Source: Ectobacillus funiculus
Lineage (GTDB): Bacteria; Bacillota; Bacilli; Bacillales; Bacillaceae_G
DNA length: 55,265 bases
Assembly (NCBI RefSeq): GCF_004138295.1
Contig: NZ_SCFM01000046.1
Coordinates: 1 to 55,265 of the forward strand
Reading direction: 5' to 3'
In this document: positions 1-55,265 of the stretch, one piece after another
Numbering within the stretch: position 1 is the stretch's first letter
Layout of the letters: every line of letters starts with the position of its first letter
Program-made: the position numbers and the translations under genes
The notes under the pieces: generated by a model
Seen by the model: the letters and a program-made list of their open reading frames with translations, nothing else
Database searches by the model: none
What the model was told of the DNA's origin: nothing

Positions 1-33
1 AAAAATTTGTGTAGCTAAGCCAAACTTTTTCAT
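1..33 (-). CDS. Na+/H+-glutamate (dicarboxylate) symporter, N-terminus only
   Basis: Only the first 11 codons are inside the window: an ATG followed by a reading frame giving MKKFGLATQIF, which runs off the left edge. A strong ribosome binding site (AAGGAGG) lies seven bases upstream of the ATG. The start resembles that of the GltT/GltP (DAACS) sodium- or proton-coupled glutamate symporters of Bacillus, membrane proteins that import glutamate or aspartate. That match rests on memory of a short stretch. A perfect catabolite-responsive element lies immediately upstream of the ribosome binding site, as expected for a carbon-regulated transporter. Confidence 0.5.
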   Translation of the reverse strand, partial: MKKFGLATQIF

Positions 34-45
34 GTACATCCTCCT

Positions 46-60
46 TGTTAACGCTTTCAT
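46..60 (-). promoter_or_regulatory. cre site (CcpA operator)
   Basis: Read on the minus strand, ATGAAAGCGTTAACA fits the cre consensus WTGNAANCGNWNNCW at every defined position. It touches the ribosome binding site of the leftmost gene, so bound CcpA would act as a roadblock or block initiation. A second, weaker match with two mismatches lies at 141-155. Confidence 0.6.
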
Positions 61-353
61 TTAGAACTAATGAATCTGAAATCATCTTATAAACCGATCT
101 ACAAAAAACGACAAAAACCTTCAAAACTATTTTTAAAAAATTTAAGCGTTTACAGCTTTTATAATTAAAAAAAATTTTTCTCAACTCATTCGCGGCCTTA
201 GGCATAGCTTCTATCCCTTCTTTTATGGGGATCCTTCTCCACATCTATCAACTTAAGAAATAGGTTGTTCCTCAAAACAAAAAATCGGGCTAAATTCTCA
301 TAAATAACTATAGAGGGATAAAATCGCTTACAAGTAATGCACCTCCATTATAA

Positions 354-395
354 AAAGGAGTTCACATTCTTCCTTTAAAGAATGTGAACTCCTTT
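354..395. terminator. Rho-independent terminator-like hairpin
   Basis: A perfect 18-bp inverted repeat with a 6-base loop. On the minus strand it is followed by five T residues; the plus side is less T-rich. No convincing gene lies just upstream on either strand, so its gene is unknown. Confidence 0.6.
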
Positions 396-591
396 CTCTT
401 TGTTTATTTGATAGATCCCATGGATCTGTTATATCTACAGAAATATTGATAGTTGCTTCTCTTAGCGCTTTGCCCCAATTTTACAATATTTATAATTTCC
501 GCTCGATCCTCTTCAAATAAAGAATGCGACATAACACACGGCTCGATACTCTAGCTTATCAAGTGACGGAGAAATATAAAAACAATTGGCA

Positions 592-637
592 AGCCCTCAG
601 AGGAACCTTAAGTGCTGATAGTGTTTCTCTGAGGGCT
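592..637 (+). terminator. Rho-independent terminator
   Basis: A 14-bp inverted repeat with one mismatch (AGCCCTCAGAG/CTCTGAGGGCT) is followed by CTTTTCATTT on the plus strand. The only plus-strand reading frame before it, about 536-650, lacks a start, so this may terminate a decayed gene. Confidence 0.5.
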
Positions 638-694
638 CTTTTCATTTAATAATTAGGCAGGTGAACTGCCGTTTCGTTTATCGTCAGTACGATA

Positions 695-838
695 TTATTG
701 CTTTGCTCTTTGAGGCTGTCCTTGACGTGCATAGTTTTTCTTTGCTTGCACAACTGGGTCCATCTCATTGGAAAACTCCTGGTTATGACCGTTTTGTGTT
801 TTTTGTTCTGGATTGTTTTGCTTTGAGCGTTTCTTCAT
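695..838 (-). CDS. 47-aa hydrophilic protein, possible small acid-soluble spore protein
   Basis: A 47-codon frame starts with ATG eight bases after AAAAGGAGA. The product is rich in Lys, Gln and Asn and has no hydrophobic segment. Its middle part (EFSNEMDPVVQAKKNYARQ) resembles the EFATETDVQAVKQ-type repeat of gamma-type small acid-soluble spore proteins. That resemblance is visual and weak. It lies just downstream of ytzC on the same strand with a short gap, so the two may be co-transcribed. It could equally be an unrelated small Bacillus protein. Confidence 0.55.
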   Translation of the reverse strand: MKKRSKQNNPEQKTQNGHNQEFSNEMDPVVQAKKNYARQGQPQRAKQ

Positions 839-854
839 TGTTCCATTTCTCCTT

Positions 855-1118
855 TTAATGAAGTGTGGTAATCATTTCATGCTGCATGTTGCGCAGTTGG
901 ATCAGCGCACGGTCAATCCGCTCACGCTGCTGTTCATTCGCATTATGCTCCATTTTTTCAAGAGCTATCACAGCTTGCTCAAGCTGCAATTGCGCGTCTG
1001 AATATTCCATCATATTGTAGTGCTCCTGTTGCTTACCTCGATCAAGCTGCTCCTTTGCATATTGCAATGCTTGCTCCGCGTTGTCAATGCATTGGTTTAA
1101 CGAATCACGTGTCGTCAT
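855..1118 (-). CDS. ytzC: YtzC family protein (DUF2524)
   Basis: 87 aa, almost entirely helical and charged, with long Gln/Glu/Lys-rich heptad-like stretches that suggest a coiled coil; there is no membrane segment. The sequence and its place beside ytqA match the YtzC/DUF2524 family of Bacillus, whose function is unknown. The ATG at 1118 is preferred over an upstream in-frame codon at 1148 because a GGGGG-type ribosome binding site lies just before it and the family begins with MTTRDS-like residues. It is divergent from mnmL. Confidence 0.8.
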   Translation of the reverse strand: MTTRDSLNQCIDNAEQALQYAKEQLDRGKQQEHYNMMEYSDAQLQLEQAVIALEKMEHNANEQQRERIDRALIQLRNMQHEMITTLH

Positions 1119-1225
1119 GCTTAACCCCCTAATGTTTCTGTATATCACTAACTACCAAACGGCAGGATGCGCCGATGGAAGTCTCGTTTTATTATCTCCC
1201 ATCCTGCAAACTATATGAGCCCGTG

Positions 1226-1234
1226 TGCTATAAT
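1226..1234 (+). promoter_or_regulatory. Extended -10 promoter of mnmL-mnmM
   Basis: TGCTATAAT is a perfect extended -10 element located 71 bases before the mnmL start. No good -35 box is seen, which is usual for extended -10 promoters. Confidence 0.5.
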
Positions 1235-1304
1235 GAATACTGTTTCCTTTTGAATGGATCGAATCGCTCACATAAATAGTACTTGCTCAAAGGAGGGACA
1301 TTCG

Positions 1305-2827
<1,523 letters not shown>

Positions 2828-2852
2828 TTAGTCAGGAGCGTATCTTACGTAA

Positions 2853-2888
2853 AAAACACTCGGTAAACGAATCGGCGCCGAGTGTTTT
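2853..2888 (+). terminator. Terminator of mnmL-mnmM
   Basis: AAAACACTCGG pairs with CCGAGTGTTTT. The minus direction also has an adequate T tract. A repeat copy starts four bases downstream. Confidence 0.8.
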
Positions 2889-2892
2889 CTGT

Positions 2893-3024
2893 CACTGTAG
2901 AAAAGTATAAATTTCCAGCTAGCAGTGCAATTCGACGTAGCCGGAAATTTTAGGAATACAGTGTAAGTGCAGCTATGCCTCTAGCTTCTCCTAACGGCTC
3001 GCTAATCAGCGAGCTTCTTTCTAC
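2893..3024 (-). repeat. Terminator-linked repeat, copy 1 (full)
   Basis: Full copy in minus orientation. The tail (CACTGTAGAAAAGTATAAATTTCC) begins right after the mnmM terminator. The head (GCTCGCTAATCAGCGAGC hairpin) is at the right end. It lies between convergent mnmM and ytpB. Confidence 0.85.
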
Positions 3025-3074
3025 AATTTGTTTTAAATTGTCGATAACGTTTGAAGCTAATGTACTCCTTTCTC

Positions 3075-4130
3075 CTAAGCCCGCATACGGTACAGCCTCG
3101 CATTCACATAAAAGAAATAGGAAGCAGCTCCGCCATATTTGACGATGCGACGCGCCATTTGCTGCATTTCTTTTTGCTCCGACACCTTTTGGTCAGACAA
3201 ATAGATGCCAAGCAGCCCTTTGCTGATCAAACGGTGAAATTTTGAGTGCGGTAAATCCTGTAGATATCTATCTGTTTCTTGCACAAAATGTTTTAGGCGT
3301 TCAAGCGTTTCTTCACGACTTTCATAATAGCTGCAAAAATTCAAATCGCCACCGAGCCGATCTTCCTCCTGATCAATAAAATAATCAAGCAAAATATGCA
3401 GTCCCTGCAAATAAGGGAAGTAGCCCTTTTTAATTTTGGTAATTTGTGATTCACTTAACTCATGATGGAAGGAATATGCTACTAAACAGAAAATACCGAG
3501 TGTTGAACCAGCACAAGCGGAAAACTCATACCAGCTCATCGCAGGAAGCTGTTCTTTATGTAGAGCAAACCATTCCTGAAGCCGCCCTTCTCTTTCTGTG
3601 AGAGCTACGTGCTTGTGCACCTGCAGGTCACAATAGTAACGAGCAAGCTCCTGCAATATGCCAGCTATTTTCGGATAATGCTTCGTATGCTGCAAAACAT
3701 CCTGGCACGTTCGGACGAGTGCCTCCAAATAACCGCCATCATTCTGATCTTCACGGAAGCGATAATAATTTTCTGTAGCGCTTCCCGGAGTAAGCGCATG
3801 AAGCATCGACTCATGTAATGCTTCAAAATCAAGCGGATCCAAGGAGGTACTGCGGTCGCATAAGTTATCTAAATAATCACTGATGGTTTGATAGGCAACA
3901 ATAAAACGAACGCATTCATTCATCCCCGAGCCTGCCAAAATGGCAAGAATGCCGCCCCCCTCACAATGAAACGTTTTATGTTCAATGCTTGCGAGCGCCT
4001 GCTTACGCAGCTCCTCATTTGGAATACACTGCGCCCGCTCCGTCCATCTCATCAGCTCCTGGTGCACTGGCGGCATTACATTCCGATATACCTTAGACAT
4101 AAGAGATATAGGATTTGTAGGAATCTTCAC
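3075..4130 (-). CDS. ytpB: Tetraprenyl-beta-curcumene synthase
   Basis: 351 aa, DUF2600/YtpB family. YtpB cyclises heptaprenyl diphosphate to tetraprenyl-beta-curcumene in the C35 sesquarterpene pathway of Bacillus spores. An Asp-rich motif is visible at residues 85-89 (DYLDN), and a second acidic cluster, DQEEDRLGGD, lies in the C-terminal third. The start is GTG, nine bases after AAGGAG, which lies inside the end of ytpA; the gap to the ytpA stop is one base. The arrangement ytpA-ytpB is the conserved Bacillus operon. Confidence 0.88.
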   Translation of the reverse strand: MKIPTNPISLMSKVYRNVMPPVHQELMRWTERAQCIPNEELRKQALASIEHKTFHCEGGGILAILAGSGMNECVRFIVAYQTISDYLDNLCDRSTSLDPLDFEALHESMLHALTPGSATENYYRFREDQNDGGYLEALVRTCQDVLQHTKHYPKIAGILQELARYYCDLQVHKHVALTEREGRLQEWFALHKEQLPAMSWYEFSACAGSTLGIFCLVAYSFHHELSESQITKIKKGYFPYLQGLHILLDYFIDQEEDRLGGDLNFCSYYESREETLERLKHFVQETDRYLQDLPHSKFHRLISKGLLGIYLSDQKVSEQKEMQQMARRIVKYGGAASYFFYVNARLYRMRA

Positions 4131-4131
4131 T

Positions 4132-4923
4132 TTACTTCACTCCTTTTACTACATGCACTTCAGTAAAAGCTTTCGCAAACGTAAAAATCTGTTCACGTTC
4201 ATATTCATTAAACAATTCATGATAGCACTCTTTCCATTCCTTATACGCTTTATCACTGCTGTCCACTTCATTAAACCATTTACGTACTTGCATCCGGTCC
4301 ACTAGTTTGTCCTCGTACGCCTGCATAATCAGGAGCGGAATATCCGGAAAGTTCAAAATCCTCTCGTGCGCAATCGAGACCGCTTTTTTCAGCTCAATAA
4401 ACCAGCGCACCGATACCTTTTGCAAAAGTAAAGAATCGTTCTCCATAGCATCGCGAATATCCCTATTGCGCGTTGCCATCTCGGCTGTTAATCGGGAAGA
4501 AAACTTCATTTTTGGTGCAAGCACATTCAATACCTTTGCGGCAGCCTTTAACGGCATAGAGGGCTCTGCCAATACTCCTAAACATGGCGAGCTTAAAATG
4601 ATGCCCTGCACCCGCAGCTCGATTTCCTGAAGAAGACGAATGATAATCAATCCCCCCATACTGTGACCAAGCAAAAAAATAGGAAGATGGTAGTGTCCTG
4701 CTTCTCTAATCCATTTTCGCACCGTATGTATATATTCCTCAAAGCTGTTAATATGTCCTCGTTGTCTTGAAGATGTCCCATGCCCCGGTAAGTCCCCCAT
4801 GACAACATGATAGCCGGCAGCTGTCCACATATCGGCAAGCGCTGTGTAACGGCCATGATGCTCCATCGCTCCGTGAACAATCACCACAACAGCTTTGGCC
4901 GCTTCAGCTTCCCATTTCCACAT
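4132..4923 (-). CDS. ytpA: Lysophospholipase / monoacylglycerol lipase-like hydrolase
   Basis: 263-aa alpha/beta hydrolase. The nucleophile elbow GHSMGG puts the catalytic serine at about residue 88, and an oxyanion-type HGAMEHHGRY motif is near residue 17. B. subtilis YtpA has lysophospholipase activity and was implicated in making the phospholipid antibiotic bacilysocin. The ATG at 4923 is preferred because AGGGGG lies six bases upstream; the ATG at 4929 would touch it. First gene of the ytpA-ytpB operon and divergent from the carbonic-anhydrase-like gene. Confidence 0.85.
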   Translation of the reverse strand: MWKWEAEAAKAVVVIVHGAMEHHGRYTALADMWTAAGYHVVMGDLPGHGTSSRQRGHINSFEEYIHTVRKWIREAGHYHLPIFLLGHSMGGLIIIRLLQEIELRVQGIILSSPCLGVLAEPSMPLKAAAKVLNVLAPKMKFSSRLTAEMATRNRDIRDAMENDSLLLQKVSVRWFIELKKAVSIAHERILNFPDIPLLIMQAYEDKLVDRMQVRKWFNEVDSSDKAYKEWKECYHELFNEYEREQIFTFAKAFTEVHVVKGVK

Positions 4924-4998
4924 GTGCATCCCCCTATTTTCATTTCAGGATATTGTTGATACACTAACAGTACATAAAAAGAAAGGCGGTTTCGATTG

Positions 4999-5514
4999 AT
5001 GATCTATCCATATAAGGATAAATACCCAAGCATCGCAGACAGTGCTTTTATTGCTGATTATGTCACAATTACAGGAGATGTGACAATTGGCGAGTACTCC
5101 AGCATTTGGTTTAACACTATTATCCGCGGTGATGTGTCTCCTACAATTATCGGTGATCGTGTAAATGTGCAAGATTTATGTGTACTCCACCAAAGCCCAA
5201 GATGTGCACTCATCTTAGAAGATGATGTAACAATTGGCCATCAGGTTACTTTACATAGCTGTACAATCCGAAAAAACGCGTTGGTTGGCATGGGCTCTAT
5301 CGTACTTGACGGAGCGGAAGTTGGAGAAGGTGCGTTTATCGGTGCCGGCAGCCTCGTACCGCAAGGAAAAATCATTCCTCCGAATACATTGGCATTTGGA
5401 CGTCCAGCAAAGGTAATCCGCGAACTAACAGAAGAAGATAAACAAGATATGGCCCGCATTCGTCGCGAATATGTAGAAAAAGGACAATTTTATAAAAGTG
5501 TACAAAAGAAATAG
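4999..5514 (+). CDS. ytoA: Gamma-class carbonic anhydrase-like protein
   Basis: 171-aa left-handed beta-helix protein made of hexapeptide repeats. The three zinc-binding histidines of the gamma class are present at about residues 64, 81 and 86 (VLHQSP, IGHQ, LHSC), with the usual five-residue spacing of the last two. The family converts CO2 to bicarbonate or has lost this activity; B. subtilis YtoA itself is not well characterised. The ATG at 4999 is chosen over a TTG at 4996 because AAAGGCGGT lies eight bases upstream. Confidence 0.85.
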   Translation: MIYPYKDKYPSIADSAFIADYVTITGDVTIGEYSSIWFNTIIRGDVSPTIIGDRVNVQDLCVLHQSPRCALILEDDVTIGHQVTLHSCTIRKNALVGMGSIVLDGAEVGEGAFIGAGSLVPQGKIIPPNTLAFGRPAKVIRELTEEDKQDMARIRREYVEKGQFYKSVQKK

Positions 5515-5522
5515 ATCAATAT

Positions 5523-5677
5523 AAGAAAAGCGGACAAGACCCGCCTTTTATGGCAGCATAGGGGTGGACCGGAGTAAAAGGCGCTTTTGCCTTTTGCAGA
5601 AGTTCAGCCCTATGCTGCCATTTTGGGCCTTGGGAGCTAGACATCACCCCGAAAAGTTCTACTTTCTTACAGTGTAA
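5523..5677 (+). repeat. Second repeat family (bcr1-like), copy 1
   Basis: A structured 155-bp element. GGCAGCATAGGG pairs perfectly with CCCTATGCTGCC and encloses an inner AAAAGGCGCTTTTGCCTTTT hairpin. The 3' part (GGGCCTTGGGAGCTAGA, then CACCCCGAAAAGTT) recurs near 31,790, and the 5' AAGAAAAGC recurs at 19,744 and 31,731. The last 16 bases match the tail of the terminator-linked repeat. It resembles the bcr1 elements of the B. cereus group, from memory only. Confidence 0.65.
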
Positions 5678-5930
5678 AAAATGACACTTATCTTAAACAC
5701 GGATCGCCTTTACTCTCGTAGTAAAATGCTGTATTCCATTATGAAACATGCTGCAGCTTGGATATAGAAGTTTGCAGTGAGCTTACGTCCACCAACTTCT
5801 CTCTCCTTTTCTCCTATCACTGTTTAGAAGCCGCCCACTATTCTTTACAATCCCTTATCACTTTCTCAACAAATTCTTATTACAATGGAAATGCAATACG
5901 AAATATACTGACATTAGGGAGGTGCTGCTG
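5678..5930. other. Intergenic stretch without recognised features
   Basis: About 250 bases between the bcr1-like element and the PAP2 gene. It is AT-rich and should hold the PAP2 promoter. No hairpin with a T tract, operator or reading frame was recognised. Confidence 0.4.
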
Positions 5931-6470
5931 ATGATAGCACGTTCTATCAACGCCTTATATGAAATAGAGTGTTGCATTTTCAAAGGAATTAACCGTTATT
6001 TTGAGCGAAAGGTGCTAAACATATACTTTCGCACAATCACACACGCGGGCGGGGCAAAATGCACCATTCTGTCTGTATTGCTCCTCATGCTCCTATCAAA
6101 GGGCACAATTCACAAAACGGCAATAGTAAGCATGGCTTCCCTTGCTATCAGCCATATTCCGGTGCAGATTTTCAAGAAGCTGTATCCACGAAAACGCCCG
6201 TATATGATGATTGTTGGAACAAAGCATCATTTGAATCCGTTGCAAGACCATTCCTTTCCATCCGGGCATACGACTGCTATTTTTTCGGTCGTCATCCCAT
6301 TCATTGTTGATGTACCTGCATCCATATTTTTGCTTCTTCCTCTTGCCTTAAGTGTCGGTGTATCTCGTATTTATCTTGGTCTTCACTATCCATCCGATGT
6401 GCTGGCAGGCATGTTTCTTGGAACGCTCACTGGCATTCTGTCTTACTTTCAAATTATACAACTACTGTAA
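5931..6470 (+). CDS. PAP2-superfamily membrane phosphatase
   Basis: 179 aa with about four to five membrane segments. All three PAP2 signatures are present: K-x5-RP around 83-90, PSGH at 110-113 and SR-x5-H-x3-D ending at 156. Such enzymes dephosphorylate undecaprenyl pyrophosphate, phosphatidylglycerol phosphate or other lipid phosphates at the outer face of the membrane; the substrate cannot be told here. The ATG at 5931 lies seven bases after GGGAGGT. The glycosyltransferase gene follows after 16 bases, so a two-gene lipid/glycan operon is likely. Confidence 0.85.
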   Translation: MIARSINALYEIECCIFKGINRYFERKVLNIYFRTITHAGGAKCTILSVLLLMLLSKGTIHKTAIVSMASLAISHIPVQIFKKLYPRKRPYMMIVGTKHHLNPLQDHSFPSGHTTAIFSVVIPFIVDVPASIFLLLPLALSVGVSRIYLGLHYPSDVLAGMFLGTLTGILSYFQIIQLL

Positions 6471-6486
6471 GTGGGGAGGGCGTCTT

Positions 6487-7629
6487 ATGAAAATCGCTAT
6501 CTTTACTGATACCTTTATACCACAAGTAAACGGGGTTGCGAAAACATTAGAACGCTTCACAAGATACCTGCAGTGTAACGGTATAGAATACTATGTATTT
6601 GCGCCTGAAAATACCACCGAGGACAGCTTTGTTACAAATGTCAAAAAGATGAAAAGCCTTCCGCTTTCTATCTATCCGGAATGCAGACTGGCGATTCCAA
6701 ATCCAGTCTTTATAAAAAAAGAATTGCAACGTTTTCAGCCTGACCTCATTCACATCGCAACCCCCTTCAACATGGGACTGTTTGGCATGTATTACGCGAA
6801 GAGGTTAGGAATCCCACTTGTCGGATCGTATCACACTGATTTTGATGCTTACTTAAAACACTACAAGGTCGAGTTTCTCTCTCGCTTTCTCTGGAATTAT
6901 TTACGCTGGTTCCATAGCTCTCTTCAAAAAACATTCGTTCCTTCCCATGAAACACTAAAACAGCTACAGAACAAAGGATTCCGAGACTTGCATATTTGGG
7001 CACGCGGTGTTGATTGTAACCTCTACCATCCACATTATGAGAAACAAACCGTGCGTGATACATACGGCATCGGAGCGAAGTATATTCTCTCATACGTGGG
7101 ACGGATGGCTCCCGAGAAGGATATCGATACACTGACAGAAATTATTCAAAAAATAAACCAAACGCTTGGAGACTCTGTTCACTGGCTCCTCGTCGGAGAT
7201 GGACCGCTCACAGAAGAAATGAAAGCAAATGTAACTAAAAACGTAACATTCACTGGCTATCTAAAAGGAAAAGAACTCGCGGCTGTCTACGCTTCCTCAG
7301 ATCTCATGGTGTTTCCATCGGCAACAGAAACATTTGGCAACGTTGTGCTAGAATCTCTTGCTTCCGGTACGCCTGTAATTGGAGCGAACGCGGGGGGTGT
7401 AAAGAATATTTTGCAGCATGGCACAACAGGATATCTATGTAACCCAAAAGACACTGATGCATTTTGCGCTGCAATCGAGGATCTTCTCGATTCTGGTTCC
7501 ATAATTGAGAAGATGGGACAATCCGGACGAGAATACGCCTTGTCACAAAATTGGGATACGATTTTCGAAAAGCTTCTCGGTCATTACAAGGATGTCATTC
7601 AAGCACCTCAAAATAAATTGTTAGCATAG
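6487..7629 (+). CDS. GT4-family glycosyltransferase
   Basis: 380 aa, GT-B fold. The N-terminal domain begins MKIAIFTDTFIPQVNGV, typical of GT4 transferases that glycosylate lipids (mannosyl- or glucosyltransferase type). The C-terminal Rossmann domain has the EX7E motif with glutamates at about 281 and 289. Donor and acceptor are unknown. The ATG at 6487 is chosen because GGGGAGGG precedes it; the upstream in-frame start at 6352 would overlap the PAP2 gene. The linkage to a lipid phosphatase suggests a membrane glycolipid or teichoic-acid role (inference). Confidence 0.85.
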   Translation: MKIAIFTDTFIPQVNGVAKTLERFTRYLQCNGIEYYVFAPENTTEDSFVTNVKKMKSLPLSIYPECRLAIPNPVFIKKELQRFQPDLIHIATPFNMGLFGMYYAKRLGIPLVGSYHTDFDAYLKHYKVEFLSRFLWNYLRWFHSSLQKTFVPSHETLKQLQNKGFRDLHIWARGVDCNLYHPHYEKQTVRDTYGIGAKYILSYVGRMAPEKDIDTLTEIIQKINQTLGDSVHWLLVGDGPLTEEMKANVTKNVTFTGYLKGKELAAVYASSDLMVFPSATETFGNVVLESLASGTPVIGANAGGVKNILQHGTTGYLCNPKDTDAFCAAIEDLLDSGSIIEKMGQSGREYALSQNWDTIFEKLLGHYKDVIQAPQNKLLA

Positions 7630-7664
7630 TTAAAAGCATGTTCATTCAAATTCTTTTCTCAATC

Positions 7665-7784
7665 AAGAAAACTCGCCAATTGGCAAAGATAGAGGCACAG
7701 TTGCACTTATATTATATTCCTAAAATTCCTATCTATCCAAGTGATCTGACTCCGAGCTGCAAATTTATACTTCCTATAGTGCAG
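7665..7784 (+). repeat. Terminator-linked repeat, copy 2 (full)
   Basis: Diverged full copy. Head AAGAAAACTCGCCAATTGGC; tail ATTTATACTTCCTATAGTGC ends just before the terminator hairpin at 7786. Confidence 0.75.
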
Positions 7785-7785
7785 A

Positions 7786-7812
7786 AAAGCAAAGGCCGCT
7801 CACCTTTGCTTT
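7786..7812. terminator. Bidirectional terminator
   Basis: AAAGCAAAGG pairs with CCTTTGCTTT, with T tracts on both sides. It separates the GT4 gene from the end of the convergent nitrate reductase operon. Confidence 0.75.
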
Positions 7813-7815
7813 TTA

Positions 7816-8007
7816 TTAATTATATTCTAATTTTCTCCAGTTGATATATGCCGTCAATGCTACAATCACTGAGGCTATACTCACAATCATACAGGTTGTC
7901 ACTGCGCCATATTCCCTGCCGTAGTACGCTTCGATCGTATGCTGTAACGATATAACATTCACGATAAGTGAAGTCATAATGATAATTACCCACCCTCGTT
8001 TACTCAT
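7816..8007 (-). CDS. 63-aa two-helix membrane protein of the reductase operon
   Basis: A small protein with two hydrophobic segments (about residues 5-22 and 33-52), a positively charged start (MSKRGW) and a basic tail. I do not recognise the family. The ATG overlaps the end of the Rieske gene by eight bases, and the Rieske gene's GGAAGGAAG serves as ribosome binding site, so translation is coupled. It is the last gene of the operon, directly before the terminator. It is probably a membrane subunit or assembly factor of the complex (inference). Confidence 0.7.
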   Translation of the reverse strand: MSKRGWVIIIMTSLIVNVISLQHTIEAYYGREYGAVTTCMIVSIASVIVALTAYINWRKLEYN

Positions 8008-8530
8008 GACGATACTTCCTTCCAACCGCATATACAGCACCGCCAGCTACCTCTAGCTCGATTAGCGGTAATTCTCTTTGCGGCGGTCCTTCCATCGGAT
8101 GTCCTGTTTTAATATTAAAAAAACCGCGGTGGCATGGACAAACAAGAATGTCACGCTCTTTCTCATAAAACACCGGGCATTGCAAATGCGTACATTTATT
8201 ATTGTACGCCACAAGCTCCCCCTCCACTGTATGCACCAAGATAGCGGTATCCCCTTCTGTCGGATAGCTAAAGTTTACAGAGCTCCCTTTTGGCAAGGAA
8301 GCTAAATCCGCAATCTTTACACGCGCATCCTTATCTGCCTTTTTATTGGCACTGACAATTTGGAACGGGATAGTAGCAAGGCCGAGTGCCACCGTCGCTC
8401 CTGTCATGGATTTAATAAATGCACGGCGGTTATACTTGACATCATCCCCACGCTTTAAATTTTCTATTAGATTCATCATATCGTGCTCTGTTTCTTCACG
8501 ATGACGCTTTTGCTTCCCCTGTTCACTCAT
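8000..8530 (-). CDS. Rieske [2Fe-2S] protein with Tat-type anchor
   Basis: 176 aa. A twin-arginine motif (NRRAFIKS, Arg 35-36) is followed by a hydrophobic segment at about 41-60, so the C-terminal domain is likely outside the membrane. The Rieske ligands are C113/H115 and C131/H134, and C118 and C133 are placed for the disulfide seen in bc1-type Rieske proteins. That disulfide fits an exported domain. The gene lies between the ferredoxin gene and the small membrane gene. It probably passes electrons between quinol and the molybdoenzyme complex, but the direction and partner are inferred. Confidence 0.85.
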   Translation of the reverse strand: MSEQGKQKRHREETEHDMMNLIENLKRGDDVKYNRRAFIKSMTGATVALGLATIPFQIVSANKKADKDARVKIADLASLPKGSSVNFSYPTEGDTAILVHTVEGELVAYNNKCTHLQCPVFYEKERDILVCPCHRGFFNIKTGHPMEGPPQRELPLIELEVAGGAVYAVGRKYRHE

Positions 8531-8556
8531 CGAATGTTCCTCCCTTTCAAACGGGA

Positions 8557-9099
8557 CTACTCAGAATAGACACCGAAAAATTCCGGCACAAAGTTCCATT
8601 TATTTCCTTTAGACGGTTTTTTGCCTTCAATTAAGTTCATACGAGCACGACTGCGGCGAAGAGCCTGCATTTCATCAAAATCAATGAAACGAATCGCTTC
8701 ACTTGGGCAAACTGATGCACACATTGGCGGGATGTCTTCTTTTGTACGGTCGTAGCACATATCACATTTGTACATTTTATTAGCTTCAAAATCGAACTTC
8801 GGAATCCCGAATGGACAACCGAATGTACAGTTACGGCAGCCAATACACTTTTCTTCCATTGCAGAAAGAACAACACCCTCTGCGGTAATTTGGATCGCAT
8901 TTGCCGGACAAACACGTGCACATGCCGGATCCTTACATTGCATACACATCATCGGAAAGGTTTGACGACTTTCCATAAAGTCTACATATTCTACATAGTT
9001 GCGTTCTTTATATTCATGATCGCCGCACTCTCGGCATGCCGCCTGACAAGAGCGGCAGCCGATGCAGCGTTCGAATTCTAAATACATAACCTTTTTCAT
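8557..9099 (-). CDS. Four-cluster 4Fe-4S electron-transfer subunit
   Basis: 180-aa ferredoxin-like subunit of the NarH/DmsB/NrfC type. Four cysteine groups are visible: CIGCRSCQAAC near the N-terminus, CMQCKDPACARVC, CIGCRNCTFGC, and a split group CDMC...CASVC, enough for four 4Fe-4S clusters. It has no signal peptide. It lies 13 bases downstream of the molybdoenzyme gene and should wire that subunit to the membrane partners. It starts MKKVMYLEFERC after AAGGAGG. Confidence 0.87.
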   Translation of the reverse strand: MKKVMYLEFERCIGCRSCQAACRECGDHEYKERNYVEYVDFMESRQTFPMMCMQCKDPACARVCPANAIQITAEGVVLSAMEEKCIGCRNCTFGCPFGIPKFDFEANKMYKCDMCYDRTKEDIPPMCASVCPSEAIRFIDFDEMQALRRSRARMNLIEGKKPSKGNKWNFVPEFFGVYSE

Positions 9100-9112
9100 A
9101 GTATAATCCTCC

Positions 9113-11254
9113 TTACGCCTTCTCGATTTTCACTGCGCACACTTTGAATTCCGGCATGCGTGAATATGGATCTAAAGCAGGGTTTGTTAATTGGTTCACA
9201 GATAACTCTTTTCCCCAGTGATATGGAATAAAAATGGTATCCTTGCGAATTGTTTTTGTTAAACGAACATCTACTGTCATATGACCACGGCGCGTAGTAA
9301 GCTTGACTTTATCACCGTTTGCCAAATTGTTGCGTGCTGCAAGCTCCGGATGCATCTCTGCATATGGAAGCGGACATTGCTCCATTAAGAAGTCTACGCG
9401 ACGTGTTTGGTTACCAGATAGGTAGTGGAACACAACACGGCCTGTTGTGAGTACAAGTGGATATTCCGCTGATTGTGTTTCACCTGGTTCTGTCCAATTA
9501 AATACACCTAGGTTCGCTTTCCCATCCTCTGTACCAAAGCGCTCCTTGAACATATGAGGACTTCCCGGATGATCCTTAGAAGGACACGGCCAAAACACAC
9601 CGTCCTCCTTATCAATTCGATCCCATGTAATACCGTAATAATCCGCTGGACCACCCTTAGATGCCACACGGAATTCCTCAAAAATTTCGTGTGCTGTTTG
9701 ATAAGGGAAGAACCTCCCTTTTCCCATACGCTCAGCAATTAAGCTGACAATTTCCCAATCAGGCTTGCTTTCTCCGAGAGGGTCGCGCACTTTACGAATG
9801 CGAATCACGCGTCCTTCTAAATTTGTTGTTGTTCCGTCATCCTCTGCCCAAGTTGTTGTTGGCAGGACAACATCCGCATGCTCTGCTGTCTCAGATAAGA
9901 AGAAATCACTAACCACTAAGAAATCTAATTTTTTAAACGCTTCATTGACATAGTTACCGTTTGGTGCAGAGACCGCAGGGTTACTACAGATAACATGCAT
10001 ACCGCGAATCGTATTGTTATGAATTAAGTCAAACATCTCATAAGCGGATACCCCTGGCTGCGGCATATCCTTCGGGTCAATCCCCCAAACGCCTGATATA
10101 TATTCTACTGCTTTCGGATCTGTCAGCTTACGGTAGCCTGGTAGCAAATCTGCTTTTTGTCCATGCTCACGTCCGCCTTGCCCGTTTCCTTGGCCTGTAA
10201 ATGTACCACACCCTGAAGCAAATTTTCCAACCATACCACGAAGCAGCGACATTGTAATGTACATTTGGACATTGTGCACACCTTTAGATTGTTGCTCAAC
10301 CCCGCGTGCAAACATGACAACCGAACGCGGAGATTGACCGTAAATATGTGCTGCTTTTACTAGCTTTTCTACAACTACTCCTGTAACCTGCGAAGTATAT
10401 TCAGGTGTACAATGTGCAACAGATTGTTTTAATTCCTCGAAGTTGTTGCAACGCTCTTGTACGTATTCATTATCGACATAGCCCTCTTTGATTAACAAAT
10501 GAATTATACCTGCAGCCAATGCAGAGTCTGTACCTGGCTTTAAGTCCAAGTGCACGTCAGCAACGCGCGCAATTGGAACCTCACGCGGGTCAGCTACAAT
10601 TAATTTCGCACCTTTGTCTTTTGCTTTCCAAAGCCATTGCGTGCTTGTTGGATGACATTCTGCTGAGTTAGAGCCCGCTAGGAAGAAGCAATCTGTATGC
10701 TCAAGCTCTGGCACAGGCAATGTCATACCACGATCGATACCAAAAGTTTTCAGCATACCACCTGCTGCAGAGCTCATACAGAAACGGCCGTTGTAATCAA
10801 TATAACGCGTTCCAAGTCCAACCCGTGCATATTTTCCTACTAAATAGCACTTCTCATTTGTCATCGATACACCACCAAATACGCTAAGCGCATCTTTGCC
10901 ATGATCGCGCTGGATGCGTTTGAAGTTTGATTCAATGTAATCTAACGCTTCCTTCCACGATACAGCATGAAATTGTCCATTTTTCTTAATCAGCGGCTTT
11001 GTAATCCGATCCGGATGCTCAATTGTTTGGTAAGCGGTCACACCTTTTGGACACATTTTCCCTTTTGTTACTGGCCAATCGTAGCGTGGCTCTACCCCAA
11101 CTACCTTTCCTGTTTTCTCTTCCACACGAATATGTATACCGCATTGCATTCCACAATAGCAGCAGTGGGTTGTAATTAGCTTTTCACCTGGTTTATGCAA
11201 ATTTTTCACATTATCCCTTGTCACAAATTGATCTTGCTTTACCAACTGGCTCAT
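9113..11254 (-). CDS. Molybdopterin oxidoreductase, Nas/Nap-type nitrate reductase catalytic subunit
   Basis: 713 aa with bis-MGD molybdoenzyme architecture. The N-terminal 4Fe-4S site is C31-x2-C34-x3-C38 with C68. The probable molybdenum ligand is C159 in NGRFCMSSAAGG, which matches the Cys-Met signature of assimilatory and periplasmic nitrate reductases rather than NarG (Asp) or formate dehydrogenase (Cys/Sec-His). There is no Tat signal peptide. The C-terminal MopB-binding domain starts near residue 600. Context with fnr, narK and a full Moco set supports nitrate reduction. Another oxyanion (selenate, chlorate) cannot be excluded. Confidence 0.82.
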   Translation of the reverse strand: MSQLVKQDQFVTRDNVKNLHKPGEKLITTHCCYCGMQCGIHIRVEEKTGKVVGVEPRYDWPVTKGKMCPKGVTAYQTIEHPDRITKPLIKKNGQFHAVSWKEALDYIESNFKRIQRDHGKDALSVFGGVSMTNEKCYLVGKYARVGLGTRYIDYNGRFCMSSAAGGMLKTFGIDRGMTLPVPELEHTDCFFLAGSNSAECHPTSTQWLWKAKDKGAKLIVADPREVPIARVADVHLDLKPGTDSALAAGIIHLLIKEGYVDNEYVQERCNNFEELKQSVAHCTPEYTSQVTGVVVEKLVKAAHIYGQSPRSVVMFARGVEQQSKGVHNVQMYITMSLLRGMVGKFASGCGTFTGQGNGQGGREHGQKADLLPGYRKLTDPKAVEYISGVWGIDPKDMPQPGVSAYEMFDLIHNNTIRGMHVICSNPAVSAPNGNYVNEAFKKLDFLVVSDFFLSETAEHADVVLPTTTWAEDDGTTTNLEGRVIRIRKVRDPLGESKPDWEIVSLIAERMGKGRFFPYQTAHEIFEEFRVASKGGPADYYGITWDRIDKEDGVFWPCPSKDHPGSPHMFKERFGTEDGKANLGVFNWTEPGETQSAEYPLVLTTGRVVFHYLSGNQTRRVDFLMEQCPLPYAEMHPELAARNNLANGDKVKLTTRRGHMTVDVRLTKTIRKDTIFIPYHWGKELSVNQLTNPALDPYSRMPEFKVCAVKIEKA

Positions 11255-11268
11255 CTTTACTCACCTCT

Positions 11269-12417
11269 TCATTTTGTTGTTACTTCATCTTGTTTTACTT
11301 GATAAAACTCCTCCGAACGCTTTTGTCCAAAGCCTGGCACATGAATACTGTTATTTGTTTGAATTGGTCCGTACGGGTTGCCGATCGCTTGCTCCATATT
11401 CAGCTGCTTCATCACACGCAGCCGTCTGCGGCATGAAGGACAGTAGTCTGCTAGATATGAGCCATCTGCAAGCTGCAAATCAAATTGCTGTGCTGCTAAA
11501 ATGGCCTTTACATCTGAAATCTGATCATCATTGCTATACTTTGTACCGCACTTCTTACATGCTCTCGTATCCACCTTCACAACCTCCTGATAATTCATCG
11601 GAACAGCTGTTGCAAGCGGGCGGATCGGAACATGAAAGAGCTTGCCGAATGGAAAATAGATAAGAAAAAACACAACAGAAATCTGATGCACAATTGTTAT
11701 ATAATGATGAATAAATCCTTTTAGAAATACATAGGAAAGAGTAAGCATCAAGCCTGTGACTGCTGCACTGAGCAATAAAAGAAGCGGTAAAATGTCAAAC
11801 TCAAATCGCTGTGTTACCCGAACATCCTTATTGATTGTGCGGCGAATTAGCGCCATCGTTGCACCGATTAGCAGCATCATTGCAAAAATGTTAAGCGAGT
11901 TGTACATAAGTTCTGCAACAATCCCATGTGCCTGAATTTTTATTACCTGATGGTTAAACACAATGACACCGTACGTATGAGCATCTATTAAGTTGAAACG
12001 AAACAAACCAAACGTTAAACCAAACGTAAATGCTAACGAGCCAATACAGCCCCATGCAATTAAAAAGTGCTGCAACCCACGATAGATACCGCGTTTAAAA
12101 ATAAATTTTTGCAGAAAGATATTTTCAAATCCTGTTTTCAAAACAGACACAATATTTCGTTTGACGCGATTGGCTGATTTTAAATTTTGCAGGCTCCGTT
12201 TCATAACCTGATATGTTGCCGGTCTTGCAAACCAAAAGTAAACACGAATCGTCATCCCAATAGCAAATATAATAGAAGAAAGTAAATACCCGAGCGTCGC
12301 TAAATCAATATAGATAAATTGATCGGTAGCGTACCAAACTGTCAAAACTAACAGTACTGTTATAACAAATGAATAAAACCGCGCTTTTGAATAAAACTTG
12401 CGCTCGATTATATTCAT
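11269..12417 (-). CDS. NarI/HdrE-like cytochrome b membrane subunit with C-terminal zinc-ribbon-like domain
   Basis: 382 aa with about six membrane helices (two N-terminal, then four between about 110 and 260). Histidines in HFLIAWG and HHYITIVHQ could bind heme b, as in NarI/DsrM-type quinol oxidases. The soluble C-terminal part carries two CxxC pairs (CKKC and CPSC) that look like a zinc ribbon or rubredoxin-like site, which NarI lacks. The ATG at 12417 follows AAGGGGGGAAA; the longer upstream frame has no such site. It is the first gene of the FNR-controlled reductase operon and probably oxidises menaquinol. Confidence 0.78.
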   Translation of the reverse strand: MNIIERKFYSKARFYSFVITVLLVLTVWYATDQFIYIDLATLGYLLSSIIFAIGMTIRVYFWFARPATYQVMKRSLQNLKSANRVKRNIVSVLKTGFENIFLQKFIFKRGIYRGLQHFLIAWGCIGSLAFTFGLTFGLFRFNLIDAHTYGVIVFNHQVIKIQAHGIVAELMYNSLNIFAMMLLIGATMALIRRTINKDVRVTQRFEFDILPLLLLLSAAVTGLMLTLSYVFLKGFIHHYITIVHQISVVFFLIYFPFGKLFHVPIRPLATAVPMNYQEVVKVDTRACKKCGTKYSNDDQISDVKAILAAQQFDLQLADGSYLADYCPSCRRRLRVMKQLNMEQAIGNPYGPIQTNNSIHVPGFGQKRSEEFYQVKQDEVTTK

Positions 12418-12459
12418 GTCGTTTCCCCCCTTATTTTTAAAAGCCGCCTTGTTGCCTTC

Positions 12460-12502
12460 ATTATACGCATGAGTGAGCAGAATCACTGTGACGCATGTCA
12501 CA
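12460..12502 (-). promoter_or_regulatory. FNR box at -41.5 plus -10 of the reductase operon
   Basis: TGTGACGCATGTCACA (12487-12502) is a perfect TGTGA-N6-TCACA FNR palindrome. Exactly 21 bases further on the minus strand is a perfect TATAAT (12465-12460). This places the box centre at -41.5 from the predicted start at about 12453, the class II activator position. Confidence 0.82.
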
Positions 12503-12537
12503 TATTTATTTGACAATGTAGTGACAGTTGCCCTTAC

Positions 12538-12597
12538 CTAAAGTTTCATACTACGGCAAATTCACTTCTAGCTGGAAATTTATACTTTCTTAAAGCG
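12538..12597 (+). repeat. Terminator-linked repeat, copy 3 (3' half)
   Basis: Partial copy keeping ACTTCTAGCTGGAAATTTAT and the tail ACTTTCTTAAAGCG, abutting the fnr terminator. It sits between fnr and the FNR-activated promoter. Confidence 0.7.
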
Positions 12598-12603
12598 AAA
12601 AAA

Positions 12604-12627
12604 AGCAGCTACCATTAGATAGCTGCT
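12604..12627 (-). terminator. Terminator of the moe-moa-fnr unit
   Basis: AGCAGCTA pairs with TAGCTGCT, with seven consecutive T residues following on the minus strand. It overlaps the sequence just after the fnr stop codon. Confidence 0.78.
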
Positions 12628-12629
12628 GC

Positions 12630-13319
12630 TTATTCGATATTACAATATGAAGTTGGGCAATTTTCACAATTAATCTCCTGCTTCAAATACTCTAAATCAT
12701 GAATGATAATTTTTCTTCCTTCAAAAGAAAGAATACCCATCCCCTTCAATTCATTTAGAGCACGGTTCACACTTTCCCGAGTTGTTGAGCTGAAGTTCGC
12801 TAAATCCTGATTTGTCATTTGTACATCAAGTAATATACCGTTTTCTACTGGTACACCGTAGCTATTGGTCATACGAATTAAAGTGGAATAGAGCGCTCCC
12901 TTCTTTCCATACAAAACAAGGTCGCGGAACTTCGTATGCTGCTTACGAATATGATCGGTCATAACAGGCATAAAATCTGCTGCAAACAACGGATTTGTGA
13001 GCAATTCTCTTTCGATTGCTTCATTCCTGATGACAAGTACCTCACTATCCTCAAGTGCACGTGCGCTAAACAAGTATTTTCCGTTTTTCGCAAAAATCAT
13101 AAGCTCTCCCATAATGGAGCTTGGTCCGCACAGACGCAAACAAAGCTGCTTTCCATCACCTGAAAGCTTATTAATTTGAAATTTCCCTTTTAACACCACA
13201 AAAAATCGATCTCCATCCTGACCTTCTTGAAACAAATGAGCTCCTTTTCTTACCTTCAATGTTTGATAGGCCAGTTTGGATAAACAGTCTACACTTTCGG
13301 TGCTCAAAACTGTCGGCAT
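12630..13319 (-). CDS. fnr: Anaerobic regulator Fnr (Crp/Fnr family)
   Basis: 229 aa: an N-terminal cyclic-nucleotide-binding-like beta-roll (to about 115), dimer helix, and a winged helix with the recognition helix in SSTTRESVNRALNEL. The C-terminal cysteines (CENCPTSYC, residues about 219-227) match Bacillus Fnr, which binds its 4Fe-4S cluster with C-terminal cysteines rather than N-terminal ones as in E. coli. It should activate at TGTGA-N6-TCACA sites, three of which flank this cluster. It lies 21 bases after moeB at the end of the Moco operon, so its expression is tied to cofactor synthesis. Confidence 0.9.
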   Translation of the reverse strand: MPTVLSTESVDCLSKLAYQTLKVRKGAHLFQEGQDGDRFFVVLKGKFQINKLSGDGKQLCLRLCGPSSIMGELMIFAKNGKYLFSARALEDSEVLVIRNEAIERELLTNPLFAADFMPVMTDHIRKQHTKFRDLVLYGKKGALYSTLIRMTNSYGVPVENGILLDVQMTNQDLANFSSTTRESVNRALNELKGMGILSFEGRKIIIHDLEYLKQEINCENCPTSYCNIE

Positions 13320-13340
13320 TGATTTGCTCCCTTCTGCACG

Positions 13341-14354
13341 TTATCCAAAATAACGCTGATAGATAGAACGAGCTTCTGTAACATCCTTCGTTCCATGGAT
13401 AAGCACTCTGCCATCACGGAACAGGACAATACGGTGCCTTTCCAGCTGCATCATAGCCAAATACGGATTGCTCTGTATATTATGTCCAGAACGCTTCAGG
13501 TGCGAAGCAAGCTTTTCTAACTCAAACGGCTTCGTTCCCCGCAGCTGAACTGTATCTCTGCCACATAAAACAGCCGCCTTGCTTCTATCTTCTTCCGTTA
13601 ATGCCGGATACGTTCTTTCTTCCCCACATGACGGACATTTCTTGCTCTTTCGCTTCCCAACACGTAAAAACATATGCTCATTATTCCAAATATCGAACAA
13701 AGCCAATGACGGTCGCACTGCTTGCATATTTCCAGTCAGTATTTTTAAAGCTTCCGCTGCCTGATAAGACACTGTCATACCAATAGCAGGACCGATTACA
13801 CCCGTGGTATCGCACGTTAAACTATAGGATGGAAGATGCGGGAGCAAACAGCGAAAACAAGGCGTTTGTCCCGGAATAATTGGCATCGATAGCCCATAGC
13901 TACCTGTACAAGACCCGAAAATCCACGGTATATTGTATGCTTGCGATGCATCATTAATGAGAAGACGTGTTTCAAAGTTATCTGTTGCGTCTATCATAAC
14001 ATCGAGTCTCTGTTCGCACATAGTGTTAATTTCATCAGGTGTAAGATCTAAGACATGCGTTGTAATCTCTATCTCGCTATTAATGCGGCTGAGCCTATTT
14101 CTCGCCGCAATTGCTTTTGGCAGTCCTTGCTCAGCATCACGTTCCTCATACAGCTGCTGCCGCTGTAAATTGCTCCAATCTACATAATCACGATCAACAA
14201 TTGTAATTTTCCCCACACCTGCGCGGACAAGCATTTCAGCATTGCCGCAGCCAAGAGCACCAGCTCCAACAATGAGCACATGTGCCTCCCTCAACAATTT
14301 CTGCCCCTGCTCTCCAATTGGTGAAAAAAGTGTTTGCCTTGAATATCTATCCAT
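13341..14354 (-). CDS. moeB: MoaD-adenylating enzyme MoeB/ThiF-like
   Basis: 337-aa E1-like enzyme. The nucleotide-binding loop GAGALGCGNAE, the NLQRQ motif and two zinc CxxC pairs (CFRCLL and CPSC) are present. It adenylates the C-terminal glycine of MoaD so that sulfur can be loaded. A C-terminal domain of about 90 aa beyond the minimal MoeB core is present, as in the Bacillus protein. The ATG at 14354 follows AAAGGCG; a GTG at 14363 overlapping the moaC stop is the alternative. Confidence 0.85.
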   Translation of the reverse strand: MDRYSRQTLFSPIGEQGQKLLREAHVLIVGAGALGCGNAEMLVRAGVGKITIVDRDYVDWSNLQRQQLYEERDAEQGLPKAIAARNRLSRINSEIEITTHVLDLTPDEINTMCEQRLDVMIDATDNFETRLLINDASQAYNIPWIFGSCTGSYGLSMPIIPGQTPCFRCLLPHLPSYSLTCDTTGVIGPAIGMTVSYQAAEALKILTGNMQAVRPSLALFDIWNNEHMFLRVGKRKSKKCPSCGEERTYPALTEEDRSKAAVLCGRDTVQLRGTKPFELEKLASHLKRSGHNIQSNPYLAMMQLERHRIVLFRDGRVLIHGTKDVTEARSIYQRYFG

Positions 14355-14359
14355 GCAGG

Positions 14360-14848
14360 TCACGCCTTTAACCGTTTATAGTCACCATTTTTCCCGCCTG
14401 TTTTCTCCATTAAATAAGTCGGACCAATGATAATCCCCTTATCAATCGCCTTACACATATCATAAATCGTTAACGCACAAACAGAAGCTGCTGTTAAAGC
14501 TTCCATCTCTACCCCCGTGCTGCCTTTTGTTTTCACGAAGGATTCAATATGCAGTTCGTACTCATCGTCCCGCTCCTCCCAATGAAACGAAAGGTCTACT
14601 CCCGTTAAAGAGAGAGGATGGCACATTGGAATGATGTCTGCTGTTTTCTTTGCACCCATGATTCCAGCCACTTGTGCGACGGATAAGACATCTCCTTTTT
14701 TCACTTCACCCTTGGTCATTTTTTCATATACTTCCTTAGACACAATAACACTCGATGCGGCGTGTGCTGTACGTGCTGTTTCATGTTTTTCGGAAATATC
14801 CACCATGCGTGCTTTTCCTTCCGCATTGAAATGTGTAAATTCACTCAT
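14360..14848 (-). CDS. moaC: Cyclic pyranopterin monophosphate synthase MoaC
   Basis: 162 aa, full length for MoaC. The conserved MVDISEK, IPMCHPL and [11 protein letters not shown] segments are present. With MoaA it turns GTP into cyclic pyranopterin monophosphate, the first step of molybdopterin synthesis. It lies 12 bases after moaD, starting after GGGGG. Confidence 0.93.
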
Positions 14849-14860
14849 CTTTTTTCCCCC

Positions 14861-15094
14861 TTATCCCCCGCTTACCGGTGGAATCAGTGCCACTGTATCA
14901 CCAGCCTGAATAACATCCTCATCATCAGCAAATTCTTCATTTACCGCAATCATGATGCTTTTCGTATCCAAGAATTCGTACTTCTCCTCCAGCTGCTTTC
15001 TTAAATCTGCTACTGTTATTGAATTTTCCTCTATTTGCAAATCACGTGTGCCGAATTGCTCACGTAAATGAGCGAATAATAATACTGTAATCAT
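14861..15094 (-). CDS. moaD: Molybdopterin synthase sulfur carrier MoaD
   Basis: 77-aa ubiquitin-fold protein ending in the required Gly-Gly (PPVSGG). The C-terminal glycine becomes a thiocarboxylate after MoeB action and donates sulfur within the MoaD-MoaE synthase. It overlaps moaE by four bases, fitting a 1:1 complex. Confidence 0.92.
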   Translation of the reverse strand: MITVLLFAHLREQFGTRDLQIEENSITVADLRKQLEEKYEFLDTKSIMIAVNEEFADDEDVIQAGDTVALIPPVSGG

Positions 15095-15546
15095 CCTTCA
15101 TTCACCTCGGGCTTGCCATTTTCGTATGAAATCGTTCCTTGCTGATTGCCGATCCAGAGCTCGCCATCTTCCCAATGCTCCTTCTTCCAAATTGGAACCA
15201 TTTCTTTAATCCGCTCAATCGCATACCGGTTTGCTTCATATGCATCGGCGCGATGAGGAGAAGACGTAGCAATCACAACCGCTGCTTCACCAATTTCCAA
15301 GCGGCCAACGCGATGCACAATTGCAGATTTTGCTCCTGGCCATTTTTCTGCTATTTCCCTGCCGATTTGCTCCAGCTTCGCCTTTGCCATTGGAACATAC
15401 GCTTCATATTCCAAATATAAAGTTTTTCTGCCCTTTGTAATCTCGCGCACCGTACCGATAAAATTTACAACCGCGCCAGCATTTCGGTGCATCACCTGCT
15501 CCGTTACCTCCTGAGCAGAAATAGGAGATGCTATAATTTCAAACAT
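15091..15546 (-). CDS. moaE: Molybdopterin synthase catalytic subunit MoaE
   Basis: 151 aa, with GAVVNFIGTVR near residue 25, YEAYVPMA in the middle and the conserved HR-x6-GE and SPHRADAYEA stretches. It converts cPMP to molybdopterin using sulfur from MoaD. It overlaps mobB by eight bases and moaD by four. Confidence 0.93.
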   Translation of the reverse strand: MFEIIASPISAQEVTEQVMHRNAGAVVNFIGTVREITKGRKTLYLEYEAYVPMAKAKLEQIGREIAEKWPGAKSAIVHRVGRLEIGEAAVVIATSSPHRADAYEANRYAIERIKEMVPIWKKEHWEDGELWIGNQQGTISYENGKPEVNEG

Positions 15547-16048
15547 GCCTCTTCCTCCTTAAATAGCCGCTCATCCATGCACAATACAGTTCCTCCTCCT
15601 GAACGGAGAAAACAGGAAAATCGCTCTCAATTGGTATCCACGATACAACGGCAATAACATTAGAAAGCCGTAATAACTTCCGATCTTCCTCACTGCGAAT
15701 GCAGACAATTTTTTCATACGGCTTCTCTTTATATCCTTCTATGAGCAACACATCGATGTTAATGGAATGGCATAGCTCTATCCACTGCTCTAATTGAAAT
15801 TGTTCATCCTGAATCGTTATCGCAAATGTTCCGTCTCCCTCTACCGCAGCAGCAAGCGAACCCGCATGCATATGACGTGTCGAATCCTTCCCCTCAGGAA
15901 GGGCTGGTTTTCCGCCATGACCGTGATGCTTAAAAGAAGCAACACGTAAGCCCTCCTTCGTCAAAGAAGAGATAATCTGTTCCGCTACTGTTGTTTTGCC
16001 GCTATTTTGATAGCCGGCAATTTGCAAGATGACAGGTCTCACTTCCAT
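15539..16048 (-). CDS. mobB: Molybdopterin-guanine dinucleotide biosynthesis GTPase MobB
   Basis: 169 aa with a P-loop GYQNSGKTT at residues 12-20 and FKHHGHGG following, as in MobB. It binds GTP and helps MobA attach GMP to molybdopterin, giving the MGD form needed by the molybdoenzyme in this cluster. It overlaps moeA by ten bases and moaE by eight. Confidence 0.9.
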   Translation of the reverse strand: MEVRPVILQIAGYQNSGKTTVAEQIISSLTKEGLRVASFKHHGHGGKPALPEGKDSTRHMHAGSLAAAVEGDGTFAITIQDEQFQLEQWIELCHSINIDVLLIEGYKEKPYEKIVCIRSEEDRKLLRLSNVIAVVSWIPIESDFPVFSVQEEELYCAWMSGYLRRKRHV

Positions 16049-17304
16049 TCCCTCATACCATCCTGCCCCTCAATCAGCACAACCTCAACCATGCTTCCTG
16101 CCTGCCAGCCTCTTGTACCGCCCGGCAGAACCATAAAACAGTCCGCTCCTGGGAGTGAGGAAACAATATTAGATTTATCCTTCCCTGATGGTTGAACGTA
16201 CAAGCGGCCTCCCTCAAAGGACAGCTTGCTTCTCACAAACCGCGTAAATGGGTTCGCCTTTAACACGTCCTGCTTTAGCGTTGCCTCTACTTTTTGCAAA
16301 TAGACATTCTCCATGCCAAGCATCGTCCGAATTACCGGTCTTGTAAACAATTCAAATCCAACATAGCAAGCGGATGGATTACCTGATAACCCAAAGAGAA
16401 GCTGATCTCCTAATGCCGCTGCCGACGTCACACTTCCTGGGCGCATCGCAATTTTATTAAATAGAAGCTCTGCACCAAGCTCCTTATAAACAGCTGGTAT
16501 ATAATCAAAATCCCCAACAGAAACACCGCCTGTAGTCACGACAATATCTGCTGCCTTCAGCGCTGCTCGCACCGTCTCTAACGTTTGTTCAAATGTATCC
16601 TTCACAACGCCGAAGGAAACCGGTTCAGCACCGCTGCGGAGCGCCTGTGTGTAAAGCATAAAACCATTGCTATTGCGGATTTTCCCTGGCATAAGTGGTT
16701 CATCTGTGCCAAGAAGCTCACTTCCCGTTGCAATAATCGCAACCTTGGGCTTCCGGGTAACAGGAACCTTCTCATATCCAAAGGTCGCTAATAACGCGAT
16801 AACGCCAGCATTAATATACGCCCCTTTCGTAAGGAGACGCGTTCCTTCTTCTATATCTTCTCCAACGCTGGAAATATTTTCGCCTTCTTTAAGCTTTCGT
16901 TTTAACTGAACGAATGTCTTCCCATCCCGCTCTTCTTCCTTTGTAAGTTCACGCATAATTACAGCATTTGCCCCATCAGGAACAGCACCGCCTGTCATAA
17001 TTTTGACTGCTTGTCCTTCTTGCAATGTACCATGCCACACATCACCAGCAGCCACAATCCCGAGGAGCTCCAGCCAAATTGGATTGTGTTCTCCTGCTTC
17101 CTTAGTTGAACTCGCCCGAACCGCATAGCCATCATACGGAGAACGAATAAACCAAGGAACCGGGTGAGGTGCATACACATCACGGGACAACACCCTGCCC
17201 GCACTCGCTGTTAATTCTATGTATTCTTCTTCTATTTGTTTTGGAAACTGCATCAGCTTTATCAACGCTTCTTCAATCGGAATTGGCTTTCGAAACAGTG
17301 TCAC
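16039..17304 (-). CDS. moeA: Molybdopterin molybdenumtransferase MoeA
   Basis: 421 aa. The MoeA signatures SPYDGYAV near residue 65, TGGAVPDGANAV, TTGGVSVGDFDY and LSGNPSACYVGFE are present. It inserts molybdate into adenylylated molybdopterin. The GTG at 17304 is preferred because AAAGGGGTGG lies directly upstream; a GTG at 17313 falls inside that ribosome binding site. First gene of the moeA-mobB-moaE-moaD-moaC-moeB-fnr unit. Confidence 0.92.
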   Translation of the reverse strand: MTLFRKPIPIEEALIKLMQFPKQIEEEYIELTASAGRVLSRDVYAPHPVPWFIRSPYDGYAVRASSTKEAGEHNPIWLELLGIVAAGDVWHGTLQEGQAVKIMTGGAVPDGANAVIMRELTKEEERDGKTFVQLKRKLKEGENISSVGEDIEEGTRLLTKGAYINAGVIALLATFGYEKVPVTRKPKVAIIATGSELLGTDEPLMPGKIRNSNGFMLYTQALRSGAEPVSFGVVKDTFEQTLETVRAALKAADIVVTTGGVSVGDFDYIPAVYKELGAELLFNKIAMRPGSVTSAAALGDQLLFGLSGNPSACYVGFELFTRPVIRTMLGMENVYLQKVEATLKQDVLKANPFTRFVRSKLSFEGGRLYVQPSGKDKSNIVSSLPGADCFMVLPGGTRGWQAGSMVEVVLIEGQDGMREWK

Positions 17305-17428
17305 TAGAACCACCCCTTTGTCCTATTTGTATTGTATTATCTTTTATCTGTTTAGCCAAGAAAACATCCTATCCCATGCTTATGAAGACGGGAGCGTTCG
17401 GAATACGTGCATTGATTTACTTTTGCAT

Positions 17429-17500
17429 GTATTATCATTTAAATTTCTTGCTATGTCGAGTTCGCTTCTAGCTGGCCCTTTATCCAATCTTAAAGTGTAA
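17429..17500 (+). repeat. Terminator-linked repeat, copy 4 (3' half)
   Basis: Partial and diverged: AAATTTCTTGCTATGTCGAG, TTCGCTTCTAGCTGG and a tail CTTAAAGTGTAA that ends just before the mobA terminator. Confidence 0.65.
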
Positions 17501-17506
17501 AGAAAC

Positions 17507-17533
17507 AGCCGATCCCTTCATACGAAATCGGCT
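17507..17533 (-). terminator. Terminator after mobA
   Basis: AGCCGAT pairs with ATCGGCT and is followed by GTTTCTTT on the minus strand. It begins at the mobA stop codon and separates moaA-moaB-mobA from moeA. Confidence 0.6.
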
Positions 17534-18105
17534 CATGGTAAATTCATATAGTCTTCCTTCGTGTTCACATTTACGAACGCTTGCGTGTCTATTCCTAGCC
17601 TTTCCTCTTTGACGTACGCAACTGTGCATAGAGAAAGAAGCCCCTTCATGCTTCGTTTACCTTCTTGTAACAGCAACCCCAGCTTCTCTTTTACACTTTT
17701 GTGATAGCATGCGAACAATGGTTGTATCCGTCCCGCTACAATCGGAACAACCGCATCCACGTTTTCCTCTACTCTGCCGACTATTTTCATTATAATTTCA
17801 TTTGTTACAAGCGGAACGTCACAAGGCAAGACAATATACCAATCGCCGGCTGATGCTTCCATTCCGGTTAAAATACCAGCAAGGGGCCCCATCCCGCTAT
17901 ACTCTTCCAAATCCTCGCGTACAACAACCCCAGGTAGATGAACTAGTTCCTTAAGATGACTAATCACGACAATTTCATCTACGCTAGGCTGCAGCGCATC
18001 AATAGAATAGGTTAGAAATGACTTCCCCTTCCAATGTTGAAGCGCCTTCGGTTCCCCAAATCGGTGTGACTGTCCGCCAGCTAAAACAATGCCAACCGTC
18101 CTCAT
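17533..18105 (-). CDS. mobA: Molybdenum cofactor guanylyltransferase MobA
   Basis: 190 aa with the nucleotidyltransferase signature LAGGQSHRFGEPKAL at the N-terminus and LPCDVPLV in the middle. It adds GMP to molybdopterin with MobB. The ATG at 18105 overlaps the moaB stop (ATGA), suggesting coupled translation; an ATG at 18123 is in frame but has no better ribosome binding site. Confidence 0.9.
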   Translation of the reverse strand: MRTVGIVLAGGQSHRFGEPKALQHWKGKSFLTYSIDALQPSVDEIVVISHLKELVHLPGVVVREDLEEYSGMGPLAGILTGMEASAGDWYIVLPCDVPLVTNEIIMKIVGRVEENVDAVVPIVAGRIQPLFACYHKSVKEKLGLLLQEGKRSMKGLLSLCTVAYVKEERLGIDTQAFVNVNTKEDYMNLP

Positions 18106-18611
18106 TGACGGTTCAATTCCCATACAACATGCCCAAGTTCCGGCAAAATAAGCTTATTCATCGCAAGACGGACAGCACCTGTAGAGCCTGGCATGGAAAA
18201 CACTGCCTTTCTATCAATCGTACCAGCAATCGCACGGCTCATGATCGCTGCACTTCCGATATCCTCCGTGTAACTTAGCATCCGAAACAATTCGCCAAAC
18301 CCTACAATTTCTTTCTCAATGAGTTCACGCACTGCCTCAATCGTTACATCTCTTCGCGTAATACCTGTACCGCCGTTTGTAAGAACGACATCAATATGAG
18401 GATCATGGCAGCCGGACAACACAGCCTGCTGAATGCTTTCTTTGTCATCTGTTACAATCTCGTAAGCACCGACCGTTATCCCGTTCTCTTCCAGCAGTCC
18501 AATCATAGCAGCGCCGCTTTTATCCGTTTCCTTTGTTCTTGTATCCGAAATTGTGATCACCTTACAGCGAACATGCTCCGCTCCTCGTCTTTTATGCTCT
18601 TGTACGCTCAT
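18102..18611 (-). CDS. moaB: Molybdopterin adenylyltransferase MoaB/MogA-like
   Basis: 169 aa. The signatures TISDTR, LTNGGTGITRRDVT and SMPGSTGAVRLAM identify the MoaB/Mog fold. It adenylylates molybdopterin before MoeA inserts molybdenum. It overlaps mobA by four bases and lies 14 bases after moaA. Confidence 0.92.
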   Translation of the reverse strand: MSVQEHKRRGAEHVRCKVITISDTRTKETDKSGAAMIGLLEENGITVGAYEIVTDDKESIQQAVLSGCHDPHIDVVLTNGGTGITRRDVTIEAVRELIEKEIVGFGELFRMLSYTEDIGSAAIMSRAIAGTIDRKAVFSMPGSTGAVRLAMNKLILPELGHVVWELNRQ

Positions 18612-18625
18612 ACACTATCCCCTTC

Positions 18626-19648
18626 TTACCCGCCGATATACGACATTTCAATCGGCTTTCTTTGTTTTCCTTGCTCATAATAGGAGGACCGCTCCTCAGA
18701 ATAACGATCATCACGCTTTTCCCATGTCCCGCATATTGTTGCAAACAGTTCCTCATCTGAAGCACCGGAACGGATAAACTCACGAAGCGGCGTGCCCTTT
18801 TCGGCAAACAAACATGTGTATAGGTGACCATCAGCCGATAAACGTGCACGTGTACACGAAGAACAAAAAGCTGCGGATACAGAAGAAATAAAACCAACTT
18901 CTGCTTGAGTACCTACATAACGATACCGCTTCGCTACCTCTCCTGCATAATCAGGAGCAATAGGCTCAATCGGCGTCTCGCTATGAATCATATCGTGAAT
19001 TTGTTTGCTTGTAATTACCTCATCAAGCTTCCAATTATTCGTTGAACCTACATCCATAAATTCAATGAATCTAAGTGTAATTCCCTTTTCCCTGAAGAAA
19101 TGGGCCATCGGCAATATTTGCGAATCATTCATACCTTTTTTCACGACCATGTTAACCTTGACTTTTAACCCGGCTTGCACGGCTGCCTCAATTCCTTCTA
19201 ATACTGTTTCGGAACGAACACCTACTCCGTTCATCTTCGTAAATATATCATTATCGAGCGCATCAAGGCTCGCATTAATCCTTTGGATACCCGCTTGCTT
19301 TAAAATCGGTGCATATTTCTTTAACAAAAGACCATTTGTTGTAAGAGACAAATCCTTCACTCCATCAATTGCTGCAAGCATCTCGATGAGCACGGGTAAA
19401 TCCTTGCGAAGGAGCGGCTCTCCTCCAGTCAAGCGAATCTTTTCTACACCAAGGCGGACAAATTGTTTGGCAAGCCGAGTGATTTCCTCAAAGGTGAGCA
19501 GTTGCTCACGCGGCATAAAACAGTGATTCGGACCAAATTCCTCAATCGGCATACAATAAATGCAACGAAAGTTACAGCGGTCTGTCACTGAAATGCGCAA
19601 ATCACGGAGCGAACGTTTATGCGTATCCTGTACTTTTCTCTCTTCCAT
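18626..19648 (-). CDS. moaA: GTP 3',8-cyclase MoaA
   Basis: 340-aa radical SAM enzyme. The N-terminal cluster motif is CNFRCIYC near residue 25; the C-terminal cluster motif CSSC...C lies in the last third; the protein ends in the conserved Gly-Gly (MSYIGG). It carries out the first step of Moco synthesis. The ATG at 19648 follows AAAGGAGAG; the longer frame to 19729 lacks a ribosome binding site. First gene of the moaA-moaB-mobA unit. No FNR box was seen upstream. Confidence 0.93.
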
Positions 19649-19743
19649 CGCAGCGCTCTCCTTTCTGTCACTCTTACTCTTGTTAGAACATCTTTTATTG
19701 TAACGCTGAAACGTTAGAAATTCCAACATAAACGTTGTAGTTA

Positions 19744-19950
19744 TTAAGAAAAGCGGCTACATCCCGCTCTTGCTCCCGCAGTAAAACATCCTTTGCATAA
19801 AATGCACGGCTTTAGCGAAATTAATCCTTCATGGAGGCTTTCCCTTTATTTTCACCATAGAAGGCGCCTTTTTCCTTTGGTGTTGAAGTTATTTTGTGAA
19901 GGAGTAAGCCATGGGAGCTAGATAGCAATCCAAAAATCCCCTTTTTGTTG
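19744..19950 (+). repeat. Second repeat family (bcr1-like), copy 2 (diverged)
   Basis: Shares TAAGAAAAGCGG at the 5' end, AGAAGGCGCC followed by a T tract inside, and CCATGGGAGCTAGAT near the 3' end with the copies at 5,523 and 31,731. It is longer than they are. A partial terminator-linked repeat follows directly. Confidence 0.5.
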
Positions 19951-19963
19951 CGTGAGAAAATCT

Positions 19964-20045
19964 GACACATCTCTACTATATCCCTAAAATTTTCGACTAC
20001 GTCGAATTGGCATCGGGCTAGAAATTTATGCTTTCTTACATTGAA
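19964..20045 (+). repeat. Terminator-linked repeat, copy 5 (3' half)
   Basis: TCCCTAAAATTTTCGACTACG, TCGAATTGGC and the tail GCTTTCTTACATTG, abutting the narK terminator. Together with the bcr1-like copy it fills the moaA-narK gap. Confidence 0.75.
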
Positions 20046-20047
20046 AA

Positions 20048-20074
20048 AAAGGGAAAGAGTACTTCTTTCCCTTT
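20048..20074 (-). terminator. Terminator of narK
   Basis: AAAGGGAAAG pairs with CTTTCCCTTT, followed by seven T residues on the minus strand. It starts five bases past the narK stop. Confidence 0.8.
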
Positions 20075-20078
20075 AGCA

Positions 20079-21404
20079 TTAACATTTTATTTTCGCATTC
20101 TTCCTTTGATAGAAATACCAATTTAAACCAAAGGAAATGATATAAAAGACGATAAAAACGTAGAATGCTGTTGCATGTGTTCCTGTCGTTTCTACAGACC
20201 ATCCAAACAATTTCGGAATAAAGAAGGAGCCGTAAGCTGCAAACGCTGCTGTGAATCCTAGTACTGGTGCAGCTTCTTTAACAGGAAAGATGTTTGGAAT
20301 CATTTGGAACGTAGAGCCAGAACCAATACCCGCTGCCACAAATAATACAAGGAAGGATGCTAAAAAGCCATTAAAATCCTTTTGAGCCAAGAAATGAATA
20401 ACCCCTAGCGCCCCGATTGTCATCACAACAAGCGTAAATGCCGTTACTCTAGAGCCGCCAAATTTATCAGAAATCCAGCCGCCAATCGGACGACCTGCTG
20501 CTGCTAACAATGCACCTAAGAAGGCAAGCGATAATTTTTCAGGGAATTGTGCTTTTAATAATAACGGAAATGCTGCAGAATACCCAATAAAGGAACCGAA
20601 TGTTGCAACGTATAACCAAGTCATAATCCAAGTATGTTTACGCTTTACAATCACAAATTGTGCAGCTGGAGATTGCTTCACCCCCGGAACATTATCCATT
20701 CCGAGTAATGCTGCAAGCGTTACAATGATAATTGGAATGACCCAAATAAATGCTGCATTTTGCAGCCAAAGCTCTTGACCATTTTGCAATACTTGCCCTT
20801 CGCCGCCAATTGCTGCGAATGTGCCAGTTGTAATAATTAAAGGTGTAACAAACTGCACGACGGAGACACCCATGTTTCCTAGACCGCCATTAATACCAAG
20901 TGCTGTGCCTTTTTCTTTTTTTGGGAAGAAGAAGCTAATATTTGCAACAGAAGAAGAAAAGCTTCCGCCGCCAAGTCCACAAAGCGCTGCTAATAGAAGC
21001 ATAGTGGAATATGGCGTGTCTGGATTTTGCACCGCCACTCCAATTCCAATTGCCGGAACTGCGAGAATAGCTGTAGAGAATACAGTCCAGTTACGTCCCC
21101 CAAACTGTCCCACACCGAACGTATATACGAAACGAAGTGTTGCGCCGACAAGGCCCGGAATTGCCGCTAATGTAAATAATTGCTCTTGCGAAAAGGCAAA
21201 ACCAATATCATTTAATCTTACTGCAACAACAGACCAAATTTGCCAAACAATAAAAGAAAGCATTAACGCTGGAACAGAGATCCAAAGATTTCTTGTCGCA
21301 TGGCGTCTTCCTTCCGCTGCCCAAAACGTTGGGTTTTCAGGATCCCAGTTAGCACCGATACGACCTTGTTTTTTCTTAAACTGTTTCTCTACAACAGTGG
21401 CCAT
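20079..21404 (-). CDS. narK: Nitrate/nitrite transporter NarK
   Basis: 441-aa major facilitator protein with about 12 membrane helices. Glycine-rich nitrate-porter stretches are present (GLGGGSFSSSVANISFFFP and GINGGLGNMGVS), typical of the NarK/NasA family. It moves nitrate in and nitrite out across the cytoplasmic membrane. The ATG at 21404 is chosen since GAGAGGGG lies seven bases upstream; the ATG at 21410 is too close. An FNR box at exactly -41.5 from its -10 box predicts anaerobic induction. It is single-gene and closed by its own terminator. Confidence 0.9.
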   Translation of the reverse strand: MATVVEKQFKKKQGRIGANWDPENPTFWAAEGRRHATRNLWISVPALMLSFIVWQIWSVVAVRLNDIGFAFSQEQLFTLAAIPGLVGATLRFVYTFGVGQFGGRNWTVFSTAILAVPAIGIGVAVQNPDTPYSTMLLLAALCGLGGGSFSSSVANISFFFPKKEKGTALGINGGLGNMGVSVVQFVTPLIITTGTFAAIGGEGQVLQNGQELWLQNAAFIWVIPIIIVTLAALLGMDNVPGVKQSPAAQFVIVKRKHTWIMTWLYVATFGSFIGYSAAFPLLLKAQFPEKLSLAFLGALLAAAGRPIGGWISDKFGGSRVTAFTLVVMTIGALGVIHFLAQKDFNGFLASFLVLFVAAGIGSGSTFQMIPNIFPVKEAAPVLGFTAAFAAYGSFFIPKLFGWSVETTGTHATAFYVFIVFYIISFGLNWYFYQRKNAKIKC

Positions 21405-21478
21405 ATACATTCCCCTCTCTGCATTTAAGTTATTTTCATTTCAATTTTGATAGTATGGAGTGCGCTCTCTATGCTTTT

Positions 21479-21521
21479 ATCTTATAGTGGTTGTAGAAAA
21501 AGAAATGTGATATTTATCACA
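21479..21521 (-). promoter_or_regulatory. FNR box at -41.5 plus -10 of narK
   Basis: TGTGATATTTATCACA (21506-21521) is a perfect FNR palindrome. A TAAGAT -10 box (21484-21479) follows after 21 bases on the minus strand, the same spacing as at the reductase operon. Confidence 0.78.
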
Positions 21522-21535
21522 AAATCAGGCTTACC

Positions 21536-21578
21536 TGTGACCATGTTCACAGAATATTCATCACCAGTAAGCCATAAT
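21536..21578 (+). promoter_or_regulatory. FNR box at -41.5 plus -10 of the divergent gene
   Basis: TGTGACCATGTTCACA (21536-21551) is a second perfect palindrome, 14 bases from the narK box. A CATAAT -10 box (21573-21578) follows after exactly 21 bases on the plus strand, so this box serves the gene at 21611. Confidence 0.78.
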
Positions 21579-21610
21579 AAAATTACAATAGTAATGAAGG
21601 GGGCTTTACG

Positions 21611-22117
21611 ATGTTAAAGACGAGAATTACATATCAGACTGGCAATCCCGCGGAGTATATCCAAGAGCTTACCACAAGCGCTTTAGATAAATTGGTTACG
21701 ATAGAGGTACGTGAGGAAACGAAGGAGGTTTCTGTTTCTTTTTCCGAAAAGCTATCATACGCACAATACGCCTTAATCCATCGTTTTCTTGTTATACTGG
21801 CAGAAAAAATAAATGGACGCATCTTCGATAAAGGCAGCATGCTCGGCTATTTGCAAGATGGCACCCCCGCTTATATCGTAACAAACTGGGATGAGTGGAG
21901 CCGCTTTTTACATGAGAAAAAATTGCACTCCTCTCAAGGAGAATATGTCCATGTATACGCGGACAGCGAACTCCTTGAAAGCGGTATTTTATTGGAGTAT
22001 GAAATGAGCAAGGAAGGAGAGGCATTTGCAATTACAAGCTGCACATTACTTACTTCAGAAGGGGAAGTAACCCTTCATGGGGAGGCGCTTGTATTAGAGG
22101 CGGAGCAGAGATTTTAA
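21611..22117 (+). CDS. 168-aa protein of unknown function, FNR-controlled, facing narK
   Basis: No family recognised. The protein is soluble and acidic, without signal peptide, membrane segment or cysteine motif. The middle (FLVILAEKINGRIFDKGSML) looks like a globular alpha/beta domain. The ATG lies eight bases after AAGGGGGC. It has its own FNR box at -41.5, so it should be made under oxygen limitation with narK and the reductase. A role in nitrate reduction, for instance as a maturation or regulatory factor, is inference from regulation and position only. Confidence 0.75.
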   Translation: MLKTRITYQTGNPAEYIQELTTSALDKLVTIEVREETKEVSVSFSEKLSYAQYALIHRFLVILAEKINGRIFDKGSMLGYLQDGTPAYIVTNWDEWSRFLHEKKLHSSQGEYVHVYADSELLESGILLEYEMSKEGEAFAITSCTLLTSEGEVTLHGEALVLEAEQRF

Positions 22118-22250
22118 AGAAAACTCGCCGATTGGCAAGCCCTGCCTTTGGGTGAAGACAAAGGCTTAGTTGCACTTATACTTTATTCCTAAAATTTCTG
22201 GCTACGTCGAATTGTCTTCTAGCTAGAAATTTATACTTTCTTAGAGTGTA
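22118..22250 (+). repeat. Terminator-linked repeat, copy 6 (full, tandem left)
   Basis: Full copy from AGAAAACTCGCCGATTGGC to TTAGAGTGTA, directly after the stop codon of the gene at 21611. It joins the next copy head to tail with no spacer. Confidence 0.88.
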
Positions 22251-22379
22251 AAGAAAACTCGCTGACTGGCGAGCCGGTAGGCGAAGACAGAAGCGTAGTT
22301 GCACTTATACTGTATTCCTAAAATTTCTAACTACGTCGAATCACTTCTAGCTAGAAATTTATACTTTTCTACAGTGTAA
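22251..22379 (+). repeat. Terminator-linked repeat, copy 7 (full, tandem right)
   Basis: Full copy from AAGAAAACTCGCTGACTGGC to TCTACAGTGTA, abutting the hairpin at 22381. It forms a direct tandem with copy 6, with visible substitutions between them. Confidence 0.88.
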
Positions 22380-22380
22380 A

Positions 22381-22405
22381 AAAATCCCCACCAAGCGGGG
22401 ATTTT
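22381..22405 (-). terminator. Terminator between convergent genes
   Basis: AAAATCCCC pairs with GGGGATTTT; seven T residues follow on the minus strand, so it mainly serves the small gene at 22430. Confidence 0.78.
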
Positions 22406-22429
22406 CATCGGTTCTATCAATAAAACGAT

Positions 22430-22636
22430 TTACATCTGTTTCTTCTTAGCCTTTTGCATAACAACGATCAAATAAAACATAGCTAAAAAACCAACTACTC
22501 CAAATCCTAGGGAGAGATAATCTGGTGTTTCAAAATTTTGTCTATTTGTTATCCATTGATAAATCGATTGAAGTGGAGCAACCGCAACAATCACTAATAC
22601 AATCCAATAACCATAGCCCGAGATTTTCTTCATCAT
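22430..22636 (-). CDS. 68-aa two-helix membrane protein
   Basis: Two hydrophobic helices (about residues 8-25 and 42-60) flanked by Lys-rich ends (MMKK... and QKAKKKQM). I do not recognise the family. GGAG lies five bases before the ATG at 22636; an adjacent ATG at 22633 is equally possible. Monocistronic, with its own terminator. Confidence 0.65.
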   Translation of the reverse strand: MMKKISGYGYWIVLVIVAVAPLQSIYQWITNRQNFETPDYLSLGFGVVGFLAMFYLIVVMQKAKKKQM

Positions 22637-22716
22637 ACACACTCCAATATTAGCTACACATTAGAAGCCTTTTTTGCTTCCCAAGTCCTGCTTTTCATAA
22701 TACTGTAAATATTTAA

Positions 22717-22749
22717 AAAGGACTGTCCCATTTAGCAGGAACAGTCTTT
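22717..22749 (-). terminator. Terminator of the DUF2785 gene
   Basis: GGAACAGTCTTT pairs with AAAGGACTGTCC with small imperfections, followed by a T tract on the minus strand. Confidence 0.65.
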
Positions 22750-22753
22750 CCTT

Positions 22754-23575
22754 TCATTCATGCTCCCGTAATCTTAGCTGCTGCAACGTCTCACGTAACA
22801 TGGATGCAATATTATCATCTGTTACTCGAAAATATAAGCTGCGCAAAAACATCTTGATGTTTTGCGTTACAATATCTCGAGCCGGCTGCACTGCCTCTTC
22901 TAGCTCAACAAAGTTTACAATCCACGCTGCCATATACATTTCATTAATAAGTCCCTTTTCCCAAAGCGCAAGTACCACACGTACAAAATGTTCATCTTCG
23001 AAATGAGCATACACTTGCTCTCCCTGACACACCTTTTCCTTAATCGCCTCTAACATCGCATATGCAAGAGATGCCTGCTCTGTTGTTAAACAACGAGCAA
23101 TTGCAGCAAGAGCATCAGCTGCCTGCACAACAGCCTGTGCTTTTCCTTTTTCTTTTATATATCCTCTCACATCTTGTTCCAAATACAGATACTCTATCAT
23201 TTGCTCGGCAACACTCTCTAGCTGCTCCTCTGATAAAAACGGATCACGTTCATGAAAAGATAGAATAGCAGCCAAAACAGAAGCAGAAGCAGCTCGCCGA
23301 AACACAGAATCTGTTCCATCCTCACCAATTCCATACAATAAATAATCTGGACTTAACGCTTGAAGCAATAGGCCCCTTAGCTCCTTATGACGAAACACCC
23401 CGTTTGCAATCCAGCTTGCTAAAACCTCATAAATCAACTCACGGAAATCAGCATCAGTTGAACCAATTTCCTCCATAATTATTTGCGTATACGGATAAGC
23501 ATCCGTATCATCAGGCACCGCGTACCTGTGATCTCGAATGAGGCGCAGCTCAGACTGTACAGTATCTTGTTCCAT
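22754..23575 (-). CDS. DUF2785 domain protein
   Basis: 273 aa, all-helical and acidic, with FRELIYEVLASWIANGVF and DYLLYGIGEDGTDSVFRR stretches typical of the DUF2785 family of Firmicutes. The function is unknown; HEAT-like helical pairs are likely. The ATG at 23575 is preferred because GGGCGGGAG lies six bases upstream; another ATG at 23581 overlaps that site. It stands alone between a terminator and a repeat copy. Confidence 0.78.
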   Translation of the reverse strand: MEQDTVQSELRLIRDHRYAVPDDTDAYPYTQIIMEEIGSTDADFRELIYEVLASWIANGVFRHKELRGLLLQALSPDYLLYGIGEDGTDSVFRRAASASVLAAILSFHERDPFLSEEQLESVAEQMIEYLYLEQDVRGYIKEKGKAQAVVQAADALAAIARCLTTEQASLAYAMLEAIKEKVCQGEQVYAHFEDEHFVRVVLALWEKGLINEMYMAAWIVNFVELEEAVQPARDIVTQNIKMFLRSLYFRVTDDNIASMLRETLQQLRLREHE

Positions 23576-23680
23576 TTTCATCTCCCGCCCTTTACACAAT
23601 TGTAGATAGATCGATCTTTGCTATGTATAACACCTTTCAAGCATATAACATACAGCCAGAACAATGCTACTCGTTTCACT

Positions 23681-23814
23681 AAAGAAAACTCGCCGACTGG
23701 CGAGCCCTGCCTTTGGTCGAAAACAGAGGCGTAGCCCTACTTATACTGTATTCCTAAAATTTCTCACGACGTCGAATTGGCTTCTAGCTAGAAATTTATA
23801 CTTTCTTAAAGTGT
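23681..23814 (+). repeat. Terminator-linked repeat, copy 8 (full)
   Basis: From AAAGAAAACTCGCCGACTGG to CTTAAAGTGTA, ending next to the hairpin at 23818. It lies upstream of the DUF2785 gene on its non-transcribed side. Confidence 0.88.
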
Positions 23815-23817
23815 AAT

Positions 23818-23854
23818 AAAAGCCTTGAGTCACGTTCTTTGACCCAAGGCTTTT
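23818..23854 (-). terminator. Terminator of the 57-aa gene
   Basis: A 15-bp stem with one mismatch (AAAAGCCTTG...CAAGGCTTTT) and T residues on the minus side. Confidence 0.65.
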
Positions 23855-23914
23855 CACACATATGTGATGGAATTGTATCCGAATGCACTTGTCATTCTTC
23901 TGTTGCTCTCTAGT

Positions 23915-24088
23915 TTATAGCTGTGTATCATATATCCTCGTATCATACATCCTTTGTATTTGTACTTTATGTACAACAGAATGCATAATTCTTTCATGTT
24001 CGGATCCTTTGGAGGTAGTCCAAACCACCCCGCTTAAGAATACACTCAGACAAAGCAGCCAAAACAAACACGCAATTTTATTAATCAT
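23915..24088 (-). CDS. 57-aa small exported or membrane-anchored protein
   Basis: A 57-codon frame starts with ATG after GGAAAGGAAGGATGG. The product begins MINKIACLFWLLCLSVFLSG, a signal-anchor-like hydrophobic stretch, followed by a hydrophilic, His- and Arg-containing tail. No family recognised. A terminator lies downstream on the same strand, which supports a real gene. The longer plus-strand frame over the same bases has no ribosome binding site and an implausible Cys/Ser-rich composition. Confidence 0.55.
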   Translation of the reverse strand: MINKIACLFWLLCLSVFLSGVVWTTSKGSEHERIMHSVVHKVQIQRMYDTRIYDTQL

Positions 24089-24247
24089 TGCAGTCCATCC
24101 TTCCTTTCCCCTTTACACTGGTTATGCTCCACAAAGGGAACGAACAGAAAATGCATCTGCAGGCTTATTGTTTGAGGAAAAGAAACGATGCACTCATTCC
24201 TTTTTTTCACAACTACAGGGAACCGAACAGCCCGTGTTGATCTTGTA

Positions 24248-24330
24248 GCTGATTGGCGTAGCTCTCCTTATACTGTATTCCTAAAATTTCCGGCTACGTC
24301 TCACTTCTAGCCGGAAATTTATACTTTTTC
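24248..24330 (+). repeat. Terminator-linked repeat, copy 9 (partial, head eroded)
   Basis: Keeps CTGATTGGCG, TATACTGTATTCCTAAAATT and CTTCTAGCCGGAAATTTATA; the tail is eroded to CTTTTTCAA just before the metK terminator. Confidence 0.75.
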
Positions 24331-24336
24331 AAATAA

Positions 24337-24365
24337 AAAAGACCCATGCGCTGCATAGATCTTTT
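24337..24365 (-). terminator. Terminator of metK
   Basis: AAAAGATCTATGC pairs with GCATGGGTCTTTT (with G-U pairs), followed by T residues on the minus strand. Confidence 0.72.
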
Positions 24366-24371
24366 TCATGA

Positions 24372-25571
24372 TTATACCCCTGCTTGCTGACGAAGCGTAT
24401 CAGCTTTGTCTATACGCTCCCAAGTAAGGTCAAGCTCGTTGCGGCCAAAGTGACCGTACGCTGCTGTTTTCTTATAAATCGGGCGACGTAAATCAAGCAT
24501 TTTAATGATACCTGCTGGACGAAGGTCAAAATTTTTACGAATCAAATCAACCAATACATCCTCAGACACTTTTCCTGTTCCAAATGTATCAACAGAAATA
24601 GATACTGGCTGCGCTACACCAATCGCGTATGCAAGCTGTACTTCCGCTTTATCCGCAAGCCCTGCTGCTACGATGTTTTTCGCAACGTAACGAGCGGCAT
24701 ATGCTGCAGAACGGTCTACCTTTGTAGGATCCTTACCGGAGAACGCACCGCCGCCATGGCGAGCATACCCGCCGTATGTATCAACAATGATTTTACGGCC
24801 TGTTAAACCAGCATCCCCTTGCGGTCCACCGATTACGAAGCGGCCTGTTGGGTTAATAAAGTATTTTGTATTCTCATCAACAAGCTCAGCTGGAACAACT
24901 GGCTTAATTACATATTCTTTAAGATTACGCTCGATTTGCTCATGCGTTGCTTCTGGATGGTGCTGCGTGGAAATAACGATTGTATCAACGCGAACCGGCT
25001 TTCCATTTTCATCGTATTCAACCGTTACTTGTGTTTTACCGTCCGGACGAAGGTACGGTAATGTATCATCCTTGCGCACTTCTGTTAAACGGCGGGATAA
25101 CTTGTGTGCAAGAGAGATTGGAAGAGGCATAAGCTCTTTCGTTTCGTTACATGCAAAACCAAACATTAAACCTTGGTCACCAGCACCGATTGCTTCGATT
25201 TCTTCGTCAGACATAGAGCCTTCACGCGCTTCCAGCGCTTTATCTACACCCGCTGCGATATCGGCAGACTGTTCATCGATAGAAGTTAATACCGCACATG
25301 TTCCAGCATCAAAGCCGTACTTTGCACGAGTATAGCCAATTTCACGGATTGTTTCACGAACGATTTTTGGAATGTCCACGTATGTAGAAGTTGTAATTTC
25401 ACCAGCTACTAGCACTAAACCTGTTGTTACCGTTGTTTCACAAGCTACACGTGCGTTTGGATCGTTTGTTAAAATCGCATCCAAAATAGAATCTGAAATT
25501 TGGTCACAAATTTTGTCCGGATGCCCTTCGGTTACAGACTCGGACGTGAAAAGACGACGCTTGTTTGTCAT
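24372..25571 (-). CDS. metK: S-adenosylmethionine synthetase MetK
   Basis: 399 aa, full length. The conserved [12 protein letters not shown] near residue 16, [11 protein letters not shown] near 120 and [16 protein letters not shown] near 270 are present. It makes SAM from methionine and ATP. GGGGAGG lies seven bases before the ATG. An S-box riboswitch with a terminator precedes it, so SAM represses the gene. It is divergent from pckA, as in B. subtilis. Confidence 0.97.
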
Positions 25572-25665
25572 TGGTAAACCTCCCCTAATCTATTATGTAC
25601 GGAACTCATCCCTAAATTAAATTGTCATACGACATTCTTAAAATTCCCAAGAAAGCAAAATAAAA

Positions 25666-25689
25666 AACCTTTCCATCTGAGGAAAGGTT
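25666..25689 (-). terminator. Riboswitch-controlled terminator of metK
   Basis: AACCTTTCC pairs with GGAAAGGTT, followed by a run of six T residues on the minus strand. It is the expression platform of the S-box. Confidence 0.85.
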
Positions 25690-25713
25690 GAATGTGTCAT
25701 TTCTTGCCTTTCA

Positions 25714-25823
25714 CTCTTATCGTTCAAAGCATTGCTGCCTTGCATCAGGTTGAGCACCTTTACCTTTTCGGTCAGGTTGCTGGGCTTCATAGGGCCTGTC
25801 CCTCTGCCAGCTCGGGATAAGAG
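25714..25823 (-). promoter_or_regulatory. SAM (S-box) riboswitch
   Basis: On the minus strand P1 forms between CTCTTATCC and the downstream CGATAAGAG. Between them are the S-box core segments GAGGGACAGGCCC-like and CCCAGCAACC, then GTGCTCAACCTGATGCAAGGC, in the correct order. High SAM favours the terminator just downstream and lowers metK expression. Confidence 0.95.
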
Positions 25824-25841
25824 AGTATCCGTCTTAAAGCT

Positions 25842-25870
25842 ATAGTATAGAAATAACACTACTTTGTCAA
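25842..25870 (-). promoter_or_regulatory. Sigma-A promoter of metK
   Basis: TTGACA (25870-25865), 17-base spacer, TACTAT (25847-25842) on the minus strand, about 20 bases before the riboswitch P1. Confidence 0.65.
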
Positions 25871-26058
25871 TTCATTCCCCTTAAATTTCAGCAAAAAAAT
25901 CCTGCTTATTATGTGTTGGTACATGTATTCTAAAACGAATAATAGTACACACCAATTCATCTAATAACATCTTGATCAATTTTTATAACAGGAAAAATCC
26001 CCAAAAAGTGTAAACACACAAACATAAACCAATAAATAGTATACACTATTTATAACAA

Positions 26059-26069
26059 TGTGTTATACT
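26059..26069 (+). promoter_or_regulatory. Probable CcpN operator at the pckA promoter
   Basis: TGTGTTATACT fits the CcpN consensus TRTGHYATAYW (from memory) and overlaps a TATACT -10 box at 26064-26069. In B. subtilis CcpN represses pckA and gapB during glycolytic growth. An inverted repeat (AAATAGTATACACTATTT) lies just upstream. Confidence 0.5.
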
Positions 26070-26125
26070 TTTTATGGGTAATGTGAGATATTTTTCTATA
26101 ATTCAAACAAAGGATGGTTTTGATG

Positions 26126-27712
26126 ATGAATACTGCGAATGTCCAAATCGGGTTAACTGAACTATTAAACGGAAGCAATGCACATGTTCAATTAAGCGTA
26201 CCGCAATTGGTAGAAAAGGTTTTAATCCGAGAAGAAGGAAGCCTAACTTCAACAGGTGCTGTTTCTGTTTCAACCGGAAAATATACAGGACGTTCCCCCA
26301 AGGACAAATTTATTGTCAGCGAAGCATCCGTCAAGGATAAAATTGACTGGGGCGTAGTGAACCAGCCAATTGCTGAAGAAACCTTTCACCACTTATACAC
26401 AAAGGTACTGGAGCATTTAAGAGAAAAAGAGGAGCTTTTCGTATTCAAGGGCTTTGCTGGCGCAGACCGTAACTACCGCCTTCCCATCCAGGTTGTAAAT
26501 GAATTCGCATGGCACAACTTATTTGCCCAGCAGCTATTCATCCGCCCGACAACACAGGAGCTTGCAAACCACGAAGCACAATTCACCATCGTGTCTGCTC
26601 CGACATTCAAAGCAGACCCAGCACTCGATGGAACAAAATCGGAGACATTCATTATCATTTCCTTTGAAAAGCGGATTGTACTGATTGGAGGTACAGAATA
26701 TGCAGGAGAAATGAAGAAATCCATCTTCTCCATTATGAACTATTTGCTTCCAGAGAAAGATATCCTTTCTATGCACTGTTCGGCCAATGTAGGGGAAGAA
26801 GGAGACGTTGCACTATTCTTTGGTTTATCCGGTACAGGAAAAACAACCTTGTCTGCCGATTCAAACCGTAAATTAATCGGTGATGATGAGCACGGTTGGT
26901 CTGACAACGGCGTATTCAATATTGAAGGCGGCTGCTATGCAAAATGCGTAAATCTATCCCGCAAGAAGGAACCTCAAATTTTCGACGCGATTACTTTCGG
27001 CTCTGTATTAGAGAATGTTGTGTTAGATGAGAATACTAGATTTGCAGATTATAATGATACCTCCTTAACAGAGAATACACGTGCCGCGTATCGGATTGAT
27101 GCAATTGAAAATATTGTACTTCCAAGTGTTGCCGGTCATCCGAATACAATTGTCTTTTTAACCGCGGATGCATTTGGCGTACTGCCTCCTATCAGTAAAT
27201 TAACAAAGGAGCAAGCCATGTACCATTTTTTAAGTGGCTACACAAGTAAGCTTGCCGGTACAGAACGCGGTGTTACATCTCCGCAGGCGACCTTCTCAAC
27301 ATGCTTTGGCTCCCCGTTTCTGCCATTACATGCATCCCGCTACGCAGACATGCTTGGTCAAAAGATTGAAAAGCACGGAGCAAAGGTATTCCTTGTGAAT
27401 ACTGGTTGGACGGGCGGAGAATACGGAACTGGAAAACGAATGAACCTTGCGTATACGCGTGCAATGGTGCAGGCTGCGCTAAGCGGTGAGCTCGACCGTA
27501 CGGAAACGGTGAAAGACGATATTTTCGGTCTAGACATTCCACTTCATGTGCCAGGTGTACCAGATGATGTCTTAACACCGAAAAAAACATGGGCTGATCC
27601 AGCTGCCTACAAGGCAACAGCATTAAAGCTTGCGGCACAATTCAAAGAAAACTTCAAAAAGTTCAAAACGGTTCCTGAGCGTATCGTGAAGCTTGGCGGT
27701 CCCATGATGTAA
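26126..27712 (+). CDS. pckA: Phosphoenolpyruvate carboxykinase (ATP)
   Basis: 528 aa with the kinase loop [13 protein letters not shown] near residue 235 and GDDEHGW just after, which bind ATP and metal. It converts oxaloacetate to PEP as the entry step of gluconeogenesis. The start MNTANVQIG aligns with B. cereus-type PckA; ATG codons at 26123 and 26114 are also in frame, and AAAGGA precedes them. Single-gene unit with a strong terminator. Confidence 0.95.
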
Positions 27713-27788
27713 CCTGTGTTGTCTCATACCGCTTAGGGAAAGCCTACTCTTCTAACAAAACCTTGGCTTGTTGGAAACGAATTATATT

Positions 27789-27824
27789 AGAAAAAGAGCA
27801 GCCTATCGTGGCTGCTCTTTTTCT
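27789..27824 (+). terminator. Terminator of pckA
   Basis: AGAAAAAGAGCAGCC pairs perfectly with GGCTGCTCTTTTTCT. Confidence 0.85.
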
Positions 27825-27874
27825 AATACAATCTTGGCTATTTCCGTTCTGGGACAAGCAAAAATTTTTCTAGG

Positions 27875-27896
27875 CGCTCACATATGGGCGTTTTTT
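27875..27896 (+). terminator. Possible leader attenuator of ytlACD
   Basis: A six-bp stem (CGCTCA/TGGGCG with one G-U pair) followed by six T residues, 40 bases before ytlA. It could be an attenuator in the leader or a second pckA terminator. No known riboswitch motif was recognised. Confidence 0.35.
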
Positions 27897-27935
27897 CACA
27901 TACAGTAAAATAGGCTTACTTTAGGAGGTGCATCT

Positions 27936-28934
27936 ATGAAAAAGCTGGTTAGCGTATTAACAATTATAATGTTAAGCTTCTTTACATTTGTCGCATGCAA
28001 TCAAACAAAACAAGTAAATATGCAAAAAGTTCGTGTCGGAGAGGTAACACACTCCTTATTCTACGCACCATTATATGTGGCGTTACAAAATGGATATTTC
28101 AAAGATGAGGGTCTGGACATTGATTTACAAACAACAGCTGGCGGCGACAAAACAATGACTGCGCTTCTCTCAAATGGCATTGATATTGCTCTCGTTGGTT
28201 CGGAAACATCGATTTATGTGTATAATCAAGGGGCGAAAGATCCTGTTATTAACTTTGCACAGCTCACACAAACAGATGGAACATTTCTCGTTTCCCGCAA
28301 GAAACTCGACTCCTTTAACTGGAGCGACTTAGAGGGAAGTGTATTTTTGGGGCAAAGAAAAGGCGGTATGCCGCAAATGGTTGGGGAATACGTCTTGAAG
28401 AAATACGGGATCAACCCGCAGCAAGATTTAACTTTAATTCAAAACGTTGAGTTTGCCAATATTGCAAACGCCTTTGCTTCTGGTACAGGTGACTTCGTTC
28501 AATTATTTGAACCAACCGCAAGTATTTTCGAAAAAGAAGGAAAAGGTTATATCGTAGCATCCTTTGGCAAGGAATCCGGTAAAGTTCCCTATACATCTTT
28601 TATGACAAAAGAAAGCTACTTAAAAGATAACAAGAAGGTCATCGAAAAATTCACAAGAGCCCTCTATAAAGGGCAGCAATGGGTGGATACACATAGTCCG
28701 GAAGAAATCGCAAAAGTAGTAACACCACTCTTCGAGGATACACCACAGGATATTATCGTTAAGGTCATTGAGCGCTATAAAAACCAAAACTCTTATGCAA
28801 CAAATCCGATTTTAGATACAGAAGAGTGGAACAACCTGCAAAGTATTATGAAGGAAGCTGGAGAACTGCCAAAAGAAGTGCCATATGACATATTAGTGGA
28901 CACTTCGATTGCGGAAAATGTCATTAATCAATAG
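27936..28934 (+). CDS. ytlA: ABC transporter substrate-binding lipoprotein (NMT1/SsuA-like)
   Basis: 332 aa. A signal peptide ends at a lipobox-like FVAC with Cys at residue 21. The mature part is an NMT1/THI5-type periplasmic-binding fold (FYAPLYVALQNGYFKDEGLD), as used for sulfonates, nitrate or pyrimidine precursors; the ligand is not evident. The gene sits downstream of pckA with its ATPase and permease genes, matching the ytlA-ytlC-ytlD locus of B. subtilis. Starts after AGGAGG. Confidence 0.83.
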   Translation: MKKLVSVLTIIMLSFFTFVACNQTKQVNMQKVRVGEVTHSLFYAPLYVALQNGYFKDEGLDIDLQTTAGGDKTMTALLSNGIDIALVGSETSIYVYNQGAKDPVINFAQLTQTDGTFLVSRKKLDSFNWSDLEGSVFLGQRKGGMPQMVGEYVLKKYGINPQQDLTLIQNVEFANIANAFASGTGDFVQLFEPTASIFEKEGKGYIVASFGKESGKVPYTSFMTKESYLKDNKKVIEKFTRALYKGQQWVDTHSPEEIAKVVTPLFEDTPQDIIVKVIERYKNQNSYATNPILDTEEWNNLQSIMKEAGELPKEVPYDILVDTSIAENVINQ

Positions 28935-28946
28935 GAGTGATTCCGC

Positions 28947-29714
28947 ATGAGCTTTTTGACGATCCAAAATTTATACCATTGCTTTTTCGATGCCAAGGAA
29001 GCGAGGCTCGTGCTGGCTGATATTCATCTTCAGGTGGAGCAGGGAGAATTCATTTCTTTCTTAGGACCAAGCGGCTGCGGCAAAACAACTCTTCTCTCGA
29101 TCATCGCCGGATTGCTTCGGCCGCTAGAAGGAACCATTGAGATTGAGGGAGAGCGTGTATGGAGACCGACCTCCTCAATCGGCTATATGCTCCAGCAGGA
29201 CTACTTGTTTCCATGGAAAACAATCGAGGAAAATATCATGACGGGTCTTCGCATTACTAAGGCATATAATGAAGACAAAAGGCTGCAAGCACTGAAGCTG
29301 CTTAGTGAAGTTGGACTCAAAAATGTCGAGACGCTGTATCCGCGCCAGTTGTCAGGCGGTATGCGCCAACGAGTGGCGCTCGTGCGTACACTTGCCACCA
29401 ATCCCAAAATACTGCTGCTAGATGAACCATTCTCAGCTCTAGACCATCAAACCAAAATCAAGCTGGAGGAACTCGTGTGCACCTTGCTGAAGCAGTTTAA
29501 AAAAACAGCTATCCTTGTCACTCATGATATCGAAGAGGCTATTTCTATGAGTGACCGCATTTTCTTGCTCCACACCAATCCCGGCCGTATTGCTAAAACC
29601 ATTCTCGTCCCAGAAGATATTCGTTTACTTTCTCCATTTCAGGCACGCCAGCATCCAAAATTCAGGAATCTATTTCAATCTATATGGAGGGAGCTGGAAA
29701 AACTTGAAGTATAA
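28947..29714 (+). CDS. ytlC: ABC transporter ATPase (SsuB/TauB-like)
   Basis: 255 aa. Walker A GPSGCGKTT near residue 40, signature LSGGMRQR, Walker B ILLLDEPFSALD and the switch His in VTHDIEEA are all present. It energises the ytl transporter. It starts 12 bases after ytlA behind AGGAGTG and overlaps the permease start by 11 bases. Confidence 0.9.
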   Translation: MSFLTIQNLYHCFFDAKEARLVLADIHLQVEQGEFISFLGPSGCGKTTLLSIIAGLLRPLEGTIEIEGERVWRPTSSIGYMLQQDYLFPWKTIEENIMTGLRITKAYNEDKRLQALKLLSEVGLKNVETLYPRQLSGGMRQRVALVRTLATNPKILLLDEPFSALDHQTKIKLEELVCTLLKQFKKTAILVTHDIEEAISMSDRIFLLHTNPGRIAKTILVPEDIRLLSPFQARQHPKFRNLFQSIWRELEKLEV

Positions 29715-30516
29715 AAACTTAGATTTATCCTTCCTGCATCGAGCATATATACAAAAAGAACAAAAGAAAAGGCGAGCCATCGCATTGTTACAGGCTTTCA
29801 TATTAGTTATCTTCTTTGTTCTTTGGGAGATCGCAAGCCGCAGCCAGTGGATTGACCCGCTGCTTTTCAGCTCCCCTTCCAGGATTTTTAACATGCTGGC
29901 TGACAAACTACTGGATGGCTCATTATATCCTCATATTTGGACGACGCTTCTAGAAACATTTACTGGCTTTCTTCTTGGTACTGTCCTCGGAACACTTATT
30001 GCAACGATATTATGGGCCTTACCGTTTCTTGCTAAGGTTCTTGATCCGTATCTCGTCGTATTAAATGCCATGCCAAAGGTAGCACTCGGGCCAATTATTA
30101 TTGTTATTTTCGGACCGACCATTACATCCTCCATTGCCATGGGTGTGATCGTTTCCATCATTATCACAATTCTTGTTATTTACTCTGCATTTCGTGAGGT
30201 GGACCCAAATTATTTAAAGGTGCTGCAAACATTCGGCGCTAATAGATGGCAATGCTATCAGAAGGTTATCCTTCCTGCTTCATTGCCAATCATTATTTCA
30301 ACCTTAAAGGTAAACGTTGGTCTTTCTTGGGTTGGCGTTATTTTTGGTGAACTTCTTGTTTCTAAGCAAGGTTTAGGATACTTAATTAGCTATGGCTTTC
30401 AAGTATTCAACTTTACCCTTGTTCTTATGAGCGTTTTGCTTACATGCGTATTGGCTACTGTTATGTATGTGCTTGTCGAGTGGTTTGAACGTATATTAAG
30501 TCAACATATCGAATGA
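29704..30516 (+). CDS. ytlD: ABC transporter permease (SsuC/TauC-like)
   Basis: 270 aa with about six membrane helices and the binding-protein-dependent transport EAA-like loop (FGANRWQCYQKVILPASLP). The likely start is TTG at 29704, inside the ATPase 3' end. GGAGGG lies 12-13 bases upstream, a long spacing, so the start is uncertain. Upstream codons back to 29551 are open but would overlap the ATPase extensively. Confidence 0.83.
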   Translation: MKYKNLDLSFLHRAYIQKEQKKRRAIALLQAFILVIFFVLWEIASRSQWIDPLLFSSPSRIFNMLADKLLDGSLYPHIWTTLLETFTGFLLGTVLGTLIATILWALPFLAKVLDPYLVVLNAMPKVALGPIIIVIFGPTITSSIAMGVIVSIIITILVIYSAFREVDPNYLKVLQTFGANRWQCYQKVILPASLPIIISTLKVNVGLSWVGVIFGELLVSKQGLGYLISYGFQVFNFTLVLMSVLLTCVLATVMYVLVEWFERILSQHIE

Positions 30517-30522
30517 ATATAT

Positions 30523-30642
30523 GTAAAGAAAACTCACCAATTGGCGAAGACAGAGGCGTAGTTGCACTTACACTGTAATCCTAGAATTTCCGACTGCGTC
30601 AAATTCGCTTCTAGCTGAGAATTTATGCTTCCTACAATGTAA
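30523..30642 (+). repeat. Terminator-linked repeat, copy 10 (full)
   Basis: From GTAAAGAAAACTCACCAATTGG to CCTACAATGTA, overlapping the foot of the terminator at 30642. It lies between convergent ytlD and ytkD. Confidence 0.85.
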
Positions 30643-30684
30643 TACAAACAGACCTAGCCTATAAATGACTCGGTCTGTTTGTAT
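30642..30684. terminator. Bidirectional terminator, ytlD/ytkD
   Basis: ATACAAACAGACC pairs perfectly with GGTCTGTTTGTAT across a 17-base loop. Confidence 0.7.
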
Positions 30685-30701
30685 ATAGATATATATCTGC
30701 T

Positions 30702-31211
30702 TTAGAATTCCTGTACTTTGCTCTCTAGCATCCCTGTGCTATGTAAACAATGTTTTTGAATATACGCCAGGCTGTGCCGCAGCACATCGTCGCGCATAAT
30801 AAAGCTAAAGCGCTTATCCTCTTTAATGTCATCCGGTATCTTCTTAAGCAGAACAGATCCGTTTGTTTCATTGTAATGTGTATGATCCTGCAAATCGCTA
30901 ATTGTAGCAAAATAAATATTCTTAATAATAATTTTATCCCTTCCTGAGACCTTATATTGTCCTATATATTGCAAATAGGATACAATCCCGCCTGTTTCTT
31001 CCCGCACTTCACGTACAGCGGCTTCTTCAGGTTTCTCTCCGTCCTCTACTTTTCCACCCGGAAATTCTAATCCGCGTCGTAAATGATGCGTCAGCAGCCA
31101 CTCATCTCCACGCCGGCAAACAACCCATACATGCTTAGGTTCATGGGAAAACGGACGATCTTCAAAGGATAACTGTACTGTATTGTGGTAATAATCTTTA
31201 AAAGTGTACAT
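30702..31211 (-). CDS. ytkD: Nudix hydrolase, 8-oxo-dGTP diphosphatase YtkD
   Basis: 169 aa with a complete Nudix box starting GGKVEDGEKPEEAAVREV at residue 52 and ending EETGG. B. subtilis YtkD hydrolyses 8-oxo-dGTP and other nucleoside triphosphates and protects from oxidative mutation. Starts with ATG behind AGGGGAGCG. Single-gene unit. Confidence 0.88.
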   Translation of the reverse strand: MYTFKDYYHNTVQLSFEDRPFSHEPKHVWVVCRRGDEWLLTHHLRRGLEFPGGKVEDGEKPEEAAVREVREETGGIVSYLQYIGQYKVSGRDKIIIKNIYFATISDLQDHTHYNETNGSVLLKKIPDDIKEDKRFSFIMRDDVLRHSLAYIQKHCLHSTGMLESKVQEF

Positions 31212-31288
31212 TCACACGCTCCCCTAACAATTGTGGCGAATTTTTCTTACCACAAATTGTAGCACATTCTTCGCGCCTATGCCTATTA

Positions 31289-31603
31289 TTACAGTCCGTC
31301 TATAATGCCCAATTGCGCGATGATTTCTTGTGTCTCCTGATTGCTCAGGCTATAAATCATTTGATATGCTTTTTGAAGGCTATCGTCATATTCATGGTTT
31401 TCTGGGTCATGATGATACTCAAGGAATGGGATATGTGATCTAACAAAGGTTTTTAAATCTGCCTGATATGCTTCATCGAAATATTGACGAAGCTGCACAA
31501 TTTCTATATCGCTTGCTTGAATTTCAAAGCTGTACGTATTCGCGGATTTCACCTTAGAAATCTCACCGTCTGCAATCGATACATAGTATGTTTGTTTCTC
31601 CAT
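31289..31603 (-). CDS. 104-aa acidic protein, unknown
   Basis: A soluble acidic protein without membrane or metal motifs. The last third is helical (DSLQKAYQMIYSLSNQETQEIIAQLG). The position beside ytkD suggests a conserved Bacillus hydrolase-neighbourhood gene, but I cannot assign a family. The ATG follows AGTGAGGGATAAT, a weak ribosome binding site. Confidence 0.65.
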   Translation of the reverse strand: MEKQTYYVSIADGEISKVKSANTYSFEIQASDIEIVQLRQYFDEAYQADLKTFVRSHIPFLEYHHDPENHEYDDSLQKAYQMIYSLSNQETQEIIAQLGIIDGL

Positions 31604-31730
31604 TTATTATCCCTCACTTTGCGAAATACTACGGTTCCTTAAACAGTGCCATCGCGCTGATAATGTCTCTATTCCTAATTGTTCCTAATTAATATAAGAA
31701 ATATGCAGAACGCTGCGGACATGGTACTAT

Positions 31731-31843
31731 GTAAGAAAAGCCTGTTTCGCTGTCTCAAAGAAAAGGGAAGGCCAATAACTGAAAAAAGGCGGGCCTTGGG
31801 AGCTAGATATCACCCCGAAAAGTTATACTTTCTTATCTTGCTT
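31731..31843 (+). repeat. Second repeat family (bcr1-like), copy 3 (short)
   Basis: AAGAAAAGCCTG at the 5' end and GGGCCTTGGGAGCTAGATA with CACCCCGAAAAGTTATACTT at the 3' end match the copy at 5,523 almost base for base; the centre is shortened. A full terminator-linked repeat follows with no gap. Confidence 0.65.
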
Positions 31844-31961
31844 GTAAAGAAAACTCGCCGATTGGCGAAGATAGAGGTGTAGCTGCACTTACGCTGTATT
31901 CCTAAAATTTCCGATTATGTCGAATGGCTTCTTGCTGGAATTTTATACTCCTACAGTGTAA
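31844..31961 (+). repeat. Terminator-linked repeat, copy 11 (full, not next to a terminator)
   Basis: From GTAAAGAAAACTCGCCGATTGG to CTACAGTGTA. This and the left tandem copy are the two copies without a directly adjoining terminator hairpin. It lies upstream of ytzI. Confidence 0.85.
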
Positions 31962-32010
31962 AAAGAAATACATTCTTATCCTTTAAAGCAGGAAAGGGGA
32001 GGAGAGAGGA

Positions 32011-32169
32011 ATGTTTCATATACTAGTTATTGCTGTAATAGTTGTGATTGTTGTGCTGCTTTTATCTGTTGTCACAATTAATAAGGGCTACTCTTACAAA
32101 CACTCTGTCGATCGTGCCGAAGATAGCCCTTATGTAAAACAAGACGAGGATAAACCCTCAGGTCATTAA
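32011..32169 (+). CDS. ytzI: YtzI-like small membrane protein
   Basis: 52 aa. One strongly hydrophobic N-terminal helix (residues 3-21) followed by [12 protein letters not shown] and an acidic tail matches the YtzI family beside luxS in Bacillus. GGAGAGAGG precedes the ATG. Its stop codon overlaps that of convergent luxS by four bases (ATTAAC region). The function is unknown. Confidence 0.72.
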
Positions 32170-32639
32170 CCGAATACTTTTTCCAACTCGGCTTTTTCTT
32201 GTTGTAGCCAGAAATTCATAAGACGCTTTGCACCTTCTAAGTCATGAAGCTTAGCCTGCCCACATTGCGTTTCGTTTGCAGCTGGAACCTCTACTATTTC
32301 AACCGCGTCCTTCATCGTGTCTTCTAATAAATCGATGATTTCACGAACAGTCGGCGTACCGCTGACAACAAGATAAAAGCCTGTTTGGCATCCCATTGGA
32401 GAAATATCGATAATATCAAAATGACCGTATTTTTCTACATGCTTTCTTAAGTTATAAGCAAGCAAATGCTCTAATGTATGAATAACATCCGGCTTCATCG
32501 CCTGCTTATTCGGCTGACAAAAGCGAATATCAAACTTATTCACAACGCCGTCGCTCCCTACATGGTGAACACCGCAATGTCTCACATAGGGCGCTTTTAC
32601 AATATTATGATCAAGCTCAAAGCTTTCTACTGATGGCAT
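32166..32639 (-). CDS. luxS: S-ribosylhomocysteine lyase LuxS
   Basis: 157 aa, exactly the Bacillus length. The metal-binding HTLEH (His54, His58) and Cys126 and the catalytic Cys84 (PMGCQTGFY) are present. It splits S-ribosylhomocysteine to homocysteine and the AI-2 precursor DPD, recycling methyl-transfer products of SAM made by MetK. The ATG at 32639 follows AAGGAGG; the ATG at 32645 is too near. Confidence 0.95.
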
Positions 32640-32764
32640 AATCAAATCCTCCTTTTTTCTGGATGTGCTGCATTGTATTCACATACACTCCATAATGATA
32701 TTTGAAAGTTGGATTTTAGTAAAGAATACTGTCTAAAATAATGACAATGAAAAGGAGCCAGCCC

Positions 32765-32995
32765 ATGAAATCTATGCTTCTCGCACTGATTCGCTTTTAT
32801 CAGCTCGTAATCTCTCCGATAAAGCCGCCGTCATGCCGTTTTTATCCCACATGCTCACACTATGGTTTAGAGGCAATCCGCCGTCACGGCGCGGCAAAAG
32901 GAGGCTGGCTCACAATCAAACGTATTTGTAAATGTCATCCGTTTCATCCAGGCGGCTTTGACCCTGTGCCGGAAAAAACGGAAAAATATCATTAG
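32765..32995 (+). CDS. yidD: Membrane protein insertion efficiency factor YidD
   Basis: 76 aa with the YidD core [19 protein letters not shown] and [13 protein letters not shown]. It is a small membrane-associated protein that aids YidC/SpoIIIJ insertion. The ATG at 32765 follows AAAAGGAG; the earlier in-frame ATG at 32741 is unsupported. Its stop overlaps the stop of the convergent carbonic anhydrase gene. Confidence 0.92.
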
Positions 32996-33555
32996 GCTTC
33001 GTACCCGTCCGTAACCAAATCAAGACGTCCTGTTTTCGGATCAATAACCAAGCCATGAACCGGTATGCCCTCTGGCATTAATGGATGCTGGCGGATAATA
33101 TCGACACTATGCTTCACGCTATCTTCTACATTTTCAAAGCCATGTAGGAAGCGTTCTAAATCAATGCCTGAAAAGCGAAGTGTATCCAGTTTCTCTTCCG
33201 AAACACCGCGAGCCTTCATTTTCTCGATTGTCTTTTCTGCTTGCAGACTTGCCATACCGCAATCGTAATGGCCGATAACACATACCTCGTCAGCGCCAAG
33301 CTCGTATAAAGCAACAAGGACGCTGCGCATAATACTACCAAATGGATGGGCAATAACCGCTCCAGCCACCTTTATAATTTTAACATCCCCATTGCGAATG
33401 TTCATTGCCTTTGGAAGAAGCTCAACAAGTCTCGTATCCATGCAGGAAATAATAACGAGCTTTTTCTCAGGATATTTATCTGTTTGGAACTTCTCATATT
33501 CCTTCTCCTGCACAAACTTCTCGTTAAAAGTTAACACTTCATGTAATAAACTCAT
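32992..33555 (-). CDS. ytiB: Beta-class carbonic anhydrase
   Basis: 187 aa. Zinc ligands Cys38 and His96/Cys99 and the Asp40-Arg42 dyad (SCMDTRL, GHYDCG) are all present. It hydrates CO2 to bicarbonate in the cytoplasm. It matches B. subtilis YtiB in position next to yidD (YtjA). The ATG follows GGAGG. The roughly 200 bases upstream (33,556-33,760) show no recognised feature. Confidence 0.88.
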
Positions 33556-33760
33556 ACATTAATTCCTCCTTTATTTAATCTTCCCTTGCTTGAAAACAAG
33601 TCAAGAGGAAGAGGTTAAAAATAGCTAAGAACTGACCCTCTACTTTTTACAGCTGACAAAAAACACCATGATTCACAAGATTCTGTAACATTTTCGACAA
33701 AAAATGCTCACTTCTTCACTATACAACAAATCAGATGGTATGGGAAGAAGTCGAACTTAC

Positions 33761-34873
33761 TCATAAGTGATTTTCAAGTACGATTGTTTGCATTGTGATA
33801 TTCCTTAGCCTTTTCCGGTTCACCTTATACCCGAGACCCGGCACAGATGATACAGGCACTCTTCCATCGGACAATGTTATGTCAGGAATAATCACATCCT
33901 CTTCCCAATGGCGTGAAGATGCAGAGATATCACCCGGAATCGTGAAATTTGGGAGAGCCGCAAGCGCCACATTTTGAGCACGAGATATGCCGGTCTCAAT
34001 CATCCCCCCGCACCAAACTGGAATATGATGAGCTTGGCAATAATCATGAATACGAATCGCCTCGGTCAATCCTCCCACTCGCCCCGCCTTAATATTTACA
34101 ACGCGGCAGCTTCCAAGCGTGATCGCCACGCGGGCATCTTCAAGAGAATGAATACTCTCATCTAAACAAATGGGTGTTTGCAGCTCTTTTTGCAGCAATG
34201 CATGATCCAAAATATCATCATCAGCTAACGGCTGTTCAATCATCATCAGTCCGAAATCATCAAGCTTCTTTAGCTGATCCTTATCTTGCAGTGTATAAGC
34301 CGAGTTAGCATCAGCCATGAGAGGGAGATTGGGAAACGCCTGACGAATCCCTTGCAGCAGCTCAGAATCATACCCTGGTTTAATTTTCACTTTAAATCTT
34401 TGATACCCCTCCGCAGCATAGCGTTCAATTTGCTGGAGCATGTGCGGCAACGTATCGATTCCAATTACTACTCCTACTTCAATGTCGCTTCGTACCCCGC
34501 CAAGCACTGCTGCGAGCGGTTGATTTTTATGCTGTGCATATATATCCCAAATAGCCCCTTCAAGTCCTGCCTTTGCCATACGATTTCGCTTCACATTTGA
34601 AAATAGCTGAGGCAGCTCGCTTGGATGTTCAATAGTCCTCCCCAGTAAGCTTGGAACAAGAAATTCACGTAACATATGTAAGGAGGTTTGAACAGTCTCC
34701 TCCGTATACCATGGCTGCGAAAAGGCAACGACCTCTCCCCAGCCAATGCAGCCGTCCATATCCTCTATTTCAATTAAAATACTCTCCCGCTCCCGATATG
34801 TTCCGTAGCTTGTTGCAAAAGGAAAAACGAGCTTCATTTCCGTAATATGGAGCGTGACTCGCTTAATGTTCAT
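33761..34873 (-). CDS. menC: o-Succinylbenzoate synthase MenC
   Basis: 370-aa enolase-superfamily enzyme. Catalytic lysines lie in RFKVKIKPG, metal-binding Asp/Glu in [14 protein letters not shown] and CLDES, and the second lysine in [10 protein letters not shown]. It dehydrates SHCHC to o-succinylbenzoate for menaquinone. It overlaps menE by four bases. Confidence 0.93.
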
Positions 34874-36321
34874 ACGAATTCTCCCTCGACCTTTTTCTTC
34901 AGTTCGCGACGCAACAGCTTATTGGAAGCATTGCGCGGCAGCTCGTCTACAAATTGAATCTCCCGAGGAACCTTATAGCGGGCCAGCCTTTTGTCGCAAA
35001 ACACAAGAAGTTCCTCCTCCGTGACGGGACTCGTTCCTGCTTTTCGAACAAACGCAACCGGCACTTGTCCCCATATTTCATCCTTTCGTCCAACAACGCC
35101 TGCTTCTTCTACGTCTGGATGAGCGAGAAGCACCTCTTCAATTTGGGCAGGATAAATATTCTCTCCTCCAGAGATAATCAGGTCACTCCGGCGATCAAGT
35201 ACATACAAAAATCCTTCCTGATCCACGTAGCCAATATCACCCGTTCGCAGCCAACCCTCCTCTAGCTGCACATCTCGCTTAAAGTACCCCTTTGCGACAT
35301 TCGGCCCTTTAACAACAATTTCCCCTGGTACATTTGCAGGAGCTGCCTCTCCGTTTGCTTCGATCCGTAGTTGACAGAAAAATAACGGCTTACCCGCTGA
35401 ACCCACCTTTGTTAGCATATAATCCGAGGACAGAGTACAAATTTGCGAAGCGGTCTCTGTCATACCATACGTTTGGTATACAGGGATATCTTTTTTCATA
35501 CACTCCTCTAACAAAGGCTTCGGAGCGGGCCCACCGCCAAGAAGCACGCAACGCAGCGCCTTTGGATACGTATTCTCCCCAAGACCGCGCACCATATCTG
35601 TAAGCACCTTCGTTACAACGGAAATGATCGTAACGCCCCTTTCTTGAATTGCTTGATTTAGGGCGGCTGCATCGACCTTCTCCATAAGTACAACGCGCAT
35701 GCCGTATATAACACTTTTCAGCAGAATCGACAAACCTCCAACATGAAAAAAAGGCAGACAGGCAAGCCAGCAATCATTCTCCCGAAACCCTATATTAAGC
35801 GCAGAACCGACAGCGCTGCTCCAATGGTTTCCATATGTCAACAATACACCCTTTGGGTTCCCTGTCGTGCCGGATGTGTATATGATCGTCATGACGGTAT
35901 CCGAATAAAAATCCTCTTGTATAACATAAGGTTGCTCCTGAAGGGAGGAGAGCTCTCCTATTGTATATGTAGTCACATGTCTCCCATAATGCCGAAGAGC
36001 CTCGTCTGTTAGCAAAAGGGACACTTCAGCATCGTTCATTTGCCAGGCAAGCTCTTCCTCTGAGAGCCTCGTATTTAGCAGCACAGCAGTCGCTCCGACA
36101 TAGGCTAAGGCATGAATTGTCAGCACCATTTGTATGCTGTTACGCATTAAAACTGCAACCTGGCTTCCTTCCTCAACTCCAGCGCTGCATAGCTTACCGG
36201 CAAGTGAAGCAACTCTTTGATGAAGCTCCCGAAATGTCAGCCGCTCCCTCTCTGTTTCAAGAGCAATGCGATCCGGTGTTAAAAATTCTCGTTGCTTGAG
36301 CCAATTTGGCATTGTCTCCAT
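34870..36321 (-). CDS. menE: o-Succinylbenzoate-CoA ligase MenE
   Basis: 483-aa AMP-forming acyl-CoA synthetase with [14 protein letters not shown] as the P-loop, TYGMTETAS, and [20 protein letters not shown]. It activates o-succinylbenzoate with CoA. Several start codons are stacked (GTG 36330, ATG 36327/36324/36321); AAAGGAG fits 36321 or 36324 best. A terminator and a repeat copy separate it from menB. Confidence 0.92.
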
Positions 36322-36367
36322 CATCATCACTCCTTTCTACGGATTGCGGTAAAATTTTGATAGTAAC

Positions 36368-36497
36368 GAAAACACGCCGATTGGCGAGCCCCGCTCTTGG
36401 GCGAAGACAGCGGCGTAGTTGCACTTATACTTTATTCCTAAAATTTCCAACTACGCCGACTGGCTTCCAGCTGGAAATTTCTACTTTCTTACAGTGA
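36368..36497 (+). repeat. Terminator-linked repeat, copy 12 (full)
   Basis: From GAAAACACGCCGATTGGCG to TTACAGTG, abutting the menB terminator. It sits inside the men gene cluster, between menB and menE. Confidence 0.87.
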
Positions 36498-36500
36498 AAA

Positions 36501-36530
36501 AAAGACTTGATGACAATGCATCAAGCCTTT
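36501..36530 (-). terminator. Terminator after menB
   Basis: GGCTTGATG pairs with CATCAAGTC, followed by seven T residues on the minus strand. Confidence 0.78.
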
Positions 36531-36536
36531 TTTCTA

Positions 36537-37355
36537 TCAAGGAAAACGAGGGAATTGACCGAAATCTGGCTTGCGTTTTTCCTTAAACGCATCCCGTCCT
36601 TCTTTTGCTTCCTCCGTTGTGTAATACAATAATGTTGCATCTCCAGCAAATTGCTGAATACCTGCAAGACCGTCTGTATCTGCATTAAAGGCTGCTTTTA
36701 GGAAACGAATTGCTGTTGGACTTTTCTCTAAAATTTCCTCACACCATTTTACTGTTTCTTCTTCTAGCTGTTCAAGCGGAACCACTGTATTTACAAGGCC
36801 CATGTCCAGCGCTTCCTGCGCGTTATATTGACGGCATAAATACCAAATTTCACGCGCCTTTTTATGGCCAACAATACGAGCTAAATAACCTGATCCGTAG
36901 CCAGCATCGAAGCTACCTACCTTCGGTCCAGTCTGGCCAAATACCGCATTATCCGCTGCAATCGTTAGATCGCAGACGATGTGAAGAACGTGGCCTCCGC
37001 CAATTGCATATCCTGCTACCATTGCAATAACCGGTTTTGGAATCACACGGATTAAGCGTTGTAAATCAAGTACATTCAAACGAGGAATTTCGTCCTCTCC
37101 TACATATCCGCCGTGACCGCGTACCTTTTGGTCACCGCCGGAACAAAATGCACGACCGCCTTCACCTGTTAAAATGATCACACCAATAGAAGCGTCATCA
37201 CGCGCACGCGCAAATGCATCAATTAACTCAGACACTGTTTTTGGACGAAATGCGTTATGTACTTCTGGACGATTGATCGAAATTTTAGCGATACCGTTGT
37301 ATGTAGAATAAATAATATCTTCATACTTTCCTTGTTGTACCCATTCAAAAGCCAT
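36537..37355 (-). CDS. menB: 1,4-Dihydroxy-2-naphthoyl-CoA synthase MenB
   Basis: 272-aa crotonase-fold enzyme with [22 protein letters not shown] and [12 protein letters not shown] motifs specific to MenB. It closes the naphthoquinone ring from o-succinylbenzoyl-CoA. The menH stop is just upstream (one-base gap), and AGGAGG precedes the ATG. Confidence 0.96.
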
Positions 37356-37356
37356 G

Positions 37357-38184
37357 TTATAAACCTCCTTCTAAATATTGTGCTTGGAAAAAGCTCCTTA
37401 CTATTGTATCAAACTTTTCTGGTTGTTCCACATGAATTGTATGACCCGCACCAGAAACTTGTACAAATTCAGCATTAGGAAGCCGCTGCTCCATACATTG
37501 TAAAATACGGAGAAACTTTTCGTCATATTCTCCCCCAAGCAATAAAACGGGCATGCACAGCCTATGCAAGGAACTCCACCAAGAGGGCTGCATTCCCGTC
37601 CCCATACCGCGCAAGCTATTTGCTAAACCGAGCGGGTTATTTTGCAAACGCTGCTGCCGCATTTGTTCCCTCACAGAATAGGGCAGCTGCTGTTGAGAGG
37701 CAAACAAGGGGATATTCTCCCACCTCTCCACAAAAGCCTCTAGACCATGCTCCATGATAAAATCTGCCTGCTGCTGATCTTGCCGCTTGCGTTCCTCGCG
37801 CTCCTCTTCACTTTCTAAACCCGGGGTGCAGCTCTCAAGCACAAGCGACCGTACCCGTTCTGCATATAAAGAAGCAATCGTAATAGCAAGCCGTCCCCCC
37901 ATTGAATAGCCGAGCACATGCGCCTGTTTTATCTTTAAAGCATCAAGAAGGGCAATCATATCAGCAGCAGTCTGTTCAATGCTGTAACGCGCCCAATCGC
38001 TCGGGCTGTCCGTTTTCCCATGACCCGGCAGGTCAACAGTAATGACCTGTAAGTCATGGCTCCACAAGGGAAGAAAGCGGCGCCACACATCTTTACTTCC
38101 GGTAAAGCCATGCAGCAGTAAAAGCGCGTCACCGCTTCCTGTAATTTCATATTCATAATGCATGCCACCAAGCTTAATCAGCAT
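37357..38184 (-). CDS. menH: SHCHC synthase MenH
   Basis: 275-aa alpha/beta hydrolase. LLLHGFTGS oxyanion motif, GYSMGG nucleophile elbow and [11 protein letters not shown] histidine motif are present. It removes pyruvate from SEPHCHC in menaquinone synthesis. It overlaps the end of menD by 11 bases. Confidence 0.88.
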
Positions 38185-39937
38185 TACGGTTCCCTCGCAG
38201 CCTCTCTGTTACAGACGTGGAAATGGTTGCCCACAAAGCACGATGCATTTGCAGATTGGATTCACGGTTTGTACGAATCTCAATCACATGTAAGCCGTTA
38301 GAGGAAATGCCGTTAGCTACTGCACTCCGGAATTGCTCCCATGTTTTTGGACGGCTGAAAACCCCATGATACATGTTGACAACATGCTCGTAATCAAGTC
38401 CGAGCGGCGTTCCAAATAGTGCTTCAAAATGCTTCTTCTCTGCATATTGCGGCAAAAACGAAAAAATCCCCCCGCCATCATTGTTAATCACAACGATTGT
38501 CGCATTTAAGTTGTGCAGTTTTGCCGCCAATAATCCATTTAAGTCATGATAAAAAGACAAATCGCCAAGGACAAGCACAAGCGGCTCATAATGCGTACTA
38601 GCACCTAAAGCGGTCGAAACAGTTCCATCAATTCCGTTCACGCCGCGGTTGGCCAAAATGTTGATCTTTTTATCTCTCGTCAAAAAGAAAGTGTCCACGT
38701 CTCGAATCGGCATGCTGTTACCTACAAAGAGTGCCGATTGATCCGGTAATACATCTGCCAGCTCCATCATCACACGCCCTTCAAATGGCTCTTCATCCAA
38801 ACCAGCGTAGGATAGGTGCTCGCGTGCAAGTGCATTCAGCTCACGCCACATACGAAGCCAGGCTGTTTCCCTCTGATTTGCAGAAGCAAATGCGGTTAAT
38901 TGTCTGCAAACAGAGACCTCGTCCGCATATATCATCTCGGATGCAATTAAAGCAGGGTCACGCCAGCCCCCTTTTTCAATCACGAGATGGACTGCTGACG
39001 TTCTGGACTGTATATACTGTGTTAATGCTTTCGAAACAGGCATAGCTCCAAAACGAATGATGATGTCCGGCTGCAAATTCTGAATCTCCTCATTACGCAA
39101 GAAGGCATCATAGCACTCTAACACATTTTCTTTCTCGTGCTTACCGCTGCGCACATTAGAGAGCGGATCTGCCAAAATTGGGTATTGATATGCTGCGGCG
39201 AAGGCAGCAACCTCTTCAGCAAACGAAGGATCATTCATTTCACCGCAGACAATCAGCCCCTTTTCCATAGATGCAAAACGTTTACTTAGCGATCCCGCAT
39301 GGAAGGGTGGAAGGACTGAATTCCCAAACGTAACAGATGTATACTGATTCGCGCGCCCAGCCTTCCCTCCTTCCCAAAGATTTGGCAGAGAGAAATTCGG
39401 AATAAGCGGCTCCCGAAGCGGAAAATTCATATGAACAGGACCGCTTGGCGCCCCGTTCATGACAGCAATGGCTCTTGCCGTCGTCGTACGAACGTATTGA
39501 TACATTCGTTCTGATGCTTCAGGCAACGCCATTTCGATAAACTCCTTCGTAAAGGATCCAAACAAGTTCAGCTGATTCATGGCTTGCGGCGCCCCTACAT
39601 CTCTCAGCTCGTGCGGTCGATCGGCCGTTAGAATCAGCAGCGGCACACGGGAGTGAAATGCTTCACTTACAGCCGGCCAATAATTGGCTGCCGCTGTACC
39701 AGATGTACAAAGAATAGCTACAGGCCTCCTCTTTGCCTTGGCAATGCCAAGCGCAAAATAAGCAGCCGATCGCTCATCCACATGTACATAGGTTTTCATG
39801 CTTTCATGCTCTGCCATTAGCATAGCTAACGGCGTTGAGCGGGAACCGGGGCTGATGACGGTTTCGCACACGCCAAGACGTGTTAACTCATCAACAAAAG
39901 CCCCTAAATAATAGGATAACGCTTCTGTATAGCTCAT
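38174..39937 (-). CDS. menD: SEPHCHC synthase MenD
   Basis: 587-aa thiamine-diphosphate enzyme: [10 protein letters not shown] at the N-terminus, [12 protein letters not shown] with the catalytic Glu, and the [10 protein letters not shown] and [10 protein letters not shown] cofactor segments. It joins 2-oxoglutarate to isochorismate. It overlaps menF by four bases. Confidence 0.96.
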
Positions 39938-41331
39938 TTCATACTTCCTCCTAATGCGGATAGCATAGGTTTGAACTTCATTTTTGTTTCTTCATACTCC
40001 ATGTGCGGCTGTGAGCTTTCTACAATACCGCACCCTGCAAACAAGGAAGCATTCGCCCCCCGTATAAGTGCAGAACGAATCCCAACCGCAAACTCTCCAT
40101 TTCCCTTATAGTCAATCCAACCAATTGGACCTGCATACAAACCGCGGTCTAGATCTTCTTGTTCACGAATCAGCTCCATCGCCTCTTCGCGCGGGGTACC
40201 TCCCAGAGCAGGAGTGGGGTGCAATTTCTCTACCATTTCAAACAAATTGCACACCCCCCTCCCTTCTACTGGCGTATAGAGATGAATTAGGTTCTTTGTC
40301 CTCATAACTCCGGGCTGATGCGGAATATTTACCTCAGTGCAAACGGATGTCATAACCTTACGGATCATATCTACAACATAGCGATGCTCTACTAAGTTTT
40401 TCTCATCCTGCAGCAGTTCTGCTGCATTCTGTTCATCCTCCTCTTCCGTATTGCCGCGTCCAATAGAACCGGCTAAGCACATAGAGGTGAACAATTGGTC
40501 TTCCTTTTTAACGAGCCTCTCAGGCGTTGCACCAAGAAAGCAGGTATCTTGATAATCAATTGAAAAAATATAGCAATCCGGCTGTCCGATGCGTAATGCT
40601 TGAACAATATGCGCCGAATCAAATTCATTTTCTGCTGTTAATCGCAATTCACGCGCTAATACAACCTTTTGCACACGTCCTTGCTTCATTTCACTTTGAA
40701 CGGCTTGAATTGCTTCCATCCAGCTTTTCGTTTGTACCTCATGTTGGCTAACAATAACGCTTCCTTGTTCTGACAAAGGCTGTCTGCTATGCTGGAGCAG
40801 CTGTTCCTCCATATTTTGCATACGCTCATACAGATCCTCTGCACAATCATCATGCCCTACAAGCTGATTAATTGTCAGCCAAGATTCTCCTTCCTTCATT
40901 GTAAGCAGGAAGGACGGCAATACTAAGACTGTATCGGAAAGCGTCTCCCAAAGCTGCGTTTTCTGCTTTAGCGGATCAAAGGAAAATCCGCCAAACAGCA
41001 GAGGTCCTGTCCCAAACGAATAGGCCGGTCCGTGCACAATGACACCATTTAGAAGCTGCTGCCATCGATTCTGCGTATCCTGAAAGCGCTTTTGAGAAGA
41101 ATTTGCTATAGTGAAAGCAGATCCAATTCCTGCGAAAACTATATGTTGTTCTGGATCGGACCAATAAAACCGCTCCGTGTACCCGAATTGTTTTGCGGCC
41201 GCATAAAAAAGAAGCGGATCTGTCCACTCTACCTTCTTTACGGCACTGACTAATACTTTCGTGTCTATTGCAGCTTGTTGTATAGCAGTAAGGAGCGATT
41301 GATGTAATCCCTTGTGTTCTGTTCGAAGCAC
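39934..41331 (-). CDS. menF: Isochorismate synthase MenF
   Basis: 465-aa chorismate-binding enzyme with the conserved C-terminal stretches [17 protein letters not shown], and [15 protein letters not shown]. It starts the menaquinone branch from chorismate. The start is GTG, eight bases after AAGGGGG. First gene of menF-D-H-B; menA lies divergently about 190 bases away. Confidence 0.94.
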
Positions 41332-41524
41332 TTTGATTTCCCCCTTACTCGGGTAAACATACTGAAATTACCCTTGTATTTTTAAGATACACCCCGAACG
41401 AAACCTGTGTCAATCTTTAGCATTTTTGCGGAAATTACAGCCTTCTGAAGGAAAACGTTGACACTGTATACGTCGGTTACCTAAACTTAATTTTGTACTT
41501 TATGTGACAAAAAGGAGGATTCTT

Positions 41525-42478
41525 ATGAATATGAAAATAGAAACGAACTCCTCTTTTACAGAGCCGAAAACAAAGCAGCGAAAAAGCTGGCATGTATGGT
41601 GGAACTTACTTCGTCCACATACGCTAACAGCTGCATTTATTCCGGTTTTTATCGGAACTGTTTATGCACTTCACATCGGAGGGATCGATAAGATAAATCT
41701 TCCTCTTTTTTTTATGATGCTTCTTGCCTGTATTCTCATACAAGCGGCAACGAATATGTTCAATGAATATTTCGATTATAAAAGAGGTTTGGATCATGAA
41801 GGCTCTGTAGGAATTGGAGGCGCGATTGTACGCGAAGGCATCCAAGCAAAAACAGTCTTATATTTGGCATATAGCTTCTTTGCTGCTTCTATGCTAATCG
41901 GCATTTACATTTGTATACATTCGAGCTGGTGGCTTGCCTTAATCGGTCTTCTTAGTATGGCCGTCGGTTATTTTTACACGGGCGGTCCTCTGCCAATTGC
42001 TTATACACCGTTTGGTGAAGTAACAGCTGGATTATTTATGGGCGTTATTATTATCGGGATCGCTTTCTTTATCCAAACAGGAACGATTGTACCGGAGATT
42101 ATCATCCTGTCGGTTCCAACCTCTATCTTAATTGGAGCTATTCTGCTTTCGAACAACATTCGCGATTTAGACGGGGATCAAGAAAATGGCCGTAAGACGC
42201 TGGCTATTCTCGTCGGGCGTCAAAATGCGATTCGCGTGCTAGCTGGGATGTTCATCATCTCTTATATTTGGTGTGTCGCACTTGTTTTTACAGGCATGGT
42301 ATCGGCTTGGATTTTTATCGTATTTCTGAGTATTCCTAAAGCAATCGCTGCGACAAAAGGCTTCATTGGCAAACGCATTCCGCTTGAAATGATGCCGGCA
42401 ATGAAAGCGACTGCGCAGACGAACACCATTTTTGGATTCCTGTTTGCACTTGGTTTATTATTGGATTATCTCTTTTAA
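41525..42478 (+). CDS. menA: 1,4-Dihydroxy-2-naphthoate polyprenyltransferase MenA
   Basis: 317-aa integral membrane UbiA-type prenyltransferase with about eight to nine helices. The Asp-rich motifs NMFNEYFDYKRG and NNIRDLDGDQENGRKT bind the prenyl diphosphate. It yields demethylmenaquinone. The ATG at 41525 follows AAAGGAGG. Divergent from menF, as in the B. cereus group. Confidence 0.93.
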   Translation: MNMKIETNSSFTEPKTKQRKSWHVWWNLLRPHTLTAAFIPVFIGTVYALHIGGIDKINLPLFFMMLLACILIQAATNMFNEYFDYKRGLDHEGSVGIGGAIVREGIQAKTVLYLAYSFFAASMLIGIYICIHSSWWLALIGLLSMAVGYFYTGGPLPIAYTPFGEVTAGLFMGVIIIGIAFFIQTGTIVPEIIILSVPTSILIGAILLSNNIRDLDGDQENGRKTLAILVGRQNAIRVLAGMFIISYIWCVALVFTGMVSAWIFIVFLSIPKAIAATKGFIGKRIPLEMMPAMKATAQTNTIFGFLFALGLLLDYLF

Positions 42479-42504
42479 AACGCAGGCCTTACCTGCGTTT
42501 TTTT
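42478..42504 (+). terminator. Terminator of menA
   Basis: AAACGCAGG pairs with CCTGCGTTT followed by further T residues. Confidence 0.82.
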
Positions 42505-42628
42505 ACACTTTAGGAGGATAAAATTCCAACTGGAAGCGTATTGAATCGTTAGAAAGTTTTAGAAATAAAGTGTAAATACAGCTATGCTTCTCTCTTTGCC
42601 TAACGGCTCGCCAATCAACGAATTTTAG
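42503..42628 (-). repeat. Terminator-linked repeat, copy 13 (full, minus orientation)
   Basis: The tail (ACACTTTAGGAGGATAAAATTCC) begins in the T tract of the menA terminator; the head (ACGGCTCGCCAATCAACG) is at the right. It lies upstream of the YteA-like gene. Confidence 0.78.
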
Positions 42629-42726
42629 CAACCGAATTGAATGTTGGCTTACACGCTTCCCTTCCTTATATTTTTAGCAAAATGGTTCATACTACAAAAG
42701 AGATTACACAGAGGAAGGTGACCAGT

Positions 42727-43467
42727 ATGCTTTCTCAACAACAGCTGGACGAGTTCAAAGCAACGCTGCTCCATGAAGAAAAAGAACTGGAATACAGCAT
42801 TCAAATGCATCACAATAACGATAAAGATGGCATGCGCGACGCTACAAGTGAGCTTTCTCTATACGACAACCACCCAGGCGATACAGCGACCGATTTATTT
42901 GAGCGAGAAAAGGATTTTGGCATCATTGAATTTCGTGAAAAGCAACTAGCGGATGTAAGATATGCATTAGAAAAGATCGAAAATGGCACATATGGTATTT
43001 GCGAGGTATCTGGCGAAGAGATTCCTTTTGAGCGTTTAGAAGCTATGCCGACTGCTACAACGCTGATAGAACATACACATAATAAGCTCCGATTGGATAT
43101 ACGTCCAGTTGAGGAAGAGGTGTTGTACCCGCCTTTCGGTATTCATGATATGGACAACAAAAGGGAAAATGTTGCGTATGATTCCGAGGATAGCTGGCAG
43201 GATGTAGCGAATTACGGAACATCGGAGACGCCTTCTGATTTTGAAAGACGCGATAGTAAGCACTATAACTCCATGTTTAATGAATCTGATGAGCCCATAG
43301 GATATGTAGAGTCATTTGAAAACTTCATCGGAACAGATATATATGGAAAAAATCCACAGGTCTACCCTGGAGACGACCATGAGCTGTATGAAGATATGAT
43401 TGATGACTACGACGAGCAAGCCTATCGAGGAGACCTCTCAGAAAACAGTTATTATCCGAGACAATAG
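42727..43467 (+). CDS. DksA/TraR-like protein of the YteA family
   Basis: 246 aa. The N-terminal half resembles the YteA/DksA coiled-coil (MLSQQQLDEFKATLLHEEKEL, then EREKDFGIIEFREKQL). The zinc-finger region (YGICEVSGEEIPFERLEAMP) keeps only one cysteine, so zinc is probably not bound. The C-terminal 100 residues are very acidic, with many Asp, Glu and Tyr. YteA-type proteins are sporulation-associated in Bacillus (recollection). The ATG at 42727 follows GAGGAAGGTG; the longer upstream frame enters the repeat region. Confidence 0.8.
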   Translation: MLSQQQLDEFKATLLHEEKELEYSIQMHHNNDKDGMRDATSELSLYDNHPGDTATDLFEREKDFGIIEFREKQLADVRYALEKIENGTYGICEVSGEEIPFERLEAMPTATTLIEHTHNKLRLDIRPVEEEVLYPPFGIHDMDNKRENVAYDSEDSWQDVANYGTSETPSDFERRDSKHYNSMFNESDEPIGYVESFENFIGTDIYGKNPQVYPGDDHELYEDMIDDYDEQAYRGDLSENSYYPRQ

Positions 43468-43532
43468 GACAGTTGTTTCAAACAATATGAACGATACACC
43501 TTTCAATATAGTTGCTTGCCATAATACAAAAA

Positions 43533-43556
43533 GAGCATTCCATTACTGGAATGCTC
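43533..43556 (-). terminator. Terminator of the cold-shock gene
   Basis: GAGCATTCCA pairs perfectly with TGGAATGCTC across a short loop, followed by T residues on the minus strand. Confidence 0.8.
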
Positions 43557-43565
43557 ATTATCTTA

Positions 43566-43766
43566 TTACTTCTTTACTACGTTAGCAGCTTGTGGTCCGC
43601 GGTTTCCTTCAACAACTTCGAAAGAAACTTCTTGGCCTTCTTCTAAAGTTTTGAATCCTTCTCCTTGGATTGCGGAGAAGTGAACGAATACGTCGTTTCC
43701 GTCTTCTGCTTGGATAAATCCGTAACCTTTTTCACCGTTAAACCATTTTACTTTACCTACTTGCAT
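43566..43766 (-). CDS. Cold-shock protein (CspA/CspB type)
   Basis: 66-aa OB-fold protein with RNP1 (KGYGFIQ) and RNP2 (DVFVHF). It binds single-stranded RNA/DNA and acts as an RNA chaperone. The ATG at 43766 follows AGGAGGT. A promoter about 160 bases upstream gives a long 5' leader, as is typical of csp genes. Confidence 0.94.
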
Positions 43767-43927
43767 TGTAGTACCTCCTAAATATAAGAAAAAAATGAAA
43801 CTATTTACCCCACATATAGGAGGATATAAAGAAAACGATCTGTTCCAAGCATGTGACGAAAACATCAAACCATGGGTAAAGACGTGCTTTATTTCCGAAA
43901 GACTATATGTAGTTCAATAGTTACTTT

Positions 43928-43957
43928 AATTTATCATGAAAACGTATATTCAGTCAA
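43928..43957 (-). promoter_or_regulatory. Sigma-A promoter of the cold-shock gene
   Basis: TTGACT (43957-43952), 18-base spacer, TAAATT (43933-43928) on the minus strand. It implies a 5' leader of about 155 bases before the csp start codon, the usual site of cold-shock thermoregulation. Confidence 0.55.
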
Positions 43958-44087
43958 CTGAAAACTACGGATTGAATTGTAAAAAATAACAAAAAATTCA
44001 TTCCACTCTTACTGTCTTTTCGATAAAATGGAGATATACATACAGGATAATAGGCAGGGCAGCAAACAACAGGAGAGGTGAATTAAA

Positions 44088-44873
44088 ATGAAGGCACATG
44101 AAATTGATTACAAGCTTTACGGAGATGACATGCAATTCGTCGAAATTGAGTTAGATCCTCGTGAGAGCGTCATCGCAGAAGCTGGTGCGATGATGATGAT
44201 GGAAGATGGCATTGACATGGAAACAGTGTTTGGTGACGGCTCTGAGCCAAAAGGACTGTTTGGAAAATTAATGGGTGCTGGAAAACGAATGGTAACTGGC
44301 GAAAGCTTGTTTATGACTGTTTTTACAAATAACAGTAGCGTGAAACGCCGTGTATCCTTTGCAGCATCCTACCCAGGAAAAATTGTTCCAGTAGACTTAA
44401 CGCAATACGGCGAAAAGATTATTTGTCAAAAGGATGCATTTCTTTGCGCAGCAAAAGGAGTCTCTATCGACATTGAGTTCACAAAAAAGCTGGGCACAGG
44501 CTTCTTTGGCGGGGAAGGCTTCATTATGCAAAAGCTTGAAGGTGATGGCTTGGCTTTTATGCATGCTGGAGGAACAATATACAAACGTGACCTGCAGCCA
44601 GGAGAACGTCTCCGTATTGATACAGGCTGCCTTGTAGCAATGACAAAGACAATCAACTACGATATCCAATTTGTCGGCAATGTGAAAACAGCTTTATTCG
44701 GTGGAGAAGGACTATTCTTTGCCACATTAGAAGGTCCAGGTACTGTCTGGATTCAATCCTTAACCCTCAGCCGTTTAGCGCAGCGTATCGCTGGCTCCGC
44801 AGCAGGTGTTAAAGGCGGTGGAGAAGGCAGTGTTCTTGGAGGAATCGGTCGTATGTTAGATGGGATCGATTAA
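44088..44873 (+). CDS. AIM24/TIGR00266 family protein
   Basis: 261 aa, of the TIGR00266 (AIM24) family of beta-rich proteins: [15 protein letters not shown] near residue 28, [14 protein letters not shown] and [15 protein letters not shown] repeats, and a Gly-rich C-terminus. Widespread in bacteria, function not established. AGGAGAGG precedes the ATG. Single gene with its own terminator. Confidence 0.87.
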
Positions 44874-44878
44874 CAAAG

Positions 44879-44908
44879 CGAACCAGCATCGAAAGCGATG
44901 CTGGTTCG
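44879..44908 (+). terminator. Terminator of the AIM24 gene
   Basis: CGAACCAGCATCG pairs perfectly with CGATGCTGGTTCG, then TTTCATATTT. Confidence 0.82.
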
Positions 44909-44918
44909 TTTCATATTT

Positions 44919-45042
44919 CACTGTAAGAAAGTATAATTTCCAGCTGGAAGATCCTTCGATGTAGCAGGAAATTTTAGCAATACAGTATAGATGTAACTAT
45001 GCCCCCGTCTTCGCCCAAGTACAGGACTCGCCACAGTTTTCT
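44919..45042 (-). repeat. Terminator-linked repeat, copy 14 (full, minus orientation)
   Basis: The tail (CACTGTAAGAAAGTATAATT) starts ten bases after the AIM24 terminator stem; the head (GGACTCGCCACAGTTTTCT) is at the right, before the lipase gene. Confidence 0.82.
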
Positions 45043-45194
45043 CCCGCCCATTCTCATCGATTGATATGTTTTTTTAAAAGCAAGTACAGCTTTGTCAGGT
45101 TGGGCTCCAGCATCCAGTCTGCATGATTGCCTCTGTCTCCTCATATATTGGATAGTGTTTGCGCATCACGATATAGGGCTAAGGGGGGTCCAAT

Positions 45195-45920
45195 ATGTTA
45201 TTTTCAGCCGCCGACAAAGAGCTCGCCATGCTTCTGGCTGACTGCTGCGAGTTAACGTATGAACAGTACAAACAAAACGGTGTATTTCAACCGCCAAAAG
45301 GCTTTCAGCATATATGCGGTTTTCAAGCCCAAGCCATCGGAACAACGGAATGGTTCGGCTTTATTGCCGAATCAGAACAAGAGATTGTTGTCGCATTTCG
45401 CGGGACACAGTCCGACACTGATTGGATTGCCGATTCTCTCATCAACCAGCGTATCTATCCGTACACAGCAAACAGCGGTCTCGTTCACAGTGGCTTTCTT
45501 TCTATCTACGAAACGTGTCGTGATTCTATTATGGAAACGCTTGTCACGCTTCCAAAGCAAAAAAGATTACTTGTAACCGGTCATAGTCTAGGAGGCGCTC
45601 TTGCCATCCTCCATATGCTTGATGCTAGAGTAAATACTTCATTTGCAGATTATATGATGTATAATTTCGCTGCCCCCAAAACAGGCGATATCGCTTTCCG
45701 CAACTACTACAATTTACAGGTCTCCAAAACCTTCCGGATTGTCAATCTTTTTGATGTGGTCCCACTCCTCCCGCCACACAAGATTAAGTTTGAAAAAGCA
45801 TCTCAAGAATATGAATATTTTCATGTTAACAATAGCATCACATTTACCTCAAACCTTGGATCTATATCTAAAAATCATCACATTACCACCTATAAGTCGG
45901 CAATTGAACGCTGGCCATGA
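45195..45920 (+). CDS. Lipase class 3 family protein
   Basis: 241-aa alpha/beta hydrolase of the class 3 lipase type. The nucleophile Ser131 is in GHSLGG, Asp187 in NLFDVVP and the histidine at about 228-229 in KNHHITTY; AFRGTQSDTDW precedes as the oxyanion part. No signal peptide is visible, so it is probably intracellular. Substrate unknown. Starts after AAGGGGGG. Confidence 0.86.
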   Translation: MLFSAADKELAMLLADCCELTYEQYKQNGVFQPPKGFQHICGFQAQAIGTTEWFGFIAESEQEIVVAFRGTQSDTDWIADSLINQRIYPYTANSGLVHSGFLSIYETCRDSIMETLVTLPKQKRLLVTGHSLGGALAILHMLDARVNTSFADYMMYNFAAPKTGDIAFRNYYNLQVSKTFRIVNLFDVVPLLPPHKIKFEKASQEYEYFHVNNSITFTSNLGSISKNHHITTYKSAIERWP

Positions 45921-45970
45921 AAGGTAGACGACATCCTCAAACAGTTTGCCAAATAGAGATAGATATCCCC

Positions 45971-46103
45971 AGAAACCTCGCCGATTGGCGAGCCTGTCCT
46001 TGGGCGAAGACAGAAGCGTAGTTGCACTTGCACTGTATTCCTAAAGTTCACAATTATGTAAAATGAACTTCTAGCTGGAAATTCATACTTTCCTATAGTA
46101 CAA
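45971..46103 (+). repeat. Terminator-linked repeat, copy 15 (full)
   Basis: From AGAAACCTCGCCGATTGGCG to CTTTCCTATAGTA, abutting the glgP terminator; lies between convergent lipase and glgP. Confidence 0.83.
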
Positions 46104-46104
46104 C

Positions 46105-46135
46105 AAATAACCCGCGCTATCGACGCGGGTTATTT
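46105..46135. terminator. Terminator of the glg operon (bidirectional)
   Basis: AAATAACCCGCG pairs perfectly with CGCGGGTTATTT; it lies between convergent lipase and glgP. Confidence 0.75.
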
Positions 46136-46182
46136 ACATTGATTTTCTCCTATAGAGATAATCAGTATCCAAAATTCTGTAT

Positions 46183-48591
46183 TCACTTTCTAGCAAAAAC
46201 AGGATTAATGTGCCAAATATCAGAAGCATATTGGGAAATGGTACGGTCGCTTGTAAAATAACCCGACCGCGCTACATTCGAGATGCTCATTTCGAGCCAA
46301 CGGTTCCGATTTTCATAGGTCTTTCCAACCAGATCCTGCACATCGACGTACGGTGCAAAATCACGGAGTACAAAATATTCGTCGTTTTGGACAATAAGGG
46401 AGTCGTAAATGGCTTCAAACTCATCTCCCCCATCCGGGAAAAATCCATTGATAAGCTGATCAACTACCTTTTTAATTCGTTTATCATGATGATAGTAGTC
46501 ACTAGAACGATAGCCCCCGCTTTGATAATAGTGCAGCACCTCTTCCGCCGTTAGACCGAAGATGAAAATATTGTCCGTCCCTGCTTCTTCTTGAATTTCA
46601 ATATTCGCTCCGTCTAATGTGCCGACTGTTACTGCTCCATTCATCATAAATTTCATATTTCCTGTACCAGATGCTTCCTTGCTGGCTGTAGAGATTTGTT
46701 CGCTCACATCAGCGGCAGGAAAAATATCTTCAGCTAAGGAAACACGATAATTTTCTAAAAAGACAACCTTTAAACGGTCCCTTGTTTGCGGGTCATTGTT
46801 CACCTTCTCTGCCACTTCATTAATCAGCTTGATGATTTTTTTCGCATAGTAGTAGCCTGGAGAAGCCTTTGCCCCGAAAATAAAAGTGCGTGGATGCATC
46901 GTAAAGCTTTGATCTTCCTTCAAACGATTGTATAAGTGCATAATATGTAGTACATTCAGCAGTTGTCGTTTATACGCATGCAGACGCTTTACCTGCACAT
47001 CAAAAATTGAATTCGTATCAACCCGTACTCCTGTTTGTTCTTCGATGCGCTTTGCCAGCAACTCTTTTCGCAGCTGCTTAACGCCATGAAATTTCTCACG
47101 GAATGCGGCATCTTGCTTATAACTCGCAAGAGCCTGCAGCTCCGTAGGCTTTCGAATCCAGCCTGGACCAATTGTGTCAGTAATTAGGCTTGCAAGCTGC
47201 GGGTTTGCCTTCAGCAGCCAACGTCGATGCGTAATACCATTTGTTTTATTGTTAAACTTTTCAGGATAATACTCATGAAACAGCTGCATCTCCCGCTTCT
47301 TCAGAATATCTGTATGAATTTTTGCAACACCGTTCACACTATGGCTTCCTGCAATGGCAAGGTGTGCCATCTTAACAAGATCATGAGCGATAATGGCCAT
47401 GTCCTCAATGCGCTTCCAATCATACGGATACTTATCCCATAAATCACGGCAAAAACGCTCGTTAATCTCCTCCACAATCATATAGATACGAGGCAGTAAC
47501 GGTTGAAAAATACGAACAGGCCATTTTTCAAGCGCCTCGGATAAGGTTGTATGATTCGTATATGAGACTGTATTTACGGTAATATTCCAGGCTTCCTCCC
47601 AGCTAAGCTTTTCCTCATCCAGCAAAATGCGCATTAATTCAGGAATAGCTAAAACAGGATGGGTATCATTAATATGAATGGCAACCTTCTCATGTAGGTT
47701 TCTTAATGTTCCATTTCGTTCGCGATGCAGCTTTACAATATTTTGTAGACTGGCTGACACAAGAAAATACTGCTGCTTTAGGCGCAATATTTTCCCTTCA
47801 TCATGTGTATCATCAGGATACAGAAACTCTGAAACAGCCTCTGTTTCTCGTTTATATACGAGTACGTTTTGATTATTCGGCGGAAACGGCACAGGCTCCG
47901 CATTCCACAGACGCAGCGTATTCACCGTTTCTGTATCATATCCAACAACTGGGATATCATATGGCACCGCCATAATGACCTCCGCCTTACGATGATGAAA
48001 CTCTAACTTTCCACCTATCTTGGATGTTTCTACATTTCCCCAAAAGCTAACTTCAACCGCTTGATCATGACGGCGCACTTCCCATACATTCCCGTGACGA
48101 AGCCATTGCTCTGGCAGTTCAACCTGATAGCCATTTACGATCTTTTGATCGAACAAACCATGCTTATAGCGAATCCCACATCCATGTCCTGGTAAATTCA
48201 GAGAAGCCAAAGAATCAAGAAAGCATGCTGCAAGCCTTCCAAGTCCACCGTTCCCAAGTCCAGCGTCCGCTTCATTTTCCTCTAACTCGTTCAAGCTAAT
48301 CCCTAGTTCTTGAAGTCCTTCCTCGCACGTTTTCCAAATGCTGAGATTCATTAAATTACTGCCTAATAAACGACCGAGCAAAAATTCAATAGACAAGTAG
48401 TACATTTGTTTATGATTTTCTGTACGATTCCTCTCATTAGTAGCAATCCAACGGGAGCTAATATACTCCCGAATCATATGTCCTAATGTATTATATTGAT
48501 CTCTTGGTGTGGAGTCTTTGAAGCTTTTCCCGTACATGGTTTCGAGCTTATCCAAAAAAGCTGCTTTAAAGCCTTCTTTACTTGAAAACAT
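46183..48591 (-). CDS. glgP: Glycogen phosphorylase GlgP
   Basis: 802 aa, full length. The PLP-lysine segment KEASGTGNMKFMMNGA is near residue 660. It releases glucose-1-phosphate from glycogen. The ATG at 48591 follows AGAGGTG; GTG at 48600 would overlap it. Last gene of the glg operon, 19 bases after glgA. Confidence 0.95.
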   Translation of the reverse strand: MFSSKEGFKAAFLDKLETMYGKSFKDSTPRDQYNTLGHMIREYISSRWIATNERNRTENHKQMYYLSIEFLLGRLLGSNLMNLSIWKTCEEGLQELGISLNELEENEADAGLGNGGLGRLAACFLDSLASLNLPGHGCGIRYKHGLFDQKIVNGYQVELPEQWLRHGNVWEVRRHDQAVEVSFWGNVETSKIGGKLEFHHRKAEVIMAVPYDIPVVGYDTETVNTLRLWNAEPVPFPPNNQNVLVYKRETEAVSEFLYPDDTHDEGKILRLKQQYFLVSASLQNIVKLHRERNGTLRNLHEKVAIHINDTHPVLAIPELMRILLDEEKLSWEEAWNITVNTVSYTNHTTLSEALEKWPVRIFQPLLPRIYMIVEEINERFCRDLWDKYPYDWKRIEDMAIIAHDLVKMAHLAIAGSHSVNGVAKIHTDILKKREMQLFHEYYPEKFNNKTNGITHRRWLLKANPQLASLITDTIGPGWIRKPTELQALASYKQDAAFREKFHGVKQLRKELLAKRIEEQTGVRVDTNSIFDVQVKRLHAYKRQLLNVLHIMHLYNRLKEDQSFTMHPRTFIFGAKASPGYYYAKKIIKLINEVAEKVNNDPQTRDRLKVVFLENYRVSLAEDIFPAADVSEQISTASKEASGTGNMKFMMNGAVTVGTLDGANIEIQEEAGTDNIFIFGLTAEEVLHYYQSGGYRSSDYYHHDKRIKKVVDQLINGFFPDGGDEFEAIYDSLIVQNDEYFVLRDFAPYVDVQDLVGKTYENRNRWLEMSISNVARSGYFTSDRTISQYASDIWHINPVFARK

Positions 48592-48610
48592 GCGCCTCAC
48601 CTCTCTATCA

Positions 48611-50041
48611 CTAGTCGATTAAGCTTTCATACAGCTCCTTATACTGTCTTGCTGACTGTCCCCAGCTGTAATCCCCACTCATCGCTCTCTTTACAAGCGT
48701 ATCCCATACTTCTTTTTGGTGATAGCACGAAACAGCTCTCAGAATAGTATGCAGCATATCATGCGCATTGAAATTCGCAAAACTGAACCCGTTGCCTTCT
48801 CCTGTACTCTCATTATACGACTGTACTGTATCGTTCAGTCCCCCTGTCTCTCTTACAATCGGCAGGGTGCCATATTGTAAAGCTATAAGCTGTCCAAGAC
48901 CGCACGGCTCAAATAAAGATGGCATTAAAAATAAATCAGCACCTGCATACACTTGATGTGCGAGCGATTCATTAAATCCTATGTATACCTTCACCTTGTC
49001 AGGATACCTAGCTGCCATTTCGTTAAAAAAGCTCTCATACTCCCGATCCCCTGACCCAACAACTAAAATTTGTACATCCTCAGCTGCTAATTCATGAAAT
49101 ACACGCTGGACTAAATCAAGCCCTTTTTGCTTTGTAAGGCGGGTTACCATAGAAATGATAGGTACATTTGCACGTTCCGGCAATTCAAACCGGCGCTGCA
49201 GCGCACGCTTGTTCTCCTGTTTAAGCTCTTGTGTTGCTTCACTATATTGCACTGCAATTTCTTGGTCAGTGCGCGGATTATAAAAAGCATCATCAATTCC
49301 GTTCACAATACCAGCTAGCTTATAGTTACATTCCCGCAGTAAGCCGTCTAGCTTTTCTCCAAAAAATGGGTATTGAATTTCTTCTTTGTATGTCGGACTG
49401 ACCGCCGTAATCACGTCAGATGCGACGATGCCACCCTTCATAAAATTCATATTTCCATAAAATTCAAGCCGGTCATTTGTGAAATGCTCAGTTCCAAGAC
49501 CAAGCAAATCGTGCATCACACTAGAAGGGAATATCCCTTGGAATTGTAGATTATGGATTGTAAATGCAGTTTTTATATTTGAATACGGTTCAATTCCCTT
49601 ATATTGCTCTTTCAACAAGTAGTTGGCCATTGCTGTATGCCAGTCATGACAATGTAAAACATCCGGAATAAAGTCCAGATGTGGAATACTCTCCAACACA
49701 GCTTTAGAAAAGAAGGAGAAGCGCTCACCGTCATCATAATGACCGTACAAAGAATCCCTTTTAAAGTAATATTCGTTATCTATTAAGTAGTACGTAATGC
49801 CATCTAGCTCTGTTTCGAAAATACCACAATGCTGATTACGCCAGCCAAGCTGTACTGTAATCACTTTTCGCAAAGTGCTGGATTCACGTAACCTCTCTGA
49901 GATAAGGCTATATTTGGGCAACATTACGCGTACGTCCATGCCAAGCTTTTTCAATTCCTTTGGGAGCGCACCCGCTACGTCGGCAAGACCTCCCGACTTA
50001 ATAAATGGTACGCACTCAGATACTGCAAATAAAATATTCAC
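48611..50041 (-). CDS. glgA: Glycogen synthase GlgA
   Basis: 476-aa GT5 enzyme. The ADP-glucose-binding [16 protein letters not shown] is at the N-terminus, and [12 protein letters not shown] is in the C-terminal domain. It extends glycogen chains. The start is GTG, overlapping the glgD stop by four bases. Confidence 0.96.
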
Positions 50042-51063
50042 GAATTCATCAACGCTCCTTGTACTGTTCCTTTTTCGACTACATACGGAACCTCTGCTGT
50101 CCCCGTTAAAATTGTTCCATCCTCAATTTTAACATCTTTGTCGATGATTACGCCGTCTAGTACACAATTCTCTCCAATTTGGCTTTTTTGCATAATGATG
50201 CTATTTCGGACAATAGAACCTTTTCCAATTTTCACAGAACGGAAGATAATACTATTATCTGTCTGCCCCTCAATAATGCTGCCATTGGCAATCATGGAAT
50301 TGCCTACTTTCGCTTCCTTGCCATATCGTGTTGGAGGCTGATCCTTTACTTTTGTAAATATAGGCTCCCCTGTCATAAATAATTGTTTCCATACTTCCGG
50401 CTTTAACACTTCGATGCTGTGCTTATAATAACTCTCTATTGAATCAATGATTGCAACATAGCCATCATACTCATATTTATGTGAGCATAAAGTACTGCAT
50501 TGCTCTTTAACAACATCTATTAAACTATGGAATCCTTTATCTTTATATTGATGAAATAGATCCAGCAGCAAATCCTTTTCCATAATATATGTTTGCAGGG
50601 ATTGTCCATCATGAAGTACTTCTGTAATGTCCGCCCCTGCTTCAATGTGACGCCTTAAAATTGGTTTGAAGTTCATTGCAGCGACAATATGACAATTCGT
50701 AATCACAATATATTTTTGTTTGCTTCGCAGAAAATAGTCCATATTTCTAGCAATATGATTGAAGGAACCAAATTCTTCGTTATCACCTTGACTGTTTGGC
50801 GTAAATACGAACAGGCCATCTCGTTTGCGATCCAAATCCCACTGTTTACCAGATCCGAGGTGATCCATTAAGGAACGGTTCTTATGCCCAGTAAAAATCG
50901 CTACGCTATGAATGTCAGAATTAACCATATTTGATAACATAAAATCAACTAAGCGATACCGCCCCCCAAAAGGAAGGGCAGCTAAAGAGCGATGCTGTGT
51001 CAGTGCCTGTAAAGATGAAAAGTCATACGTTGCGTTAATAATTCCTAACATGGATTCGTTCAT
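50038..51063 (-). CDS. glgD: Glycogen biosynthesis protein GlgD (ADP-glucose pyrophosphorylase-like subunit)
   Basis: 341 aa, homologous to GlgC but without the GGxGxRL nucleotide-binding motif at the N-terminus ([20 protein letters not shown] instead), so it is probably a non-catalytic regulatory subunit that pairs with GlgC. The left-handed beta-helix domain is at the C-terminus. It lies 17 bases after glgC. Confidence 0.92.
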
Positions 51064-51080
51064 ATTTACCTAGTCCCCCT

Positions 51081-52211
51081 TCAGATTTCATCAGCCAAGA
51101 GAATAACATCCTCGTTATTTTTTAACGGACGAATAACAGCATTGTCCTCTATGATCATTCCAGGCGCAATAATTGCCCTTTCAATTTTTACATTTTTCCC
51201 TATACGTGCATCCGGCATAATAACGGAATCTTTTATGCTACTTCCTTCTCCAACAATCACACCCTGAAACACTACAGAATGCTGGATTTCTCCCTCAATC
51301 ATACAACCTTCATTTACAAGCGATTCCTCTACAACCGCATTCGGTGCAATATACTGCGGAGGCTGATTTGGATTAACGGAATAAATGCGCCAATCCCGGT
51401 CATACAAATTAAGAGTGGAATCACCTTTTAACAGATCCATATTCGCTTCCCATAGGCTTTTGATTGTTCCAACGTCCTTCCAATAGCCTTGAAATGGATA
51501 TGCAACAATTTTTTTGTTTTCGTCAAGTAAAAGCGGGATAATGTCCTTGCCGAAGTCATTGCTTGAATCTGGATTTCGCTCATCCATCTCCAAAAATTCT
51601 TTTAGAATAGACCACTTAAAAATATAAATCCCCATGGATGCAAGGTTGCTTTTTGGGAACTGCGGCTTTTCGTCAAATTCCACAATCTCCATAGCTTCGT
51701 TTGTATTCATAATGCCAAAGCGGCTCGCTTCCTCCCAAGGCACCTCAATAACAGAAATAGAAACATCTGCATCCTTCTCGATATGATAATCAAGCATTTT
51801 AGAATAATCCATTTTATAAATATGGTCACCTGATAAAATTAAAACATACTCAGGGTCATATTGTTTTAGATAGTTTATATTTTGATAAATTGCACTTGCC
51901 GTACCTGTATACCACTTTACGCCTGATGATTCCGAATAAGGGGGCAGCACTGTAACTCCCCCATTATTTCGATCCAAGTCCCAAGCACTGCCGATTCCAA
52001 TATAAGAGTTAAGCACAAGAGGCTGATATTGTGTAAGAACACCGACTGTTTCAATGCCTGAGTTTACACAATTGCTTAAAGTGAAATCAATAATACGATA
52101 TTTTCCCCCAAACGGTACAGCAGGCTTGGCTAAATATTTTGTAAGAGCACTTAAACGACTACCTTGTCCCCCGGCCAACAGCATGGCTACGCACTTTTTT
52201 CTCTGTCCCAT
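51081..52211 (-). CDS. glgC: Glucose-1-phosphate adenylyltransferase GlgC
   Basis: 376 aa with [13 protein letters not shown] near residue 12 and [10 protein letters not shown] in the middle, plus a C-terminal hexapeptide-repeat domain. It makes ADP-glucose, the first committed step. Its start lies inside the end of glgB, a 53-base overlap in a different frame; GGAAGGGGAAT upstream serves as ribosome binding site. Confidence 0.95.
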
Positions 52212-54093
52212 CGCTTTTATTCCCCTTCCTTGCTTTCGCTGGTTTTAATATAGCTATTCCAAAAGGCGGTATTGTCATTTCAATATGAGACGGCTGATTA
52301 TGATATGGCTCATGAACCGTTTTGATTCTTTTTCCATTTATTTGCCCAGACCCTCCATATTGCGTGCCATCACTATTCAGAATTTCTGAATACGAATTGA
52401 ACGATGGAACTCCTATTCGGTAGTTCTCATACACACGTTCTGTAAAGTTACAAATAACAATCAGCATATCGTCTTCCTTGTTCCCTTTGCGAATGAAGGA
52501 GAAAATACTTTGCTCACGATTATCCGCATCAATCCATTCAAAGCCTTCATGTGTATGGTCAAGCTGCCAAAACGGTTTAGAATTCCTGTACAGCGTCATT
52601 AATTCTTTGAAATAATCATTCATCAGACGGTGCATTTCAAACTCATGAAGATCCCAATCCAAGTCTTCTAGGTCTTTCCATTCATCAAATTGCCCAAATT
52701 CCCCGCCCATGAACAGCAGCTTTTTCCCGGGATGTGTCATAAAGTAGCCATATAGAAGCCGAAGTTGTGCAAATTTACGCCAATAATCTCCAGGCATTTT
52801 ATTTAAGAGTGATTTCTTTCCATGTACCACTTCATCATGAGAGAGCGGCAAAACAAAGTTTTCCGAATAGGCATACAGCAAAGAAAACGTGATTTTATCA
52901 TGGATATGCTTCCGATGCTCCGGCTCGCATTCCATATACTTTAGCACGTCATTCATCCAGCCCATATTCCACTTATAATTGAAGCCGAGACCCCCTTCAT
53001 ATGTTGGAGCCGTTACAAGAGGCCAATCGGTAGAGTCTTCTGCGATCATAAGAACACTTGGATCATACTCGAACACTGCCTCATGCAGTTTCTGTAAAAA
53101 AGAAACGGCTAATTCATTTTTTTGAAACTGTCCATGTGCATTCCAATACAGCATGTTCGCAACAGCATCAACCCGAAATCCATCTACATGATAATATTTC
53201 AGCCAAAATAATGCGTTGGAAATGAGAAAACTCTGAACCTCAGGCTTTCCTACATCAAAGTTTGCTGTCCCCCATACTGGATTTTCCCTTACATGGATGT
53301 CTGTGTATTCGTATGTAGGTTCTCCATCAAACATATATAACCCATGTGCATCCTTACAATAATGCCCAGGCACCCAGTCTAAAATCACGCTGAGGCCATG
53401 CTCATGACAACGGTCAATAAAATACATTAAATCCTCAGGCTTACCATAACGGCTTGTTGGAGAATAGTAACCGGTTCCTTGATATCCCCATGAGCGATCA
53501 TATGGATGCTCAACAAGCGGCATAATTTCAATATGTGTAAACTGATGCTCCAGAACATATGGAATCAGTTCTTCTGCCATCTCACGATATGAATAAAAAG
53601 AACCATCCTCTTTTAGCTTCCACGAACCAAAATGAAGCTCATAAATGGCCATAGGTTCTTCAAATACTTTCTTTCGCTTTTTAGCACGCATCCATTTTTG
53701 ATCATTCCACTTATATTCTCCCAAAGGATGGACAATAGAAGCTGTATGCGGCCTTAATTCAGAGAAAAATGCATAAGGATCTGCTTTTAACAGGACTCGG
53801 CCGTCCTTTGTTTGAATCGCATACTTATATAACTCTCCTTGACCAATACTTGGAATAAACAAGGACCAAATGCCCTCGGAATTTAGCTTCTCCATTACAT
53901 AATCTTCTCTGCTCCAGTCGTTAAACTCACCAACAACACTGATGCTTTTAGCATGGGGAGCCCAGACAGAGAAACGAGTCCCCTCAATTCCATCCTCGGT
54001 TGTTATATGTGCCCCAAAGGCCTGATAGCTTTCGTACAAACTCCCTTCATGGAACAGATGAACTTCGTAATCTGTAGGATGGGTTGTAACCAT
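52159..54093 (-). CDS. glgB: Glycogen branching enzyme GlgB
   Basis: 644-aa GH13 enzyme with an N-terminal CBM48 domain. The catalytic nucleophile Asp is in [13 protein letters not shown], the acid Glu in [10 protein letters not shown], and the third Asp in [12 protein letters not shown]. The C-terminal tail (about 28 residues past the usual GIAILKP end) is very basic and overlaps glgC. The ATG at 54093 follows GTGAGGTG. First gene of glgB-C-D-A-P. Confidence 0.95.
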
Positions 54094-54509
54094 GTGTTTC
54101 ACCTCACAAAGATAAATAACATTTCTTACATAAAGGTATTCTGTAAAAAAGCTTAAATCCCTTGCAAAATTCGAGCAAAATCCCATAGTTTCGTTCGCTA
54201 AAATATGTCATTTTTCGCCGAATCGGGCGTTTTATATCATATATTGGCGATAAATAAATTAAAATCGTTTTGAACCTAAAAAGCGTTATTCCTTTTGGAG
54301 AAAAACTTGATTTTAATATGGCATGTTATTCTTTTAAGTTATACTTTTAGAGGAAATAGCGATATTAATGATCCACATAACTTTATTAAAAAAGCTTTGA
54401 TCAATTGTAAAATATTTCATCAACAAAAATGAACCAGACGTTTTCAGAGAAGAGCTAGAGGGGGGATTTAATTAGATCCTTGCAGTAGACAAAATAGGGC
54501 ACAGTCAAC
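54094..54509. other. Upstream region of glgB, no other feature recognised
   Basis: AT-rich. It should hold the glg promoter; no confident -35/-10 pair or sporulation sigma site was found. No reading frame or hairpin with T tract is seen. In B. subtilis the glg operon is sigma-E dependent, so a non-consensus promoter is expected. Confidence 0.4.
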
Positions 54510-54789
54510 TACCCATCGCTTAAACGTTAACACGTTTTTCCCACAAGGGGACTTCCGTTGGTCGAAAGTGGGGGCTTGAAAAAGCTTAGTTGTCTAGTCT
54601 GAGTCTCTGGTATATGGTGAGCCATAGCGAGGGACTACGTTGGGTCAATCAATACGGCTTTGTGTGATTCCCAAGCACAATCTGTCGTTCAGGCGCTGTA
54701 ACAGTTCTAAGAGGTAGGAACGGTCAACCTGGTGCAGGAAGCTGATTCAACATGGACGAAGGGAAACAAACTCTAAGGAGGAACGAAAC
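54510..54789 (+). ncRNA. HEARO / omega-RNA-like structured RNA
   Basis: A G/C-richer stretch with nested short stems: CCCAC/GTGGG (54540-54572), TATGG/CCATA (54613-54626), GGGTCAATCA/TGATTCCC and others. The 3' part (GGTCAACCTGGTGCAGG, then GCTGATTCAACATGGACGAA) and the AAGGAGGA just before a RVFVMNVRGE frame match my memory of HEARO RNAs (Rfam HEARO), now known as omega RNAs of IscB. Its left boundary, where a guide would be, is uncertain. Confidence 0.6.
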
Positions 54790-54915
54790 TTGCGAGTATT
54801 CGTTATGAATGTACGTGGAGAGATGCTGATTTGTTCCTTTTTACTCTGCCGTAATTGGCTAGCGGGTTTCTTTCTTAAAGCACAAAATAAAAAAGAGTTA
54901 GCGAAATTTCGCTAA
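54790..54915 (+). pseudogene. Truncated iscB-like reading frame
   Basis: A TTG start seven bases after AAGGAGGA opens a 41-codon frame. Its first 14 residues (LRVFVMNVRGEMLI) match the start of IscB proteins (M-VFV-N-RG-PLMP, the RRXRR domain), an HNH/RuvC nuclease usually of about 400-500 aa. After that the homology stops and the frame ends in the tRNA terminator, so nearly all of the nuclease is deleted. The call rests on a short match plus the structured RNA upstream. Confidence 0.5.
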
Positions 54916-54924
54916 CTCTTTTTT
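54889..54924 (-). terminator. Terminator of the tRNA operon
   Basis: A perfect 16-bp stem (AAAAAAGAGTTAGCGA) with T tracts on both strands, four bases after the tRNA-Glu end. Confidence 0.9.
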
Positions 54925-54927
54925 ATA

Positions 54928-54999
54928 TGACCCGTACGGGATTCGAACCCGTGTTACCGCCGTGAAAGGGCGGTGTCTTAACCGCTTGACCAACGGGCC
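54928..54999 (-). tRNA. tRNA-Glu (UUC)
   Basis: 72 nt; acceptor GGCCCGT pairs with ACGGGTC; anticodon loop CTTTCAC gives UUC; GGTTCGAATCC T-arm. CCA is not encoded. Last tRNA of the operon. Confidence 0.95.
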
Positions 55000-55003
55000 T
55001 AAA

Positions 55004-55094
55004 TGGCAGAGAAGAAGGGATTCGAACCCTCGCACCGGTTACCCGATCTACTCCCTTAGCAGGGGAGCCCCTTGAGCCACTTGGGTACTTCTCT
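55004..55094 (-). tRNA. tRNA-Ser (GCU)
   Basis: 91 nt including CCA, with the long variable arm of a class II tRNA. Anticodon loop CTGCTAA gives GCU. Acceptor AGAGAAG pairs with CTTCTCT. Confidence 0.93.
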
Positions 55095-55097
55095 GTA

Positions 55098-55172
55098 TGG
55101 CTCCGCAAGTAGGATTCGAACCTACGACCTATCGGTTAACAGCCGATTGCTCTACCGCTGAGCTATTGCGGA
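55098..55172 (-). tRNA. tRNA-Asn (GUU)
   Basis: 75 nt including CCA. Anticodon loop CTGTTAA gives GUU. Acceptor TCCGCAA pairs with TTGCGGA. Confidence 0.95.
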
Positions 55173-55191
55173 ATAATTAAATTTTGAATAA

Positions 55192-55265
<74 letters not shown>

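Follow-up and report, generated by a model that had tools for sequence, protein, structure and literature searches.

Transposable elements of the IS200/IS605 family have no terminal inverted repeats, make no target duplication and use single-stranded targets. The REP-associated proteins, RAYTs, are of the Y1 type, and classical IS91 elements target a tetranucleotide. Group IIC introns choose sites just after Rho-independent terminators and prefer the lagging-strand template, as outlined in PMC8919778. REPs (20–40 bp in the description given by PMC3733652), BIMEs and MITEs are small, non-autonomous dispersed repeats, as are the repeats studied here, which we call type I. The bcr1–bcr18 repeats of the Bacillus cereus group are also short, dispersed and mobile-looking; the account in PMC6542083 reports a TTTAT motif with them and describes bcr1 as restricted to that group.

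Type I shares its target with group IIC introns, just behind intrinsic terminators and on the same side (as summarised in PMC8919778), but it is ~130 bp long with no reverse transcriptase (RT) gene and no Rfam intron match, a similar target choice without visible relation. Unlike MITEs, it lacks terminal inverted repeats and clear target duplication. By description, bcr1 is reported as confined to the B. cereus group, whereas the type I family extends to other orders of the class Bacilli. With the IS91 family of HUH/Y2 rolling-circle elements, which includes ISCR and the eukaryotic Helitrons, the elements here have in common the absence of direct repeats, a 3′ hairpin and, in autonomous relatives, a Zn-finger plus Y2 transposase (family traits as presented in PMC9330008 and PMC4778049); they differ in targeting a hairpin and T-tract rather than a fixed short sequence, and type I is non-coding and of high copy number. 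Type I is probably a non-autonomous member of this IS91-family group that targets a stem-loop followed by a T-tract, mostly in intrinsic terminators. The basis is precise insertion, fixed orientation to the hairpin and a matching end plan in elements equipped with a Zn-finger and Y2 transposase. Intergenic repeats that lack an explanation are abundant in Bacilli, and for this class of repeats a mechanism is thereby suggested; it would make these the second kind of mobile element, after group IIC introns, to land at intrinsic terminators.

Type I copies and terminator hairpins

A profile built from the copies finds type I at 15 places in the window, the 55,265-nucleotide stretch of Ectobacillus funiculus DNA that was analysed, with ends differing by at most ~13 bases from those listed before. 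The count of 11 full and 4 partial copies made in an earlier note is confirmed, the partial ones being those now placed at 12525, 17440, 19968 and 24255. That note placed 13 of the 15 beside a terminator stem; we find that 14 have, 0–9 nt from their tail side, the end of a hairpin with a folding energy of −12.7 kcal/mol or lower. One of its two exceptions, 31846–31962 (ΔG −5.3), stands as the sole window copy without a strong tail hairpin; the other, the left tandem copy (22116–22252), does adjoin a hairpin, which is supplied by the neighbouring type I copy. The features are as follows (ΔG in kcal/mol).

2891–3017, minus strand: type I, full; tail-side hairpin at ~2853–2888 (plus strand), ΔG −16.3
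5522–5674, plus strand: type II, from another family of repeats whose ends are similar; 139.6 bits
7665–7784, plus strand: type I, both ends present, first hairpin region partly missing; tail hairpin ΔG −14.9
12525–12601, plus strand: type I, partial (tail half); tail hairpin ΔG −15.4
17440–17501, plus strand: type I, partial (tail half); tail hairpin ΔG −13.8
19968–20047, plus strand: type I, partial (tail half); tail hairpin ΔG −13.5
22116–22252, plus strand: type I, left of the tandem pair, abutting the right copy at its hairpin end; ΔG −12.7
22250–22380, plus strand: type I, right of the tandem pair; tail-side hairpin at ~22380–22406, ΔG −15.4
22256–22275, minus strand: terminator-like site formed by the end of type I itself, which from the terminator side reads as a hairpin and then TTCTTTA; the left tandem copy starts here
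23681–23817, plus strand: type I, full; tail hairpin ΔG −20.7
24255–24330, plus strand: type I, partial (tail half); tail hairpin ΔG −13.9
30525–30643, plus strand: type I, both ends present, first hairpin region partly missing; tail hairpin ΔG −22.7
31791–31840, plus strand: type II tail half; the left end of the 31846 type I copy lies a few bases away; 44.4 bits
31846–31962, plus strand: type I, first hairpin region partly missing; tail side ΔG −5.3
36365–36500, plus strand: type I, full; tail hairpin ΔG −17.2
42502–42626, minus strand: type I, full; tail hairpin ΔG −13.1
44916–45040, minus strand: type I, full; tail hairpin ΔG −26.0
45971–46103, plus strand: type I, full; tail hairpin ΔG −19.6

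Across 844 kb of the E. funiculus genome we counted 210 type I copies, which extrapolates to ~1,350; we estimate a thousand or more genome-wide, and the density is roughly one site per four open reading frames (ORFs). Although ORFs of at least 90 amino acids cover 0.76 of the sequence, only 3 of 173 type I sites in the wider sample overlap one by more than 40 bp, so the previous description of all copies as intergenic largely holds.

Association with hairpins was also found outside the window. A strong hairpin (ΔG ≤ −10) adjoins 67 of 106 non-tandem type I copies, compared with 86 of 600 T-tract-matched intergenic positions (Fisher P = 1.4 × 10−24) and 73 of 600 random intergenic positions, and is present on the opposite flank of just 5 of 104. 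The second 400 kb, unused in the first test, gave 24 of 47 copies against 69 of 500 controls (P = 1.5 × 10−8), and 50 pattern-selected loci from named genomes of other Bacillales gave 24 against 61 of 500 (P = 8 × 10−9). Enrichment over T-tract-matched intergenic controls in three data sets thus bears out the view that terminator adjacency is not due to chance. Spacing between hairpin and element is 0–14 nt, in one orientation, and about one-third to one-half of type I copies are without such a hairpin.

Insertion sites, fold and arrays

At five of six loci tried, we aligned a total of 24 empty sites from Gottfriedia relatives, and at four of the five aligned loci the hairpin, judged by eye, already exists in the empty state. 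Insertion beside these pre-existing hairpins is precise, and the empty sites reveal neither terminal inverted repeats, none of which were seen when type I was inspected by eye, nor a clear target duplication (absent at L086; ambiguous at L065 and L068, since the target itself reads TAAA). Of the readings offered in the earlier note, which also named a possible transcription-blocking module, an element copied together with its terminator is contradicted at sites whose empty relatives already carry the hairpin; an element inserting into terminator T-tracts is supported by these sites, by the enrichment in three data sets and by IS91-family ends of the same plan.

The same evidence bears on another reading, in which type I works as a terminator or insulator module and selection retains it behind gene ends, so that its clustering at terminators reflects survivorship. 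Type I does carry its own terminator-like end, and insertion should be tolerated at the 3′ ends of genes. However, the T-tract-matched and opposite-flank controls and the 0–14 nt spacing in one orientation point to target choice, and many relatives are without the copy at a given site. Such a module is compatible with transposition, but as the sole cause it is contradicted by the precise empty sites, and we find it hardly credible.

The repeats are non-coding, of high copy number and mostly ~95–160 bp long (~120–140 bp for type I). CTTTAT is often found at one end of type I, and the far end consists of a hairpin plus TTTTCTTTA, resembling a terminator. The fold is conserved, with 91.8% of cells paired compared with 34–45% in slid controls, and 35 cells changed on both sides compared with a shuffled mean of 12.1; pairs showing double changes are no more numerous than in shuffles (5, 193/500). 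The body is conserved and possibly pseudoknotted, and the proposed model gives no account of it.

Of 11 type II copies, 7 end where a type I copy has its far end (one of them 4 nt off), and additional copies of either type often begin at this point. Because the type I far end resembles the target, its 3′ hairpin and T-rich end may mimic a terminator at which new copies of either type begin, which would explain the head-to-tail arrays. The rule for tandem arrays would then be that the element bears its own target at one end.

IS91-family relatives as the candidate engine

The end plan of type I recurs on elements that encode a transposase. In Caldibacillus, an IS91-type transposase (Zn_Tnp_IS91, 85.9 bits; Y2_Tnp, 97.5 bits), the reading frame of which is interrupted, lies directly behind a type I end and has its own 3′ hairpin and TTTTTCTTA. 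Relatives with the same plan occur on plasmids of Pediococcus, Lacticaseibacillus and Enterococcus (Lactobacillales). All five distinct left junctions, including that of Caldibacillus, follow a hairpin (ΔG −10.1 to −21.3) with 6–7 T in the last 8 nt, and all nine right ends examined consist of a hairpin plus TTTTCTTA (five scored, −10.4 to −18.9). The motif GRAAGTATAA, chosen after the ends had been seen, occurs three times in 31 kb of IS91-family loci compared with 0.37 expected, each time 9 bases into a left end; two of the five left ends are without it. The sequence shared at left ends is short and, by profile, not significant: with the type I left end as profile, two IS left ends score E = 0.5 and 2.2, values that shuffles also reach, and a better match (E = 0.0096) lies elsewhere, in the neighbouring element of Caldibacillus.

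We infer that the Y2 protein of a larger relative moves the small type I elements in trans. Transposition would proceed by rolling circle, with the target hairpin recognised as folded single-stranded DNA, and the hairpin-first strand would afterwards read hairpin, T-tract, 5′ end (CACTGTAGGAAAGTATAA...), structured body, 3′ hairpin, TTTTCTTTA and old flank. Against this model, a search for Y2 (PF04986) in 12 genomes found it in one (G039), and not in E. funiculus or in five Gottfriedia-group genomes with 25–48 matches; tblastn with both transposase pieces against 2.7 Mb, including 844 kb of the E. funiculus genome, returned the Caldibacillus gene itself alone. Judged by presence, none of the candidate engines Y1, RVT_1, Y2 and TnpB (zinc domain) was found in every element-rich genome searched.

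The hairpin and T-tract target speaks for a separate clade over classical IS91, and if IS91-type enzymes can recognise hairpins whatever their sequence, HUH transposases would have a further, new way of choosing targets. A wider picture is possible, although we are inclined to doubt it as a whole: rolling-circle elements that seek terminators would form a superfamily spanning the class Bacilli, in which IS91-like autonomous members and several non-coding families use one end code, read a hairpin and T-tract as target whatever its sequence, form arrays by means of the target in their own end and, in some genomes, occupy a large share of gene ends. Each gene so occupied would gain a spare terminator, and the folded body, as DNA or RNA, would be the recognition structure that hijacks the transposase.

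Other routes of spread, strand bias and searches

The structured body with its compensated helices, together with the site preference of group IIC introns described above, would also suit a SINE-like spread in which an element transcript is inserted behind terminators by an RT of the group II intron type. RVT_1 matches occur in 20 of 27 genomes, and RTs of 429–486 amino acids, presumably the size of group IIC intron RTs, in element-bearing G007, G010, G015, G017, G018 and G022. We nevertheless consider this route unlikely: G013, with 33 copies, has no RVT_1 match; the two group II introns of E. funiculus have long RTs, with ORFs measuring 561 and 605 amino acids, which by size we take not to be of the IIC type; the elements in the window have no Rfam intron match; and the end plan fits IS91-type elements instead. 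Truncations that keep the tail seem to outnumber those that lose it; truncated copies have poorer scores, however, and several of them are internal deletions, and we do not take the pattern as a sign of reverse transcription.

Derivation from an IS200/IS605 element with a Y1 transposase would agree with precise insertion without inverted repeats or clear duplication, with the decayed or partial Y1 genes of this genome and with stop-free Y1 genes in some element-bearing genomes (for example, G004, G026 and G032). It is highly improbable given that copy-rich G010, G014 and G015 have no Y1 match, that Y1 is just broken or partial in copy-rich G000 (E. funiculus), G008, G011, G013, G018 and G039, and that G001 and G003 have stop-free Y1 genes yet zero type I copies. 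Moreover, element pieces were present at 2 of 32 Y1 loci examined (L201 and L239), neither bounding the Y1 gene.

Of the 47 chromosomal copies listed for G015, 2 close to skew switches were set aside, and by hand count 43 of the other 45 are co-directed with replication; in G008 the count is 24 of 28. Both genomes exceed predicted terminators (0.62 and 0.57 co-directed). Relative to ORF orientation the bias is significant in G015 (P = 5 × 10−4) and not in G008 (P = 0.11), and E. funiculus has no excess (139 of 169 sites compared with 510 of 646 ORFs, excluding three loci located at a skew switch). A bias beyond that of genes might follow from single-strand targeting; as it appears in one of three genomes, it counts against the IS91-type model, and we do not claim strict coupling to the replication strand.

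A full-text literature search for conserved words of type I found no paper, phage records gave no match for one Gottfriedia-group query, and B. cereus-group plasmids gave none for five element queries; six viral pattern matches, in which the rest of the type I element is absent, look like chance. A search of the window and distant relatives against Rfam found no family for type I. The sole sizeable match was a sub-threshold guanidine-I riboswitch, into which a relative has apparently inserted.

Copy number and fold of the repeat

On the strand that carries the tail TATACTTTCTTACAGTGTAA last (F; its complement is R), the consensus of 28 aligned copies of the type I element, the non-coding intergenic repeat of ~120–140 bp, reads AAAGAAAACTCGCCGATTGGCGAGCC...TTAGGCGAAGACAGAGGCGTAGTTGCACTTATACTGTATTCCTAAAATTTCCGACTACGTCGAAT..ACTTCTAGCTGGAAATTTATACTTTCCTACAGTGTAAA. 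The earlier note had counted 15 copies in the window, and a profile search agrees with all of these positions. The draft genome, in which the window forms a single contig, spans 5.45 Mb. At E ≤ 1e-4, the profile matches 150 times in 444 kb (the window, all of contig C24 and the first 120 kb of C114) and 60 times in 400 kb of contig C82. The combined 844 kb hold 210 copies at 173 sites, including 20 arrays of two or more units, the longest with eight. Scaled up, this gives about 1,350 copies in the genome, with a density that varies more than twofold between the sampled stretches; a covariance search of the whole genome returned at least 150 matches. Other features of the window are as follows:

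25714-25823, minus strand, SAM riboswitch
54928-55265, four tRNA genes

Comparison of 34 copies from several genera yields a fold of five helices, two of which form a pseudoknot with each other. Pairing is possible in 91.8% of helix cells compared with 34–45% when the partners are slid, a contrast biased in favour of the structure because it was derived from the same 34 sequences. Helix cells changed on both sides number 35 (shuffled mean 12.1; 0 of 500 shuffles), and the five pairs with double-sided change show no excess over shuffles (193 of 500). The clearest compensated helix is AAATTGGC..GCCAATTT in Gottfriedia versus AAATTTCC..GGAAATTT in this genome.

Terminator hairpins as insertion targets

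Read on R, a copy is ordered as terminator hairpin, T-tract, element 5′ end (CACTGTAGGAAAGTATAAATTTCC...), 3′ end (a hairpin, then TTTTCTTTA) and flank, with approximately six T directly before the element. Each copy was scored by its strongest single hairpin whose end lies no more than 14 nt from the element on the R 5′ side. The tail is kept in 134 of the 150 matches in the 444 kb, of which 132 could be scored. Another copy follows 26 of these, and the hairpin of that neighbour reaches dG ≤ -10 in 21. The same threshold (kcal/mol) is reached by 67 of the 106 non-tandem copies, compared with 73/600 random intergenic positions, 86/600 T-tract-matched intergenic positions and 5/104 opposite flanks. 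Hairpins also adjoin 24 of 47 non-tandem copies on C82, outside the first test (controls 69/500; tail kept in 54 of 60 matches, 7 tandem), and 24 of 50 loci from named Bacillales genomes, which were fetched by element pattern and are a non-random sample of copies (controls 61/500; tail kept in 53 of 54, 2 tandem, 1 without flank). The repeat has a target preference, and the link to terminators drawn in the earlier note stands as an enrichment over intergenic controls in three samples. The association is strong but not universal: a hairpin of this strength is missing from 37% to 52% of the non-tandem copies.

The earlier note had also proposed a comparison with empty orthologous sites in relatives. 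For 11 sites in two Gottfriedia-group genomes, we joined the flanks without the element and searched 13 Gottfriedia genomes. Alignment was tried at six sites and placed 24 empty sites at five of them, with the match at locus L071 left unplaced. Single-base precision of the insertion junction is seen in 7 rows at L065 and in 4 of 5 at L086, where the remaining row had diverged; small differences blur it at the other aligned sites. In one example, CCACA/AAAAATA became CCACA[TAAAG...AAAGTG]AAAAACA. Judged by eye, the empty state already has a hairpin and an A/T-tract at L062, L065, L066 and L068, and no strong hairpin is evident at L086. We saw no inverted repeat at the element ends, and target duplication is absent at L086. 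At L065 and L068 the target itself reads TAAA, so a TAAA duplication is possible at both. A separate copy (L239 2890-2947, genome G026) is cut near its middle and apparently joined straight to a terminator A-tract; it might be a truncated insertion.

Tandem junctions on R read hairpin-TTTTCTTTA-CACTG, and the next copy begins where a terminator would place it. Type II, a second repeat family with ends similar to those of type I, was searched with a 158-nt profile built from two copies only. It matches 11 times in the 844 kb; 7 of the 11 end at the far end of a type I copy carrying hairpin-TTTTCTTTA (one is 4 nt off), and one further match lies ahead of a gene-type hairpin. Judged from this and from the tandem joins, the end of type I itself acts as a landing site. 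Arrays probably grow later by unequal exchange, since adjacent units of long arrays often have equal scores. A type II-like remnant (window 19906-19950; 64% identity over 45 nt) immediately precedes the partial type I copy at 19968.

IS91-type transposases and the ends of the repeat

We sought possible engines in sets of 1, 12 or 27 genomes, and neither Y1 (IS200/IS605) nor Y2 (IS91) transposases, reverse transcriptase or the TnpB zinc-domain was common to all element-rich genomes searched. This genome also contains two group II introns (L203, L204), whose encoded proteins are long. Y2 was matched in only one of 12 genomes, that of Caldibacillus thermoamylovorans, where the two pieces of the gene match Zn_Tnp_IS91 (85.9 bits) and Y2_Tnp (97.5 bits). 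A type I end precedes the gene (CTCGGACGCCCGAGTTTTCTTTA/AAAGATAAGAAAGTATAAAATTTC) and CCGGGCGTACTTTGCCCGGTTTTTCTTA comes after it; the left end of the insertion sequence resembles the type II left end on R (ACAAGATAAGAAAGTATAA). The reading frame of this transposase copy is interrupted, and tblastn with both transposase pieces found no second gene in the 2.7 Mb searched.

The best 13 of 3,647 matching records share 44–49% identity with this transposase and are on plasmids of Pediococcus, Lacticaseibacillus and Enterococcus; the next matches listed have 31–32%. We read the surroundings of 8 of the 13, plus a distant Cetobacterium record whose ends could not be placed. Another insertion occupies the expected place of the left end in 3 of the 8 (L347, L352 and L353), and L345 and L346 have one site in common, leaving five distinct left junctions with Caldibacillus included. 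The ends follow a common plan. A hairpin precedes all five left junctions (-10.1, -14.4, -20.2, -14.5 and -21.3), with 6–7 T within the last 8 nt; the hairpins in Caldibacillus and E. avium end in TTTTCTT(T)A and thus resemble the terminus of a further family member. A hairpin and TTTTCTTA form each of the nine right ends, several of which are near-identical in sequence (five scored, -10.4 to -18.9). The motif GRAAGTATAA, which belongs to the type I left end and was chosen after seeing the ends, has three occurrences in the 31 kb of these loci (0.37 expected), in every case with its first base at position 9 of a left end, and is absent from 2 of the 5. A 24-nt type I left-end profile scored only E 0.5 and 2.2 at two insertion-sequence left ends, within the shuffle range (best of 100, 15.8 bits); its best match was a type I-like neighbour in Caldibacillus.

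Sections of two articles (PMC9330008, PMC4778049) describe IS91-type elements as nicking and transferring one strand, leaving no direct repeats, and a hairpin near the 3′ end of the related Helitrons as the transposition terminator. The repeat fits as a non-autonomous passenger of an IS91 clade with a hairpin and T-tract as its target; we infer mobilisation in trans, by rolling circle, with recognition of a folded single strand. A Y2 helper was found neither in this genome nor in the tested Gottfriedia-group genomes. The helper may have disappeared, have diverged beyond the reach of PF04986 or act during a transient stay, with plasmids as one possible carrier; alternatively, a different engine may be responsible. 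No paper containing GTAGTTGCACTTATACT or TTAGTTGCACTTATAC was found in open-licence full text, although a description in a subscription journal is possible, and searches of the open-licence literature for IS91 combined with terminators as target gave nothing relevant.

Distribution among related genomes

With stricter filters, at the cost of weak matches, the type I model hit 14 of 45 genera in a set of related genomes (25 of 60 genomes) and 10 of 73 genera in a set drawn from the whole class (12 of 121 genomes); this genome is counted in each set. Hosts named among the matches listed are Gottfriedia, Cytobacillus, Caldibacillus thermoamylovorans, Fredinandcohnia and Bacillus fonticola. Three other species of the genus gave no match, against an estimated thousand or more copies here; either a burst took place in this lineage, or the repeat arrived in it, or the other species lost it.

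In other orders, we read 20 loci from 9 of 11 matching genomes. The elements are mostly 70–135 bp and retain the first module in the form TAAAGAAAACTYGGC...TTAGTTGCACTTATACT or one near to it, and the right-hand hairpin often differs in sequence yet remains complementary (ACTATCA..TGATAGT, ACTGTCG..CGACAGT, ACTTGTTA..TAACAAGT). A hairpin, judged by eye and unscored, follows many of them, and one array was seen (G110). One relative (L329 355-550, genome G139) is located within a match to the guanidine-I riboswitch (51.9 bits, short of the gathering score of 63) and by eye adjoins a hairpin other than a gene-end terminator.
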